Origin: Myxococcales bacterium
GTDB taxonomy: Bacteria; Myxococcota_A; Polyangia; Polyangiales; Houyiibacteriaceae
Direction: 5' to 3'
Assembly (NCBI GenBank): GCA_019637115.1
Contig: JAHBWH010000048.1
Span: forward strand, 1-48,692
DNA length: 48,692 nucleotides
Positions 1 to 48,692 of this stretch are shown here, piece by piece. Made by a program: the position numbers and the translations under genes. The first letter of the stretch is position 1. Each line of letters begins with the position of its first letter. The notes under the pieces are model-generated. The model saw nothing but the letters and a program-made list of their open reading frames with translations. It ran no database searches and was not told the DNA's origin.

Positions 1-749
1 GTCACCAGGCCGTTGCCGTGGTCGATGTCGATCTGGTTGCCGTAGCCGGGATGCCTGCCGGCCACCACGACCACGCCCGCTGCAGCGGCCAGGATCGGCG
101 CGCCGACCGGCGCGGCGAAGTCCAGTCCCTCGTGCGCGACGCGACGGCCGGTGAACGGATCGATGCGCGCGCCGAACCGCGAGCCCACCAGCGCGTCGGC
201 CAGCGGCGTCGCGCTCGGCACCAGCCGGGCCGATACCTCGCGGTAGAGCAACTCGGATTCGAGCAGGCTCAGCTCGCCGTTCTGCTGCGCGAACTCGTCG
301 GCCGTGCGATCCACCGCCCGGCTGAGCTCGTCCAGGGTCAGCGGACGCCCGCCGTCGGCGGGAACCGGTCCGCCCCGCCCGCCGGGAGCGGGGAGCACGC
401 CGAGATCGACCAGCCTGAGGCCTGCCATCGTCGCGACCCGCTCGCCCAGCGCGTCCAGGCGCGCAAGCCGCGCCTGCATCTCGCCCAACCGGACGGCCAG
501 CGCGTCGATGTTCTGGCGCAGGAATTCGTCGCGCGTGGCCAGAGGACGCGCGGCCTCGAGTCGCGGCAACCACTGTTCGAGGAACGGAAACTGGCCGCCC
601 AGCGCGTGACGCAGCGTCACGTACGACAGCAGGCCCGAGGCCGATGCGAGCAGCAGCAGCAGCGCCAGCGCGGCGCCTGCCAGCGTGCGCCGGCCGATGT
701 GGATGGTGCGGGCCTGCCTGAGTCCCGGATGCACCAGAATGATCTGCAT
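1..749 (-). CDS. M23-family peptidase, membrane-anchored (3' end outside window)
   Basis: Predicted murein-cleaving metallopeptidase of the LytM/M23 family. The N-terminus starts MQIILVHPG and is followed by a single hydrophobic segment (about residues 23-45, rich in Ala/Leu), so the protein is anchored in the inner membrane and faces the periplasm. A coiled-coil-like middle follows, then the start of the M23 domain: the segment GSRFGARIDPFTGR near residue 190 and HEGLDFAAPVGAPI carry the zinc-binding His/Asp pattern of LytM enzymes. The last zinc motif lies beyond the window edge. It is divergent from the DUF721 gene, 63 bases apart. This pair is familiar next to secA in beta- and gamma-proteobacteria, not in myxobacteria. 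The frame is open upstream of the chosen ATG all the way into the kinase at 2462, which I regard as accidental. Confidence 0.85.
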   Translation of the reverse strand, partial: MQIILVHPGLRQARTIHIGRRTLAGAALALLLLLASASGLLSYVTLRHALGGQFPFLEQWLPRLEAARPLATRDEFLRQNIDALAVRLGEMQARLARLDALGERVATMAGLRLVDLGVLPAPGGRGGPVPADGGRPLTLDELSRAVDRTADEFAQQNGELSLLESELLYREVSARLVPSATPLADALVGSRFGARIDPFTGRRVAHEGLDFAAPVGAPILAAAAGVVVVAGRHPGYGNQIDIDHGNGLV

Positions 750-812
750 TCGATGTCTCCGCCGTGCTACCGTTGCCGCGAGACGGCGCCCAACCGGCCC
801 GGCATCGCACCG

Positions 813-1103
813 ATGAAGTCCGCCACCACCGCACGTTCCGTCACCAGCTGGCTCGACACCGAGTCCGGTTTCCGCGCCCTGGCCGCCCGCGTCGATCGCC
901 TCGTGGCGCTGCAGGCCCGGCTTGCCGCGGCGTGTCCGCGTGTCCCGATGACGGTCGTCTCGCTCGACGAGCAGACGTTGACCGTCATGACTCCGAGTGC
1001 CGCCTGGGCCGGCCGCCTGCGCCAGATGGCGCCTACCTTGCTGACGGTCGTACGCCAGGATTGCGGGCAGGTTAGTCGAATCAGGATCGTGCCGCAACGA
1101 CGC
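813..1103 (+). CDS. DciA-like DUF721 protein, 3' end lost at a junction
   Basis: Small DUF721 protein. The family includes DciA, a loader of the replicative helicase DnaB. The 97 residues from the ATG at 813 look like a nearly complete beta/gamma-proteobacterial family member: an N-terminal helix around residues 18-40 (FRALAARVDRLVALQARL) and the family core, with VMTPSAAWAGRLRQMAPTLL around residues 58-77, ending in RIRIVPQRR. The frame then stays open to 1514, but that extension is Arg/Ala-rich and is the antisense of the kinase linker, so the native stop is missing. An upstream in-frame ATG at 753 would almost abut the M23 start. ATG 813 is preferred because it leaves room for a divergent promoter. 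Confidence is good for the family and low for the 3' boundary. Confidence 0.7.
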
Positions 1104-2462
<1,359 letters not shown>

Positions 2463-2493
2463 GATCGGGTCTCGGCGAGGCTCCTTCGGCGGG

Positions 2494-2799
2494 TCAAACG
2501 GCTGCGCGGGTCTGGGGTCGCGCGCCGCGTGCGTCGAGCGGTACGGCTCGCTTCGTGACGAGGGCGCCGTCTTTCACGCGCACCTCGAGCTGTCGGCCGG
2601 CGAGCGCGGCGATGTCTTCGAGGTGCGCGGCGACGCTGGCGGCGGGCTGACCCGCGAGCTCCGTCAAGAGCTGCGCGGCCCAACGCAGGGTGACTGGGTC
2701 GAGCAGCTCGTGGCGGTGTGTCTCTCGATCGAGCACGTCCGCGCGCGCGAGGGTCTCGCGCGGCACGAGCGGCAACGGGGTGACGGTGGCTCCTCGCAT
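2494..2799 (-). CDS. Small protein of unknown function (101 aa) in kinase operon
   Basis: I do not recognise the family. The start at 2799 is supported by a strong ribosome-binding site (GGAGGGAGAAG directly upstream). The protein is soluble, with a helix-rich middle (about residues 35-70: LDPVTLRWAAQLLTELAG and then VAAHLEDIAALAGRQLEV) and a basic C-terminal tail. There is no signal peptide or membrane segment. It lies 49 bases downstream of the lipoprotein gene and 31 bases upstream of the kinase gene on the same strand, so co-transcription is likely. It might be an accessory protein or substrate of the kinase, by position only. Confidence 0.6.
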   Translation of the reverse strand: MRGATVTPLPLVPRETLARADVLDRETHRHELLDPVTLRWAAQLLTELAGQPAASVAAHLEDIAALAGRQLEVRVKDGALVTKRAVPLDARGARPQTRAAV

Positions 2800-2848
2800 C
2801 TTCTCCCTCCTTGGAAGACGAGCGAGGGGTGCCCCGCTCGTCGAGCGA

Positions 2849-3709
2849 TCAGGGCTGTCCGCGGCCGATGAGCGGCTCGCCAGGGTCGGCGACGCCGTCG
2901 GCGTCGTCGTCGCGATAGAGCTCGAAGCCCTCCGCGAAACGCGCGACGAAGGCGTCGCGCAGCGTCGTGTTGTGGGTCTCGTCGATGCGGACGACGCCGT
3001 CGACGTCGACCTCGCCCGACGCGAGGTCGAGCGTCCCGAGCCATCGCGCGACATCGAGGCCGATGAGCAGGCCCCGTCGCTCCTCGTCGAGGGTCGTCGG
3101 CTCGTCGACCGCCACGCGCACGGAGTCGATGGTCGCGAGCGCGAGCTCGAAGGGGCGAGAGTCCGCATCGAGACCACGTACGAGCAAGGTGCGTCCTCGG
3201 ATCGCTTCGGGGGCATCACCCGCCGCGCCTTCCCAGCGCACGAGCCCGACGCGCACCTCGCAGAGCGGCCGCGACTCGCCGAGGAAGGGGCGCGAGAGCG
3301 CGGCCTCGCCGGCGTGGTCGCCCGTGCCGACGTCGGGGACGACGAAGGGGGCGCCCTCGCAGGGGCGGATCTCGAGGTCGCCGAGGCTCACCCAGAGCTC
3401 TTCCACGACGGCGCCTCCTTCGGGGGCGCGCAGCGCGACCGTGGCGGAGTCGGACGAGTGCGCGTTGACCGACATCGTGCCGTCGAGCGGAGGGTTGCCG
3501 GTCTCGGTGCCCAAGCAGCCGGCCAGGCTGCCGAGGAGCAGCGCGGCGATCGGGACCGTCAGGGCGATCGGGGCCACGCCGGCCATGCGGGCCGTCGAGG
3601 CTATGCGGGCCATGCGGGCCACGAGGGCCATGCGGGCCAGACGCGTCACCGGGGCCCTCATCAGGGCGACGCGGGCCGCCGGGGCCCTTCGGGCGAAACG
3701 CCGAGTCAC
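2849..3709 (-). CDS. GTETGNP-type lipoprotein with calcium-binding-like C-terminus
   Basis: Exported lipoprotein of 286 residues. A GTG start at 3709 overlaps the TGA stop of the upstream regulator (GTGA), so translation is probably coupled. The long n-region contains repeated Arg-Met-Ala words and is followed by a hydrophobic stretch and the lipobox LAGC. The mature protein begins CLGTETGNPP, a signature common to lipoproteins encoded next to TIGR02147 regulators in myxobacteria and Fibrobacter. The middle is beta-rich (alternating V/E/L strands such as VEELWVSLGDLEIRPC). The C-terminus has DDDADGVADPGE, a thrombospondin-3/dockerin-like Ca2+ loop. Internal ATG codons offer shorter starts that still keep the lipobox. 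Function unknown. Confidence 0.75.
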   Translation of the reverse strand: MTRRFARRAPAARVALMRAPVTRLARMALVARMARIASTARMAGVAPIALTVPIAALLLGSLAGCLGTETGNPPLDGTMSVNAHSSDSATVALRAPEGGAVVEELWVSLGDLEIRPCEGAPFVVPDVGTGDHAGEAALSRPFLGESRPLCEVRVGLVRWEGAAGDAPEAIRGRTLLVRGLDADSRPFELALATIDSVRVAVDEPTTLDEERRGLLIGLDVARWLGTLDLASGEVDVDGVVRIDETHNTTLRDAFVARFAEGFELYRDDDADGVADPGEPLIGRGQP

Positions 3710-4554
3710 GACTCCACCTCCACGCGCGAGAGGGGGAAGAGCTGGAAGTTCACCTGGATCACCTGACGCGGCTCGTCTTCGAGGACCGAGAGCTCGAGCA
3801 GCTCGCGACGGAAGCGCTGGATGCGCTCCTTCACGGTGCGGAGCCCGTCCTCGCTGAGGCAGAGGGTGAGCGAAGAGATGTCGCGATCGCTCGAGGGGAC
3901 GAGATCGATCGAGGCTGCGGCGCGTTCCATCATGGTGCGGTGATAGTTGCCGATGTGGAGGCCGCGCGTCTCGGGGCCCGTCGTGACGAGCGCGTCGCAT
4001 TGACGCAGGCGACCCTGCTCGTCGCGCGAGAGCATCCCGAGCTCGAGGAGGGTGTCGAGCGCCTCACGCGCCTCGGCCTTGGCGATCGAGGGGACGAGCG
4101 CCTTGGCGACCCAGGCGGGGTCCTCCTCGAAGTCGGGGCGGAGCACGAGCTCGCGGATCGCGGGCAGGTACCACGTCGAGTGGTAGGCGGCGTGCTGGAG
4201 GTCGAGCTGGTGCGCCTGGCGGTAGCGTCGGAAGCCCGTCAGGCGCGAGTAGGCCCCGTTCCGCTCGGTGGCGCTCCGAGCTTGGTTGAAGGCCACGAGC
4301 GCCACGAAGAACGCGCTCGCCTCGTCATCGAGCCCGCACGCGCGAGCGAAGCGCTCGGCCATCGACGCCGTGAGGTTGCGGTCGCCGTCCATGACGAGCT
4401 TCAGGTAGTTCGGCGACTTCAGGCCGGCGCGGCGGGAGAAGCTGCGGAACGAGAAGCCACGCGACGAGGCCTTCTTGGACTCGTAGTAGTCCCGGAGATA
4501 CGCGCGGTAATCCAGGTAGACGAAGACATCGAGCTCTCGTGCGCGGGCGGCCAT
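3706..4554 (-). CDS. TIGR02147 / DUF4423 family regulator
   Basis: 282-residue protein of the TIGR02147 family. The N-terminal part (about residues 5-85) has the family hallmarks: a tyrosine-rich YLDYRAYLRDYY motif and FSFRSFSRRAGLKSPNYLKLVMDG, a helix-turn-helix-like segment followed by the AERFARACGL helix. The C-terminal DUF4423 part (about residues 90-280) contains HSTWYLPAIRELV and the conserved SSLTLCLSEDGL followed by the long amphipathic helix that closes these proteins. Such proteins are thought to be DNA-binding regulators of cell-surface lipoproteins. This one overlaps the lipoprotein gene by four bases, which fits. The start at 4554 was chosen because homologues begin just before the YLDYR motif. 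An in-frame start at 4602 exists. Confidence 0.8.
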   Translation of the reverse strand: MAARARELDVFVYLDYRAYLRDYYESKKASSRGFSFRSFSRRAGLKSPNYLKLVMDGDRNLTASMAERFARACGLDDEASAFFVALVAFNQARSATERNGAYSRLTGFRRYRQAHQLDLQHAAYHSTWYLPAIRELVLRPDFEEDPAWVAKALVPSIAKAEAREALDTLLELGMLSRDEQGRLRQCDALVTTGPETRGLHIGNYHRTMMERAAASIDLVPSSDRDISSLTLCLSEDGLRTVKERIQRFRRELLELSVLEDEPRQVIQVNFQLFPLSRVEVES

Positions 4555-4865
4555 GGTGGCCCAGTCACTTTGCCGCCCCGCGCCGCTCCGGCAAGACCGC
4601 ACGGCGGATTCTCGTATACCGCCGGAATACGGAGCGCGGCGGGCGATGGGCGAATAGTCGATGAGTATCGGTTTGTTACGGTGGTGCGCGGGTATCTCGC
4701 CAGGTCTCGTGAGCTGTCCTGAGTATTCGATGCGGTCGCCTTGAGCGGGGCCAGCGGTCGCTCTGACGCCCCGTGCCCTCCTCCGCCGCGCGGGCGCGGG
4801 TCTCCGTTGATGGGGGACACACGTCGCGTTGGATCCGAGCGCGGGGGTAGGCTAGAAGCGCGTCC
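4555..4865. promoter_or_regulatory. Divergent intergenic region with a 17-bp near-palindrome
   Basis: 311 bases separate the regulator gene (minus) from the barrel gene (plus). This is one of the few stretches with interspersed A/T. At 4614-4630 lies GTATACCGCCGGAATAC, whose 8-base arms are complementary except at one position. It sits about 60 bases upstream of the regulator start and could be its own operator. No clear sigma-70 promoter can be assigned by eye. Nothing else was found in the region. Confidence 0.35.
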
Positions 4866-6017
4866 GTGCGCTGGATGGCCGCCGTCGCTCTGCTCGCGTC
4901 GACCGCGCTGATGACCCCGGGTCTCGCGCGCGCCGACGAGGTCTCCGGCACGTGGACGGGCGTCGTCGAGCTGCGCGGGAACTATTTCTGGGAGCAGTCG
5001 ACGCGGGTCATCGCGCCCGAGGGCGGTGTGCGCCTCATCGCGCCGAACGGCGTTCGCCTCGGCGTCGACTACCTCGTCGACAGCATCACGAGCGCGAGCC
5101 AGGCGGCGGGCGTGCTCGAGGACGTGCGCTTCACCGAGATCCGTCACCAGATCACGCTGAGCGGTGGCTACGAATTCGACCTCGGGGACGCGCAGCTCGA
5201 CCTGAACGCGAGCTACCGGATCAGCCGCGAGCCGGACTACCTCTCCAACTCGTTCGGGATCACCGCGGGGCTCTCGCTGAACGACCGGAGCACGGTGCTG
5301 CGCGCGGCGCTCTTCTACGTGCATGACGAGATCCGGCAGGTCTTCCGCGCGGGCGACGGCGCGCGCCCGACGACCGACGGCACGACGAGCGCGGACCTCT
5401 TCCGCGAGAGCTTCGACGCGATCGCGCTGAACGTGGCGTGGGAGCAGCTGCTCTCGCCCGTGCTCTTCTTCCAGGTCGCCTATCAATACGGGTGGATGGA
5501 CGGCTTCCTCGCGAACGCTTATCGGCGCGTCGCGGTCGGCGACGTGCTGCGCCCAGAGAACCACCCGGGCACGCGCCATCGGCACTCGTTGACCGGCCGG
5601 CTCGTGGGCCACCTCCGCAAGACACGCACCTCGGCCCACATCGGCTACCAGGCCTACCTCGACAGCTGGGACATCGCCGCGCTGAGCCCCGAGGTGCGCA
5701 TCTACCAAGAGATCGCCAGCTACGCGCACCTGCGGCTGCGCTACCGCTATTACCGCCAGACGCGCTCGTTCTTCTACTCGGAGGACTACGCGACGAGCAC
5801 CCCCGAGGACGCGCCCGTCACCGCCGACCCCAAGATGAGCGCCTTCCGCGTGCACACGTTGGGCTTCCAGCTCGTGCTCGAGGGCGTCTTCTTGGCGGAC
5901 ACCGTGCTCGGCTTCCTCCGCCGCGCGAGCCTCGACCTGAGCTTCGAGTACCGCTGGAACACGAACCGCTTCGGCAACGCCGTCGTCTCGAGCGTGGGTG
6001 TGCGCGTCCCCTTCTGA
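4866..6017 (+). CDS. DUF3570-like outer-membrane beta-barrel protein
   Basis: 383-residue exported protein. The GTG start at 4866 (or ATG at 4875) is followed by a signal peptide with a cleavage site after LARA (about residue 23). The mature protein alternates aromatic and polar residues in strands of 9-12 residues, e.g. VRLIAPNGVRLGVDYLVDS, LDLNASYRISREPDYLSNSF and AHLRLRYRYYRQTRSFFY. It ends with a terminal phenylalanine (VGVRVPF), the usual signal for barrel insertion in the outer membrane. Overall organisation resembles DUF3570, though the DUF4266 and flavin-transferase partners of that family are not nearby. It is 10 bases upstream of the DUF2079 gene and probably co-transcribed with it. 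Role unknown. Confidence 0.7.
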   Translation: MRWMAAVALLASTALMTPGLARADEVSGTWTGVVELRGNYFWEQSTRVIAPEGGVRLIAPNGVRLGVDYLVDSITSASQAAGVLEDVRFTEIRHQITLSGGYEFDLGDAQLDLNASYRISREPDYLSNSFGITAGLSLNDRSTVLRAALFYVHDEIRQVFRAGDGARPTTDGTTSADLFRESFDAIALNVAWEQLLSPVLFFQVAYQYGWMDGFLANAYRRVAVGDVLRPENHPGTRHRHSLTGRLVGHLRKTRTSAHIGYQAYLDSWDIAALSPEVRIYQEIASYAHLRLRYRYYRQTRSFFYSEDYATSTPEDAPVTADPKMSAFRVHTLGFQLVLEGVFLADTVLGFLRRASLDLSFEYRWNTNRFGNAVVSSVGVRVPF

Positions 6018-6027
6018 GAGTCGCCCG

Positions 6028-7965
6028 ATGTCCCCGCTGCGCCCGCCCGCACCGGAGCCCCCGCTGCGCCCCTCCGTACCGGAGCCCCCGCTGCGCCCGC
6101 CCGCACCGGAGCCCCCGCTGCGCCCCTCCGTACCGGAGCCCCCGCTGCACCCCTCCGTACCGGAGCCTCCTGATCCGCGCAGCTCCGATGAGGAGGCTCC
6201 CCGCGCCCGGTGGCTGCGGCGCGTGGCCACCCTCTCGGTCACGGCGGCGCTCTTCGCGCTCGCGCACGCGCGCCTCGAGGCCATCCACCACCGCACCTTC
6301 GACCTGGCGTTCTACTCGCGGATGGCGTGGGGCCTCGCGCGCGGTGACTTCTGGGACCCCTTCCTCGAAGCGCACGTCCTCGGCCTGCACGTCTCACCCG
6401 TGCTCCTACCCATCGGGTTGCTCGGCGCGCTGGTGGGCACGCCCGTCGCGCTCTTGTTGGCGCAATCGGCGGCGTGCGCGGCGGCGGCGCACGTGCTCGG
6501 GCGGCTCGCGGCCCGCCGCCTCGGCACGCCCTACCACTGGCTGGGCTTCGCCGCGCTGCTCGCCCACCCGAACCTCGTGCACGTCGCGGCCTACGAGGCG
6601 CACCCCGGCACGCTCGCGCTCTTCCCGCTCGCGCTCGCCGTCGAGCGCCTCGACGCCGGCCACGCGCGCGGCTTCGTGCTCGCCTGCGTGGGGGCGCTCT
6701 GCTGTCGCGAAGACCTCGCGCTCGTCACGGCCCTGCTCGGCGTCTTGGCCGTGCGCGCGCCTGCCCTGAGGTGGGCCGGCGTCGGTGTCGCGCTCGGCTC
6801 CCTCGCCTACCTCGCGGTCTTCGTGCTCGTCCTGCACCCGCGCTTCGCCCCGAGCCCGGGATCGTTCGAGCTCCACTTCGGCGCCTGGGGCGCCTCGCCG
6901 GGCGAGGTGGTCGCGCGCTGGCTGCGCGATCCGGGCGCGGTGCTCGCGTACCTCGCCGAGCCTCGGCAGGCGACCTACCTCATCCGCGTCACGGCCCCCT
7001 TCGCCGTCGTCCTCCCGCTCCTCGGCGCCCGCTGGCTGCTGCCCGCGCTCCCCATCCTCACCATCAACCTGCTCAGCGCGTTCCCCTCCACCACCAACCT
7101 CGACTCCCACTACCTCACGCCGGCGCTGCCCTTCCTGGTCGCGGCGACCCTCTGCGGGCTCGCTCGCTTGCGACCCGCGGCGCGTCCGCGGCTCGCGCTC
7201 GCGCTCGCGCTGGTGCTCGCGCTCTCGTACGCGCTCGACGGCCAACGCCCGACGGATCCAGCGTTCCACGCCGACGAGCGCACCGCCGCGGGGCGCGTGA
7301 TCCTGGACGCCCTCGCCGCTTCTCCCGACCGCTCCGTCCAAGCGCCCGACCCGCTCCTCCCGCACCTCGCCGAGCGCGCGCGGGTCCACCGCGCGCCGCC
7401 GCCCGATCGCGGCGCCGACCTCGTCGTCCTCGACGTCTCGCATCGGCAGCGATACGCACGCCGCGAGGACCTGCTCCGAACGGTGGAGGAGCCGCGCGTC
7501 CGAGATTGGCTCGCGCGTGATACCTATGGCCCGATTGCGGCGGCTGGCCCCTACCTCGCGCTGCAGCGTGGCGCAGACCCGCGCCGGTTCCTCGACCACC
7601 ACCGCGACGACGAGCCTCCGCCGACGCCCGCCGTTCGCCTCACCGAGTGCCTCTCCATCACGGGCGCGCGTTTGATACCGACCGGCGTCGCGCTCGAGCT
7701 GCGCGCGCACGGCCCCTGCCCCCACGATCTCGCGATCCGCGTGGGGCCGGGCGAGCGCTCCCGCCGCGTCGACCTCCTCTTCGAAGGCCTCGTGTCGCCG
7801 GCGCATCTCCGTGACGGCGACCGCGTGCTCTCGAAGCACACCTTCCGACCGGGTCTGCTCGACGCGGAGGTCTGGGTGGGGCTGCTGCGCTCGAGCGGCG
7901 CGCGGCCAGCGCCAGGCGACCCCGTGCGAGTGGCGATCCCGCTGAGGGGCGGGCCAACGCGCTGA
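6028..7965 (+). CDS. DUF2079 polytopic membrane protein with Pro-rich N-terminal repeats
   Basis: 645-residue inner-membrane protein. Residues 1-60 are cytosol-like and consist of five 9-residue Pro-rich repeats. Then come about ten hydrophobic segments (roughly residues 70-400) typical of DUF2079, a glycosyltransferase-C-like fold. Conserved features include FDLAFYSRMAWGLARGDFWDP in the first loop, the following LGLHVSPVLL, and LLSAFPSTTNLDSHYLTPALP. In related GT-C proteins an acidic residue of the first loop contacts the lipid-linked donor. The C-terminal 240 residues are soluble, probably periplasmic. No neighbouring gene reveals the acceptor. The ATG at 6028 was chosen over the open extension upstream, which overlaps the preceding gene. 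Confidence 0.75.
   Translation: MSPLRPPAPEPPLRPSVPEPPLRPPAPEPPLRPSVPEPPLHPSVPEPPDPRSSDEEAPRARWLRRVATLSVTAALFALAHARLEAIHHRTFDLAFYSRMAWGLARGDFWDPFLEAHVLGLHVSPVLLPIGLLGALVGTPVALLLAQSAACAAAAHVLGRLAARRLGTPYHWLGFAALLAHPNLVHVAAYEAHPGTLALFPLALAVERLDAGHARGFVLACVGALCCREDLALVTALLGVLAVRAPALRWAGVGVALGSLAYLAVFVLVLHPRFAPSPGSFELHFGAWGASPGEVVARWLRDPGAVLAYLAEPRQATYLIRVTAPFAVVLPLLGARWLLPALPILTINLLSAFPSTTNLDSHYLTPALPFLVAATLCGLARLRPAARPRLALALALVLALSYALDGQRPTDPAFHADERTAAGRVILDALAASPDRSVQAPDPLLPHLAERARVHRAPPPDRGADLVVLDVSHRQRYARREDLLRTVEEPRVRDWLARDTYGPIAAAGPYLALQRGADPRRFLDHHRDDEPPPTPAVRLTECLSITGARLIPTGVALELRAHGPCPHDLAIRVGPGERSRRVDLLFEGLVSPAHLRDGDRVLSKHTFRPGLLDAEVWVGLLRSSGARPAPGDPVRVAIPLRGGPTR
6034..6168 (+). repeat. 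27-bp tandem repeat, five units, coding
   Basis: Five consecutive 27-bp units encode nine-residue repeats of the form P-L-R-P-[PS]-[AV]-P-E-P at the N-terminus of the DUF2079 protein. The units alternate between two variants (APEP and VPEP), which indicates that a two-unit block was duplicated. Because the length is a multiple of three, copy-number changes would not break the frame. Confidence 0.85.
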
Positions 7966-8065
7966 GACTCCGCAAGAGGTCCGCGCACGTCCTGTAGGCT
8001 CGAAACGTGAGCAATCGCGCGGCGACCCCGTTGTGTCGCGGCGCGTTTGCTGGCGGGATGCGCGA

Positions 8066-10252
8066 ATGCCGTTCGCGCGCGCGATCTCGTCGGTCCTCGT
8101 GGTGCTCTGGGGTGCGGGCTGCGCGTCGGGAGATCCGCGCGCGGGGGGTCGGGATGCGGGGACCGCCGAGGTCGACGCCGCGATCGAGGACGCACGAGAG
8201 GAGCTCGACGCCGCGACGCTCGACGCCGGACCGGCCGACGCCTCGGCTCGCGACGCGGGTCCTGGCTGCACCACAGAGACGGCGACCAGCGTCTGTGGCG
8301 TCCGCCCCTGCGTGGACGGCCATTGCTGCGACTCTGCGTGTGACGGTCCCTGCCGCAGCTGCGCGGTGCCTGGCTTCGAAGGGACGTGCACCTCCTTCGC
8401 GGAGGGCACCGACCCGGAGGACGAGTGCGAGGCGGAGGCCGCGAGCACGTGTGGACGCACGGGGACGTGCGACGGAGCGGGGCGGTGCGCGCTCCACGGT
8501 ACGTCGGTCGCTTGCGACGACGGTCAGGCGTGCACGACGGGGGACGCCTGCGATGGCGCGGGGACATGTCGCGGCGCCGCGCCGGCGGAGTGCGCGCCGG
8601 CGGCAGGCAACCAGTGCTGCCTCGGGTCGTGCGACGCCACGGGTGGGTGCGTGACCGAGGCGGGGAGCTGCGCCGACGTGTGCGGAGGCGCGCGGCTCGA
8701 GGTCGGTCGAACCTGCCAGGGCTGCGGTGGGCCACGCGCGGCCGGGTCTTGCCTCGGCGGTGTCCAGCACGTCTGCGACGCGACGAGCCATTCGCTCTGC
8801 CAGCAGGTCACGTGCGGCGGGACGTCGTATGTCTGCAGCAACGTCGGAGGCGTCTTCGCTTGGCGCGCGACGCTCGCATGCGACGACGGCAACCCCTGCA
8901 CCTTTGGTGATGCCTGCGTGGGCGGCGCGTGCATGGGCACGAGCGTCAGCTGCGCGAGCACCACGTGCATGACACGCGCGTGCAACGGCACGTCGACGTG
9001 CACCGAGACACCCAACGTCGGCGTCGGCTGCGACGACGGCGACGCATGCACCTACGGCGAGACCTGCAACGCGGCGGGGAGCTGCGGAGGTGGGAGCGTC
9101 GTCACGTGTACGAGCGCCCCGTGCCTGACGCGCGCCTGCAACGGCACGGCCACGTGCACGGAGTCGCCCCGCACGGGGATGAGCTGCGACGACGGAATGG
9201 CGTGCACCTTCGGGTCCACCTGCGACGTGTCGGGGGCGTGCGTAGGTGGCAGCCCCGTGAGCTGCCCGGCCGACACCACCTGCCGGATGCACACCTGCAA
9301 CGGCACCAGCACGTGCACGATGACGCCGCGCAACGTCGGCGGGCCTTGCGACGACGGAGATCCGGCCACGATGGGCGACCGCTGCCTCGCCGACGGCACC
9401 TGCCGCGGGAGCGTCTGCCCACCCACGCTGACGAACGCCTTCACGACGGACTTCGCGTCGCCCTCGTCGAGCGCGTGGACGAGCGGCACGGACACGCAGG
9501 TGACGACGAGCCCGTGGCGCGCCACCACGAGCTCGCAGCACGGCGTCCGGATCAACGGGGGGCTCCTCGAGATCACGAACCGCCGCGGCTCGTCGGGCCC
9601 CGGCCATGGTCAGGGCTACGCGATGGTGCGGGCCGGCGGCGCGGGCTCACCCTTCGCGGCGGGCTACCAGCCGGTCCTCTCGGCCAACGCGGGCCAGGAG
9701 GTCGTGTGGAGCTTCAACATGCGCCGCGACAACCCCGAGGGCACGAACGGCGGCTTCAGCTGCTCGAGCAGCAGCAGCCAGAACGGCATCACGGTCGGCT
9801 TGGCGTTCGTGCTCGCCACCGACTCGGCGACCGGTCTGAACGCCAGCGCGTCGACCTGCTCGGCGAGCGCGACGGCGCGCGGCTACGCGGTGACGATGGC
9901 GGGCGGAAGGTTGCGGCTCGTTCGCTTCGTCAACGGCTTGCGCAACGGCACCCTGACGACGCTCGTCGAGTCTTCGTCCTTCACCATCACGAACCACTTC
10001 AGCGTGCGGGTCACCTTCAACGCCGTCACCTCGCAGTGGCGGCTCGAGGCGCGCAGCGACGGGACGAGCGTCTTCGGCAACCCGGCCGCGGGCTCCTATT
10101 CGTTCAGCGGCGTGGCGGTCGACACGACGCACGTGAACGTGCCGCTCGAGTACACTGGGCCCTACTTCCAGACGGGGTGCTCGGGGCTCTGCTCGAGCAC
10201 GTACACGGCGCGCTTCGACAACGTGAGCGTTGGGCTTCGCTGCGCTCCCTGA
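8066..10252 (+). CDS. Cys-rich lipoprotein with repeated disulfide modules and C-terminal beta domain
   Basis: 728-residue surface lipoprotein. The ATG at 8066 gives a signal peptide ending in the lipobox WGAGC. An Asp/Ala-rich tether (about residues 25-70) follows. Residues ~72-455 hold many short modules with regular cysteines, such as CDDGDACTYGETC, TRACNGTSTCTE and CMTRACNGT. At least four copies of a roughly 45-residue unit (CDDG-x-x-CT ... ACNGT-x-TCT) are evident between residues 155 and 455. These modules are typical of myxobacterial surface proteins and are probably disulfide-linked. The last ~270 residues lack most cysteines and look like a concanavalin/LamG-type beta sandwich (VVWSFNMRRDNPEG and later RLEARSDGTSVFG). 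Probably binds glycan or prey surfaces, an inference from architecture only. Confidence 0.7.
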   Translation: MPFARAISSVLVVLWGAGCASGDPRAGGRDAGTAEVDAAIEDAREELDAATLDAGPADASARDAGPGCTTETATSVCGVRPCVDGHCCDSACDGPCRSCAVPGFEGTCTSFAEGTDPEDECEAEAASTCGRTGTCDGAGRCALHGTSVACDDGQACTTGDACDGAGTCRGAAPAECAPAAGNQCCLGSCDATGGCVTEAGSCADVCGGARLEVGRTCQGCGGPRAAGSCLGGVQHVCDATSHSLCQQVTCGGTSYVCSNVGGVFAWRATLACDDGNPCTFGDACVGGACMGTSVSCASTTCMTRACNGTSTCTETPNVGVGCDDGDACTYGETCNAAGSCGGGSVVTCTSAPCLTRACNGTATCTESPRTGMSCDDGMACTFGSTCDVSGACVGGSPVSCPADTTCRMHTCNGTSTCTMTPRNVGGPCDDGDPATMGDRCLADGTCRGSVCPPTLTNAFTTDFASPSSSAWTSGTDTQVTTSPWRATTSSQHGVRINGGLLEITNRRGSSGPGHGQGYAMVRAGGAGSPFAAGYQPVLSANAGQEVVWSFNMRRDNPEGTNGGFSCSSSSSQNGITVGLAFVLATDSATGLNASASTCSASATARGYAVTMAGGRLRLVRFVNGLRNGTLTTLVESSSFTITNHFSVRVTFNAVTSQWRLEARSDGTSVFGNPAAGSYSFSGVAVDTTHVNVPLEYTGPYFQTGCSGLCSSTYTARFDNVSVGLRCAP

Positions 10253-10442
10253 GCTGAGGCGCGCTCGCGCCGTCGAGCTGCGCGGCGGCGGTCGCGCCGT
10301 CGGATGCGCTGCGACGCAGCGGCGCACGCGCCGTCGAAGCTGCGCTGCATGGCAGTAGCGCTGCGGCCGAGCTGCGCGGAAGTAGCGTTGCGGCGTGGAG
10401 GTGCGGAAGCTGCGCTGCCACCGAGCAGCGCTGCCGTGTCGG
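10253..10442. repeat. Convergent spacer filled with degenerate GCTGCGC repeats
   Basis: The 190 bases between the convergent lipoprotein and metF genes consist of imperfect copies of words such as GCTGCGCTGC, GAGCTGCGCGG and GTAGCGTTGCGG, with spacing of about 20-35 bases. No hairpin followed by a T-run was found. I see no gene here. Confidence 0.5.
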
Positions 10443-11390
10443 CTAGCGCGTGATCTTGCCGAGCACGGCGTTCACCGCCGACGCGCTGCTCATCACGTAG
10501 AAGTGGACCGAGGGCACGCCCTTGTCGAGCAGCTCCTGGGTCTGCGCGGCCGCCCACGAGACGCCGACGTCGAAGGCGTGCTCGGGCTTGGCGCCCTCGA
10601 GCTCGCGCGAGAAGGCCTCGGGGATCTCGCAGTGGAACGTGCGCGCGATGCTCACGAGCTGCCTCGGGCTCGTGAGGATCTTCAGCCCTGGGATGATCGG
10701 CACGTGGACGCCGATCGCGCGGCAGCGCTCGACGAAGTCGAAGTAGTGCCGGTTGTCGAAGAACATCTGCGTGACGATGTACTCGGCGCCCGCGTCGACC
10801 TTCTCCTTGGTGCGGCGGAGATCGGCGTCGAGGTTGGGAGCCTCGAAGTGCTTCTCGGGGTAGCCGCTGCAGCCAATGCAGAACTCCGTGGCGCTCGCGT
10901 CGAGGTAGCTGTCGAGGTAGCGCCCATGGTTCATCTGGACGATCTGCCGGACCAGATCGACCGCGTAGGTGTTCGCGGTGCGCCCCTCGCGGAGCGGCTT
11001 TCGGTAACCCTTGTCGTCGCCGCGGATCGCCAGGACGTTGTCGATGCCGAGGTAGCGCAGCTCGATGAGGAAGTCCTCGGTCTCCTGCTGCGTGAAGCCG
11101 TGGCAGAGGACGTGGGGAACGGCGTCGATCTGGTATTTGTTCTGGATCAGCGCGCAGATGCCGAGCGTCCCGGGCCGCTTGCGCTTCACGTGCCGCTGGA
11201 TGCCGCTCTCGGTCTCCTCGTAGATGACCTCGGCGGGGTGGCTCGTGATGTCGATGAAGGGGGGGCGGTGTTTGACGAGGTCATCCACGAGCGACAACAC
11301 GTTGCCGATGTTGCCGCCCCGCTTGGGGGGGATGATCTCGAAGCTGATGAGCGGCTCCTTGGCGCGCTCGAGGTGCTCGGTGACCTTCAT
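10443..11390 (-). CDS. metF: 5,10-methylenetetrahydrofolate reductase
   Basis: 315-residue flavoenzyme that reduces 5,10-methylene-THF to 5-methyl-THF, the methyl donor for methionine synthesis; cytosolic. It matches the bacterial MetF family in length and motifs: ISFEIIPPKRGG near the N-terminus (Glu18 in the position of the catalytic glutamate), PPFIDITSHP, a GIDNVLAIRGDD strand-loop that contacts FAD, CIGCSGYPEKH, AGAEYIVTQMFFD, and PIIPGLKILTSPRQL. The fold is a TIM barrel. It lies 45 bases downstream of the PAS histidine kinase gene on the same strand. The spacer holds a small inverted repeat (CGGTCG/CGACCG). No riboswitch is evident. Confidence 0.95.
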   Translation of the reverse strand: MKVTEHLERAKEPLISFEIIPPKRGGNIGNVLSLVDDLVKHRPPFIDITSHPAEVIYEETESGIQRHVKRKRPGTLGICALIQNKYQIDAVPHVLCHGFTQQETEDFLIELRYLGIDNVLAIRGDDKGYRKPLREGRTANTYAVDLVRQIVQMNHGRYLDSYLDASATEFCIGCSGYPEKHFEAPNLDADLRRTKEKVDAGAEYIVTQMFFDNRHYFDFVERCRAIGVHVPIIPGLKILTSPRQLVSIARTFHCEIPEAFSRELEGAKPEHAFDVGVSWAAAQTQELLDKGVPSVHFYVMSSASAVNAVLGKITR

Positions 11391-11435
11391 ACGTCTCGCT
11401 CTCGGGCGGTCGTACTACCACCGACCGAGCGAGGT

Positions 11436-13697
11436 TCAACGTGCCGCGTCGTCGCCAGGTGGCGGGAGCGGCGGGAGGGCGACGCAGAAACTGCACCCCT
11501 CGCCCGGCGTACCCGTCGACTCCACCCAGAGCCGCCCCCCATGGGACTCGACGACCTGCCGCGCCAGCGCGAGCCCGACGCCGGTCCCGGGGACGTCGGG
11601 GTCGAGCCGCTCGAAGAGCTCGAAGATCTTCTCGTGATACCGCGAGGGGATGCCGTCGCCGTTGTCTCGCACGTAGACGGCGCCGTCCTCCCGCACGCCG
11701 ATCTCGACGCGAGGGTCCTCGCGCGCCCCAACGTGCTTGACGGCGTTGTCGATGAGGTTCTGGAAGAGCTGCAGCATCCCCGTGCGATCCGCGAAGACCG
11801 TCGGAAGGTGCGGTGACACGGTCACCGTCACGCCGCGACGCTGGACGGCCGCGCGCACTTGCGCCAGCGCCTCCTCCACGATCTCGCGTACGGACAGCTG
11901 CTCGAGCTCTCGCGCGCGTCCGGCGCGCGAGAGCGTGAGCAGGTCGTCGAGGAGCTGCTGCATCCGCGCCGTCGCGCGGACGATGTGCTCGAGGTCGCGC
12001 GGCATGCGGCTCAGGTCGCGCTTGTCGAGATCGCGCGCGAGCAGATCGGCGAAGCCCCGGATCGTGATGAGCGGGCTCTTCAGGTCGTGGCTGACGGTGT
12101 AGTTGAAGCGCTCGAGCTCGGCGTTCTTCGCCTCGAGCTCGCCGACGAGCCGCTCCCGCTCCCGGAGCGCCCGCACGCGCTCGGTCACCTCGACGGCGAC
12201 CCCGATGCTGCCGGCGAGGCGCCCGCGAGGCCCGCGCACCGGCGTGTAGCTCACGTCGAAGACGTGCGCGCCGAGCTGCCGCTGCACGCGGAAGGTTTCG
12301 CCCGCGAGCGCGCGGCGGATGTCCTCCGTGCTCTCCTCGTTGGGGGTGAGCTCGAGCGCGTTCTGGCCGAGCATGGCGGGGGGATCGAAGCCGAGCTTCT
12401 CGACCACCTTCCCGCCCAAGAAGAGCACGCGTCCGTCGGCGTCGAGGTGCCAGAGCATCACGTCGGCGTTCTCCGTCACCAGGCGGAGCTGCGCCTCGCT
12501 GTGCCGGAGCGCGCTCTCGGCGCGGCGTTGCTCGCTGACGTCGATGAACGACGCGAGCGCCGCGTCCACCGGCGCGCCGGACCAACGCTCGATCGGGCGC
12601 GAGCTGACGAGCAGCCAACGCGGCTCGGGATCTCCGACGTCTTGGATGCCGATGAGCTCGTGCTCGCAGACCTCCCCGTGCAGGAGCGAACGCATCACCG
12701 GCAGGCGGTCTGGGCTGATCGGCTCGTCGTGCTGGTCGAAGAGGCGCCAGCGGGGATCCCACGCGTCGTGGCCGTCCAGCGTACGCTGGTCGAGCCGCAG
12801 GATCCGCTGCGCGGCGGGGTTCGAGGCGAGGACGTGCCCGGTCTTGCCGACGACGACGATGCCCTTGGCCATGAGCTGTACGACGGTCCGGTAGCGCGCC
12901 TCGCTCTCGCGGAGGGCGTTCTCGGCCCTCCGGCGCTCGGTGATCTCGTTCGCGATCCAGACCACGGCGGGGTCGCCCTCCCAACCCCCCTCGATGGGCG
13001 CGACGCGCGCCTCGAAGCTGGCGAGCCCGCTCGGGAGGGGCAGCTCGTACTCCACCGCGCGCGGGAGGTCGGTGTCGAGCACCGCGCGGATCTCCGACCT
13101 CACCAGCGCCGCCGCGTCGGCCGGCAAGACCTCGTCGACGCTCCGCCCGAGCGCGGCGCCGCGATCGACCGCGAGGAGCTGCTCGTCGTGGGCGAAGATG
13201 CGGCGGTACACGCCGTGCTCGTCGAGGATGAAGCCGATGCCCGGCAACGCGGCGGCGAAGGCGCGCCCATGGGCCTCACGGCGATCACGCTCGATCTCGA
13301 GCGCCACCACGGCCGTGACGTTCCGGACCGTGCCGCAGATCACCTCGGCGACTCCCTCGGCGGAGCGTCGCACCTTCCCTTCAGCCTCGATCCAAGCGAA
13401 TCCTCCGCCACGACCTCGGATTCGGTGGCGGTTCAGGTACCCCGCCGGACCACCGTCGGCGGTCGCGGCCGCGAGGGCGGCTTGGAAGCCGACCCTGTCC
13501 TCATCGTGGACGAGCGAGAGGTAGTGCTCGAAGGTGTGCTCGAACTCGCCGGGGTCGAGCCCCAGCAGCTCGGCGACGTTCGAAGACCAATCGACTCTGC
13601 CCGACGCGATGTGCCACGACCAAGCGCCGACAGAGCCAGCGCGCAGCGCCTCGTCGAACCAACCTCGATCCGGGCTTGTCCCCCGCGATGCTTCCAC
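11436..13697 (-). CDS. Multi-PAS sensor histidine kinase
   Basis: Soluble sensor kinase of 753 residues with four consecutive PAS/PAC units and no membrane segment. PAS1 (about residues 10-125) includes GAWSWHIASGRVDWSSNVAE. PAS2 follows (about 135-260; GIGFILDEHGVYRRIFAHD). PAS3 is at about 265-390 (GIVVVGKTGHVLASNPAAQ) and PAS4 at about 395-510 (DVMLWHLDADGRVLFLGGK). The HisKA dimerisation helix has the phospho-acceptor His near residue 520-525 in YTVSHDLKSPL. The ATPase domain has NLIDNAVKHV (N box), DNGDGIP (G1) and GTGVGLALARQVV (G2). The GTG at 13697 is chosen. A GTG at 13739 is in frame, but the intervening codons look like promoter sequence. It is divergent from a single-domain response regulator that may be its partner. 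Confidence 0.85.
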   Translation of the reverse strand: MEASRGTSPDRGWFDEALRAGSVGAWSWHIASGRVDWSSNVAELLGLDPGEFEHTFEHYLSLVHDEDRVGFQAALAAATADGGPAGYLNRHRIRGRGGGFAWIEAEGKVRRSAEGVAEVICGTVRNVTAVVALEIERDRREAHGRAFAAALPGIGFILDEHGVYRRIFAHDEQLLAVDRGAALGRSVDEVLPADAAALVRSEIRAVLDTDLPRAVEYELPLPSGLASFEARVAPIEGGWEGDPAVVWIANEITERRRAENALRESEARYRTVVQLMAKGIVVVGKTGHVLASNPAAQRILRLDQRTLDGHDAWDPRWRLFDQHDEPISPDRLPVMRSLLHGEVCEHELIGIQDVGDPEPRWLLVSSRPIERWSGAPVDAALASFIDVSEQRRAESALRHSEAQLRLVTENADVMLWHLDADGRVLFLGGKVVEKLGFDPPAMLGQNALELTPNEESTEDIRRALAGETFRVQRQLGAHVFDVSYTPVRGPRGRLAGSIGVAVEVTERVRALRERERLVGELEAKNAELERFNYTVSHDLKSPLITIRGFADLLARDLDKRDLSRMPRDLEHIVRATARMQQLLDDLLTLSRAGRARELEQLSVREIVEEALAQVRAAVQRRGVTVTVSPHLPTVFADRTGMLQLFQNLIDNAVKHVGAREDPRVEIGVREDGAVYVRDNGDGIPSRYHEKIFELFERLDPDVPGTGVGLALARQVVESHGGRLWVESTGTPGEGCSFCVALPPLPPPGDDAAR

Positions 13698-13760
13698 GCA
13701 CTCTAAGGTATCCGAGGTGGGGCCGTTGGTGGGGCTCACTCGATCGGAGACCAACCCAAC
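13698..13760. promoter_or_regulatory. Short divergent promoter region of the signalling island
   Basis: About 60 bases separate the kinase GTG (13697) from the response-regulator ATG (13761). Both genes must be transcribed from here, or from within each other's 5' codons. It contains the word TAGAGT (minus strand) just before the chosen kinase start, which could be a -10 element. No operator symmetry was recognised. Confidence 0.3.
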
Positions 13761-14192
13761 ATGGTCGCGGACATCCTCCTCGTCGAAGACGATCCCACAC
13801 ACGCGGAGCTCGTGACCCGTGGCTTCGAGTCGATCCCGGCCGACGTGCAGATCCGGCACGTCACGGATGGCGAAGCAGCGCTCGTGCACCTCCAGGCGGC
13901 GCTCCGCGCCGCGAGCCTCCCCGACGTCGTCCTGCTCGACCTGCGCCTCCCGCGGATGGGGGGGCTGGACCTGCTGGAGAGCCTCAAGCAGCACCCCGAG
14001 CTCCGGCGCGTCCCCGTCGTGATCTTGACCTCGTCGAACGCGAGCTCGGACGTGCGGGCGGCGTACGACCGACACGCCAACAGCTACCTCGTCAAACCCC
14101 TCGACCTCGCGAGCCTGACGAACCTGCTCGCGGACCTCGCTCATTATTGGGGTGAGTGCAATCGGCCTCCTCAGCGGGAGAGCGCCTTCTAG
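13761..14192 (+). CDS. Single-domain response regulator (Rcp1/CheY-like)
   Basis: 143-residue receiver protein with no output domain. It starts VADILLVEDDPTHAELV, giving the acidic pair that binds Mg2+. The phospho-acceptor Asp is in VVLLDLRLPRMGGLDLL (about residue 58), the conserved Thr/Ser switch is in VVILTSSNAS, and the Lys is in SYLVKPLD. This is the organisation of Rcp1-type regulators that serve phytochrome or PAS kinases. It is divergent from the four-PAS kinase and immediately upstream of the hybrid kinase, so it may shuttle phosphate between them. Confidence 0.9.
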   Translation: MVADILLVEDDPTHAELVTRGFESIPADVQIRHVTDGEAALVHLQAALRAASLPDVVLLDLRLPRMGGLDLLESLKQHPELRRVPVVILTSSNASSDVRAAYDRHANSYLVKPLDLASLTNLLADLAHYWGECNRPPQRESAF

Positions 14193-14238
14193 ACGAGAGG
14201 TGGCGCGCAGAGAAGCTCCTTCGCAGCAAGCACCCTTC

Positions 14239-14292
14239 GACGAGGAACACCGTCTCGACGAGGAACACCGTCTCGACCAAGAAGCACCGTCT
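14239..14292 (+). repeat. 18-bp tandem repeat, three units
   Basis: Two perfect units of GACGAGGAACACCGTCTC are followed by one degenerate unit, upstream of the hybrid kinase ATG. In the hybrid-kinase frame they would read DEEHRL-DEEHRL-DQEAPS. They would be translated only if the kinase uses the upstream GTG at 14200 in place of the ATG at 14308. Confidence 0.8.
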
Positions 14293-14307
14293 AGGGAATT
14301 TGCGATC

Positions 14308-16275
14308 ATGACCCTCGCCGACACGATGAGCGCACATTGGGACGGCGCGTCCCCACCCGGGACGCCCAACCCCGCGCGCCTGCTCGTCGTGGAGGACGAC
14401 GAGGCGCACGTCGAGCTCTTGCGACGCGCGTGGGAGTCCGCCGCCCACCCCGTCACCTTCGACGTCGTGCGGACACGCGCCGAGGCCTCCGAGCGCCTCG
14501 CGAACGGCGCGCCGGACGTGATCCTCACCGACTTCATCCTGCCCGACGGCAGCGGCCTCGATCTCCTGCCGCTCGCGACCCGAGCGGGCTGCCCGCTCGT
14601 GCTGATGACGAGCCAGGGCGACGAGGCCGTCGCGGTGGAGGCGCTGCGCGGGGGCGCCGCGGACTACATCGTCAAGACACCCGCCACGCTGGACGCGATG
14701 CCCTCGACGGTGTCGCGGGTGTTGCGCGAGCACACCCTCATGGTCTCGCACGCGCGCGCCGAGGCCGCGCTCCGGGCGAGCGAGGAGCGGCTCCGCGCGA
14801 CGCTCGAGAGCCTCGGCGACATCGTGCTCGGCGTCGACGAGAAGGGCATCGTCCGTGACGCCCACGTGCCCGAGGCCCTCGCGGCGATCGTCGGGGAGCC
14901 GAAGGTGGGCGGCGCGCTCGACGACCTCATCCCTCCGAGCATCGTCGCCGAAGTTCGCCGCCTGTCGGAGGCCGCGGCGCACGCGACCACGCACCAGACG
15001 CCCGAGCTCGGCTTCGACCGCGGCGACCACTCGTTCGTCGTCCGCATCTGCCCGCGCCGCGGCGGCGGCGCGACCGTGCTCATCCGCAACGACACGGCGC
15101 GCCGGATCGCCGAGCGCGGCCGCGAGGAGCTCGAGGCCCAGCTCCGGCAGACGCAGCGGCTCGAGACCATCGGCACGCTGACGGGCGGCATCGCGCACGA
15201 CTTCAACAACCTCCTCGTCCCGGTGCTGATCGGCGCGGAGCTCGCGCAGCGCGAGATCCCCGAGGGCTCACCCGCGCGCGCGGCGGTCGATCAGATGATC
15301 ACTGCGTCGTTGCAGGCGCGCGAGCTCGTGCGGCGCCTGCTGATGTTCAGCCAGCACGCCGATTCGGCCAAGGTCCCGGTGGTGCTCCGCCGCGTCGTCG
15401 ACGACGCGCTGCAGCTCGCCCGCGCGGCGGTGCCGACCACGACGGAGATCGACATCCAGCTCGACCGCAGCGCCGGCGTGGTGCTGGCCGACAGCACGCA
15501 GATGCACCAGGTGGTGCTCAACCTCGTGCTCAACGCGCACCAAGCGCTCCCGCCGGAGGGCGGGCGCGTCGAGGTCACGCTCGACGCCGTCACCCTCGAG
15601 GCGCAGCCGAGCGTGCCCGGCGCGAGCGCGCCGCCGCCCGGCATGTATGCGCGGCTCGTCGTGCGTGACCACGGCCAAGGCATGCCGCCCGACGTGCTCG
15701 AGCGCGTCTTCGAGCCGTTCTTCACGACGAAGGCGCCGGGGGCCGGGACGGGGCTCGGGCTGAGCGTCGTGCATGGGATCGTTCGAAGCCATGGCGGGAT
15801 GATCCGCGCGAAGAGCGCGCCGGGCGAGGGCTCCACCTTCGAGGTCCTCTTGCCGCGGATCGGCGGAGACGAGCCGACGACCGGGCGACAGGCGTCCGTG
15901 CCGCGGGGCAGGGGCGAGTCGATCTTGATGGTCGACGACCAGCCGGCGGTCGTGGTCGCGCAGGCGCGGCTCATCGAGCGGCTCGGCTATCGCTGCACCA
16001 CGCTCACGAACCCCGCCGAGGCGCTCGCGCGCGTGCTCGCGGCGCCGAAGGAGTTCGACCTCATCATCACGGACCTCACCATGCCGGAGCTGACGGGCGT
16101 CCAGCTCGCCCACCGCCTCCGGGCGGCCGGGGTCCAAGCGCCGATCGTGTTGCTCTCGGGCTCGTGGTCCACGGAGGGAGACTTCGAGGTCGGCCTCTTC
16201 GACGCGGTCCTCCCCAAGCCCTGCGACGCGGTGACGATGGCGACGAGGCTGCGCGCGGTGCTCGACGCCTGCTGA
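14308..16275 (+). CDS. Hybrid histidine kinase with receiver domains at both ends
   Basis: 655-residue soluble signalling protein. An N-terminal receiver (about residues 20-140) has LLVVEDDEAHVELL, the acceptor Asp in VILTDFILPDGSG and the Lys in DYIVKTPA. A PAS-like segment follows (about 150-260; RLRATLESLGDIVLGVDEKG). The HisKA part has the phospho-acceptor His in GGIAHDFNNLL near residue 297. The ATPase has NLVLNAHQAL, DHGQGMP and GTGLGLSVVHGIV. The C-terminal receiver (about 535-650) has ILMVDDQPAVV and the acceptor in LIITDLTMPELTG. The order Rec-PAS-HisKA-HATPase-Rec suggests a relay integrating an upstream phospho-signal. GTG at 14200 would add 36 residues containing the 18-bp repeats. 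It lies directly downstream of the single-domain regulator. Confidence 0.88.
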   Translation: MTLADTMSAHWDGASPPGTPNPARLLVVEDDEAHVELLRRAWESAAHPVTFDVVRTRAEASERLANGAPDVILTDFILPDGSGLDLLPLATRAGCPLVLMTSQGDEAVAVEALRGGAADYIVKTPATLDAMPSTVSRVLREHTLMVSHARAEAALRASEERLRATLESLGDIVLGVDEKGIVRDAHVPEALAAIVGEPKVGGALDDLIPPSIVAEVRRLSEAAAHATTHQTPELGFDRGDHSFVVRICPRRGGGATVLIRNDTARRIAERGREELEAQLRQTQRLETIGTLTGGIAHDFNNLLVPVLIGAELAQREIPEGSPARAAVDQMITASLQARELVRRLLMFSQHADSAKVPVVLRRVVDDALQLARAAVPTTTEIDIQLDRSAGVVLADSTQMHQVVLNLVLNAHQALPPEGGRVEVTLDAVTLEAQPSVPGASAPPPGMYARLVVRDHGQGMPPDVLERVFEPFFTTKAPGAGTGLGLSVVHGIVRSHGGMIRAKSAPGEGSTFEVLLPRIGGDEPTTGRQASVPRGRGESILMVDDQPAVVVAQARLIERLGYRCTTLTNPAEALARVLAAPKEFDLIITDLTMPELTGVQLAHRLRAAGVQAPIVLLSGSWSTEGDFEVGLFDAVLPKPCDAVTMATRLRAVLDAC

Positions 16276-16315
16276 GGCCCCCGCTCTGCTTTACGCGTTC
16301 ACCCTGTCGTGCTGG

Positions 16316-16598
16316 TTGAATCGCGGCCAAGATGCGGCGCGGGAGGGGCGGCCCCACGCCACGAAGCGGTAGAGCGAAGCGGTCACCTCGAGGCCGACCG
16401 CGCGAAGCGCGCGGCCGACCTCGAGGTGAGAGAAGATCTTCTGCTCTCCGCTTCGTGGCGTGGGGCCGCCCCTCCCACGCCTTCAGGTGCTGAGATCGAA
16501 GGCGGCACCGAACCCGAAGCCGCGTGGTACGCGAGCCTCAGTCGTCCGGAAGCCGGGACGTCCACGGAGCCGCCCGTCAACGGCGGCGATGAAGAAGA
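16316..16598. repeat. Left copy of a ~280-bp inverted repeat containing a long hairpin
   Basis: This segment is repeated in inverted orientation at 17089-17361 with roughly 85-90% identity by eye. Within it, 16341-16369 and 16448-16476 form a perfect 29-bp stem, and the interior holds a second stem (CACCTCGAGG ... CCTCGAGGTG) with a GCGCGAAGCGCGC tip. Where the two copies differ in the stems the changes are mostly compensated, so pairing seems selected. No protein is convincingly encoded. Confidence 0.8.
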
Positions 16599-16646
16599 TC
16601 CCGACCAGCTTCACGCCGAAAGGCACGTGGCCCCGAACCTCGCTGT

Positions 16647-16928
16647 CTAGATCGGCTGCCTCACCGCTGCACGGAGCGCATCGGCGAAATTGTACAAGTC
16701 GCGCACCGACCCGATCGGGTGCCGCGTTTCCTGCTTCGTTTCATCGAGCAGCCCGACGTACTTCTGAGCAGCGTTGAAATGAAGGCGGCAGATCGGGCGG
16801 CGATTGTTGTCGTCTAGAAGGATCGCGAAGTAGCTCTTGGCATCGCGGTACGTGACGCGCGCCGGATCGATCTCACAACACACGATCGCGAGCACGACAC
16901 GGAAGCCATCGAGCTCTTCTTCGGTCGT
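16647..16928 (-). pseudogene. Remnant of a type I restriction endonuclease-like gene (C-terminal part only)
   Basis: The last ~93 residues resemble the C-terminus of the family annotated 'type I restriction endonuclease' (HSDR_N_2 type): TTEEELDGFRVVLAIVC, then RVTYRDAKSYFAILLDDNN, PICRLHFNAAQKYVGLLDE and HPIGSVRDLYNFADAL. Complete relatives are about 350 residues and carry the nuclease fold in the missing N-terminal part. Upstream, the same frame is open to 17150, but it reads low-complexity Arg/Ala/Pro sequence and offers no start codon except GTG at 16895. I therefore call it a decayed fragment. It sits between the two inverted repeats. Codons such as CTA and AGA are commoner here than in neighbours, which suggests transfer. 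Confidence 0.65.
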
Positions 16929-17088
16929 CTCGATACCAGCGCGGGCCTCCTCGGTGGTCGCTGGTAGGGTACGCGTTGACCCCTGACCCCCGTCGGCGAT
17001 GGCTGCGACAGGCGGCCAGGACGGGAGCCGCGGCGGCGCGTTCGCAGGGACGCTGCTCCTCTGGTGGCGCGCGTCGTCTGCTGCCCGT

Positions 17089-17361
17089 CCTCGTCTCCGT
17101 TGACGCGCGGCGCCCCGCTTCCCTGCTTCGCGAATGATGGGGTTCGCGTATCACGTGGCTTCGGGTTCGGCGCCGCCTTCGAGTTCACCACCCGAAGGTG
17201 TGGGAGGGGTGACCCCACGCCGTGGAGCGGAGAGCAGAAGATCCTCTCTCACCTCGAGGTCGGCCGCGCGCTTCGCGCGGTCGGCGTCGAGGTGACCGCT
17301 TCGCTCTACCGCTCCGCGGCGTGGGGTCCCCCTCCCGCGCCGCATCTTGGCTGCGTTTCAA
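17089..17361. repeat. Right copy of the ~280-bp inverted repeat containing a long hairpin
   Basis: Reverse-complement counterpart of 16316-16598. It also folds on itself: an outer stem (about 17193-17220 with 17307-17335) pairs GACCCCACGCCG-type arms that differ from the left copy in sequence but still match each other, apart from one G-T-type mismatch. The inner CACCTCGAGG stem and the GCGCGAAGCGCGC tip are conserved. It marks the outer edge of the island carrying the restriction-gene fragment. From 17362 to 17530 I see nothing recognisable. Confidence 0.8.
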
Positions 17362-17530
17362 CCCCCCACGCGACCAAGTGAGCGCGTACCCCACCGGGCC
17401 GGCCGCGACATCCCGGCGAGACCTGGTTGCGGGGCACTGGAGCTTCCGGCAGCGGGGTAGACGACCGATGAGCCTGGGTCGTCGAGCGGGGTGGCGCGGA
17501 TCCGGAGACGGATCATGATCCCGGCTCCTC

Positions 17531-19678
17531 ATGCGCGCATCGGATCTCCTCGGACCGAGTGGCCCTCTGGCTCGGACGATCCCGGGCTACGAGCATCGGC
17601 CGAGCCAGATGCAGATGGCGGATGCCGTCGAGGAGGCGCTCGATCGCGACGAGGTGCTGCTCGTCGAGGCGGGCACGGGCACCGGCAAGACCTGGGCCTA
17701 CCTCGTGCCCGCGATCCTCAGCGGGCGACGGGTGGTGATCTCTACGGGGACGCGCGCCTTGCAGGACCAGATCATGGAGCGGGATCTTCCCGCGCTCGCG
17801 GCGCACCTCGGGCTCGAGGTGCGCGCCGCGTGCATGAAGGGTCTGCAGAACTACCTCTGCTTGCGGCGCCTCGAGCTCTTCCGCGGCTCGCCCGAAGCGA
17901 TGCGCCCCGAGGTGAGCCGGCAGCTCCGCGTGGTCGACGAGTGGCGCGGGTGGACGGCGAGCGGCGACCGCGCCGACCTCCCGCTGCCGGAGGACGCGAG
18001 CGTTTGGCCCCACGTGCAGAGCGGGCCCGACACGCGCGTCGGCGCGCGGTGCGCGCACTTCGACGCTTGCTTCGTCACCAAGATGCGCCGCGCCGCGGAG
18101 CGCGCGCAGATCGTCGTGGTCAACCACCACCTCTTCTTCGCCGACCTCGCGCTGCGCGGTGACGGCAGCGCCGGCGGCTCGGTCTTGCCGCGCTACGACG
18201 CGGTCATCTTCGACGAAGCCCATCAGGTCGACGAGGTCGCGACGCTCTTCTTCGGGGCGTCGGTCAGCAGCGGTCAGGTCGACCGCCTCGCGCAGGACGC
18301 GACCCGCGCGCTCGTCGCCGCGAAGGATCCGTCGCCGCTGCCCGAGTCGCTCCGCGCCGCCGCGGCCGCCTTCTTCGTGGCGCTCCCCGCGCCGCGCGAG
18401 GGCCAAGACCGGGTCCCGCTCGAGCGCGCGCACTTCGACGCGACGCTCGAGGCGCGCTACTTCGCGCTCGACGACGCGCTCGAGGCCCTCGGCGCGCACG
18501 CCGCGCGCCGCGTGATGGAGGCGCACGACGACGGGCTGGCGCAGGTCGCCAAGCGCTGCGGCGCGATGCGCGACGACCTCGCGCGGATCACGGAGGCGGC
18601 CGCGGGTCAGAGCGTCGCGTGGCTCTCTCGGCGCGGCGCCGGCCTCGCGATCGGCGTCAGCCCCATCGACGTCAGCCGCATCTTGCAGCGCGAGCTCTTC
18701 GCGCACGGCGGCCTCGGCGTGGCCGGCGGCGCCCGCGCGGTCGCCGTGGTGCTCACGAGCGCCACGCTGACCACCGGCGGCTCGTTCGACTACCTCGCGC
18801 GGAAACTCGGGCTCCTCGGCTCTGGCGCGGACGACGCAGTCGACGCGGACGACGCGGTCGACGCGGTCGACGCGGTCGAGGTGGTCGACGATGTGCGCGG
18901 CGACGAGGGACCCGCCGCCGACGCGATCGACAGCGACGGGATCGACACCGACGCGAACGACGGCGATACGAAGCGCGCTCGCATCGATCGTTTCGATCAC
19001 GCGAGCACCTACCGCACGCTCGCGTTGCCTTCGCCCTTCGACTACCCCTCGCAGGCGGGCCTCTACGTCCCCGAGCGCATGCCCGACCCACGGGACGCGC
19101 GCTACGTCGACGCCGCGACCGCCGAGATCCTCGGCCTCGTCGCGATCACCGACGGCGGCGCCTTCGTCCTCTGCACGAGCTTCCGTCAGATGCACGCGCT
19201 CGCGCAGGCGTGCCGGCCCACCCTCGTCGACCGCGGCTACCCGGTGCTCGTCCAAGGAGAGCGCCCGAAGGCCGCGACGCTCGAGCGCTTTCGCGAGTCG
19301 GGCGACGCCGTGCTCTTCGCCACCTCGAGCTTCTGGGAGGGCGTCGACGTCCCCGGACGCGCGCTGCGCCTCGTCGTCATCGACAAGCTGCCCTTCGAGG
19401 TGCCCACCGATCCCCTCGTGCGCGCGCGCTGCGAGCGCCTCGAAGCCCGTGGGGGAAAGCCCTTCATGGACCTGCTCGTCCCGTCCGCCGCGCTCTCGCT
19501 CAAGCAAGGCTTCGGGCGGCTCATCCGTTCGCGAGAGGATCGCGGCATCGTGACCATCCTCGACTCGCGCCTGGTGAAGAAAGGCTACGGTCGCGTGTTC
19601 TTGCGCAGCCTCCCCGACGCGAGCCGGCTCTACTCCCAGGCCGAGGCGAAGTCGTTCTGGGAGGACGGGTGCCGATGA
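17531..19678 (+). CDS. DinG/XPD-type ATP-dependent helicase
   Basis: 715-residue superfamily 2 helicase of the DinG/YoaA type, which unwinds damaged or structured DNA 5' to 3' and carries a 4Fe-4S cluster. Motif I is EAGTGTGKTWAY (about residues 48-59). Four cysteines in the right place for the cluster are AACMKGLQNYLC and, ~75 residues on, ARCAHFDAC. The DEAH motif is VIFDEAHQVDE (about residue 230). Helicase-C motifs are VLCTSFRQM, SFWEGVDVPG (motif V) and QGFGRLIRSREDRG (motif VI). Between the two helicase halves (about residues 433-480) is an acidic low-complexity insert of Asp/Ala/Val repeats not usual in the family. The ATG at 17531 is chosen; no strong ribosome site was seen. Confidence 0.9.
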   Translation: MRASDLLGPSGPLARTIPGYEHRPSQMQMADAVEEALDRDEVLLVEAGTGTGKTWAYLVPAILSGRRVVISTGTRALQDQIMERDLPALAAHLGLEVRAACMKGLQNYLCLRRLELFRGSPEAMRPEVSRQLRVVDEWRGWTASGDRADLPLPEDASVWPHVQSGPDTRVGARCAHFDACFVTKMRRAAERAQIVVVNHHLFFADLALRGDGSAGGSVLPRYDAVIFDEAHQVDEVATLFFGASVSSGQVDRLAQDATRALVAAKDPSPLPESLRAAAAAFFVALPAPREGQDRVPLERAHFDATLEARYFALDDALEALGAHAARRVMEAHDDGLAQVAKRCGAMRDDLARITEAAAGQSVAWLSRRGAGLAIGVSPIDVSRILQRELFAHGGLGVAGGARAVAVVLTSATLTTGGSFDYLARKLGLLGSGADDAVDADDAVDAVDAVEVVDDVRGDEGPAADAIDSDGIDTDANDGDTKRARIDRFDHASTYRTLALPSPFDYPSQAGLYVPERMPDPRDARYVDAATAEILGLVAITDGGAFVLCTSFRQMHALAQACRPTLVDRGYPVLVQGERPKAATLERFRESGDAVLFATSSFWEGVDVPGRALRLVVIDKLPFEVPTDPLVRARCERLEARGGKPFMDLLVPSAALSLKQGFGRLIRSREDRGIVTILDSRLVKKGYGRVFLRSLPDASRLYSQAEAKSFWEDGCR
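18826..18975 (+). repeat. GACGCGGTC-type coding microsatellite in the helicase gene
   Basis: Imperfect 9-12-bp repeats built on GACGACGCGGTC and GACGCGGTC encode an acidic stretch (AVDADDAVDAVDAVEVVDD and more Asp-rich sequence after it). The unit length keeps the frame open. The insert lies between the helicase lobes, where it should form an unstructured loop. Confidence 0.7.
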
Positions 19679-19756
19679 CGGATCACGTCCTACACGTGTG
19701 ATCTGGCGCAGCACGCGACAGATGAAATGCGCGCCCGATCGCGCTATCACCGGCGC

Positions 19757-20257
19757 GTGCTGACCCCGATGGTTCGCTGGGCTCTCGCCGCGTCGTGTCT
19801 CGGCTTCGGTCTGCGAGAGGTGCTGAACGACCGCTGGCAGGGACTGGGCTTCGCGCTCGTGGGCCTCGCCCTCATGGCCGGGCACTTCCTCTTCGGCTCG
19901 GTGCGGCTCGCGTTCTTCTCGCTCCGGCGCGGCGACCTCGCGCGGGCGCAGCGCCTCCTCGAGCGCTCTCCGACTCGCTTCCACACGCGAGAGACGCGCG
20001 GCTACTACCACTGGGTGCGGGCGGCGCTGGCCGAGGCGCGCGGCACCCTGCCCGAGGCGCGCGACGAGCTGCAGACCGCGCTCGGCCACCGGCTCCGCGG
20101 CGACACCGACCGCGTGCTCGCCCTCGGCACGCTCGCGGCGATCCACGCCAAGCTAGGCGAGCGCAAGGAGGCGCGTCAGCGCCTCGAAGAGGCCGACGCG
20201 CTCGGGCCGGACGTGCGCGTGCGTGCGCTCCTCGCGAAGGTCCGCGCGCAGATCTGA
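19757..20257 (+). CDS. Small membrane-anchored TPR-like protein
   Basis: About 166 residues. Two hydrophobic segments near the N-terminus (WALAASCLGFGL and GLGFALVGLALMAGHFLFG) are followed by a soluble helical part (about residues 60-166) with TPR-like helix pairs: RGDLARAQRLLERSPTRF, GYYHWVRAALAEARGTLPEARDEL and LGTLAAIHAKLGERKEARQRLEEA. These align with the small-residue and alanine positions of TPR motifs. A scaffold or assembly role at the membrane is plausible but unknown. GTG at 19757 was chosen; ATG at 19769 is four codons in and equally possible. It is convergent with the phosphatase gene, with only 3 bases between the stops. Confidence 0.6.
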   Translation: MLTPMVRWALAASCLGFGLREVLNDRWQGLGFALVGLALMAGHFLFGSVRLAFFSLRRGDLARAQRLLERSPTRFHTRETRGYYHWVRAALAEARGTLPEARDELQTALGHRLRGDTDRVLALGTLAAIHAKLGERKEARQRLEEADALGPDVRVRALLAKVRAQI

Positions 20258-20260
20258 GCG

Positions 20261-20902
20261 TTACGAGCCCAAGAGTGAGAGCAGGTCCTCGGGAGCGTCG
20301 AGCACACGCTCGGCGCCGGCGGGCGCGAGGGACTCGGCGCGGAAGCCCCACGAGACGCCGATCGGGCGCATCCCCGCGCGACGGCCGGTCTCGATGTCCA
20401 CCTCGGTGTCGCCGACGAACGCGCACTCGCTCGGGGACAAACCGAGCCCCTCGGCGATCGTGAGCGCGACGGTGGGATCGGGCTTGATGGGCGCCGACGG
20501 CCGGGCGCCGAGCACGGCGACGAAGGGGACGTCCGGGAAGTAGTGCCCAATGACGGCGACGGTCGGCTCGTGCGGCTTGTTCGAGAGGACCGCGACCGGC
20601 ACCCGCCGCGCCACGAGGGCGTGGAGGAGCTGCGGCACCCCCTCGTAGGGGCGCGTCGCGCCGTGGAGGCCGCGGCCGTAATAACGCGCGCGAAAGTCGG
20701 CGAGGAGCGCGTCCTGGTCGCCGTCGGGGGCGGCGCGCCGGATGAGGTCGCGGGCTCCCCAACCGACGAGGCGTCGGTAGGCGTCGAGCGGATGGGTGGG
20801 GAGACCCGCCGCCGAGAGGACCTCGTTCATCGCCAACGCGATGTCTTCCAGGGTGTCCAGGAGCGTCCCGTCGAGATCGAAGACCACACCACGCACGAAC
20901 AT
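20261..20902 (-). CDS. gph: HAD-family hydrolase, phosphoglycolate phosphatase-like
   Basis: 213-residue HAD phosphatase. Motif I is VVFDLDGTLLDT (nucleophile Asp in FDLDG), motif II is VLSNKP, motif III is the Lys in APIKPDP, and motif IV is FVGDTEVDIETGRRAG. A helical cap lies between motifs I and II (about residues 15-85), as in Gph/PGP enzymes that dephosphorylate 2-phosphoglycolate. Length and motif spacing fit Gph, but HAD substrate specificity cannot be read reliably, so other small phosphate esters are possible. The ATG at 20902 is preferred because motif I then starts at residue 7-8, as usual. It lies 87 bases downstream of the radical-SAM gene on the same strand and may or may not belong to that cluster. 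Confidence 0.8.
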   Translation of the reverse strand: MFVRGVVFDLDGTLLDTLEDIALAMNEVLSAAGLPTHPLDAYRRLVGWGARDLIRRAAPDGDQDALLADFRARYYGRGLHGATRPYEGVPQLLHALVARRVPVAVLSNKPHEPTVAVIGHYFPDVPFVAVLGARPSAPIKPDPTVALTIAEGLGLSPSECAFVGDTEVDIETGRRAGMRPIGVSWGFRAESLAPAGAERVLDAPEDLLSLLGS

Positions 20903-20989
20903 CGCGCCCCATGGTGTGCGACGCGATGCGCAGGGGCAAACGCAAGACGTGCGACGAGACGGTCGCGGCGCGTTCGTCACCTCACGCGG

Positions 20990-21928
20990 TCACAGGTCGT
21001 AGGGGAGGAGGCGAGGCCGAAGCTCGCCATCGCCATGGCGCCCCACATAGTCGGCCCGCACGCCGTTGCACTCGCCACGCAGCGCACAGCCCTCGCACCG
21101 CGGCGTGAAGGTCCCCCCCTCGATGGCCGACTCCTCGAGCCGAAAGCGGTGCCCGCTCGCGTCGTGGACCACGAGCCCGAGGGCAGGGGCGTAGAAGCGC
21201 GCGCGCGGATCGTCCAGCGTGCACGGGGGCGAGTGGAGCGAGACGACGTGCTCGGGTTCTGCCGAGAGGCCGAGCGCCAGGGCCGCCTCCACCCCCGCAG
21301 CGACCTCGGACCAGCGCGGCTCCTCGGCCAGCGCCTCGGCGTCGCTCGGGTCGGGCGCCATCATCCACACGCGGAAGCGATCCACCCCGCGCTCGTGCAG
21401 CGCCCGGACCATCTCGGGGATCTGCGCGCTCGCGGATCGGTAGACGAGCAGATCCGCCTCCGCCCCCAGCCCGTGCGCGCGCACGTGCTCGAGCGCGCGT
21501 TGCAAGAGCTCGAAGGCCCCCTCGGCGCGCGAGAGGCGATCGTGCGTCGCCGCGTCCGGCCCCTTCACCGAGAACGAGACCTCGGTCAGCCCGGCGGCGG
21601 CCAGGCGCGCGACGAGCTCCTCGTACGCCAGCATCGCGCCGTTCGTTTGCAGCCGGATCCGCGAGAAGCCGCGGCGCCGCGCCTCCCGCACGAGCGGCAG
21701 CAGGTCCGCGCGCAGGGTGGGCTCCCCGCCGCCGATCCAGAGCTGCGCGATGCCCTCGCGCCGCGCCTGCGCCATCGCGCGGACCATCGCCCGCGCGTCG
21801 AGCGCGGGCCCCGCGTCGGTCGCGCCGCAGCCGAGGCAGCGGTGGTTGCAGCGATAGTCGGGCGTGAGCTCGAGCCAGCCCGACGTCTCGGACGACGCGC
21901 CGGCCGCGATCGGGAGGCGCCCGCTCAC
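20990..21928 (-). CDS. Radical-SAM enzyme with C-terminal auxiliary-cluster motif
   Basis: 312-residue radical-SAM protein. The 4Fe-4S/SAM motif is C-x3-C-x2-C at residues 27, 31 and 34 (YRCNHRCLGCG). The glycine-rich SAM contact is WIGGGEPTLR, then RIRLQTNGAML. The C-terminus holds PPCTL (about residue 233) and C-x2-C-x5-C at 278, 281 and 287 (RCEGCALRGECNGV), which should bind a second Fe-S cluster, as in SPASM/twitch-type enzymes. The GTG start at 21928 overlaps the stop of the double radical-SAM gene (GTGA), so the two are translationally coupled and probably act together. A peptide or small-molecule substrate is unknown. The same C-terminal signature recurs in four other modules of this locus. 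Confidence 0.85.
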   Translation of the reverse strand: MSGRLPIAAGASSETSGWLELTPDYRCNHRCLGCGATDAGPALDARAMVRAMAQARREGIAQLWIGGGEPTLRADLLPLVREARRRGFSRIRLQTNGAMLAYEELVARLAAAGLTEVSFSVKGPDAATHDRLSRAEGAFELLQRALEHVRAHGLGAEADLLVYRSASAQIPEMVRALHERGVDRFRVWMMAPDPSDAEALAEEPRWSEVAAGVEAALALGLSAEPEHVVSLHSPPCTLDDPRARFYAPALGLVVHDASGHRFRLEESAIEGGTFTPRCEGCALRGECNGVRADYVGRHGDGELRPRLLPYDL

Positions 21929-24258
21929 TCCACAGCGCTCGCGCCCTCATCGACCGCTGGCTTCTTGCGGACGAGGTCCTCCGGCGCGACGAGCCACGGG
22001 GGCTCGGGGACCGAGTCGAGCTCGTAGAAGCCGCCGCAGAAGACCGCGCGCGTGCAGGTGGCGCAGGCGGGCTTCCGCACCCGCCGCTCGGCGAGGTACT
22101 CGGCGAGGTTCACGTCCTCGTTGTTCACGAAGATCATGTGCCGCGCGAGCTTGAGCAGGTCGCCCTCGAGGTGGTCTTCGTAGCCCGGCATGAAACAGAA
22201 GGGCAGGTTGATGACCTGCACCTTCATGCGGCCCTTCCAGCGGTCGATCACGCCGCGCGTGACGGAGGCGGCGTGCTCGACGTCCGGCGCGATCATGCGC
22301 GTCGCGCGGCCGAAGGGCGTGAGGAATTGGACGTTGATCCACCGAAGCCCGAGGTCCCACGCGAGCTGCGTGAGCTGCTCGAGCTGCGCCGTATTGCTCT
22401 TCGTGAGCGTGACGTTCATCCCGAGCTCGACGCCGGGCGGCGCGTGACGGGCGCAGTTGCGGATGCCGGCGGTCGTCTGCTCGAAGGCCTCGGCGACGCC
22501 GACCTGCTGCGCGTGGGAGCGCGCGTCCGCGCCGTGCACCGAGAAGAGGAGCGTCGTCAGCCCGGAGCGGACGAGCTTGCGCGCGTAGTCCTCGTAGTAG
22601 GCCATGCGGCCGTTCGTCGTGACGTTGATGCGCTCGTAGCCGATCGCGCGCGCGTAGCGCACGGTGCCGATGAGGTCGGGGTGGAGCGTCGGCTCGCCGC
22701 CGTCGAAGTCGACCATCGTCACGCCGCGCGCGCGGTAGTCGCGGAGGTGCGCGCGCTGGCTCTCGGTGTGCCCGTGCAGTTGCGTCCGCGTCCCGACCGC
22801 GCAGAAGGTGCAGCGGTTGTTGCAGGCGTAGGTGAGGTTGACGATCAACTTCTCGGGCCCGCTCGACGCCTGCAGGCGCCGGTCGAAGGTCCACTTGAAC
22901 TGTCGCAGCTCGTCGAGCGGGATCTCGCCCGCGCGCTCCTCGTCGCGCGAGGGGCCGTGTTGGAAGGCGGGGCCCCAATCGTCGACGACGGGCAAGCTCC
23001 GGCCGCGGGCGAGGACCGCCGCGGCGAGCGGGGTGCCCGGCAGCGGGGTCGCGTATTGCACCGCCGGGAACGCGCCGAAGCGGTCCCAGAGATCCATCGC
23101 GAAGCCGAGCGTCTCGTTGATCTCCTCGCGGCGCTCCCCTGGCAGCCCGATCATGTAGTGGACGAGCAGCGGCACTTCTGCTGCGTGGGCCTCCTCGGCG
23201 ACGCGCACGATGTCGGCGAGGTCGAGCTGCTTGCGGACCACCTCGGACACGACCCGCTTCGAGCCGCTCTCCGCGCTCACGCTGACGGTCGTGATCCGGC
23301 CCCTCATCGCGTCGAGGTGGTGGCGACGCAGATAGTCCGCGCGCATCCCGTTCGGGATCTCGATCGCCAGGTCGAGCTCTTCCACCGCGCCGAGGAAGGC
23401 GTCGAAGTGCCGCTCGTTGACGTTGACCAGCTCGTCCAGCACGAAGAGCCGCGTCGGCCCGTGGCGTGCGACGAGCGCGCGCATCGCCTCCACGAGGCGC
23501 TCGGCCGACGGGCGGCGCTGCTTCTTCGGCTCACCAGGGACACGCTCGGGGTTCGAGCTGCAGTGGAGGCACGCGAAGGGGCACCCCCGCGACGTGACGA
23601 AGGGCAACGTGCGCCCGTCGATGGGGAACGCCCACCCCGCGCGCCCGAGGTTGGCCACCACGCGCTCGTGGAAGCGGAAGTAGGCGTCGAGGTCGATCCG
23701 GTCCCACGCGGGCAGCGGGAGGTCGTCGAGCCGCGGCGAGGTCCCGCGGTGCACACCAGGCGCGAAGTCGTGGAGGAGCGCCGGGACGGTCACCTCGGCC
23801 TCGTACTTCACGTAGGCGGCGACCTCGGGGTAGGCCTCGAGCACGGCCTCGCCGGGCACCTCGACGTAGTGCTGGCCCGATTGGTGGCAGTCGGCGAGCA
23901 CGACGCGAGGGACCCCTCGGGCGACGAGGCCTTCGAGGAGCGCCGCGAGCACATCGTCTCGATGCGGCGGGCGGTGGAAGGGCGTGTAGGCGACGACGAC
24001 CACCTCGATGAAGCCCTTCGCGCCAGCGGCGGCGTCGTACGCCGAGAGGACGTCGTCCACGCTCGCGCCGAGGTGCGCGCGGCCGTCGTCGCGCCATCGC
24101 AGTGTGCTGCCAGGCAAGGCGAAGGCGTCGACCACGGGGGCGTCGAGCACGGCCGCGAGCTGAAGGGCGCCGAGGTCCGAGAAGTAGGGGTAGTCGATGA
24201 AGTCCCGCGCGACGGTGGTCGGCGGGTGGAGCACCAAGACGCGCGTGCTTCCGGACAT
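21925..24258 (-). CDS. Tandem radical-SAM protein: B12-binding-like domain + radical-SAM + radical-SAM
   Basis: 777-residue fusion. Residues 1-190 look like the cobalamin-binding-like domain of class B radical-SAM enzymes (VLVLHPPTTVARDF at the start; D-x-H-x2-G at residues 123-128, though late for a canonical B12 motif). The first radical-SAM core has C-x3-C-x2-C at 226, 230 and 233 (SRGCPFACLHCSS), with FVLDELVNVNERHFDAF, SVSAESGSKRVV and MIGLPGERREE typical of B12-type family members. The second core begins near residue 470 with C479, C483 and C486 (YACNNRCTFCAVG), VDFDGGEPTLHPD and NVTTNGRM, and ends with LPFCFMPGY and ACATCTRAVFCGG, the auxiliary motif shared across the locus. The ATG at 24258 was chosen; GTG at 24273 is possible. 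Reaction unknown; the second half may process the product of the first. Confidence 0.85.
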   Translation of the reverse strand: MSGSTRVLVLHPPTTVARDFIDYPYFSDLGALQLAAVLDAPVVDAFALPGSTLRWRDDGRAHLGASVDDVLSAYDAAAGAKGFIEVVVVAYTPFHRPPHRDDVLAALLEGLVARGVPRVVLADCHQSGQHYVEVPGEAVLEAYPEVAAYVKYEAEVTVPALLHDFAPGVHRGTSPRLDDLPLPAWDRIDLDAYFRFHERVVANLGRAGWAFPIDGRTLPFVTSRGCPFACLHCSSNPERVPGEPKKQRRPSAERLVEAMRALVARHGPTRLFVLDELVNVNERHFDAFLGAVEELDLAIEIPNGMRADYLRRHHLDAMRGRITTVSVSAESGSKRVVSEVVRKQLDLADIVRVAEEAHAAEVPLLVHYMIGLPGERREEINETLGFAMDLWDRFGAFPAVQYATPLPGTPLAAAVLARGRSLPVVDDWGPAFQHGPSRDEERAGEIPLDELRQFKWTFDRRLQASSGPEKLIVNLTYACNNRCTFCAVGTRTQLHGHTESQRAHLRDYRARGVTMVDFDGGEPTLHPDLIGTVRYARAIGYERINVTTNGRMAYYEDYARKLVRSGLTTLLFSVHGADARSHAQQVGVAEAFEQTTAGIRNCARHAPPGVELGMNVTLTKSNTAQLEQLTQLAWDLGLRWINVQFLTPFGRATRMIAPDVEHAASVTRGVIDRWKGRMKVQVINLPFCFMPGYEDHLEGDLLKLARHMIFVNNEDVNLAEYLAERRVRKPACATCTRAVFCGGFYELDSVPEPPWLVAPEDLVRKKPAVDEGASAVE

Positions 24259-24533
24259 CCGCGCCAGTGTCACCGATCTCGAGCCGGCGCGCGAGCGACG
24301 GCGCCGCGGACATCCGCTACCCTCGAGTCACCGCCGTCGTCACAGGATCCTCCGTCGACGCGCGCCACCCGGCTCTCCGCCGGCGGGGTCTCTCCCGCCG
24401 GCGGCAGCCCAGCTCCCCCGTCGCTGCCCAACCACCGGTCTCCCCGTCGACGCCTGCCCGTCTCCCTGAGATTCCAGCCGCGCTCTCCAGTGGTGCCCCC
24501 CACCCATCTCTCCGGCGCCCCTCACGTCTCCCG
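24259..24533. promoter_or_regulatory. Divergent spacer between radical-SAM genes
   Basis: 275 bases between the tandem radical-SAM gene (minus) and the SPL-like radical-SAM gene (plus). It contains two copies of a CGCCGGCGG word about 20 bases apart around 24380-24405, capable of a short hairpin. The plus-strand frame of the SPL-like gene is open across the whole region, but the encoded Pro/Ser/Arg-rich sequence does not look like protein. Promoters for both genes should lie here; none can be assigned by eye. Confidence 0.35.
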
Positions 24534-25700
24534 ATGGACCTCGACGCCCACCTGCTCGCCCTGCTCGCGCCGACCCGCCCCGGCGAGGCGCTCTTTCCGG
24601 GGGTCGTCCTCGAGCGCGTGAGCTCCGAGGCGGGGTGGCGCGTGACCGTGAGCGTGAGCGCGGGCGTCGGGCGCCGAGAGGTCCACCTCGACGTCGAGCC
24701 CTTCGACGACGCGCGCCCCTTCGCCGCGCGGACCGAGCGCCTCGCGTTCAGCTACCGCCTCGGGCGCGGCGGACCCGAGGTCGACCCCGCGCTCGGTCGC
24801 CGGCTCTGCGCCGCGATCGCCCATCGCGTCGCGCCGCGCGAGGCCGCGGTGCTCGCGCAGATGGCCGCCGAGGCGGCGCGCGCGCGCGAAGAGGACGGGG
24901 CGCGCGTGCGCGACGTGCGCGTGCGCCGCGCGCTCGAGCCGCTTGGCACGCCCGAGGCGCGCTACTTCGGGCTGACCCCCTACGCAGGGTGCGTCATCGG
25001 CTGCCGCTTCTGTTACGCGCAGTCGCGCCTCCGTGCGGTGCGGCGGCTCGAAGGGCTCGACGACGTCCGATGGGGCTCGTACGTGGACGTGCGCGTCGAC
25101 CTGCCCGAGCGCCTCGCCGAGGAGCTCCTCACGACACCCGCCCACGCGATCAAGCTCTGCCCGATCCTGAGCGACCCCTACCAACCGATCGAGGCGCGGC
25201 GAGGGATCACGCGGGCCTGCCTCGAGGTGATCCGCGACGCCCCACAAAGCCCGACGGTCCTCGTGCTGACCCGCTCGTCGCTCGTGCTCCGCGATGTCGC
25301 GCTGCTGGCGTCGATCGCCGGGGCGCACGCCGGGGTCTCGCTGCCGACCTGCGACGACGAGGTGCGGCGTCACTTCGAGCCCCGCGCGACCCCCATCGAG
25401 GAGCGGCTCGACGTGCTGCGGACCCTCCGCGCCCAGGGCGTGCGCACCTTCGCGATCGTTCAACCGATCCTGCCGGGCCCGCTCGACCGCTTGGCGGACC
25501 AGCTCGCCGAGACGGTCGAGAGCGTGCGCATCGACGTGCTCCACGGGGTCGAGGGTGCCGCAGCGGACTTCGCCGACCCGCGGCACGCGCGCGCCGCCGA
25601 TCCCGCGTGGCAGCGCGCGCAGTCGGAGGCCCTCGACGCGGCGCTCCGAGCGCGGGGTGTGAAGGTATGGCGCGGAGAGCTCCCTCCCGCCGAGCCCTGA
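24534..25700 (+). CDS. Radical-SAM protein of the spore-photoproduct-lyase-like (SPL) class
   Basis: 388 residues. The C-terminal two thirds form a radical-SAM domain with C-x3-C-x2-C at about residues 153, 157 and 160 (YAGCVIGCRFCYAQ). The aromatic residue following the third cysteine and the later IKLCPILSDPYQPIEA and GITRACLEVI are characteristic of the SPL/Rv2578c-like family (CYA ... DPYQP). The N-terminal ~130 residues are a distinct domain with beta-type sequence (WRVTVSVSAGVGRREVHLDVEPFDD) that I do not recognise. The family is named for thymine-dimer repair in spores, but many members occur in non-sporing bacteria with unknown substrates. It stands alone on the plus strand inside the radical-SAM locus. 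Confidence 0.75.
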   Translation: MDLDAHLLALLAPTRPGEALFPGVVLERVSSEAGWRVTVSVSAGVGRREVHLDVEPFDDARPFAARTERLAFSYRLGRGGPEVDPALGRRLCAAIAHRVAPREAAVLAQMAAEAARAREEDGARVRDVRVRRALEPLGTPEARYFGLTPYAGCVIGCRFCYAQSRLRAVRRLEGLDDVRWGSYVDVRVDLPERLAEELLTTPAHAIKLCPILSDPYQPIEARRGITRACLEVIRDAPQSPTVLVLTRSSLVLRDVALLASIAGAHAGVSLPTCDDEVRRHFEPRATPIEERLDVLRTLRAQGVRTFAIVQPILPGPLDRLADQLAETVESVRIDVLHGVEGAAADFADPRHARAADPAWQRAQSEALDAALRARGVKVWRGELPPAEP

Positions 25701-25732
25701 GCGGTCACCTCGAACGAACGGCCAAGACCTCG

Positions 25733-25850
25733 GTGTTACGAGGCCAGCGCGTCCGCGCGCCGTCGGCGTTACGCGGCCCGTCCACGCGCCGTCGGTGTTA
25801 CGAGGCCGGCGCGTCCACGCGCCGTCGGTGTCACGGGGCCGGCGCGCCCA
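25733..25850. repeat. 33-bp tandem repeat derived from the 3' end of the next gene
   Basis: About three and a half units of 33 bp (minus-strand reading GCGCCGGCCTCGTAACACCG followed by ACGGCGCGTGGAC). The first unit overlaps the last codons and stop of the glycosyltransferase gene at 25831. The following units each keep a stop codon (TAA) at the same place. Some units carry point differences (GGGCCGCG for GCCGGCCTCG). Confidence 0.85.
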
Positions 25851-27564
25851 TGGGCCATGACACGCGGACGAGCCGCAAGACCTCGACGCCCGTAGACGTG
25901 GCGAAGCGCCCCTCGACGTCGAGGTCGAGCGCGCGCGCGGCGGTCGCCTCCGCGAGCGCGGCCTCGAGCTCGTCGACGAAGGGCTCGTCGATGATCGAGC
26001 GGCGGGTCGGGATGACGGCGCGGAGCGGCAGGTGGCGCGGATCGTCGAGGACCCGCCCCCACCGCTCCGCGAGGCAACGTCGTGTCTCGTCGGGCGCTTC
26101 GTCCCTCGCGCAAGCGTGGAGCACGCTGTGCAGCGAGGTCGGCCGAAGGTCGGAGGCGCCCAGCGCGTCGAGCACGCCGCTCAGGTTGTACGTCGTGGTC
26201 ACGAGGAGGCCCTCGGCCTCCGACCCTTCGAGGTGCGCGGCGAGCGCGCGCTCGGCCTGCGCGTTGATCGAGAGCTCGAGCGTCGCGAGCTGAGGCAGAC
26301 GCGCGACCGACACCCACCCCATCGCGGCGACGGTCAGCGCGACGAGCGCGTGCGCCATCCACGGGCGGCGGCCGAGCCGGGCGCTGGCCGCGTGAAGCGC
26401 CACGCCCGTCGCGAGGCCGAACCACGCGTGGATCGGCGCGTAGTTCGCGGACGGCTGCTGGTCGTAGAGGAGGACCGACACTGCGAGGTAGAACCAGAGG
26501 GACGCGCCGCAGGCCGCCGCGAGCCACGGGCCGCGGCCTCGCCAGACGACCAGCCCGAGCGCCCACGTACAGTAGGCGAGCGCGAGCGCTGCCATGATCG
26601 CGCCTGGCCAGTTCACGCGCGGCTCGGCGTGGCTGACCATGTCCGCGTAGAACCGCAGATCGCTCCAATACACGAGCAGATTCGCGATCTCGCGCGCGAA
26701 CCGCTCGAGCGCGAGGTGGGACATGATGATCTCCAGCCGCATCCCGACCTGCGTCGCGAGGCCGCGCCCTGCATCTCCCACGGAGGCCGCGACCATCACC
26801 AGCAGCGGCGCCATCGCCGCCGAGGCCCCCACCAGCCAGGCGCGCTTCGGGACGCGGGCCCACGGCACCTGGCCGCGAAGGAGGAGCGCGCCCACCGGCG
26901 CGAGCAGCAACACCGTCTTGACGTTCGCGAGCAACGCGAGGCCGACGAGTCCGCCGATCGCGGCGATCCGACGCGACGGCAGTCGGACCGGCTCCGTCGC
27001 GTCTGGGGGCGCGCGCGGGACCAGCAGGGTCGCGGACGCCAGCAAGGTCCACGGCAGGACCTCGTAATAGACCAGCAAGGCGTGGCTACCGGCGAACTGG
27101 GTCGTCACCGCGAGCGTCAGCACGCTCAGATCGCCCGCGCGCTCGTCGAGCCAACGCGCGGCGACCCGGTGCACGGCCCAGAGCGCCCAGATCCCGAAGA
27201 GCAGCCCCAGCCATCGCAGGCGGAACGCGTCGCCGCCGTGGATCGGCCAGAGCAGCGCGAGCGGCCAGTACGGGACGCCCGAAGCGTAGGGCGTGACCAT
27301 GACGGGGAAGGTCCGGCCCGCCACGCACGCGCCGAGCACGGGTCGCGCGTCCGAGCGTACGAAGCGCGGTGGCGCCTCCTCCGCGCACGAGGGCTCCAGG
27401 GCGAGCGAGCCGTCGGGGGCCTCGGTGAGCACCCGATGACCACGGCTCGCGTGGACCGACACCTCTTCGCTCCAGACGGGGCTCCAATGCGCCGCCCAGG
27501 CGCCATGCGCGAGAAACGCGACGCACGCGATCCAGAACGCGGGTCGCTGGAGGGGACGCGCCAT
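25831..27564 (-). CDS. Polytopic membrane glycosyltransferase-like protein (GT39/ArnT type)
   Basis: 577-residue membrane protein with about ten hydrophobic segments between residues 8 and 420 and a soluble C-terminal part (about 430-577). The first periplasmic loop carries acidic residues at 33-34 (SPVWSEEVS) in the place where GT-C enzymes of the PMT/ArnT type hold their catalytic Asp/Glu. These enzymes move sugars from polyprenyl-phosphate carriers. Other supporting text: PYWPLALLWPIHGGDAF and YYEVLPWTLL. It lies 42 bases downstream of the UbiA gene on the same strand, so a shared lipid-linked substrate is conceivable. The ATG at 27564 is chosen; the upstream in-frame start at 27582 adds only six residues. 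Assignment to a precise family is uncertain. Confidence 0.65.
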   Translation of the reverse strand: MARPLQRPAFWIACVAFLAHGAWAAHWSPVWSEEVSVHASRGHRVLTEAPDGSLALEPSCAEEAPPRFVRSDARPVLGACVAGRTFPVMVTPYASGVPYWPLALLWPIHGGDAFRLRWLGLLFGIWALWAVHRVAARWLDERAGDLSVLTLAVTTQFAGSHALLVYYEVLPWTLLASATLLVPRAPPDATEPVRLPSRRIAAIGGLVGLALLANVKTVLLLAPVGALLLRGQVPWARVPKRAWLVGASAAMAPLLVMVAASVGDAGRGLATQVGMRLEIIMSHLALERFAREIANLLVYWSDLRFYADMVSHAEPRVNWPGAIMAALALAYCTWALGLVVWRGRGPWLAAACGASLWFYLAVSVLLYDQQPSANYAPIHAWFGLATGVALHAASARLGRRPWMAHALVALTVAAMGWVSVARLPQLATLELSINAQAERALAAHLEGSEAEGLLVTTTYNLSGVLDALGASDLRPTSLHSVLHACARDEAPDETRRCLAERWGRVLDDPRHLPLRAVIPTRRSIIDEPFVDELEAALAEATAARALDLDVEGRFATSTGVEVLRLVRVSWPMGAPAP

Positions 27565-27606
27565 GGCGCGGGAGGGTATCACCGCGGGTCGCGCGGGCGC
27601 GGCGCT

Positions 27607-28416
27607 TCACATGCGAAACCAGACGAAGAGCGCCGCTCCTCCGACGACGGCCGCCGCGCGATGGAGGAGCCTCGCGCGGCGCATCGCGCTCGCCTCCCCA
27701 CCCCGACGAAAGAGCGCCGCCGGAAAGAGGATCGCGAAAGGCAGGGCGAGCAGCGCGGCGAACGCCAAGCGCGGGTCGGCGTCGCCGGACGCGACGGCGA
27801 TCGAAGGGACGGCCCCCGCGATCGCCGCGAGCCCCGCGACCGGGCGCGGGCCGAGCTGCAAGAACGTCGTGCGCAGCGCGCCCCGCTGGTCTTCGCTCGC
27901 GTCCGCAGCTTCGTGGAGCAGCTGGTTCTGCAGCAAGAGCGCCGCGAAGCAGCACGCGAGCGTCACGAGCCCGGGCGGGAGCGTGGCGTCCGAAAGACCC
28001 ACGAAGAGCAGCGGGGCGAAGCTCGCGACGTTCATCGCGCTGCCGATGACGGGGATCGACTTCAGCCGCGGCCCCGTGGAGTACGCCCAGCCCGAGCCCA
28101 GCGACACGAGGGTCGCTACGAACGCAGGCCAAGGACCGAACGCCCCGACCCCGAGCGCCGAGGCCGCAGACGCCAACGCGGCGCGGCGGTGCGCCTCGAT
28201 CTCGCTCGGTCGAGCGCGCTTGTCGGGGTCGAGGTCCATCGCCCGATCCGCGACGCCGTTCCACAGATAGCCGAACGCGAGCACCGCGAACGCGATCGTC
28301 ACACCTCGCGCGGTGTCCACCCACCACCACGGACGCGAGGGCTCGACCCCCGCCAGCGGCAGCGCGAGGAAGTGGGCCCAATGCCGGAGCCGAAGCTGCG
28401 CGGCCCAGCTGCGCAT
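27607..28416 (-). CDS. UbiA-superfamily prenyltransferase-like membrane protein
   Basis: 269 residues with about eight hydrophobic segments. Both Asp-rich, Mg2+-diphosphate-binding motifs of UbiA enzymes are visible. N-x3-D-x3-D is at residues 53, 57 and 61 (YLWNGVADRAMDLD), followed by PDKRARP, which resembles decaprenylphosphoryl-phosphoribose synthase-type members. D-x3-D is at 172-176 (LLHEAADASEDQRG). The enzyme should transfer a prenyl chain to an aromatic or phosphosugar acceptor in the membrane. The start ATG overlaps the stop of the upstream radical-SAM gene (TGATG), so the two are translationally coupled. The GT39-like gene follows 42 bases downstream. Acceptor unknown. Confidence 0.8.
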   Translation of the reverse strand: MRSWAAQLRLRHWAHFLALPLAGVEPSRPWWWVDTARGVTIAFAVLAFGYLWNGVADRAMDLDPDKRARPSEIEAHRRAALASAASALGVGAFGPWPAFVATLVSLGSGWAYSTGPRLKSIPVIGSAMNVASFAPLLFVGLSDATLPPGLVTLACCFAALLLQNQLLHEAADASEDQRGALRTTFLQLGPRPVAGLAAIAGAVPSIAVASGDADPRLAFAALLALPFAILFPAALFRRGGEASAMRRARLLHRAAAVVGGAALFVWFRM

Positions 28417-29468
28417 CACGCGGGGCCGAGGCGCCGCAGGGCGTGTCCGAACGTCATGTCCAGCGCGTCGAAGAGCACGCGGACGTCGAAGTCGAGGATG
28501 TTGTTGACCTCGTGGATCGGGACGCACCCACAACCTGGCCCTTTGGGCGCCGCCATCGCGTGGAACGCTTCGACGAAGCCGCGCTCGCGGCCGTTGCCGC
28601 GCTCTTGCTGCCACTGCGTCAGCAAGCAGGGCGCGACGGTTCCGTCGCTGAGCACGTAGCCGAAGTAGCGGCCGGCGTAGCACTCCCCGCAGTCGCCCCC
28701 GATCCGGCGTCCGTCGCGCGCCTGCATGCGGAGGATCGTCCGCGAGTTGCCGACGGGCCGGCCGCGCTCCTTGAGGTCGAGCAGGCGGTCCGCGAGCGCG
28801 GCGATCCGTCCGTCGTTCATCAGTGGCGCGATCGGCGCGTCGACGTCGCAGCTCGCGTCGTGCTCGAGCTGGAAGAAGGCCTTGAAGCCCAAGTCGGCGG
28901 CCACGTCGAGCACGTGCTCGACGTTCTCGGCGCCGCGTGGGGTGATCACCGTCATCGTCACGACGGGGACGCCGCGCGATCGGAGCAGCGTGATCGCCTC
29001 GATGACGCGGTCGTAGGAGCCGGCGTGGCGCTGCTGGTCGTGGAGCTCGCGGGGCCCGTCGAGCGTGAGACAAGCGAGGTCGAGCTGCGCGATCTCGTCG
29101 AAGCGATCCTTCACGAACCAGCCGTTCGTGTTCATCGCGACGTGAACCCCGCGGCCCTTCAAGTGCCGGACGAGCTCACCGAGGTCTCGTCGGAGCATCG
29201 GCTCGCCGCCGATGAGGCTCGCCCTCCCCATCCCGCCCGCGACGAAGTCGTCCATCGCATCCTTCCACTCCTCCGTCGTCATCTCCTCGCGCTTCTGCAG
29301 GGGGATGTGGCAGTACTCGCACCGGAAATTGCACCGGTTCGTGAGCGAGAAGGTCATCTGGAAGGGGCTCTTCGCGCGACGGAGACGGCGCGCGCCGAGC
29401 TGCGCGACCGGCAAGAGTCGGCGCGCCGTCGTCGAGACGAGCGAGGGGGGCGAGAGGCGGGGGGCCAT
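28416..29468 (-). CDS. Radical-SAM/SPASM-like enzyme coupled to UbiA gene
   Basis: 350 residues. The N-terminal ~40 residues are basic and Leu-rich. The radical-SAM motif is at Cys46, Cys50 and Cys53 (TNRCNFRCEYCHIP), with SLIGGEPMLRRDLGE and VAMNTNGWFV. The C-terminal part holds a different cysteine set from the other modules here: GDCGECYAGRYFGYVLSDG, VAPC, then GCGCVPIHEVNNIL. This is a SPASM-like arrangement for auxiliary clusters found in peptide- and lipid-modifying enzymes. TGATG overlap with the UbiA gene suggests they act on the same lipid or aromatic compound. The ATG at 29468 forms a CATG palindrome with a plus-strand ATG, so divergent starts overlap. No good ribosome site is seen, so a downstream start is possible. 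Confidence 0.85.
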   Translation of the reverse strand: MAPRLSPPSLVSTTARRLLPVAQLGARRLRRAKSPFQMTFSLTNRCNFRCEYCHIPLQKREEMTTEEWKDAMDDFVAGGMGRASLIGGEPMLRRDLGELVRHLKGRGVHVAMNTNGWFVKDRFDEIAQLDLACLTLDGPRELHDQQRHAGSYDRVIEAITLLRSRGVPVVTMTVITPRGAENVEHVLDVAADLGFKAFFQLEHDASCDVDAPIAPLMNDGRIAALADRLLDLKERGRPVGNSRTILRMQARDGRRIGGDCGECYAGRYFGYVLSDGTVAPCLLTQWQQERGNGRERGFVEAFHAMAAPKGPGCGCVPIHEVNNILDFDVRVLFDALDMTFGHALRRLGPA

Positions 29469-29709
29469 GCAGTGCGCAAGGCTAACACCATCCCTCGCGG
29501 GCGCGCTGCTCATCGCCGAGGCGCTGCTCATGGCCGAGGCGCCGCTTCATCGCCGAGGCGCCGCTCCGTGGCCGAGGCGCCGCTTCATGGCCGAGGCGCC
29601 GCTTCATGGCCGAGGCGCTCCCTGTGCCGAGGCGGCGCTGGCCATGCGCGAGCGCGCGATGCCCGGTAGCATGCGGCGCATGCGCGCTCGGAGGCGTCCT
29701 CGCCCATGA
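29467..29709 (+). CDS. Doubtful small repeat-rich ORF (80 aa) overlapping the next gene by ATGA
   Basis: An 80-codon frame starts at the ATG that shares the CATG with the divergent radical-SAM start and ends in TGA overlapping the ATG of the gene at 29706. It encodes a hydrophobic stretch (LAGALLIAEALLMAEAPL), two copies of a MAEAPLH-[RG]-RGA word, and a Met/Arg-rich tail. Most of it is made by the 18-bp tandem repeat in this spacer. It could be a leader or precursor peptide for the modifying enzymes around it. It could equally be an accident of repeat DNA, which I think more likely. Confidence 0.2.
   Translation: MQCARLTPSLAGALLIAEALLMAEAPLHRRGAAPWPRRRFMAEAPLHGRGAPCAEAALAMRERAMPGSMRRMRARRRPRP
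29505..29646. repeat. 18-bp tandem repeat array in a divergent spacer
   Basis: Roughly seven imperfect units of GCCGAGGCGCCGCTTCAT fill most of the spacer between the radical-SAM gene (minus) and the unknown gene at 29706 (plus). Units differ by one to three bases (CATCGCC for CATGGCC, CTGCTCAT for CCGCTTCAT). The array must lie in or between the two promoters. Confidence 0.85.
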
Positions 29710-30905
29710 CCACGCGGGTCCGCATCGCGGGGGACGACCTGTCGGAGACGCGTCTGCTCGCGGTCCCTCCTGGGTCGGTGGTCGAGATCTCGCCGCCGCC
29801 CGCCTCCTGGGCGGGCGCCAAGCGCCTGCTCTACGGCTTCTGCGCGCGTTGGTGCCGCGGTCCTTCGCCTCGTCTCCGATTCATCGGCGTCCCCCGCTGC
29901 GTCTTCGGCACCGAACACCGGATGCTCCGCTCGATCCCCTCGTCGCGCGCTCATCCGCGCTGCCTCGGCTGTCGTGAGCGCGCGCGTTGTAGCCCGCCCG
30001 AGATCTGGAGCGACGAGCTCCAACCCTTCGGTCCCCTCGACCCGCTCGAGCGTCTCCGCGCGCACCTCTCGCGCCTCGCTCCCTTCGTCGACGCCGACCC
30101 GGAGCGAGTCGTGCGCGCGGTCGAGGCGATGGCGGTCGTGACCGCCTCGGCGCGGCCGGGGACGCCCTTCCTCCTCGAGCCTTCGATCGAGCTCTCGCCC
30201 ACGCCGAGCGCGACACGAGTCGTCGTCTTCTTCGGGGACCTGCCGCCCGGGCGAGAGGCCGACGAGCACGCGATCTCGCTCGAGCGCCTCCGGGCGGCCG
30301 GCCTCGCGTTCGGCGCCCCGCTGCCGGCCGCCGTCGAGACGTTGCTCACCCGCCACGGCCCCTTTCCGATGCCGATCGGCTTCGAGGTGCAGCCTTCTCG
30401 GCTCCCTCTGTTGAAGGTCTACGTCCGGCTCGAGCGCGCGACGCCCACGGCGCGGCGCGCGCTCCTCGCGGACGCGCTCCGCCTCGTGACGCCGACCCCT
30501 GAGGACGTCGCGGAGTCGGCGGACACGGAGATGGTCTGCGTCGGCCTCCGCGAGGGGGCGGTCGTTCAGATCAAGGCGTACGTCGCGCGGGACGCGCGGG
30601 TCGGCCTGCCCGAGCGAGGCCTCGCGGGCCTGCCCGAGGGGCACCCAGTGCTCGCGCTCGCGACCGAACCTCGCGCGTACGCGGTCATCGACCTCTACGA
30701 CGACCGCGGTCGACCCGCGAAGTGGGACCTCCGGATGCGAGGCACGCTGTCGACCGGCCCCGTCGCGGCGGGGACCTTCGGCGCGCTCGTCCCCGACGCG
30801 CGGCCGATGCTCGAGGAGGTGCTCGGCGCGCCCGACGCGCTCGTCGACGTCGTCGCGGTCGCCTCCCGCGCGGGCACCCTCACGCTCTACTTCGAGCTCT
30901 GTTGA
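29706..30905 (+). CDS. Unknown protein: orphan auxiliary-cluster cysteine motif + possible ABBA-type domain
   Basis: 399 residues, family not recognised. The N-terminal 100 residues carry six cysteines: C46 and C50 (FCARWC), C65 in IGVPRCVF, and C86, C89 and C95 (RCLGCRERARCSP). The P-x-C ... C-x2-C-x5-C pattern is the same as the C-terminal auxiliary motif of five radical-SAM modules nearby, but no C-x3-C-x2-C core is present, so this looks like a detached Fe-S module. Residues ~115-399 alternate helices and strands, with FEVQPSRLPLLKVYVRLE and a final LTLYFELC that faintly recall ABBA-barrel (PatF-like) prenyltransferases. This is a weak resemblance. It starts a plus-strand run with the genes at 30956, 31840 and 33226. 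Confidence 0.75.
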   Translation: MTTRVRIAGDDLSETRLLAVPPGSVVEISPPPASWAGAKRLLYGFCARWCRGPSPRLRFIGVPRCVFGTEHRMLRSIPSSRAHPRCLGCRERARCSPPEIWSDELQPFGPLDPLERLRAHLSRLAPFVDADPERVVRAVEAMAVVTASARPGTPFLLEPSIELSPTPSATRVVVFFGDLPPGREADEHAISLERLRAAGLAFGAPLPAAVETLLTRHGPFPMPIGFEVQPSRLPLLKVYVRLERATPTARRALLADALRLVTPTPEDVAESADTEMVCVGLREGAVVQIKAYVARDARVGLPERGLAGLPEGHPVLALATEPRAYAVIDLYDDRGRPAKWDLRMRGTLSTGPVAAGTFGALVPDARPMLEEVLGAPDALVDVVAVASRAGTLTLYFELC

Positions 30906-30955
30906 GACGCGAGTCCGATCTGCGGTCACCCCGCTCGTTGGGATATGATGCGCCG

Positions 30956-31840
30956 ATGCAGCTTCCTCTCGCCGAGCGAGCCCCGCCACGTGTCGCCCGA
31001 GCGCCGCTCGAGCGCTGTGGCGCGGACGAGCCGCTGCACGACTACATCCTCGAGCGATACGCGCCCCCGGCGCCGCCCGAGGGGAAGCTCCGCGCGCTGA
31101 ACCTCTTCGTCGAGTCTCTGGCAGACGCGGGGGTCGAGCGGGAGGGGCTCCGCGTCATCGACACGATCCGCGAGGGGCTCGGCCCTCATCGGACCGTGTT
31201 CGGCGTGAAATCCCACACGCAAAAGGGCGCCGAGCCCGGCTGGGAGCTCTACTTCTACGACTTCGAGCGCGTCCACGCGGACCTGCAGATCGGGCGCGTC
31301 GTCGAGCTCCTCGGCGGCCTGCTCGACGTGGACGCCGTCGAGCCGTGGCCGCTCCCCTGGCACATGTTCAGCGTCGAGCTCTCGCCCGAGCACCTGCGTC
31401 GCGAGCGCCCCGCCTCCGTCGACGTGTACCTCGACATGCGGAGCTACAAGGTCCGCGGCACGTCGTGGGAGCTCGAGAACGTCTACACCTTCCACGACCC
31501 GCGGCAGGAGATCGACGAGCTGCTACATCGCGCGCGCTCGCTGGTTCACTTCGACCATCTGCGCTGGAACCTCGCGCACGTGCTCCCACCCGACTTCCTC
31601 GCCGCCCACCGCGTCTGCGTCGCCAACAAGCGCCGCGCGGACGCGGTCTACGCTTCCCGCGTCCCCACCCCCGCGCTCACGCGATTCCTCGAGCGACACT
31701 CCTTCCCGTCCGCCCTCTCCGTCTTTGCGCGCCGCCACGCCGCCGAGCTCGACCACCTGCTCTGGGACGTCGGCGTCGACTTCCAAGGCACGGACGGGGA
31801 GCTCCGCTTCGTGAAGGCGGGCGTCTACGGGAGCTTCTGA
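30956..31840 (+). CDS. Unknown protein translationally coupled to a radical-SAM gene
   Basis: 294 residues, family not recognised. It is soluble, with no signal peptide. It has strand-like segments with aromatic residues (EPGWELYFYDFERVH, LPWHMFSVELSP, VDVYLDMRSYKVRGTSWELE, ENVYTFHDPRQE) separated by helices. It ends in LRFVKAGVYGSF. Repeating alpha-beta-beta-alpha text of this kind would fit a barrel like that of ABBA prenyltransferases, but I cannot show it. The stop overlaps the start of the radical-SAM gene (TGATG), and the protein is therefore likely made in proportion to that enzyme, as a partner, substrate-binding protein or next-step enzyme. The ATG at 30956 follows a possible -10-like GATATGAT. 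Confidence 0.75.
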   Translation: MQLPLAERAPPRVARAPLERCGADEPLHDYILERYAPPAPPEGKLRALNLFVESLADAGVEREGLRVIDTIREGLGPHRTVFGVKSHTQKGAEPGWELYFYDFERVHADLQIGRVVELLGGLLDVDAVEPWPLPWHMFSVELSPEHLRRERPASVDVYLDMRSYKVRGTSWELENVYTFHDPRQEIDELLHRARSLVHFDHLRWNLAHVLPPDFLAAHRVCVANKRRADAVYASRVPTPALTRFLERHSFPSALSVFARRHAAELDHLLWDVGVDFQGTDGELRFVKAGVYGSF

Positions 31841-33159
31841 TGCGCGCTCCCCCCGACGCTCGGGCGTCCAAGCCCCGTGTCCCCCCCGCGCCGTCCGTCG
31901 CGCATGACAGCCTCGTCGTCACGTTCGCGTTCCGCTGCAACCTGGCGTGCACCTTCTGCATGGTCGAGGACGTCCTCGAGGCGCCCTATCCGGGCGTCTC
32001 GCTCGAGCGCTTCGAGGCGCTCTGCCGCGACCCCACGAGCACGCTCCAGGGCCTCCGCCGCGTCACCTTCAGCGGTGGAGAGGTGACCACCTCCAAGCTG
32101 CTCCCGGACTACGTGCGGCTCGCGCGATCCCTCCCCGAGGTCCGCCACGTACGGATCCAGACGAACGCGACCCGCCTGCGCGATCGGGCGTATCTCCGCT
32201 CGCTCCTCGACGCAGGCGTCGACGAGCTCTTCGTCTCGTTCCACGGACACGACGCGGCGTCCACCGAGGCCATCACACGTCGTCCGGGCTCGTTCGACCA
32301 GATCCTGGCGGGAATGCGCGAGATTCGCGCCGCGGGCGCGACGCTCATCACCAACACCGCGCTGGTCCGCCAGAACTACCAGTCGCTGGCGGCGATCGTC
32401 GAGGTCGTCGCGCCCCTCGCGCCGGCCAGCATCGAGATGTGGAGCTTCTGGCCGCGCATCCACGAGCACACGCGCGAGTTCGCGGTGCCCGTCGCGGAGC
32501 TCCGCGGCCCCGTCATCGCGGCTATGCGCGCCTGCCTCGCGCGAGGGATCCCGCCCGTCCTCAAGTGGTTCCCGCGCTGCCTCGTCCCGCCCGACCTCTT
32601 GCCCTATCACGACGACGGGCAGCCGCAGATGCTCATCGAGCCCGAGTTCTGGGATCGCGAGCCAGGGTACGGGTGCCTCTACGCCGGCGTCTGCGAGGAC
32701 CACCACGCGCAACGATGCTCGGGGTTGAGCCACGCGTATGTGGAGCTGCATGGTTGGGAGCAGGACCTCTTGCGACCGCGCCGGGTGGAGGCCTCGGACC
32801 GGGCGCGAGCGGGCGGCGCGGGGGACGACTTCGTCCTGCGCAACCTGGTGAAGGACGGCGGGCCCAAGCGCACCCACACCGCCCGCGTCGCCGCGTGGCT
32901 CGACGCCTTCGGCCTCGCCTTCGGCGGAGAGGTCGCGGGCTGGACTCTCGTCTCGGCGCGACGGAGTCGCTTCCGGGAATCGCTGAGGCTCGAGCTTCGC
33001 CGGTCTGAGCGCCGCGCCGTCCTCCAGATCGCCGCAGGAGACCCAACGCCGAAGGTCGTCGTCGTCGGGGACGCCCGCGCTCGTCGCGAGGCGGAGCCGC
33101 TCGCGCGCGCGCTCGGTGACGCGCTCTCTCGCTGCGCGAGCCCGCCCCCGATCCCCTGA
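31840..33159 (+). CDS. Radical-SAM enzyme with auxiliary-cluster motif and C-terminal extension
   Basis: 439 residues. Radical-SAM cysteines are at 33, 37 and 40 (AFRCNLACTFCMV), then RVTFSGGEVTTSKLL, RIQTNATRL and ELFVSFHGHDAAS. The auxiliary motif starts with WFPRCLVP and continues with GCLYAGVC and QRCSGLSHAYVELHG near residues 285-305. The last ~130 residues are an extra domain (VAAWLDAFGLAFGGEVAGW, RESLRLELRRSERRAVLQI, then KVVVVGDARARREAEPLA) that I do not recognise. Its start overlaps the stop of the gene at 30956. The Fe(II)/2OG oxygenase follows 66 bases later. The spacing suggests one operon that makes and then oxidises a product. Confidence 0.85.
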   Translation: MRAPPDARASKPRVPPAPSVAHDSLVVTFAFRCNLACTFCMVEDVLEAPYPGVSLERFEALCRDPTSTLQGLRRVTFSGGEVTTSKLLPDYVRLARSLPEVRHVRIQTNATRLRDRAYLRSLLDAGVDELFVSFHGHDAASTEAITRRPGSFDQILAGMREIRAAGATLITNTALVRQNYQSLAAIVEVVAPLAPASIEMWSFWPRIHEHTREFAVPVAELRGPVIAAMRACLARGIPPVLKWFPRCLVPPDLLPYHDDGQPQMLIEPEFWDREPGYGCLYAGVCEDHHAQRCSGLSHAYVELHGWEQDLLRPRRVEASDRARAGGAGDDFVLRNLVKDGGPKRTHTARVAAWLDAFGLAFGGEVAGWTLVSARRSRFRESLRLELRRSERRAVLQIAAGDPTPKVVVVGDARARREAEPLARALGDALSRCASPPPIP

Positions 33160-33225
33160 GAGGTGGCGGGCTCGGCCACCGTCTCCGCGACTCGCTGCCC
33201 CGGTCGCCTGCTATCCTCCGCGACG

Positions 33226-34065
33226 ATGTCGTCGCTCGAGGCTCCCCCGAACTACTTGGACGTGCTCGTCGTCCCCGCGAGCGATCGGCACGCGGCGCAG
33301 GGCGCGTACGGCGCGATCCTCGACGGGGGGCTCGGCGCGCTCGTCCTCCGCGGGGCGTTCGAGCCCGCCGCGCTCGCGGCCGCGTCGGCCCGGCTCTCGG
33401 CGCTCGAGGTGCCCGAGCACTTGCGGCACGCGCCCGTCGTGAGCCGCCTCGACGAGCCGGCCATGGGGGTGGTCGGACGATGCATGCGCCTGTCGGGCCT
33501 CGAGGACTATCCGAAGAGCGCGGCGGAGACGCGCGCGCTCTTCGGGCAGATCTTCGATGACCCGGAGGGCCTCGAGGGCGGAGTCGCCGCGTTCTTGCGG
33601 GAGCTCTCTGGTGGCGAGGTGCGCTCCCCCCCCGGGGCGTTCGCTCCCGCGCTGATCTCGCGCCTCCGCGGCGGGGCCGAGATCCCCTATCACTTCGACA
33701 ATTTCGTCTTGCTCGAAGAGACCGCGTTCCGGCTCGTCGCGCCGCTCATCGAATCTCGGACGCTCCTGAACGTGCAGGTCCCGCTCCAACGGCCCGACGC
33801 GGGCGGTCACCTCGAGCTCGCGTCGTACCATTGGGACGACTTCGTCCAAGCTGGCGCGCCGCGGCCCGACGCGCATGTCGACACCCCAGCGCGCGACGCG
33901 ACCCACCATCGGCTCGTCGAGCTCGAGGTCGGCGACATGCTGCTCTTCGACGCGGGTCGCATCTGCCATCGGGTCACTCCGGTCGTGGGCGCGCGCGAAC
34001 GCCTGACGTACGTCGTGCACACCGCCCCGCTCCGAGACGGCTCGGGCGTGGCGTACTTCACCTGA
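33226..34065 (+). CDS. Fe(II)/2-oxoglutarate-dependent oxygenase
   Basis: 279 residues. The iron-binding facial triad is visible as H-x-D at residues 156 and 158 (IPYHFDNFV) and a distal His at 248 (GRICHRVTPVVGARERLTYV). The Arg about ten residues later is suited to binding 2-oxoglutarate. Between them is a long insert containing VQVPLQRPDAGGHLELASY and a second H-containing loop. Proteins of this fold hydroxylate, desaturate or demethylate C-H bonds using O2. The ATG at 33226 is 66 bases after the radical-SAM gene and in the same direction. It is the last gene before a perfect 30-bp inverted repeat. Confidence 0.8.
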   Translation: MSSLEAPPNYLDVLVVPASDRHAAQGAYGAILDGGLGALVLRGAFEPAALAAASARLSALEVPEHLRHAPVVSRLDEPAMGVVGRCMRLSGLEDYPKSAAETRALFGQIFDDPEGLEGGVAAFLRELSGGEVRSPPGAFAPALISRLRGGAEIPYHFDNFVLLEETAFRLVAPLIESRTLLNVQVPLQRPDAGGHLELASYHWDDFVQAGAPRPDAHVDTPARDATHHRLVELEVGDMLLFDAGRICHRVTPVVGARERLTYVVHTAPLRDGSGVAYFT

Positions 34066-34088
34066 GCTCCGACTCTCGGTTCAGACCA

Positions 34089-34252
34089 AGTACCTCGCCA
34101 CAGGAGTCTTGACCGGTTCAGCGTGGAGGATCGGCCTCGAGGTCGGTTCCGCGTCGACGAAGGACAGGCCGAAGCCTATTCGAGGAGGTGCGGGGCCGAC
34201 ATCGAGGTCGAGGACCGCGACCAACCGGTCAAGACTCCTGTGGCGAGGTACT
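34089..34252. repeat. 164-bp element with perfect 30-bp terminal inverted repeats
   Basis: The arms are 34089-34118 and 34223-34252. They are exactly complementary over 30 bases (AGTACCTCGCCACAGGAGTC and ten more), around a 104-bp centre rich in GAGGTCGG and CGACCTCG words. The right arm covers the stop codon of the minus-strand methyltransferase gene. The position between convergent genes would suit a bidirectional terminator, but there are no T-runs and the loop is very long. A MITE-like insertion is the alternative. Confidence 0.8.
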
Positions 34253-35297
34253 AGCTCCTCGAGGTTTCGATCAGCATGAAGTGGATCTCGGCGACGCGCT
34301 CGACGCGCTCGACCCGGAACCCTCGGCGCCCCAGCTCGTCGACGTACCAGCTCGCCGGCCGGTAGTGGCTCAGGAACGGGAGGTTCGCGACCTCGGCGTC
34401 CGGGAGCGAGCGCTGCTTCAGGTCGTAGCGCTCGCCCTCGAAGATCACGAAGGGCGCACCGGGCGGCAGCGCGCGCGCGACCGCGTCGAGGATGCGACGC
34501 GCGCCCTCCTCGTTCCAGTCGTGCAGGAGCGACTTCGCGATCGCGCCGTCGAAGCCGCCGGGGAGCGCGCCGCGTGCGAGATCGACCGCGTCGAAGCGCA
34601 CGGCGTCGCGCAAACGCGCGAGGTCGCCGCCCTCTCCACCGCGCCGCTCGAGGTGCTCGCGTCCGAGCGCACAGACGACCGGCGTGTCGACCACCGTGAC
34701 CGTCGCCTCGGGGTGACGGCGCGCGATCTGAATCGCCTGTTCGCCGTTGTTTCCACCCAGGTCGAGCCAGCGGCGCGCCCTCGAGAAGTCGTAGGCGTCC
34801 AACAGGAACGGGACGTGGTAGCGGGTCAGGGTCGACATGTAGCGGACCCAGGGGCGACTCGCGTCGAGCAGCGCCGCGTCGAAATTCGGTCGCGCGTCGA
34901 AGTGGAAGAAGCCGATCAACGCGCCCAGGAAGCGGTGGGGCTCACGGACGGCGCTCGCGTAGTGGCTGGTCATCGCGCGGGTGACGTGGCGCTGGTAGTC
35001 GAGCTGCGCCTCGAGGAGGTCGCGGTAGGGCAGGACCTCGCGGAAGCGCGTCGCGAGCGTCAGCTCGCCGTCGCCGTGCGGCGCCAGGACCTCGTGCTGC
35101 GCCAACAGGTCCATGAGGATCTCGAGCTCTCGCGCGTCGACGGCCAGCTCTCGTGCCAGCACGTCGGGGGAGGCGCCAGCGCGGCCTTCGAGCCTGTCCA
35201 CCAGGCCGAGCTCCAGCGCGGCGCCGACCACGCTGGGGCGGATGAGCCCGTCCAAGTAGAACGCGACGCGCTCCCAAGGGATCGCAGGATTCGTCAC
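34251..35297 (-). CDS. SAM-dependent O-methyltransferase (Methyltransf_2 type)
   Basis: 348 residues. The N-terminal ~100 residues form the winged-helix dimerisation domain usual for COMT-like enzymes (VVGAALELGLVDRLEGRAG, then VLARELAVDARELEILMDLL). The C-terminal Rossmann domain has motif I WLDLGGNNGEQAIQIA, the acidic SAM-ribose contact in VTVVDTPVV, and LLHDWNEEGARRILDAVA with the His-Asp-Trp sequence characteristic of small-molecule O-methyltransferases (catalytic His region). These act on phenols, enols or carboxylates. A GTG start at 35297 is used because homologues begin just before the dimerisation helix. Its stop lies inside the right arm of the 30-bp inverted repeat. Confidence 0.85.
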   Translation of the reverse strand: MTNPAIPWERVAFYLDGLIRPSVVGAALELGLVDRLEGRAGASPDVLARELAVDARELEILMDLLAQHEVLAPHGDGELTLATRFREVLPYRDLLEAQLDYQRHVTRAMTSHYASAVREPHRFLGALIGFFHFDARPNFDAALLDASRPWVRYMSTLTRYHVPFLLDAYDFSRARRWLDLGGNNGEQAIQIARRHPEATVTVVDTPVVCALGREHLERRGGEGGDLARLRDAVRFDAVDLARGALPGGFDGAIAKSLLHDWNEEGARRILDAVARALPPGAPFVIFEGERYDLKQRSLPDAEVANLPFLSHYRPASWYVDELGRRGFRVERVERVAEIHFMLIETSRS

Positions 35298-35303
35298 GTG
35301 CCG

Positions 35304-35576
35304 ATGATGGCATGGGTCGCGCGAGCCGACACGCTCCCCGACGGCACCGACCTTCGCGAGGTCGACCTCTCGGGCGCCACCTTCGAGCACGTGTACGTGA
35401 GCCACGACCTACGCGGCGCCAACCTCGCCAAGACCGTGTGGCGGTCGATGCTCGCATGGGTCGCGGCGTGTCGGCTCGCGCGTGCTCGCCGTCGGCCGTC
35501 GGCCGAAGGGGCGCGACCCGCCGAGCGCGGCCCGGTCGCGCGTGCTCGCCGTTGGCCGTCGGCCGAAGGGGTGTGA
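35304..35576 (+). CDS. Short pentapeptide-repeat-like ORF, probably truncated
   Basis: 90 residues. Residues ~10-45 fit the pentapeptide consensus (centre Leu/Phe, preceding small residue): LREVD-LSGAT-FEHVY-VSHDL-RGANL-AKTVW. Only about six repeats are present where functional proteins usually have dozens. The rest is Arg/Ala-rich sequence made by a 60-bp direct repeat. It starts 6 bases from the divergent methyltransferase start. It is either a short remnant of a longer gene destroyed by repeat expansion or a small protein of unknown role. Confidence 0.4.
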   Translation: MMAWVARADTLPDGTDLREVDLSGATFEHVYVSHDLRGANLAKTVWRSMLAWVAACRLARARRRPSAEGARPAERGPVARARRWPSAEGV

Positions 35577-35594
35577 CCCGCCGAGCGCGGCCCG
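35475..35594. repeat. 60-bp direct repeat, two units
   Basis: Two adjacent 60-bp copies, starting TCGCGCGTGCTCGCCG and ending in GAGCGCGGCCCG, differ at only a few positions (GTCGGCC/GTTGGCC, GCGCGAC/GTGTGAC). They span the end of the pentapeptide-like ORF and the spacer before the minus-strand JmjC gene. The second copy supplies the stop codon of the ORF. Confidence 0.9.
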
Positions 35595-35613
35595 CCCGCG
35601 CGACTCGCCGACC

Positions 35614-36387
35614 TCAGATCGCCAACCCGCGCGCGCGCTTGTACGCGTCCGACGCCAGCAGCACGGGGTAGGTCCAGGGATCGCACCACCAGAAGTTCAA
35701 CGAGATCGCTGCCTCGAGCGAGCGCGCGTGGTGCCACCACCGAGGCGGGATGAAGAGCGCGTCGCCAGGGCCGAGCGTCGCCAGCACGCCACGAGCCCGC
35801 GTCAGCCGGGGCCATCGGGCGAAGTCGGGCGCCTCGGGATCGACCCGGCTGAGGTGAGGCGTCGACGAGATCCACGGGTAGGCGTACAGCGCGCGCGCAT
35901 CCGATGGGGGAAAGAGGACGAAGCGCTTCGTGCCGTGCAGCATCACCACGAGGTTGTGGGGCAAGTCGAAGTGCAGGCGCGTCACCGTCCCCCGCCCGCT
36001 GAACCAGAAGTTGCTCCGCAGGCCGAGGCCGTCGACGCAGGGGCTCGGGACGCCCAGGTCGGCGCGCATCGACGGCGGGAGGGCGGTCGTGCTCACGCGG
36101 AGGTAGTGGCGCGGCTTGTCGGTGCCTTCCGTGTGGGCGACGTAGTCGCGCAGCCGCATGGGCTCGAGCACGAAGCCGGTGCGCGGATCGAGCAGGACGT
36201 GTCCGTCGCGCATCGCGTACGTCTGCACGACCAGGTCACCGTGTCGATCCCGCAGGAGCTCCGGCGACCAGCGTCGCGCGGGCCAGCTGCTCGCCACCTC
36301 GCGCACGATGACGGGGTGCGTGGGGGGCTCGCGTCCCCAGGGCGTCGTCAGGGTCGGCACGGCTGGGAGGAGATCGAACGCCCACAT
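35614..36387 (-). CDS. JmjC/cupin_8-type Fe(II)/2OG oxygenase, copy 1
   Basis: 257 residues with the cupin-like JmjC fold. The iron ligands are H139-x-D141 (VTRLHFDLPHNLVVML) and H219 in PPRWWHHARSL. The strand following H-x-D (GTKRFVLFPPSDA) and the LGPGDALFIPPRWWH motif are hallmarks of bacterial cupin_8/FIH-like hydroxylases. Such enzymes hydroxylate amino-acid side chains or small molecules. The divergent gene at 36470 encodes a protein of identical length whose ligands fall at the same residue numbers, so the two are paralogues. It has a start with methionine at 36387; the intergenic space to the divergent copy is 82 bases. A role in the same pathway as the radical-SAM enzymes is inferred from position. 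Confidence 0.85.
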   Translation of the reverse strand: MWAFDLLPAVPTLTTPWGREPPTHPVIVREVASSWPARRWSPELLRDRHGDLVVQTYAMRDGHVLLDPRTGFVLEPMRLRDYVAHTEGTDKPRHYLRVSTTALPPSMRADLGVPSPCVDGLGLRSNFWFSGRGTVTRLHFDLPHNLVVMLHGTKRFVLFPPSDARALYAYPWISSTPHLSRVDPEAPDFARWPRLTRARGVLATLGPGDALFIPPRWWHHARSLEAAISLNFWWCDPWTYPVLLASDAYKRARGLAI

Positions 36388-36469
36388 CGGGAAGGCAGCG
36401 TATCAGGTTCCGTGCAGGGCCCGTCCCGCTCGGTCGGCACGACGCCGGCGGACGAGTGTATCGTGGGGC
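36388..36469. promoter_or_regulatory. 82-bp divergent promoter region between the JmjC twins
   Basis: Both JmjC genes must be transcribed from this short space or from within each other's first codons. It includes AAGGCAGCGTATCAGGTTCC near the minus-strand start and GTGTATCGTGGGGC near the plus-strand start. The two GTATC words are in the same orientation 60 bases apart. No certain promoter or operator was found. Confidence 0.3.
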
Positions 36470-37243
36470 GTGCGCCTCACACCCTTACGTGCTCGCGCGT
36501 GGACCTTGCGAAGCGTGATCTCGGCCATCACCCTCGAGCACCCGGTCTGGTCTCCTCGGATGGCGTCCGGTTGGCTTGCGATGACGTGGACGGACGAGCG
36601 GCTCGCCGAGCGCGGCAGCCACGACCTCGTGACTTGTTATCGCACCGACGCGGGGCACCTCACGCTCTCTGAGCGGACGAACCTGTCCGTCGAGCGCGTC
36701 CCGCTCCGCGAAGCGCTCGACCACGTGCGGGCGGGAGCGGCGGCGACGCTGCGGGTGCGAGCCCGGATCGACCAGGAGCTGCCCGCCTTGGTCAGCGACC
36801 TCGGCTGGTTGGCACCCTTGGTCCGCGCCGGTCTCCTCGAGGCCAGCCTCTGGGTCAGCCCGGGACCGACCGTCTCACGATTGCACTTCGATCAGCCGCA
36901 CAACGTCCTCGTCGGCCTCCGCGGGAGCAAACGCGTCGTGCTCTTCTCTCCTTGGCAGACTCCATGGCTCTACCCGCGGTCACCGCTCTCGGCGGCGGCG
37001 CAGTTCAGCCGTCTCGACCTCTCGCGGCCTCTCCCGGCCGACCGCTCGTGGGCGCGCCGCGCGCGCGGCGTCGAGTGCACCCTGGCGCCCGGCGACGCGC
37101 TCTTCATCCCGGGCGGGTGGTGGCATTATGTCGAGCACGCGGAGCCGTGCGCGTCGCTCAGCCTCCGATGGTGGCCGCCGACGCGCGCCCCGGTGCTCGC
37201 GGCGGCGAGCCTCTACAAGCGCGCGCGGCGCCACTCTCGCTGA
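36470..37243 (+). CDS. JmjC/cupin_8-type Fe(II)/2OG oxygenase, copy 2
   Basis: 257 residues from the GTG at 36470. Ligands are H139-x-D141 (VSRLHFDQPHNVLVGL) and H219 (PGGWWHYVEHAEP), at exactly the same residue numbers as in the divergent twin. Shared blocks include GSKRVVLFSPWQTPWLYPRS and LAPGDALFIPGGWWH. The N-terminal half is more divergent (DHVRAGAAATLRVRARIDQE), so substrate preference probably differs. The pair likely arose by inverted duplication and then specialised. The 3' end, with its stop codon, is tandemly repeated downstream. A later start (internal Met, residue 31) is possible but would break the equal length. Confidence 0.85.
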   Translation: MRLTPLRARAWTLRSVISAITLEHPVWSPRMASGWLAMTWTDERLAERGSHDLVTCYRTDAGHLTLSERTNLSVERVPLREALDHVRAGAAATLRVRARIDQELPALVSDLGWLAPLVRAGLLEASLWVSPGPTVSRLHFDQPHNVLVGLRGSKRVVLFSPWQTPWLYPRSPLSAAAQFSRLDLSRPLPADRSWARRARGVECTLAPGDALFIPGGWWHYVEHAEPCASLSLRWWPPTRAPVLAAASLYKRARRHSR

Positions 37244-37309
37244 CTCGCGCGATGGCGCCACTCTCGTCGACTCGCGCGAGTGCGCGCCCCACTCGTTGGC
37301 TCGCGCGAG
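37227..37309. repeat. ~27-bp tandem repeat of the JmjC copy-2 3' end
   Basis: Three units of about 27-28 bp (GGCGCCACTCTCGCTGACTC and seven more bases). The first contains the final His-Ser-Arg codons and TGA of the oxygenase gene; the two following copies are outside the gene and diverge increasingly. The remaining 74 bases to the next gene hold nothing recognisable. Confidence 0.85.
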
Positions 37310-37383
37310 CACATGCCGTTCCCGAGCAGCCTCGATCGCGCTCTCGCCTGCGGGGCCGCGGAGGAGCGCTCCACGGGTCGCGC

Positions 37384-39195
37384 TCAGCCCGCGGCGAGCA
37401 CCGGGCGCAGCTCGGCGTCACCGTGGAGCTCCAGGTAACCCTGCCGAAGCCCATAGCAGCGCGACTCGAGCGCGCAGCCCTTGCACGCCTCGGTCTTGAC
37501 GAACTCGCCGCCATCCTCGGCGACCTCGGAGAGCTGGAAGTAGGCCGCGAGGGGTCTCGGGACGAGGCAGAGCGGGATGCCACACATCGACTCGAACCCT
37601 CCGAGGGGGAGCCCTCGCGACTCCGCGAGGGCGACCGCCTGCGCGAGCAGCGGCAGGACCTCGCCGTAGCTCGGCACGAGGGAGCGGTCGCGCGGGACGA
37701 CGTCGGTCGACGGCGCGACGAAGGAGAGGGTTGCGTAGACGCCAGGCCACCGATCCGCGAGCAGCGCGACCCAGGCGGGCAGCTCTTGGGCGTTGGTCTG
37801 CGAGATGACGAAGTTCAGCTGCACCACGACGCCGAGCGCCACGAGGTGGTCGACGCCGCGGAGCGTCTTCGCGAAGGTCCCCGGGGCGTGGGTGACCGCG
37901 TCCGAGACCTCCGCGCTCGCCCCGTGAAGGGAGACGAACGCCTCGTCGAGCCCTGCCTCGACGAGGGCCTCGGCGAGGGCGCGGTCGGCGAGCCGCACCG
38001 CGTTGGTCTGCATCAGCACCGGCCGCGAGGAGAGCGACTTGGCGAGGCGCACGTACTCGACGATGCGTGGGTGCAGCGTCGGCTCACCCCCCGAGAGCGT
38101 GACCTTGTGGCCTGCGAGGGCGGCCTCCCGGATGGCGGCCTCGACGACGTCGTCGGCCGCCTTCGGGAGGTGCGTCGAGACGAAGCAGAAGCCGCAGGCC
38201 TGATTGCATTGGAAGAGCACACGGATGATCGCCTCGACCACGTCGCCCGACGCCGGGTCGCGATAGCGATTGAGGGTGACGAGCTCGCGCGCGATCTGCT
38301 CTTCGACCGACGAGATGATCGACAAGCGACGCCGCGTTCGGTCGGTGCGCGGCGGCGTCATGCGCGGGGGACCGTCGCGCTCGAGGACCACGCGAGGGAT
38401 CCCGGAGCAACGATCGCGCACGAGGCACGGCTCACAGGCTTCGACGAAAGCGTGGTCGGGCGGGGGAGCGACGTTCGGCGTCATCGAGTAGAGGTGCGCG
38501 ACGCGGCCCGCGTCCTCGTGCACGCACGGCGGCGGGCCGCTCCCTGGGGCGAGCCTCGACACGAGGCCGACGCGGCGCGCGGCATCCTCGACCGCGCGCA
38601 CGACCTCGCCCGCGCGGTCGTAGCCGACGAGCTCTGATGGATCGGGGGAGCTGACGGGCAAGCGCAGGACGAGCGCATGGACGCGACCTCCGAACCGCTC
38701 GCGCAAGAACGCCGGGAGGGCCGGGAGGTCGTCGAGCGTCGAGCGGACGATCGCCGCTTGGACGTCGACGCGCAGGGCCGCGTCCAGGCAAGCGTCGATC
38801 CCTCGGAGGGTGGCGAGGAAGCCGCCGGGGTCGTGCGTGATGCGGTCGACGACCTCCGCGCGGGCGGCCGAGAGGTTCACGAGCACCTCGTCGAGGCCCG
38901 CCGCGGCGAGGGCGCGGGCTCCGGCGTCGTCGACGAGGGTCCCGTTCGTCTCCAGCGCCACCCGCTCGGCGCCCAGTCGGCGCGCGGCCGCGACCAAGGC
39001 GGCGAGGTCTCGGCGCAGGGTCGGCTCCCCGCCGCTCAGCACGATCCGCTTCCCTCCCGAGCGGATGGCCGCCCCGATGCGGGCCTCCACCGCCGCGCGC
39101 GAGATCCAGCGCAGGTCGTCCGTCGCGAGGCGATCCGTGCAGTACGTGCAGCGCTGATTGCACCGCAGGTTCGTCTGGATCAGCTCGCTCCGCAC
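37384..39195 (-). CDS. Tandem double radical-SAM enzyme, each half with its own auxiliary motif
   Basis: 603 residues made of two complete radical-SAM modules. Module 1: C12, C16 and C19 (LRCNQRCTYCTD), RIVLSGGEPTLRRDL, RVALETNGTLV, closing with PPPCVH and ACEPCLVRDRCSGI near residue 285. Module 2: C330, C334 and C337 (FQCNQACGFCFVS), KVTLSGGEPTLHPRI, VLMQTNAVRLAD, VSLHGASAEVSDAV, closing with CGIPLCLVP and ACKGCALESRCYGLRQGY. Each half is the size and shape of the single-module enzyme at 20990-21928. Two different reactions, or two rounds of one, on a single substrate are likely. GTG start at 39195. It is on its own minus-strand transcript, with the hydrolase gene 169 bases upstream. Confidence 0.88.
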   Translation of the reverse strand: MRSELIQTNLRCNQRCTYCTDRLATDDLRWISRAAVEARIGAAIRSGGKRIVLSGGEPTLRRDLAALVAAARRLGAERVALETNGTLVDDAGARALAAAGLDEVLVNLSAARAEVVDRITHDPGGFLATLRGIDACLDAALRVDVQAAIVRSTLDDLPALPAFLRERFGGRVHALVLRLPVSSPDPSELVGYDRAGEVVRAVEDAARRVGLVSRLAPGSGPPPCVHEDAGRVAHLYSMTPNVAPPPDHAFVEACEPCLVRDRCSGIPRVVLERDGPPRMTPPRTDRTRRRLSIISSVEEQIARELVTLNRYRDPASGDVVEAIIRVLFQCNQACGFCFVSTHLPKAADDVVEAAIREAALAGHKVTLSGGEPTLHPRIVEYVRLAKSLSSRPVLMQTNAVRLADRALAEALVEAGLDEAFVSLHGASAEVSDAVTHAPGTFAKTLRGVDHLVALGVVVQLNFVISQTNAQELPAWVALLADRWPGVYATLSFVAPSTDVVPRDRSLVPSYGEVLPLLAQAVALAESRGLPLGGFESMCGIPLCLVPRPLAAYFQLSEVAEDGGEFVKTEACKGCALESRCYGLRQGYLELHGDAELRPVLAAG

Positions 39196-39364
39196 GAGTG
39201 CACTCTACCGGTGCCTCGCACCGCCGGACACCTCGTCGGGGAGATGGCGTCAGCTTCCTCCGGAGATCGCCAGCCCCCCGCTTCGAACGATTCCACTTCG
39301 AAGCGCTCGCTTTGCTCGCTGCGCGCCGCCCAGTAGAGCGGCTTGCGAAGCGGCCGAGCTTCTT
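39196..39364. other. Spacer with no recognisable gene
   Basis: 169 bases between the hydrolase stop and the double radical-SAM start. It contains an imperfect internal duplication of TTCGAACGATTCCACTTCGAAGC-like words around 39285-39310 (TTCGAA twice, 20 bases apart). No coding frame in it resembles a protein. It should contain the promoter of the double radical-SAM gene. Confidence 0.4.
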
Positions 39365-40366
39365 TCAGCCCGTCCGCTGGTGGACGAAGCGCGCGATCTT
39401 CGCCATGCCCGACTGGGCGCGGGGGCTGAGATCCGCGAAGAGCGGGTAGACGTGGATCTCGTCGGGCTCGACGTGCAGCTCGACCTCGACGCCCGCGTCC
39501 CGCGCACGCGCCGCAAAGCGCCGCGCGTCGTCGACGATCGCCTCGACCTCGCCCGCGAGCACGAGCAGCGGCGGCAGCCCGCGGAGCTCGGCGTGGACGG
39601 GAGAGACCCGAGGGTCGACGAGCGGGAGGGCGCCAGCGTAGGCGTTGCGGAAGTAGGCGCTCTTCTCGGGGAAGATGTAGTCGTAGCGTGTGGTGCGGGC
39701 CGAGGACTCGCCGCTGAGGTCCGTCCACGGTGAGATCAGCACCCCGCCTGCGGGCATCGGCAAGCCCGCGTCGCGGAGGGCGACGAGCGTCGCGGCGGTC
39801 AGCCCGCCACCGGCCGAGTCTCCAGCGATGACGAGCTGCTGGGGTGAGCGCTCGGCGAGGAGGGCCTCGTAGGCGCGCAGCGCGTCCTCGATCGCTGCGG
39901 GGCACGGGTGCTCGGGCGCCAGGCGGTAGTCGACCCCCACGACCTCGACGTGCCCGACGTGGGCGAGCCCCGCGAACATGCCGAGGTGCGAGCGCGTCGA
40001 GCCGAGCGCGTAGGCGCCTCCGTGCAGGTAGAGCACGGTCCCGCGCGTCGGTAGCCGCTCGCCCGTCACGCGATGCTTCGGCAACACCCGCACCCCGGCG
40101 ACCCCGCCGAGCACGAGCTCCTCGCGGACGACGCGATCACGCCGGACCTCGCGCTCGCCGATTCGGTCCATCGCCTTGCGGAGCCGCGTCACCTTCGGGA
40201 TGGCCTCGGGTGAGGCGCTCACGCCGAACTGGATGCGCAGGAGCTCGACTAGGGTCTCGTAGCGGAACGACCAGCTCGGCCGCCGGGGACCACGGCGGAG
40301 CCGCCGGCTCGCGGTGCGGAAGGTCGCTCGACCGACCTGCTCGAGGGTGCGTCGATAGGCTCGCAT
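39365..40366 (-). CDS. Alpha/beta hydrolase of the hormone-sensitive-lipase (HSL) family
   Basis: 333 residues. The oxyanion-hole motif is YLHGGAYALGS. The nucleophile is Ser184 in IAGDSAGGGL. The acidic residue is expected in the LAGEVEAIVDD region, and the catalytic His is 305 in DEIHVYPLF. The family hydrolyses short-chain esters, lactones or amides in the cytosol. The N-terminal ~70 residues are basic (RTASRRLRRGPRRPSW) and may associate with membrane or cap the active site. It sits on the edge of the radical-SAM/oxygenase locus, and could remove a protecting or leader group, but it may equally be an unrelated esterase. The ATG at 40366 was chosen; the frame is open further upstream without protein-like sequence. 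Confidence 0.88.
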   Translation of the reverse strand: MRAYRRTLEQVGRATFRTASRRLRRGPRRPSWSFRYETLVELLRIQFGVSASPEAIPKVTRLRKAMDRIGEREVRRDRVVREELVLGGVAGVRVLPKHRVTGERLPTRGTVLYLHGGAYALGSTRSHLGMFAGLAHVGHVEVVGVDYRLAPEHPCPAAIEDALRAYEALLAERSPQQLVIAGDSAGGGLTAATLVALRDAGLPMPAGGVLISPWTDLSGESSARTTRYDYIFPEKSAYFRNAYAGALPLVDPRVSPVHAELRGLPPLLVLAGEVEAIVDDARRFAARARDAGVEVELHVEPDEIHVYPLFADLSPRAQSGMAKIARFVHQRTG

Positions 40367-40452
40367 CGGACGGAAGGGTACTCGCCACGAGTGAAAGTGC
40401 GACACGCCTTCACCAAGCGGCGGCGGACGACCCTCGGATGGGGAGGTCGTGA

Positions 40453-40959
40453 TCACTCGTCGGTGAGCGCCCCGAACCCTTGGGCCGCGCACGCGCCGAC
40501 GTCGGTGCTCGTGATCTGCAGCGCGACCCAGATCCCCAGCAGGATCGCGACGGACGCTCTGAGGACGACGCGGATGACGAAGCCACGGTCTCGCCGCCGC
40601 AGCGCGCGGACGTCTGGGTCGGCGAGGTCGACCTGGGCTCGAGCCGCCTCCTCGATCTCGGCCGGCGAGACGAGCGCGCCGGAGTCGAGCCCGGTCTCGG
40701 CCTCCCCGGACCCAGCTTCGGTCTCGGTCTCGGGCGGGGGCGCCCCAGCCTCGGACCCGGACCCAGTCTCGGACGCGGACGCGGACGCGGACCCGGCCCC
40801 GGACGCGGACGCGGACGCGGCCCCGGCCCCGGACCCGGCCCCGGTCTCGGACCCGGCCCCGAACTCGGACCCGGCCCCGGACTCGGCCCCGGAGTCGGAA
40901 CCGGACACCCCATCGGTGTCCGACCTCATCCGCTCGTCTGCCTCCGCGTCCGGCTTCAC
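40453..40959 (-). CDS. Low-complexity Ser/Gly/Ala/Glu-rich protein with one membrane segment
   Basis: 168 residues from GTG at 40959 (158 from ATG at 40929). Residues ~12-90 are made of Gly/Ser/Ala/Glu dipeptide-like text generated by hexanucleotide repeats in the DNA. The remaining part looks like a real conserved tail: VSPAEIEEAARAQVDLADPD, then a single hydrophobic helix (about residues 129-148, VIRVVLRASVAILLGIWVAL) and a short C-terminus with Cys. Probably a small tail-anchored membrane protein. Function unknown. Confidence 0.5.
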   Translation of the reverse strand: MKPDAEADERMRSDTDGVSGSDSGAESGAGSEFGAGSETGAGSGAGAASASASGAGSASASASETGSGSEAGAPPPETETEAGSGEAETGLDSGALVSPAEIEEAARAQVDLADPDVRALRRRDRGFVIRVVLRASVAILLGIWVALQITSTDVGACAAQGFGALTDE

Positions 40960-41037
40960 GCCCCGAATGTGTCACTCGGGCTCAGACACGCCAACTGCTC
41001 TTCCCACCGGGGCACGAGCCGCGTAGTCTCGCCCATC

Positions 41038-41361
41038 ATGCAGACGCTGGACCGGGAGGACCGCCTCCGCCTCATGAAGTTCATCTGCTCCTTCGCGTGG
41101 GCGGACCTCGAGGTGCAAGACGCAGAGCGGAAGTTCGTGCACCGGCTGGTGGCGGAGCTCGAGCTCGACGACGCCGAGAAGGCGAAGGTCGAGGATTGGC
41201 TCGAGGTGCCTCCCCCGGCCGAAGAGGTCGATCCCGCGGACATCCCCAAGGCGCATCGGCAGCTCTTCCTCGACACCGTGCGCGCGATCATCGTCGCCGA
41301 CGGTAAGGTCGACGCGGACGAGGCCGAGAGCTTCGCGCTGCTCGAAGCGCTCCTGCGCTGA
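41038..41361 (+). CDS. TerB-like small helical protein
   Basis: 107 residues, all helical, with the TerB-family pattern: LRLMKFICSFAWADLEVQDAE near the N-terminus (Asp-x-Glu in the first acidic loop) and TVRAIIVADGKVDADEAESF near the C-terminus (the repeated D-G-x-V-D-x-x-E loop). TerB domains bind divalent metal and are found in tellurite-resistance and many stress or membrane-associated contexts. Here no other ter gene is present, so tellurite resistance should not be assumed. The ATG at 41038 is 78 bases from the divergent low-complexity gene. Confidence 0.75.
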   Translation: MQTLDREDRLRLMKFICSFAWADLEVQDAERKFVHRLVAELELDDAEKAKVEDWLEVPPPAEEVDPADIPKAHRQLFLDTVRAIIVADGKVDADEAESFALLEALLR

Positions 41362-41838
41362 GCCCAGTGCGGCGTGGCGCCTGCGCACCGCGTTCGCGCG
41401 CGCCGCGTTCGGGTGCGCGCCGCGTTGGGGTGCGCGCCGCGTTCGGGTGCGCTGCGGTCGTGCGCGCCGCGTTCGGCCGCGCCGCGTTCGGGTGCGTGGC
41501 GTTCGTGCGCCGCGTTCGGGTGCGCCGCATTCGTGCGCGCCGCATTTGGGTGCGCGCTGCGTCCGGGCCGACTCGACGGCCTGTCGACTCACCTGCGAAG
41601 CGCAGCGCCTCAGCGCGGAGGCAAGCCCGTCGTCCACTCCGGAAGACCACCGCAACACGGAACGTCGCCACCTCACGCACGTCGGCGCTCGCCTCCGACC
41701 CCATTTTCGGTTTCAGGCGTGATGCACCCGCCATGCACCCGCCATGCATCCGCCATGCACACGTGCGCGTGCGGCGCTCCGGCCCCGATCCGAGGATCCC
41801 GTTGACCGCACCCCGGATTGACTGAGAGCATCTGATTC
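41362..41838. repeat. 477-bp gene-free spacer with two kinds of tandem repeat
   Basis: From about 41380 to 41575 there are roughly ten imperfect 15-20-bp units of GCGCGCCGCGTTCGGGTGC. From 41719 to 41763 there are four copies of an 11-bp CCATGCA-CCCG-type unit (CACCCGCCATG). Between them is ordinary GC-rich sequence. The final ~70 bases, with more A/T, should carry the promoter of the gene at 41839. Open frames here read only Arg/Ala/Cys-rich text and are not believed to be genes. Confidence 0.7.
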
Positions 41839-42582
41839 GTGAGAAAACGTACGCTCGTCGTCCTCGTCGCCATGATGGCGAACGTGGCTCACGCGCAGCC
41901 GCTCGACGACGCGGCGTTCGCGATCGACGAGGCAGAGTTCGAGCGCGCGCTCGAGCTCTTGGCGCGCGCCGAGGAGGGGCCGCTCGATCTCACCGGGCTC
42001 CAACGGCTGCTCGCGCTCCGCGCCTTGGCGCTCTTCGGGCTCCGCGACGACGACGCGCTCGCTCGCGCGCTCGCCGACTACGCCACCATCGGCCCCGAGG
42101 CGCTCGAGGGGCCGCCCCGCCTCGCGCAGCTCTACGCGGAGGCCCGCCTGAGAGCCACCGCCCCGCGGCTCGACGTCGACGCACGCGTCGAGGGCGACGT
42201 CGCCGTCGTCGAGGCGCGCTGGGATCCGCCGCACCCGCTGTCGCGCGAGGTGCGGGTTCACGCGCGCAGTGAAGGCGCGGAGTGGGAGTCGGGGACGGGC
42301 TCCCTCCGCCTGCCCCGCGGGGAGGGCGGGGTGGAGTATTTCGTCGAGGCGATCGGGCCGGGTGGGGCCGTGCTCTCTCGCGAAGGAAGCCGCGGATCGC
42401 CTCGCGTCCTCGGTCGCCTGGATGGTGTCAGGGAGACACCAAATCGACAGGCCGCCCGGCGGCGCTTACGCTTGGGGCTCGGAATCGGGATCGCGGTGGC
42501 CGTCGTGGCCGCGGTGGTGACGGTCGTCGTGCTGACCCGTCCACGCGGGCTCGAGCTCTTCGGCCCGGTGCCAGAGCGTTGA
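41839..42582 (+). CDS. Exported protein with C-terminal membrane helix, upstream of PEGA kinase
   Basis: 247 residues. The GTG start at 41839 gives a signal peptide (RTLVVLVAMMANVAHAQ, cleavage after AHA). Residues ~20-110 have short helices resembling TPR-type repeats (AFAIDEAEFERALELLARAEEG, then LLALRALALFGLRDDDALARALAD). Residues ~112-190 read as a beta domain, and a single membrane helix at about 212-235 (IGIAVAVVAAVVTVVVLT) leaves a short tail. Such small proteins often accompany PEGA kinases in myxobacteria. The kinase gene begins 19 bases later, so they are probably one operon and may form a sensing pair. Family not recognised with certainty. Confidence 0.65.
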   Translation: MRKRTLVVLVAMMANVAHAQPLDDAAFAIDEAEFERALELLARAEEGPLDLTGLQRLLALRALALFGLRDDDALARALADYATIGPEALEGPPRLAQLYAEARLRATAPRLDVDARVEGDVAVVEARWDPPHPLSREVRVHARSEGAEWESGTGSLRLPRGEGGVEYFVEAIGPGGAVLSREGSRGSPRVLGRLDGVRETPNRQAARRRLRLGLGIGIAVAVVAAVVTVVVLTRPRGLELFGPVPER

Positions 42583-42601
42583 GGGGGTCGAGAAGGAGCC
42601 G

Positions 42602-44503
42602 ATGCTGGATTCGGGCATGACCGTGGTGGACGAGCCGGATGAGCCCCTCGCGCTCTCCGGGGTGCCCCCGATCCAAGCGCCGCCCTCCTCGTCGATCACG
42701 CAGGGCCCCGACACCCACGGCCCCGACGAGATCGACACGGCCTCGGCGCGAGCCACGCCCTCGGCGGCCTCCGAGCCGAGCGCCACGCGCACGATGCGGC
42801 CGGACGCGGTCGCCGCGCCCAAGCGGCTCGGCCGCTACGTGCTGACACACCGGCTCGCGAGCGGGGGCTTCGCGACCGTCTACCTCGGCGTCGTGACGGG
42901 GCCCGGCGGCTTCGAGAAGGTCGTCGCGCTGAAGCTCCTGCACGAGCACCTCGCGCAGGAGCGCTCGATCGCGGACGGCTTCCTCGACGAGGCGCGCATC
43001 GCTGCGGCCATCCATCACTCGAACGTCTGCACCGTGCACGAGGTCGCGGAGGTCGACGGCCAGCTCTTCCTCGCGATGGACCTCGTGATCGGCGAGTCCT
43101 TCTCGGCGATCTTGCGGTCGGGCGCGCAGCGCAAGCAGCCCGCGCTCTCGCCCGAGCTCGTCGCCTACGTGCTCGCCGAGGCGGCCGAGGGGCTCCACGC
43201 CGCGCACGAAGCGGTCGGGCCGGACGGCGAGCCGCTCCACATCGTCCACCGCGACGTCGCGCCCTCGAACCTCTTCCTCGGCTACGACGGCCACGTGAAG
43301 CTGCTCGACTTCGGCATCGCGAAGGCCACGGGCCGTCTGCAGAAGACCCAGACCGGCACGCTGAAGGGGCACTTCGCGTACATGTCGCCCGAGCAGCTGC
43401 TCGGGCGCAGTGACCGCCGCTCGGACCTCTTCTCGCTCGCCATCGTCGGCTGGGAGCTGCTCACGGGCCGCCGCCTCTTCCGGCGGAAGACCGACGTCGA
43501 GACGATGATGGCGGTGCAGCAATGCATCGTGATGCCGCCGCGGGAGCTCGTGGAAACCGTCCCCGAGGCGCTCGAGCGCATCCTGCTGCGCGCCTTGAGC
43601 CCCTCCCCCGACGATCGCCAGGCGAGCTGCGCCGAGCTCGCGCGCGAGCTCCGCGAGTGGCTCGTCCACGCGTCGCCGCAGACCACCGCCGCGAGCGCGT
43701 CGACGGCGCTGCACGAGCTCTTTCCCCAGGGGCAGCGCGAGCGCCGCGCGCTCATCGCGTCGGCGCTCGACGCCGCCGCGCGAGGCGCCGCGATCCGAGA
43801 CGTCGCGAGCGAGCCGGGCCCGGTCTCCCACACCGTCGTGCGGCGGCGCGCGCGCCGCGGTCTCCTCGTGGGCGCCGTCGGGGCGGTCGCCCTTCTGCTC
43901 GTCGGTGGCGCGCTCGGCGCGTGGGCGTTCTCGTCGCCCGCCCCAGTCGCGGCGCCCGACGACCGCGCCCAAGCGGGCTTCGTCGAGGAGCCTCCCTCGT
44001 CGGCGTCCGAGCCACGCGCGCTCGCGGCCGATCCAGACCCGATCGCCGTGCCGGCCCACGAGTCGGAGGCAGATCTCATCGCCCGAGCGGCGGAGCCCAC
44101 GGAGGGCTCGGCGCTCGAGGAGAGCCCCGAGGCTCTGTTGGGGAGGCCGGAGGCTGAGCGGGTCGCCCAGGCACCCTCACCCAGCGAGGCCACGCAGGGT
44201 GAGGCCACGCGCGAGACGCGCACCACGCCACGTGCGGAGGCCCGACGAGAGCGACGCCGAGCCGAGCGGCCGAGCGCTCCCGCCGCCGAGCCCACGGGGT
44301 TCGGCTTCGTGAACGTCTCCGTCGCCGGTGGATGGGGCCAGGTCTTCGTGGACGGGCGGCACGTCGGTGAGGCGCCTCTCCGAGCGCGCGTCGAGGCGGG
44401 CGCCCGCGTCATCCGCGTGCTGGACGGCTCCGGCCGAGAGGCGACCCGCCGCGTCGTGGTCGAGCCCGACGGCTCGGCGCGCGCGGTGTTCCGCTTCGAG
44501 TGA
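42602..44503 (+). CDS. Ser/Thr protein kinase with C-terminal PEGA domain
   Basis: 633 residues. A disordered N-terminus (1-78) is followed by the kinase domain: glycine loop LASGGFATVYLG (about 85-96), VVALKLLHEH with the invariant Lys, the catalytic loop from H216 (IVHRDVAPSN), LLDFGIA, and SPEQLLGRSDRRSDLFSL. A membrane helix at about 420-440 (LLVGAVGAVALLLVGGAL) is followed by a Pro/Glu/Ala-rich extracytoplasmic linker and a PEGA-like beta domain at 565-633 (FVNVSVAGGWGQVFVDGRHV, then the arginine/valine-rich end). This is a classic myxobacterial sensor kinase plan. The ATG at 42602 follows a good AAGGAG site. Its 3' end is copied several times downstream. Confidence 0.9.
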   Translation: MLDSGMTVVDEPDEPLALSGVPPIQAPPSSSITQGPDTHGPDEIDTASARATPSAASEPSATRTMRPDAVAAPKRLGRYVLTHRLASGGFATVYLGVVTGPGGFEKVVALKLLHEHLAQERSIADGFLDEARIAAAIHHSNVCTVHEVAEVDGQLFLAMDLVIGESFSAILRSGAQRKQPALSPELVAYVLAEAAEGLHAAHEAVGPDGEPLHIVHRDVAPSNLFLGYDGHVKLLDFGIAKATGRLQKTQTGTLKGHFAYMSPEQLLGRSDRRSDLFSLAIVGWELLTGRRLFRRKTDVETMMAVQQCIVMPPRELVETVPEALERILLRALSPSPDDRQASCAELARELREWLVHASPQTTAASASTALHELFPQGQRERRALIASALDAAARGAAIRDVASEPGPVSHTVVRRRARRGLLVGAVGAVALLLVGGALGAWAFSSPAPVAAPDDRAQAGFVEEPPSSASEPRALAADPDPIAVPAHESEADLIARAAEPTEGSALEESPEALLGRPEAERVAQAPSPSEATQGEATRETRTTPRAEARRERRRAERPSAPAAEPTGFGFVNVSVAGGWGQVFVDGRHVGEAPLRARVEAGARVIRVLDGSGREATRRVVVEPDGSARAVFRFE

Positions 44504-44915
44504 CCGCCCTCGCACGCATCGAGAACGGCCCACGCGGCGTCCTCGACGCGCGATGTTCCGCGTCGAGCCACGGCCTCGGGTGGGCGAGAACGGCCCACGC
44601 GGCGTCCTCGACGCGCGGTGTTCCGCTTCGACTGAGTGTCTCGCTTGGGCGAGAACGGCCCGCGCGGCGTCCTCGACGTGCTGATGTTCCGTTTCGAGTC
44701 GCTGCCTCGGGTGGCGCGCGGAACCACGACGAGCGGGGTTGAACCAGAGGTGGGAACGGCCCACGCGGCGTCCTCGACGCGCGGTGTTCCGCTTCGACTG
44801 AGTGCCTCGCGTGGGCGAGAACGGCCCACGCGGCGTCCTCGGTCAAGAGCGGCTACTCGAAGCGAAACTCCGCGCATATGGGCAAGAACGGCCCACACGG
44901 CGTCCTCGACCCGCG
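44470..44915. repeat. ~65-bp repeat array derived from the kinase 3' end
   Basis: Six copies of a core GAACGGCCCACGCGGCGTCC(TCGA) occur between 44520 and 44912, with a period near 65 bp. Several copies also carry GCGCGGTGTTCCGCTTCGA, the final codons of the kinase gene, and a stop-like TGAG. Inter-core sequences are related to each other, so this is a degenerate tandem duplication and not a CRISPR array. One copy includes an unrelated insert (GTGGCGCGCGGAACCACGAC...). No gene is recognised before the ATG at 44942. Confidence 0.85.
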
Positions 44916-44941
44916 CGGGATCTCGTGGTCTTTTGGTCGTC

Positions 44942-45718
44942 ATGCGACGACCCGTCCCGTACTCACCGCCCGGTGGCCCTTCCTGGGGCGCTCCTCCCGA
45001 GGGCTTCGACCCCGCGGGCGCCGCGAACGCTCCCGCGAGCGGCGCGCCCGCCGGCAGCCCCCAGGCCGCGCCGGCCGAGCTCGCCTCCACCACGCGCGTG
45101 CTCGGGTGGGTCCTCGGGGGCTTCGCGCTGCTCACGCTGGGGAGCCGGTGGCTCCAGCTCCAAGGCGCGCTCGCCATGTGGCGCGTGTCGCAGCAGACCC
45201 GCGCGGCGCTCGCCGAGGTCACCGCGATCAACGCCGAGTATGTGCGCGCCGCGGGGATCTCCCCCGAGCAGCTCGCGCCCGTCGACATGAGCGGGGGTGT
45301 TCTCGCGATGACGTTTCAGGCGTCGTTGGCTGGCGCGAGCGGCGTCATCGCCGGAGGGCTGGCGGGGCTCGTCGCGCTCCTGGTCCTCGTGCGGAGCCGG
45401 CGCGCGTCGCGGATCGGCGCGCGGGGGCTGAGGTTCGCGACCGTGGCGATCGTGCTCGCGTACGTGGCCGATCTCTGGGCGTCCCGTGCTGCAGCCACCG
45501 CGGCGCAAGACCAGCTCGCGCGCGTGTCCGCGGGCGCCGGCGAGCAGGCCGCCGCGGTCTTCGGCGCGATGGCGCGCATGACCGAGGCCGCTATGCCCTC
45601 GTTGACCTCGCAGCTCGTCGGCGTGCTCATCTGGGTCGTACCCACGGTGCTCTTTCTCCTCTGGGGCGGCCGCCACCTCGCTCGGCCGGAGGTCGCAGCC
45701 GCGTTCGAGCGCCGCTGA
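44942..45718 (+). CDS. Four-helix membrane protein of unknown function
   Basis: 258 residues. A Pro/Gly/Ala-rich cytosolic N-terminus (1-50, VPYSPPGGPSWGAPPEGF) is followed by four hydrophobic helices at about 53-75 (LGWVLGGFALLTLG), 120-145, 158-175 (FATVAIVLAYVADLW) and 220-242 (LVGVLIWVVPTVLFLLWGG). The first and second helices are separated by a soluble helix. The arrangement, a Pro-rich start followed by four helices, recalls DUF4328-type proteins, though I cannot place it firmly. It stands alone downstream of the repeat array. Confidence 0.65.
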   Translation: MRRPVPYSPPGGPSWGAPPEGFDPAGAANAPASGAPAGSPQAAPAELASTTRVLGWVLGGFALLTLGSRWLQLQGALAMWRVSQQTRAALAEVTAINAEYVRAAGISPEQLAPVDMSGGVLAMTFQASLAGASGVIAGGLAGLVALLVLVRSRRASRIGARGLRFATVAIVLAYVADLWASRAAATAAQDQLARVSAGAGEQAAAVFGAMARMTEAAMPSLTSQLVGVLIWVVPTVLFLLWGGRHLARPEVAAAFERR

Positions 45719-45803
45719 CGGTTGGCGCGCTCACGAGGTGACGCCGAGGGCAGACTTTGGATCGCGGCTGTGTCCGAGGGCCGGGCGCTCACACAGGCGG
45801 GCT

Positions 45804-46967
45804 TCAAGGGCAGGGGATTCGGCGCGGACCGACCGCGATGTCGTCGATGTAGAGGGTGGTGGGGGTCTCGTAGGCCGTCACCACGCCGAGGTGGAGCGCT
45901 TGGTAGGGGCCATTCGGGCTGACGGTCCCACGGCCCACGATCGACCGGACCGGCGTGCCGTCGCGGTACACGTCGACGCGACCGCTCGTCTCGTGCACCA
46001 CGAAGCCGAGCTCGAGGCACGACCAGCCCGATGGGAGCGCGGGCGCGGCGTAGTGGTCCCAATAGTCCGGGGTCTCGGACCCGAGCCAAAAGCCGACCTG
46101 CCGCGTGGCGTCGAGCGCGACCGAGATGCCGCGATCCCCTTCTCCGCCCCAGAGATAGGCGAGGTCGAACCTCGCCGCGGACTCGGGTGGGAAGTAGGTG
46201 GAGATCCGCGCCCAGACCTCGGTAGCGCCTGCGGGGATGTTCGCGACACGCAGCGAGGAGCCATCCCGATCGTTGGTCGTGCGCATCTGCGTGGCGGTCC
46301 GCCCCAGTCGCTCGGGGGCTGGCAACCAATCGATCGTGCCTGCCCCGGCCACGCGCCACTGCACCGCAGGGTCGCGCCCGGACTCGAAGTCGTCACAAGC
46401 CCACGCGCCCTCCTCGCGCAACACCTCGCACTCGGGGCGCGGAGGAGGCACGTCCTCCGGCACGTCCCGCACGTCGGCGTCGACGGGAGCGTCGACCCCC
46501 GCGTCGGCGGGGCCCGCGTCGAAGCCAGCGTCGCCGGACCCCGCGTCGAAGCCGGCGTCGCTACCGCCACACCGGTCGAGGAGCGGGCAGGCGCCGAGCG
46601 CGCAGCGGTCCTCGTCGAAGGGCACGAGCGCGACGGACGCGCGAGGGGCGTCTTGCGCGACTCGCTCGCAGCCGCGCGCATAAGCGTGGCAGCGCGCGTC
46701 GAACGCCGTCACGAAGACGGCCGCCTCGGTCGCGGACAGCGAGAGCGCCTCGGGCATCGTGCTCTCCCTCAGGATGCGCTGAGCGAAGACCTCGGCGTCG
46801 GGCGCGCAGTCCCGCTGGAAACGCACCTCGTAGAAGCTCCCAGGGCGCTCGACGACACCCTCGAAGCGGAGGCTCCAGTCCACCCGCGCCGAGCAGCCCG
46901 ACGCGACGAAGAGCGCGACCGCGACGAGGCGCGCGTGCGGAGCCCGCCATCCGTGATCCCGCTTCAT
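45804..46967 (-). CDS. Lipoprotein with LamG/heparin-lyase-like beta domain
   Basis: 387 residues. The signal peptide ends in the lipobox VASGC (about residue 25). The first part (about 26-135) has four cysteines and strand-rich text (RVDWSLRFEGVVERPGSFYE). An Asp/Ala/Gly-rich tether (SDAGFDAGSGDAGFDAGPAD, about 138-175) is typical of this organism's lipoproteins. The C-terminal domain (about 185-387) begins CEVLREEGAWACDDFESG and contains ATEVWARISTYFPPES, VALDATRQVGFWLGSE, LELGFVVHETSGRVDVYRDG and LYIDDIAVGPRRIPC, as in concanavalin-like polysaccharide-lyase or LamG folds. It probably sits on the outer membrane and may bind glycans. No catalytic residues can be identified. Confidence 0.7.
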   Translation of the reverse strand: MKRDHGWRAPHARLVAVALFVASGCSARVDWSLRFEGVVERPGSFYEVRFQRDCAPDAEVFAQRILRESTMPEALSLSATEAAVFVTAFDARCHAYARGCERVAQDAPRASVALVPFDEDRCALGACPLLDRCGGSDAGFDAGSGDAGFDAGPADAGVDAPVDADVRDVPEDVPPPRPECEVLREEGAWACDDFESGRDPAVQWRVAGAGTIDWLPAPERLGRTATQMRTTNDRDGSSLRVANIPAGATEVWARISTYFPPESAARFDLAYLWGGEGDRGISVALDATRQVGFWLGSETPDYWDHYAAPALPSGWSCLELGFVVHETSGRVDVYRDGTPVRSIVGRGTVSPNGPYQALHLGVVTAYETPTTLYIDDIAVGPRRIPCP

Positions 46968-47262
46968 CGATGAAAACGTAACACGGCGCGCGCCGCCCTT
47001 TGTACGGGAGCGCCGGACCGCTCCTCTGATCCGATCGGCAGCCGGCGCCGACTCGGACTCGGTCACGGACACGGACTCGGACGGACACGGACTCGGCCTC
47101 GGGTCGGACTCGGTCACGGACGGACACGCACTCGGACTCGGACTCGGACTCGGACTCGGACTCGGACTCAGACTCGGACTCGGACATGAGCATGAGCATG
47201 AACATGGAAATGGACGAGTCCTTCGACTTGCGGGCCGGCCCCGCCGCTCCCACGACGCGACC
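46968..47262. repeat. Divergent spacer with GGACTC hexanucleotide microsatellite
   Basis: Between the lipoprotein gene (minus) and the gene at 47263 (plus). From 47044 to about 47188 the sequence is an impure (GGACTC)n / (GGACAC)n tract with at least seven perfect consecutive units near 47130-47170, followed by CATGAGCATGAGCATGAACA repeats. Frames through it would encode Asp-Ser-Asp-Ser or Glu-Ser repeats, but no start and conserved part support a gene. Confidence 0.8.
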
Positions 47263-48060
47263 ATGGCTCGCAAGCGCGCCCCGCAGCTGCCCCCTGACCT
47301 CCACCCCTCGCGCCTCTGGCGGGTCACGAAGATCGCGCTCGTCGCGGTGGGCCTGCTCGTCGCGGCGCTCGTCGTGATCGGCCTCATCCTGCACGAGCCA
47401 CGTCCCGAGGGGAGCACGGGCGACGACGCCGAGGCCCTCGCCCAGCGGATGCTGATGGCGGTGGACGCCGCCGCGTGGGAGCGGACGGGGGCGATCCGTT
47501 GGGGCTTCGGCGGACGCCAAGAGCACCTCTGGGACAAGTCGCGCAACTACGCGCGCGTGCGCTGGGGCGGAGACACCGAGGTGTTGCTCCGGTTGCACGA
47601 CCAATCAGGGGTCGCGCGGGTCGACGGGCAGACCGTCGGAGGCCCGCGAGGCGCGGAGCTTCGCGAGCGTGCCTACGCGCATTGGGTGAACGACGCGTTC
47701 TGGCTGAACCCGGTGGTGAAGCTCTTCGACGAGGGCACGAGCCGCGCTCTGGTCGCCCTCGAGGGCGAGGATCGGGAAGGGCTCCTCCTCTCGTACGCGA
47801 GCGGCGGCCTCACCCCGGGCGACGCCTACTTGTGGATCCCCGGGCCGGACGGCCTGCCCACCGCGTGGAAGATGTGGGTCAGCATCCTCCCGATCGGCGG
47901 CGTGCGGTGCTCGTGGGAGGGTTGGATCACCCTCGCGACTGGCGCGAAGGTGTCCACCCGCCACGACTGCGGGGTCTTCACGCTCGAGCTGACCGACGTC
48001 GAGGGGGCGGCCGACGTGGTCACCCTCGAAGGTGACGACCCCTTCGCCGCCTTGGAGTGA
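47263..48060 (+). CDS. Membrane-anchored protein of unknown function
   Basis: 265 residues. A short basic N-terminus (MARKRAPQLPPDLHPSRLW) is followed by one membrane helix at about 23-43 (ALVAVGLLVAALVVIGLIL) and a soluble extracytoplasmic domain. That domain has a helix (DDAEALAQRMLMAVDAAAWE) and many beta segments with Trp/Arg (GAIRWGFGGRQEHLWDKSRN, YARVRWGGDTEVLLRLHDQ, YLWIPGPDGLPTAWKMWVS). It may be a lipid- or ligand-binding beta fold, of the type found in LolA-like domains. This is an inference without a recognised family signature. ATG start at 47263. Confidence 0.7.
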   Translation: MARKRAPQLPPDLHPSRLWRVTKIALVAVGLLVAALVVIGLILHEPRPEGSTGDDAEALAQRMLMAVDAAAWERTGAIRWGFGGRQEHLWDKSRNYARVRWGGDTEVLLRLHDQSGVARVDGQTVGGPRGAELRERAYAHWVNDAFWLNPVVKLFDEGTSRALVALEGEDREGLLLSYASGGLTPGDAYLWIPGPDGLPTAWKMWVSILPIGGVRCSWEGWITLATGAKVSTRHDCGVFTLELTDVEGAADVVTLEGDDPFAALE

Positions 48061-48144
48061 GGCGCGACGCGCTCGAGAGGTCCCGGAGCTCCACGAAGCG
48101 CTCGGCGTGCACGACCTCTCGGAGGTAGCCCGGACGACCGTGAA

Positions 48145-48283
48145 GGTCAGGCCTCCGGGAGCATCGTCTCCAGGCCGAGGCGCAGCGCGAGGAGCTGGAG
48201 CTCGGCCGAGGTCAGTCCTCCGGGAACATCGTCTCCAGCGCGTCGAGGCCGAGGCGCAGCGCGAGGAGCTGGAGCTCGGCCGA
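48145..48283. repeat. 65-bp tandem duplication of the 3' end of the last gene
   Basis: Copy 48145-48209 repeats 48210-48283, except for a 9-base insertion (CGCGTCGAG) in the latter. The gene-proximal copy carries the true stop (48212-48214). The distal copy lies downstream of that stop and carries its own TCA stop equivalent at 48147. The distal copy is out of frame with read-through from the gene. Confidence 0.85.
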
Positions 48284-48692
48284 GGTGCGAACACGACCCT
48301 CTGCGAGGAGCCGAGGGAGCAACGCCTTCACTCGACGCTCGATCAACCCCGACAGCTCGAGCTCACGCGGGGAGCGGGTGTCGATGCGTGTCTCCTCCGA
48401 CGTCTCGCGCGGAGACGCGACCTCGCGCTGCGCGTGCTGCTCCTCGGGGGGCGGCGTGGAGGGGCGGCGCGCCTCCGCTGGCGGGGGATTCTCCAGGAAT
48501 CGCGTCACGGCGTCGAAGGCCTCGTCGCTCGCGACGCCGAAGGTCATCGACACGCCGCCGCCGCTCGCGGCCGCGGACGGCGCCGCCGCGAGCGGGGCGG
48601 ACGCAGCCGCGGGCGGCGCGACGAGCGACGCAGGCGCAGGCGTCGCGGCGAGGGGCTCGGAGGTCCAAGTGATCGCAGCGACGGGCTCGGGC
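48212..48692 (-). CDS. Ala/Pro-rich protein with helical C-terminus (5' end outside window)
   Basis: At least 160 residues, running off the window edge. The visible part begins with a long Ala/Pro/Ser-rich region without charge (SLVAPPAAASAPLAAAPSAA), as in linkers or disordered scaffolds. A short conserved-looking piece follows (VSMTFGVASDEAFDAVTRFL), then a Pro/Glu-rich linker and a helical C-terminal block of about 50 residues (ELSGLIERRVKALLPRLLAE, SAELQLLALRLGLDALETM). The C-terminal helices look like a dimerisation or docking element. I do not recognise the family. An internal GTG at 48553 could be taken as a start, but the frame upstream is open and compositionally continuous. Confidence 0.55.
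   Translation of the reverse strand, partial: PEPVAAITWTSEPLAATPAPASLVAPPAAASAPLAAAPSAAASGGGVSMTFGVASDEAFDAVTRFLENPPPAEARRPSTPPPEEQHAQREVASPRETSEETRIDTRSPRELELSGLIERRVKALLPRLLAEGRVRTSAELQLLALRLGLDALETMFPED

Follow-up and report, generated by a model that had tools for sequence, protein, structure and literature searches.

Radical-SAM-rich gene block in a Polyangiales genome as a probable satellite tailoring locus of an HxsA4-type RiPP pathway

The His-Xaa-Ser (Hxs) RiPP system is known from genome analysis only. Maturation by HxsB and HxsC is termed putative in the sole paper that we found discussing it (PMC9062424), and no Hxs product could be found in the literature searched. Other described systems that bear on the present locus are the aKG-HExxH peptide beta-hydroxylases, which are fused to or paired with radical SAM (rSAM) proteins, the ABBA prenyltransferases and the carrier-independent WelO5 halogenases. 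The window analysed here, a stretch of 48,692 nucleotides, is contig C378 of the 8.88-Mb draft genome of a Myxococcales bacterium. Its block 20990-39195, which was taken as the tailoring locus, contains fourteen genes, six of which encode rSAM proteins that together have eight PF04055 domains. This block probably serves the genome's own HxsA4-type RiPP pathway as a satellite tailoring locus, a reading based on gene families and homology, on the Hxs core encoded in the genome, on co-occurrence and linkage in islands of relatives, and on one predicted ABBA fold. The features of the block are as follows (genes are named below by their first coordinate).

20990-21928, minus strand: rSAM protein of 312 aa, MoaA/HxsC4-like, with a C-terminal Cys cluster (PF04055, 80.7 bits); GTGA overlap with 21925
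21925-24273, minus strand: tandem rSAM protein of 782 aa with two PF04055 domains
24534-25700, plus strand: SplB/PA0069-like rSAM protein (PF04055, 37 bits)
25831-27582, minus strand: membrane protein, weakly GT-C/PMT_2-like (19.1 bits, below the cut-off of 26.1)
27607-28416, minus strand: UbiA-family membrane prenyltransferase (PF01040, 47.9 bits against 34.2); TGATG overlap with 28416
28416-29531, minus strand: rSAM protein with a partial SPASM match, PTO1314/HpnH-like (PF04055, 91 bits)
29706-30905, plus strand: C5/N2-family partner protein with ABBA-like motifs only (hhalign to C5, E 3e-7, probability 93)
30956-31840, plus strand: protein with a predicted ABBA fold (AlphaFold pLDDT 94.3, pTM 0.91); TGATG overlap with 31840
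31840-33159, plus strand: HxsC4-like rSAM protein downstream of 30956 (PF04055, 73.7 bits)
33226-34065, plus strand: WelO5-family Fe(II)/2OG oxygenase of the HxD type (PF22814, 87 bits; HFD motif)
34084-34118 and 34223-34257: inverted pair of 35-nt repeats, 104 nt apart and 94% complementary, between the oxygenase gene 33226 and the methyltransferase gene 34251
34251-35390, minus strand: O-methyltransferase, Methyltransf_2 (PF00891, 54.8 bits)
35614-36387, minus strand: Cupin_8/JmjC oxygenase A (PF13621, 143 bits against 27.4; HFD...WWH intact)
36470-37243, plus strand: Cupin_8/JmjC oxygenase B (PF13621, 115 bits against 27.4; HFD...WWH intact)
37384-39195, minus strand: tandem rSAM protein of 603 aa (two PF04055 domains, 150 bits)

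The rSAM content reported by the initial annotation, six proteins and eight domains with two tandem enzymes (21925 and 37384), was recovered with all eight CxxxCxxC motifs intact. Eight of the 47 PF04055 domains of the whole genome lie within window positions 21464-39168, while about 0.1 would be expected per 18 kb (Poisson P(≥8) ~1.5e-13). The UbiA protein, the O-methyltransferase and the two JmjC proteins that it named all score above their Pfam cut-offs, its third Fe(II)/2OG oxygenase turned out to be the WelO5-family, HxD-bearing protein 33226, and the translational coupling was seen again as GTGA at 21925-21928 and as TGATG at the rSAM 28416/UbiA and 30956/rSAM 31840 junctions. Three of its assignments held only in part: 25831 keeps a weak GT-C likeness but misses the PMT_2 cut-off on which a GT39-like label would depend; the gene at 39365-40366 does encode a hydrolase but flanks the gene set and lacks the link to Hxs; and of the two proteins called unknown, neither of which has a Pfam family, 30956 shows an ABBA prenyltransferase fold. 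Several repeats were also observed. The inverted pair at 34084-34257 could be a terminator or a mobile-element remnant, and a 19-nt tandem repeat array (29492-29625) covers the 5' end and upstream region of rSAM 28416, the start codon of which may lie further in. Low-complexity GC-rich repeats at 40700-40900 and 47120-47170 would be read as Gly-Pro or Ser-Asp runs, depending on the frame.

None of the window rSAM proteins reached the cut-off of any Hxs model, the best HxsC4 scores being 72-126 bits against 500, and judged by sequence they appear to be relatives of HxsC4 rather than HxsC4 itself. In 21925, the N-terminal half resembles B12-type rSAM proteins and the C-terminal half is HxsC4-like. 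A quick rSAM domain tree, in which many forks are open and descent from HxsC4 is unsettled, pairs the window domains with members of rSAM islands in the related genomes G043 and G181, where 20990 also has orthologs of 61-63% identity.

The core of an Hxs system is encoded elsewhere in the same genome. HxsA4 was found at C377:42524-42778 on the plus strand (114 bits against a cut-off of 55), with the leader LPSF..., followed by QHCS, 13 His-Gly-Ser repeats and a C-terminal Trp, which agrees with the leader LPSF.R... and the core QHCS(HGS)nW that HxsA4 proteins have in common. HxsC4 (633 bits against 500) adjoins it, and an aKG-HExxH hydroxylase (81 bits against 40) lies between the rSAM genes of this Hxs locus. 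Contig C210 carries HxsB (535 bits against 370) together with an HxsD-like gene (66 bits against 41), and a second HxsD, at 49.5 bits against 50, stays just below the cut-off. HxsA4, HxsB/D and the window genes are thus distributed over three separate contigs (C377, C210 and C378). The initial annotation had reported an undescribed locus in which no clear RiPP precursor was visible. The latter point stands, because neither HxS repeats in a six-frame reading nor an HxsA4-like leader were detected in the window, and the precursor could not have been seen there since none is encoded in it. The former needs qualification, as the locus attaches to a known, uncharacterised RiPP system whose core is encoded elsewhere in this genome, outside contig C378. 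Two side observations concern this core: an HxsA4 with a very long array of at least 40 HGS units occurs in another genome (G063:C13:23058), and a conserved small protein without a family match (C24 family, some members of which have a Tat-like signal) lies beside the Hxs rSAM genes (C377:39338-39841) and has relatives in G043, G045 and Paraliomyxa miuraensis.

The link between the window and Hxs was drawn from 183 genomes of the order, among which HxsA4 scored above the cut-off in 60, an HxsD-like protein was present in 61, and either was present in 64. HxsA4 or HxsD accompanied 21925 (up to 82% identity) in 52 of 53 genomes, 37384 in 35 of 35, 24534 (counted only above 240 bits) in 26 of 26, 30956 in 21 of the 22 genomes that carry it, and 28416 in nine of nine. 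Genus-level p values against HxsD, which do not include a full phylogenetic model, were 6e-15 for 21925, 4e-10 for 37384 and 5e-6 for 30956. Linkage within 60 kb of HxsA4 was found for 21925 in 13 genomes, for 37384 in seven, for 24534 in six and for 30956 in four; a first neighbourhood survey had located 37384 homologs in 15 of 57 relatives. The flanking hydrolase 39365, used as a negative control, occurred in ten genomes, four of them with Hxs, and is 72% identical in an HxsD-negative genome of the same genus. This genome (G001) is without HxsD and without all five tested families (21925, 37384, 24534, 30956 and 28416), and the hydrolase is the only gene shared between its contig and the window, so that no clean empty site emerged. 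Distances of hundreds of kb separate the families from HxsA4 in two near-complete genomes (G154 and G078), and the parts of the system in the window's genome may be similarly far apart.

In the relatives, the homologs are surrounded by rSAM-rich islands, and in several genomes (G043, G045, Minicystis rosea G135 and G181) a single island of 40-55 kb includes HxsA4; in G043, G135 and G181 it spans 45-55 kb and comprises all the parts. A local profile counted 18 rSAM domains in the stretch at 402-482 kb of G043:C1, which carries homologs of 21925 (80%), 37384 (67%), 20990 (63%), 31840 and 30956, while G045:C4:6-45 kb contains about 15 rSAM domains and homologs of 21925, 37384, 20990, 24534, 28416 (weak) and the JmjC proteins. 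Further recurrent island genes encode PhyH, Rieske and carbamoyltransferase proteins. A sub-cassette of the GT-C, UbiA, rSAM 28416 and JmjC genes recurs in whole or in part in seven genomes (G116, G100, G122, G008, G157, G015 and G039); GT-C 25831 homologs adjoin those of UbiA and rSAM 28416 in G116, G100 and G008, JmjC 35614 homologs of 35-47% identity lie in islands of G100, G122, G116 and G045, and one 30-kb contig (G116:C99) carries two HxsA4 genes together with GT-C, rSAM 28416, UbiA and JmjC homologs. Hence at least five families (21925, 37384, 24534, 30956/31840 and 28416/UbiA) co-occur in Polyangia, often in one island, as the initial annotation had proposed to look for; gene order is conserved within sub-cassettes but not across the whole locus. 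A chance assembly of unrelated genes in an accessory region, with no pathway in common, is very improbable. The lack of an overall conserved order, the use of both strands and an O-methyltransferase unique in the order would fit such an assembly, whereas the rSAM density (P ~1e-13), the recurrence of sub-cassettes with translational overlaps, and the renewed meeting of the same families in islands of distant genera, with their co-occurrence and linkage, speak against it.

The protein 30956 was modelled by AlphaFold from a 40-sequence alignment. When the model was compared with known structures, ABBA prenyltransferases came out on top (VIA-align Z up to 12.8; Foldseek E 5e-6) and made up all the top rows, the match spanning residues 14-294 with Z 12.8 over 238 residues. 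They include the peptide-acting PagF, KgpF and LimF and the histidine-acting FunA. The strand residues K85, E97, Y99, Y101, K225 and Y232 are conserved and would be compatible with prenyl diphosphate binding and transfer. No relevant Pfam match was found among 40 members of the family and none in NCBIfam, and a PDB sequence search with the family profile returned spurious coiled-coil and other chance matches only; a search with the C5 profile gave nothing useful. From the model, 30956 is probably an aromatic prenyltransferase of an uncatalogued sequence family. The preceding protein, 29706, is a divergent C5 member whose own AlphaFold model (pLDDT 50) is too poor for fold assignment. C5 proteins precede 30956 homologs in many myxobacterial loci, the N2 family, which hhalign relates to C5 (E 1e-5, probability 82), does so in other phyla, and nearly every locus has a homolog of rSAM 31840 next to that of 30956. 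In two loci of Methylobacterium aquaticum and Bosea (L137:5857-8223 and L139:7611-9947), the gene immediately before the 30956 homolog encodes a fusion of a tryptophan halogenase with an N2 domain.

This 29706-30956-31840 cassette bears on both the preferred reading and its leading rival. In Paraliomyxa miuraensis, a 118-aa HGS-repeat protein identified as HxsA4 (118 bits against 55) lies one gene from the 30956 homolog, and the gene preceding HxsA4 is HxsD-like (61 bits against 41). The cassette is also found, together with an O-methyltransferase, in Proteobacteria, Planctomycetes and Rokubacteria, often near giant LEPR-xLL proteins, which are candidate substrates there. At nine loci (L132, L135, L137, L139, L144, L154, L155, L158 and L161), the cassette lies beside giant exported proteins that carry a LEPR-xLL-type motif at the N-terminus, and such loci outside Myxococcota often carry SapC and transporter genes. 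The leading rival deserves some weight, being unlikely rather than negligible: the substrate would be some other peptide or exported protein, unrecognised so far and not encoded in the locus, and the locus would travel with Hxs because both are part of general rSAM modification islands with common partners, regulation or export. It draws on the occurrence of the cassette outside Myxococcota without HxsA4 and adjoining LEPR-xLL proteins, on the distance of the families from HxsA4 in G154 and G078, and on islands with up to 18 rSAM domains, many for a single HGS peptide. Set against this, 21925 and 37384 are almost never found without Hxs, several complete islands include HxsA4, and no alternative precursor turned up within the window.

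The remaining enzymes can be assigned with varying precision. The oxygenase 33226 matches WelO5 chains in the PDB (E 8e-13), and the HxG of WelO5 halogenases is absent from its iron site, where HFD stands instead; bearing HxD, it is expected to hydroxylate rather than halogenate. Other WelO5-family proteins of the islands carry either the HxG halogenase motif (G181:C1:7408893-7410200 and 7414369-7415169; G109:C272:20591-21409) or HxE at this position. The Cupin_8 proteins 35614 and 36470 are the only two in the genome. The O-methyltransferase 34251 is the only one of its kind in the order, and its relatives (29-37% identity) occur in the 30956 cassette at 13 loci outside Myxococcota. No NCBIfam model matches UbiA 27607; a decaprenyl-phosphoryl-sugar synthase was considered for it on account of a KRxRP motif and rejected, the motif not being common to the eight-member family alignment. 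An O-methyltransferase of the small-molecule Methyltransf_2 type, a WelO5-family oxygenase, a UbiA protein and an ABBA fold that often acts on free aromatics could also belong to a pathway for a small molecule or lipid, such as a prenylated and methylated aromatic, unrelated to a peptide. We regard this as improbable, given the tight association with a RiPP precursor, the resemblance of the rSAM proteins to peptide maturases and the lack of a scaffold-forming enzyme in the window. Among the substrates first suggested, the unrecognised peptide is accordingly favoured by co-occurrence and linkage with Hxs, while the small aromatic and the lipid-linked molecule are left without direct support.

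For a satellite locus of the HxsA4 pathway, the following route could be proposed, in which HxsA4 as the substrate of the window enzymes and every reaction are what we infer. The HxsD-like proteins would mediate recognition of HxsA4, which the core rSAM enzymes HxsB and HxsC4 would modify first, before the window enzymes act on it in trans. The window rSAM proteins may introduce further radical changes into His, Gly or Ser of the HGS repeats, the JmjC and WelO5-like oxygenases may hydroxylate, and 30956 may prenylate an aromatic side chain, either His or the invariant C-terminal Trp. The methyltransferase 34251 might cap a hydroxyl, and the UbiA/GT-C/rSAM/JmjC cassette might handle a lipid-linked group at the membrane. 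Counted against HxsA4 are the lack of a precursor in the window, the spread of the genes over three contigs, the separation in G154 and G078, the 30956 cassette without HxsA4 outside Myxococcota, the window rSAM scores below every Hxs model cut-off, and the few chemically different sites that a simple HGS repeat offers to so many enzymes. As a more speculative and rather doubtful extension, Polyangiales could hyper-modify HGS-repeat peptides by at least ten rSAM enzymes, two kinds of prenyltransferase, oxygenases and methyl transfer, with the 30956 cassette as a general prenylation module that acts in other phyla on LEPR-xLL proteins. In the literature searched, the coverage of which is partial and makes this weak evidence, there was no description of the rSAM islands, of a satellite locus or of an ABBA-fold family coupled to rSAM. 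On these data, rSAM-rich islands appear to centre on Hxs in about one-third of the order's sampled genomes, and the system now has a precursor that can be tested and a defined set of partner genes. A second outcome is an uncatalogued ABBA-fold sequence family coupled to rSAM across several phyla. If the proposed reading is true, the locus would yield new peptide chemistry from a compact set of genes, and the long-open function of Hxs would become directly testable.

Compared with known systems, 30956 has its fold in common with the ABBA prenyltransferases (DMATS, AmbP1 and CloQ; PagF, KgpF and LimF) at an identity of only ~10%, and differs in that it is always paired with an rSAM protein and usually also with a C5/N2 protein, its activity being predicted from the model. 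The WelO5 halogenases and 33226 belong to one family and are distinguished by HxG and HxD. The aKG-HExxH hydroxylases are represented in the C377 Hxs locus and in related islands but not in the window, and the HGS-repeat precursor is of another kind than theirs. As for Hxs itself (HxsA/B/C/D, with the NCBIfam variant HxsA4/HxsC4), its core is present in the genome, and the window families almost always occur together with it and share its islands in relatives; in contrast to the Hxs definition, the window holds no core genes and adds tandem rSAM, prenyltransferase-fold and oxygenase genes on a separate contig.
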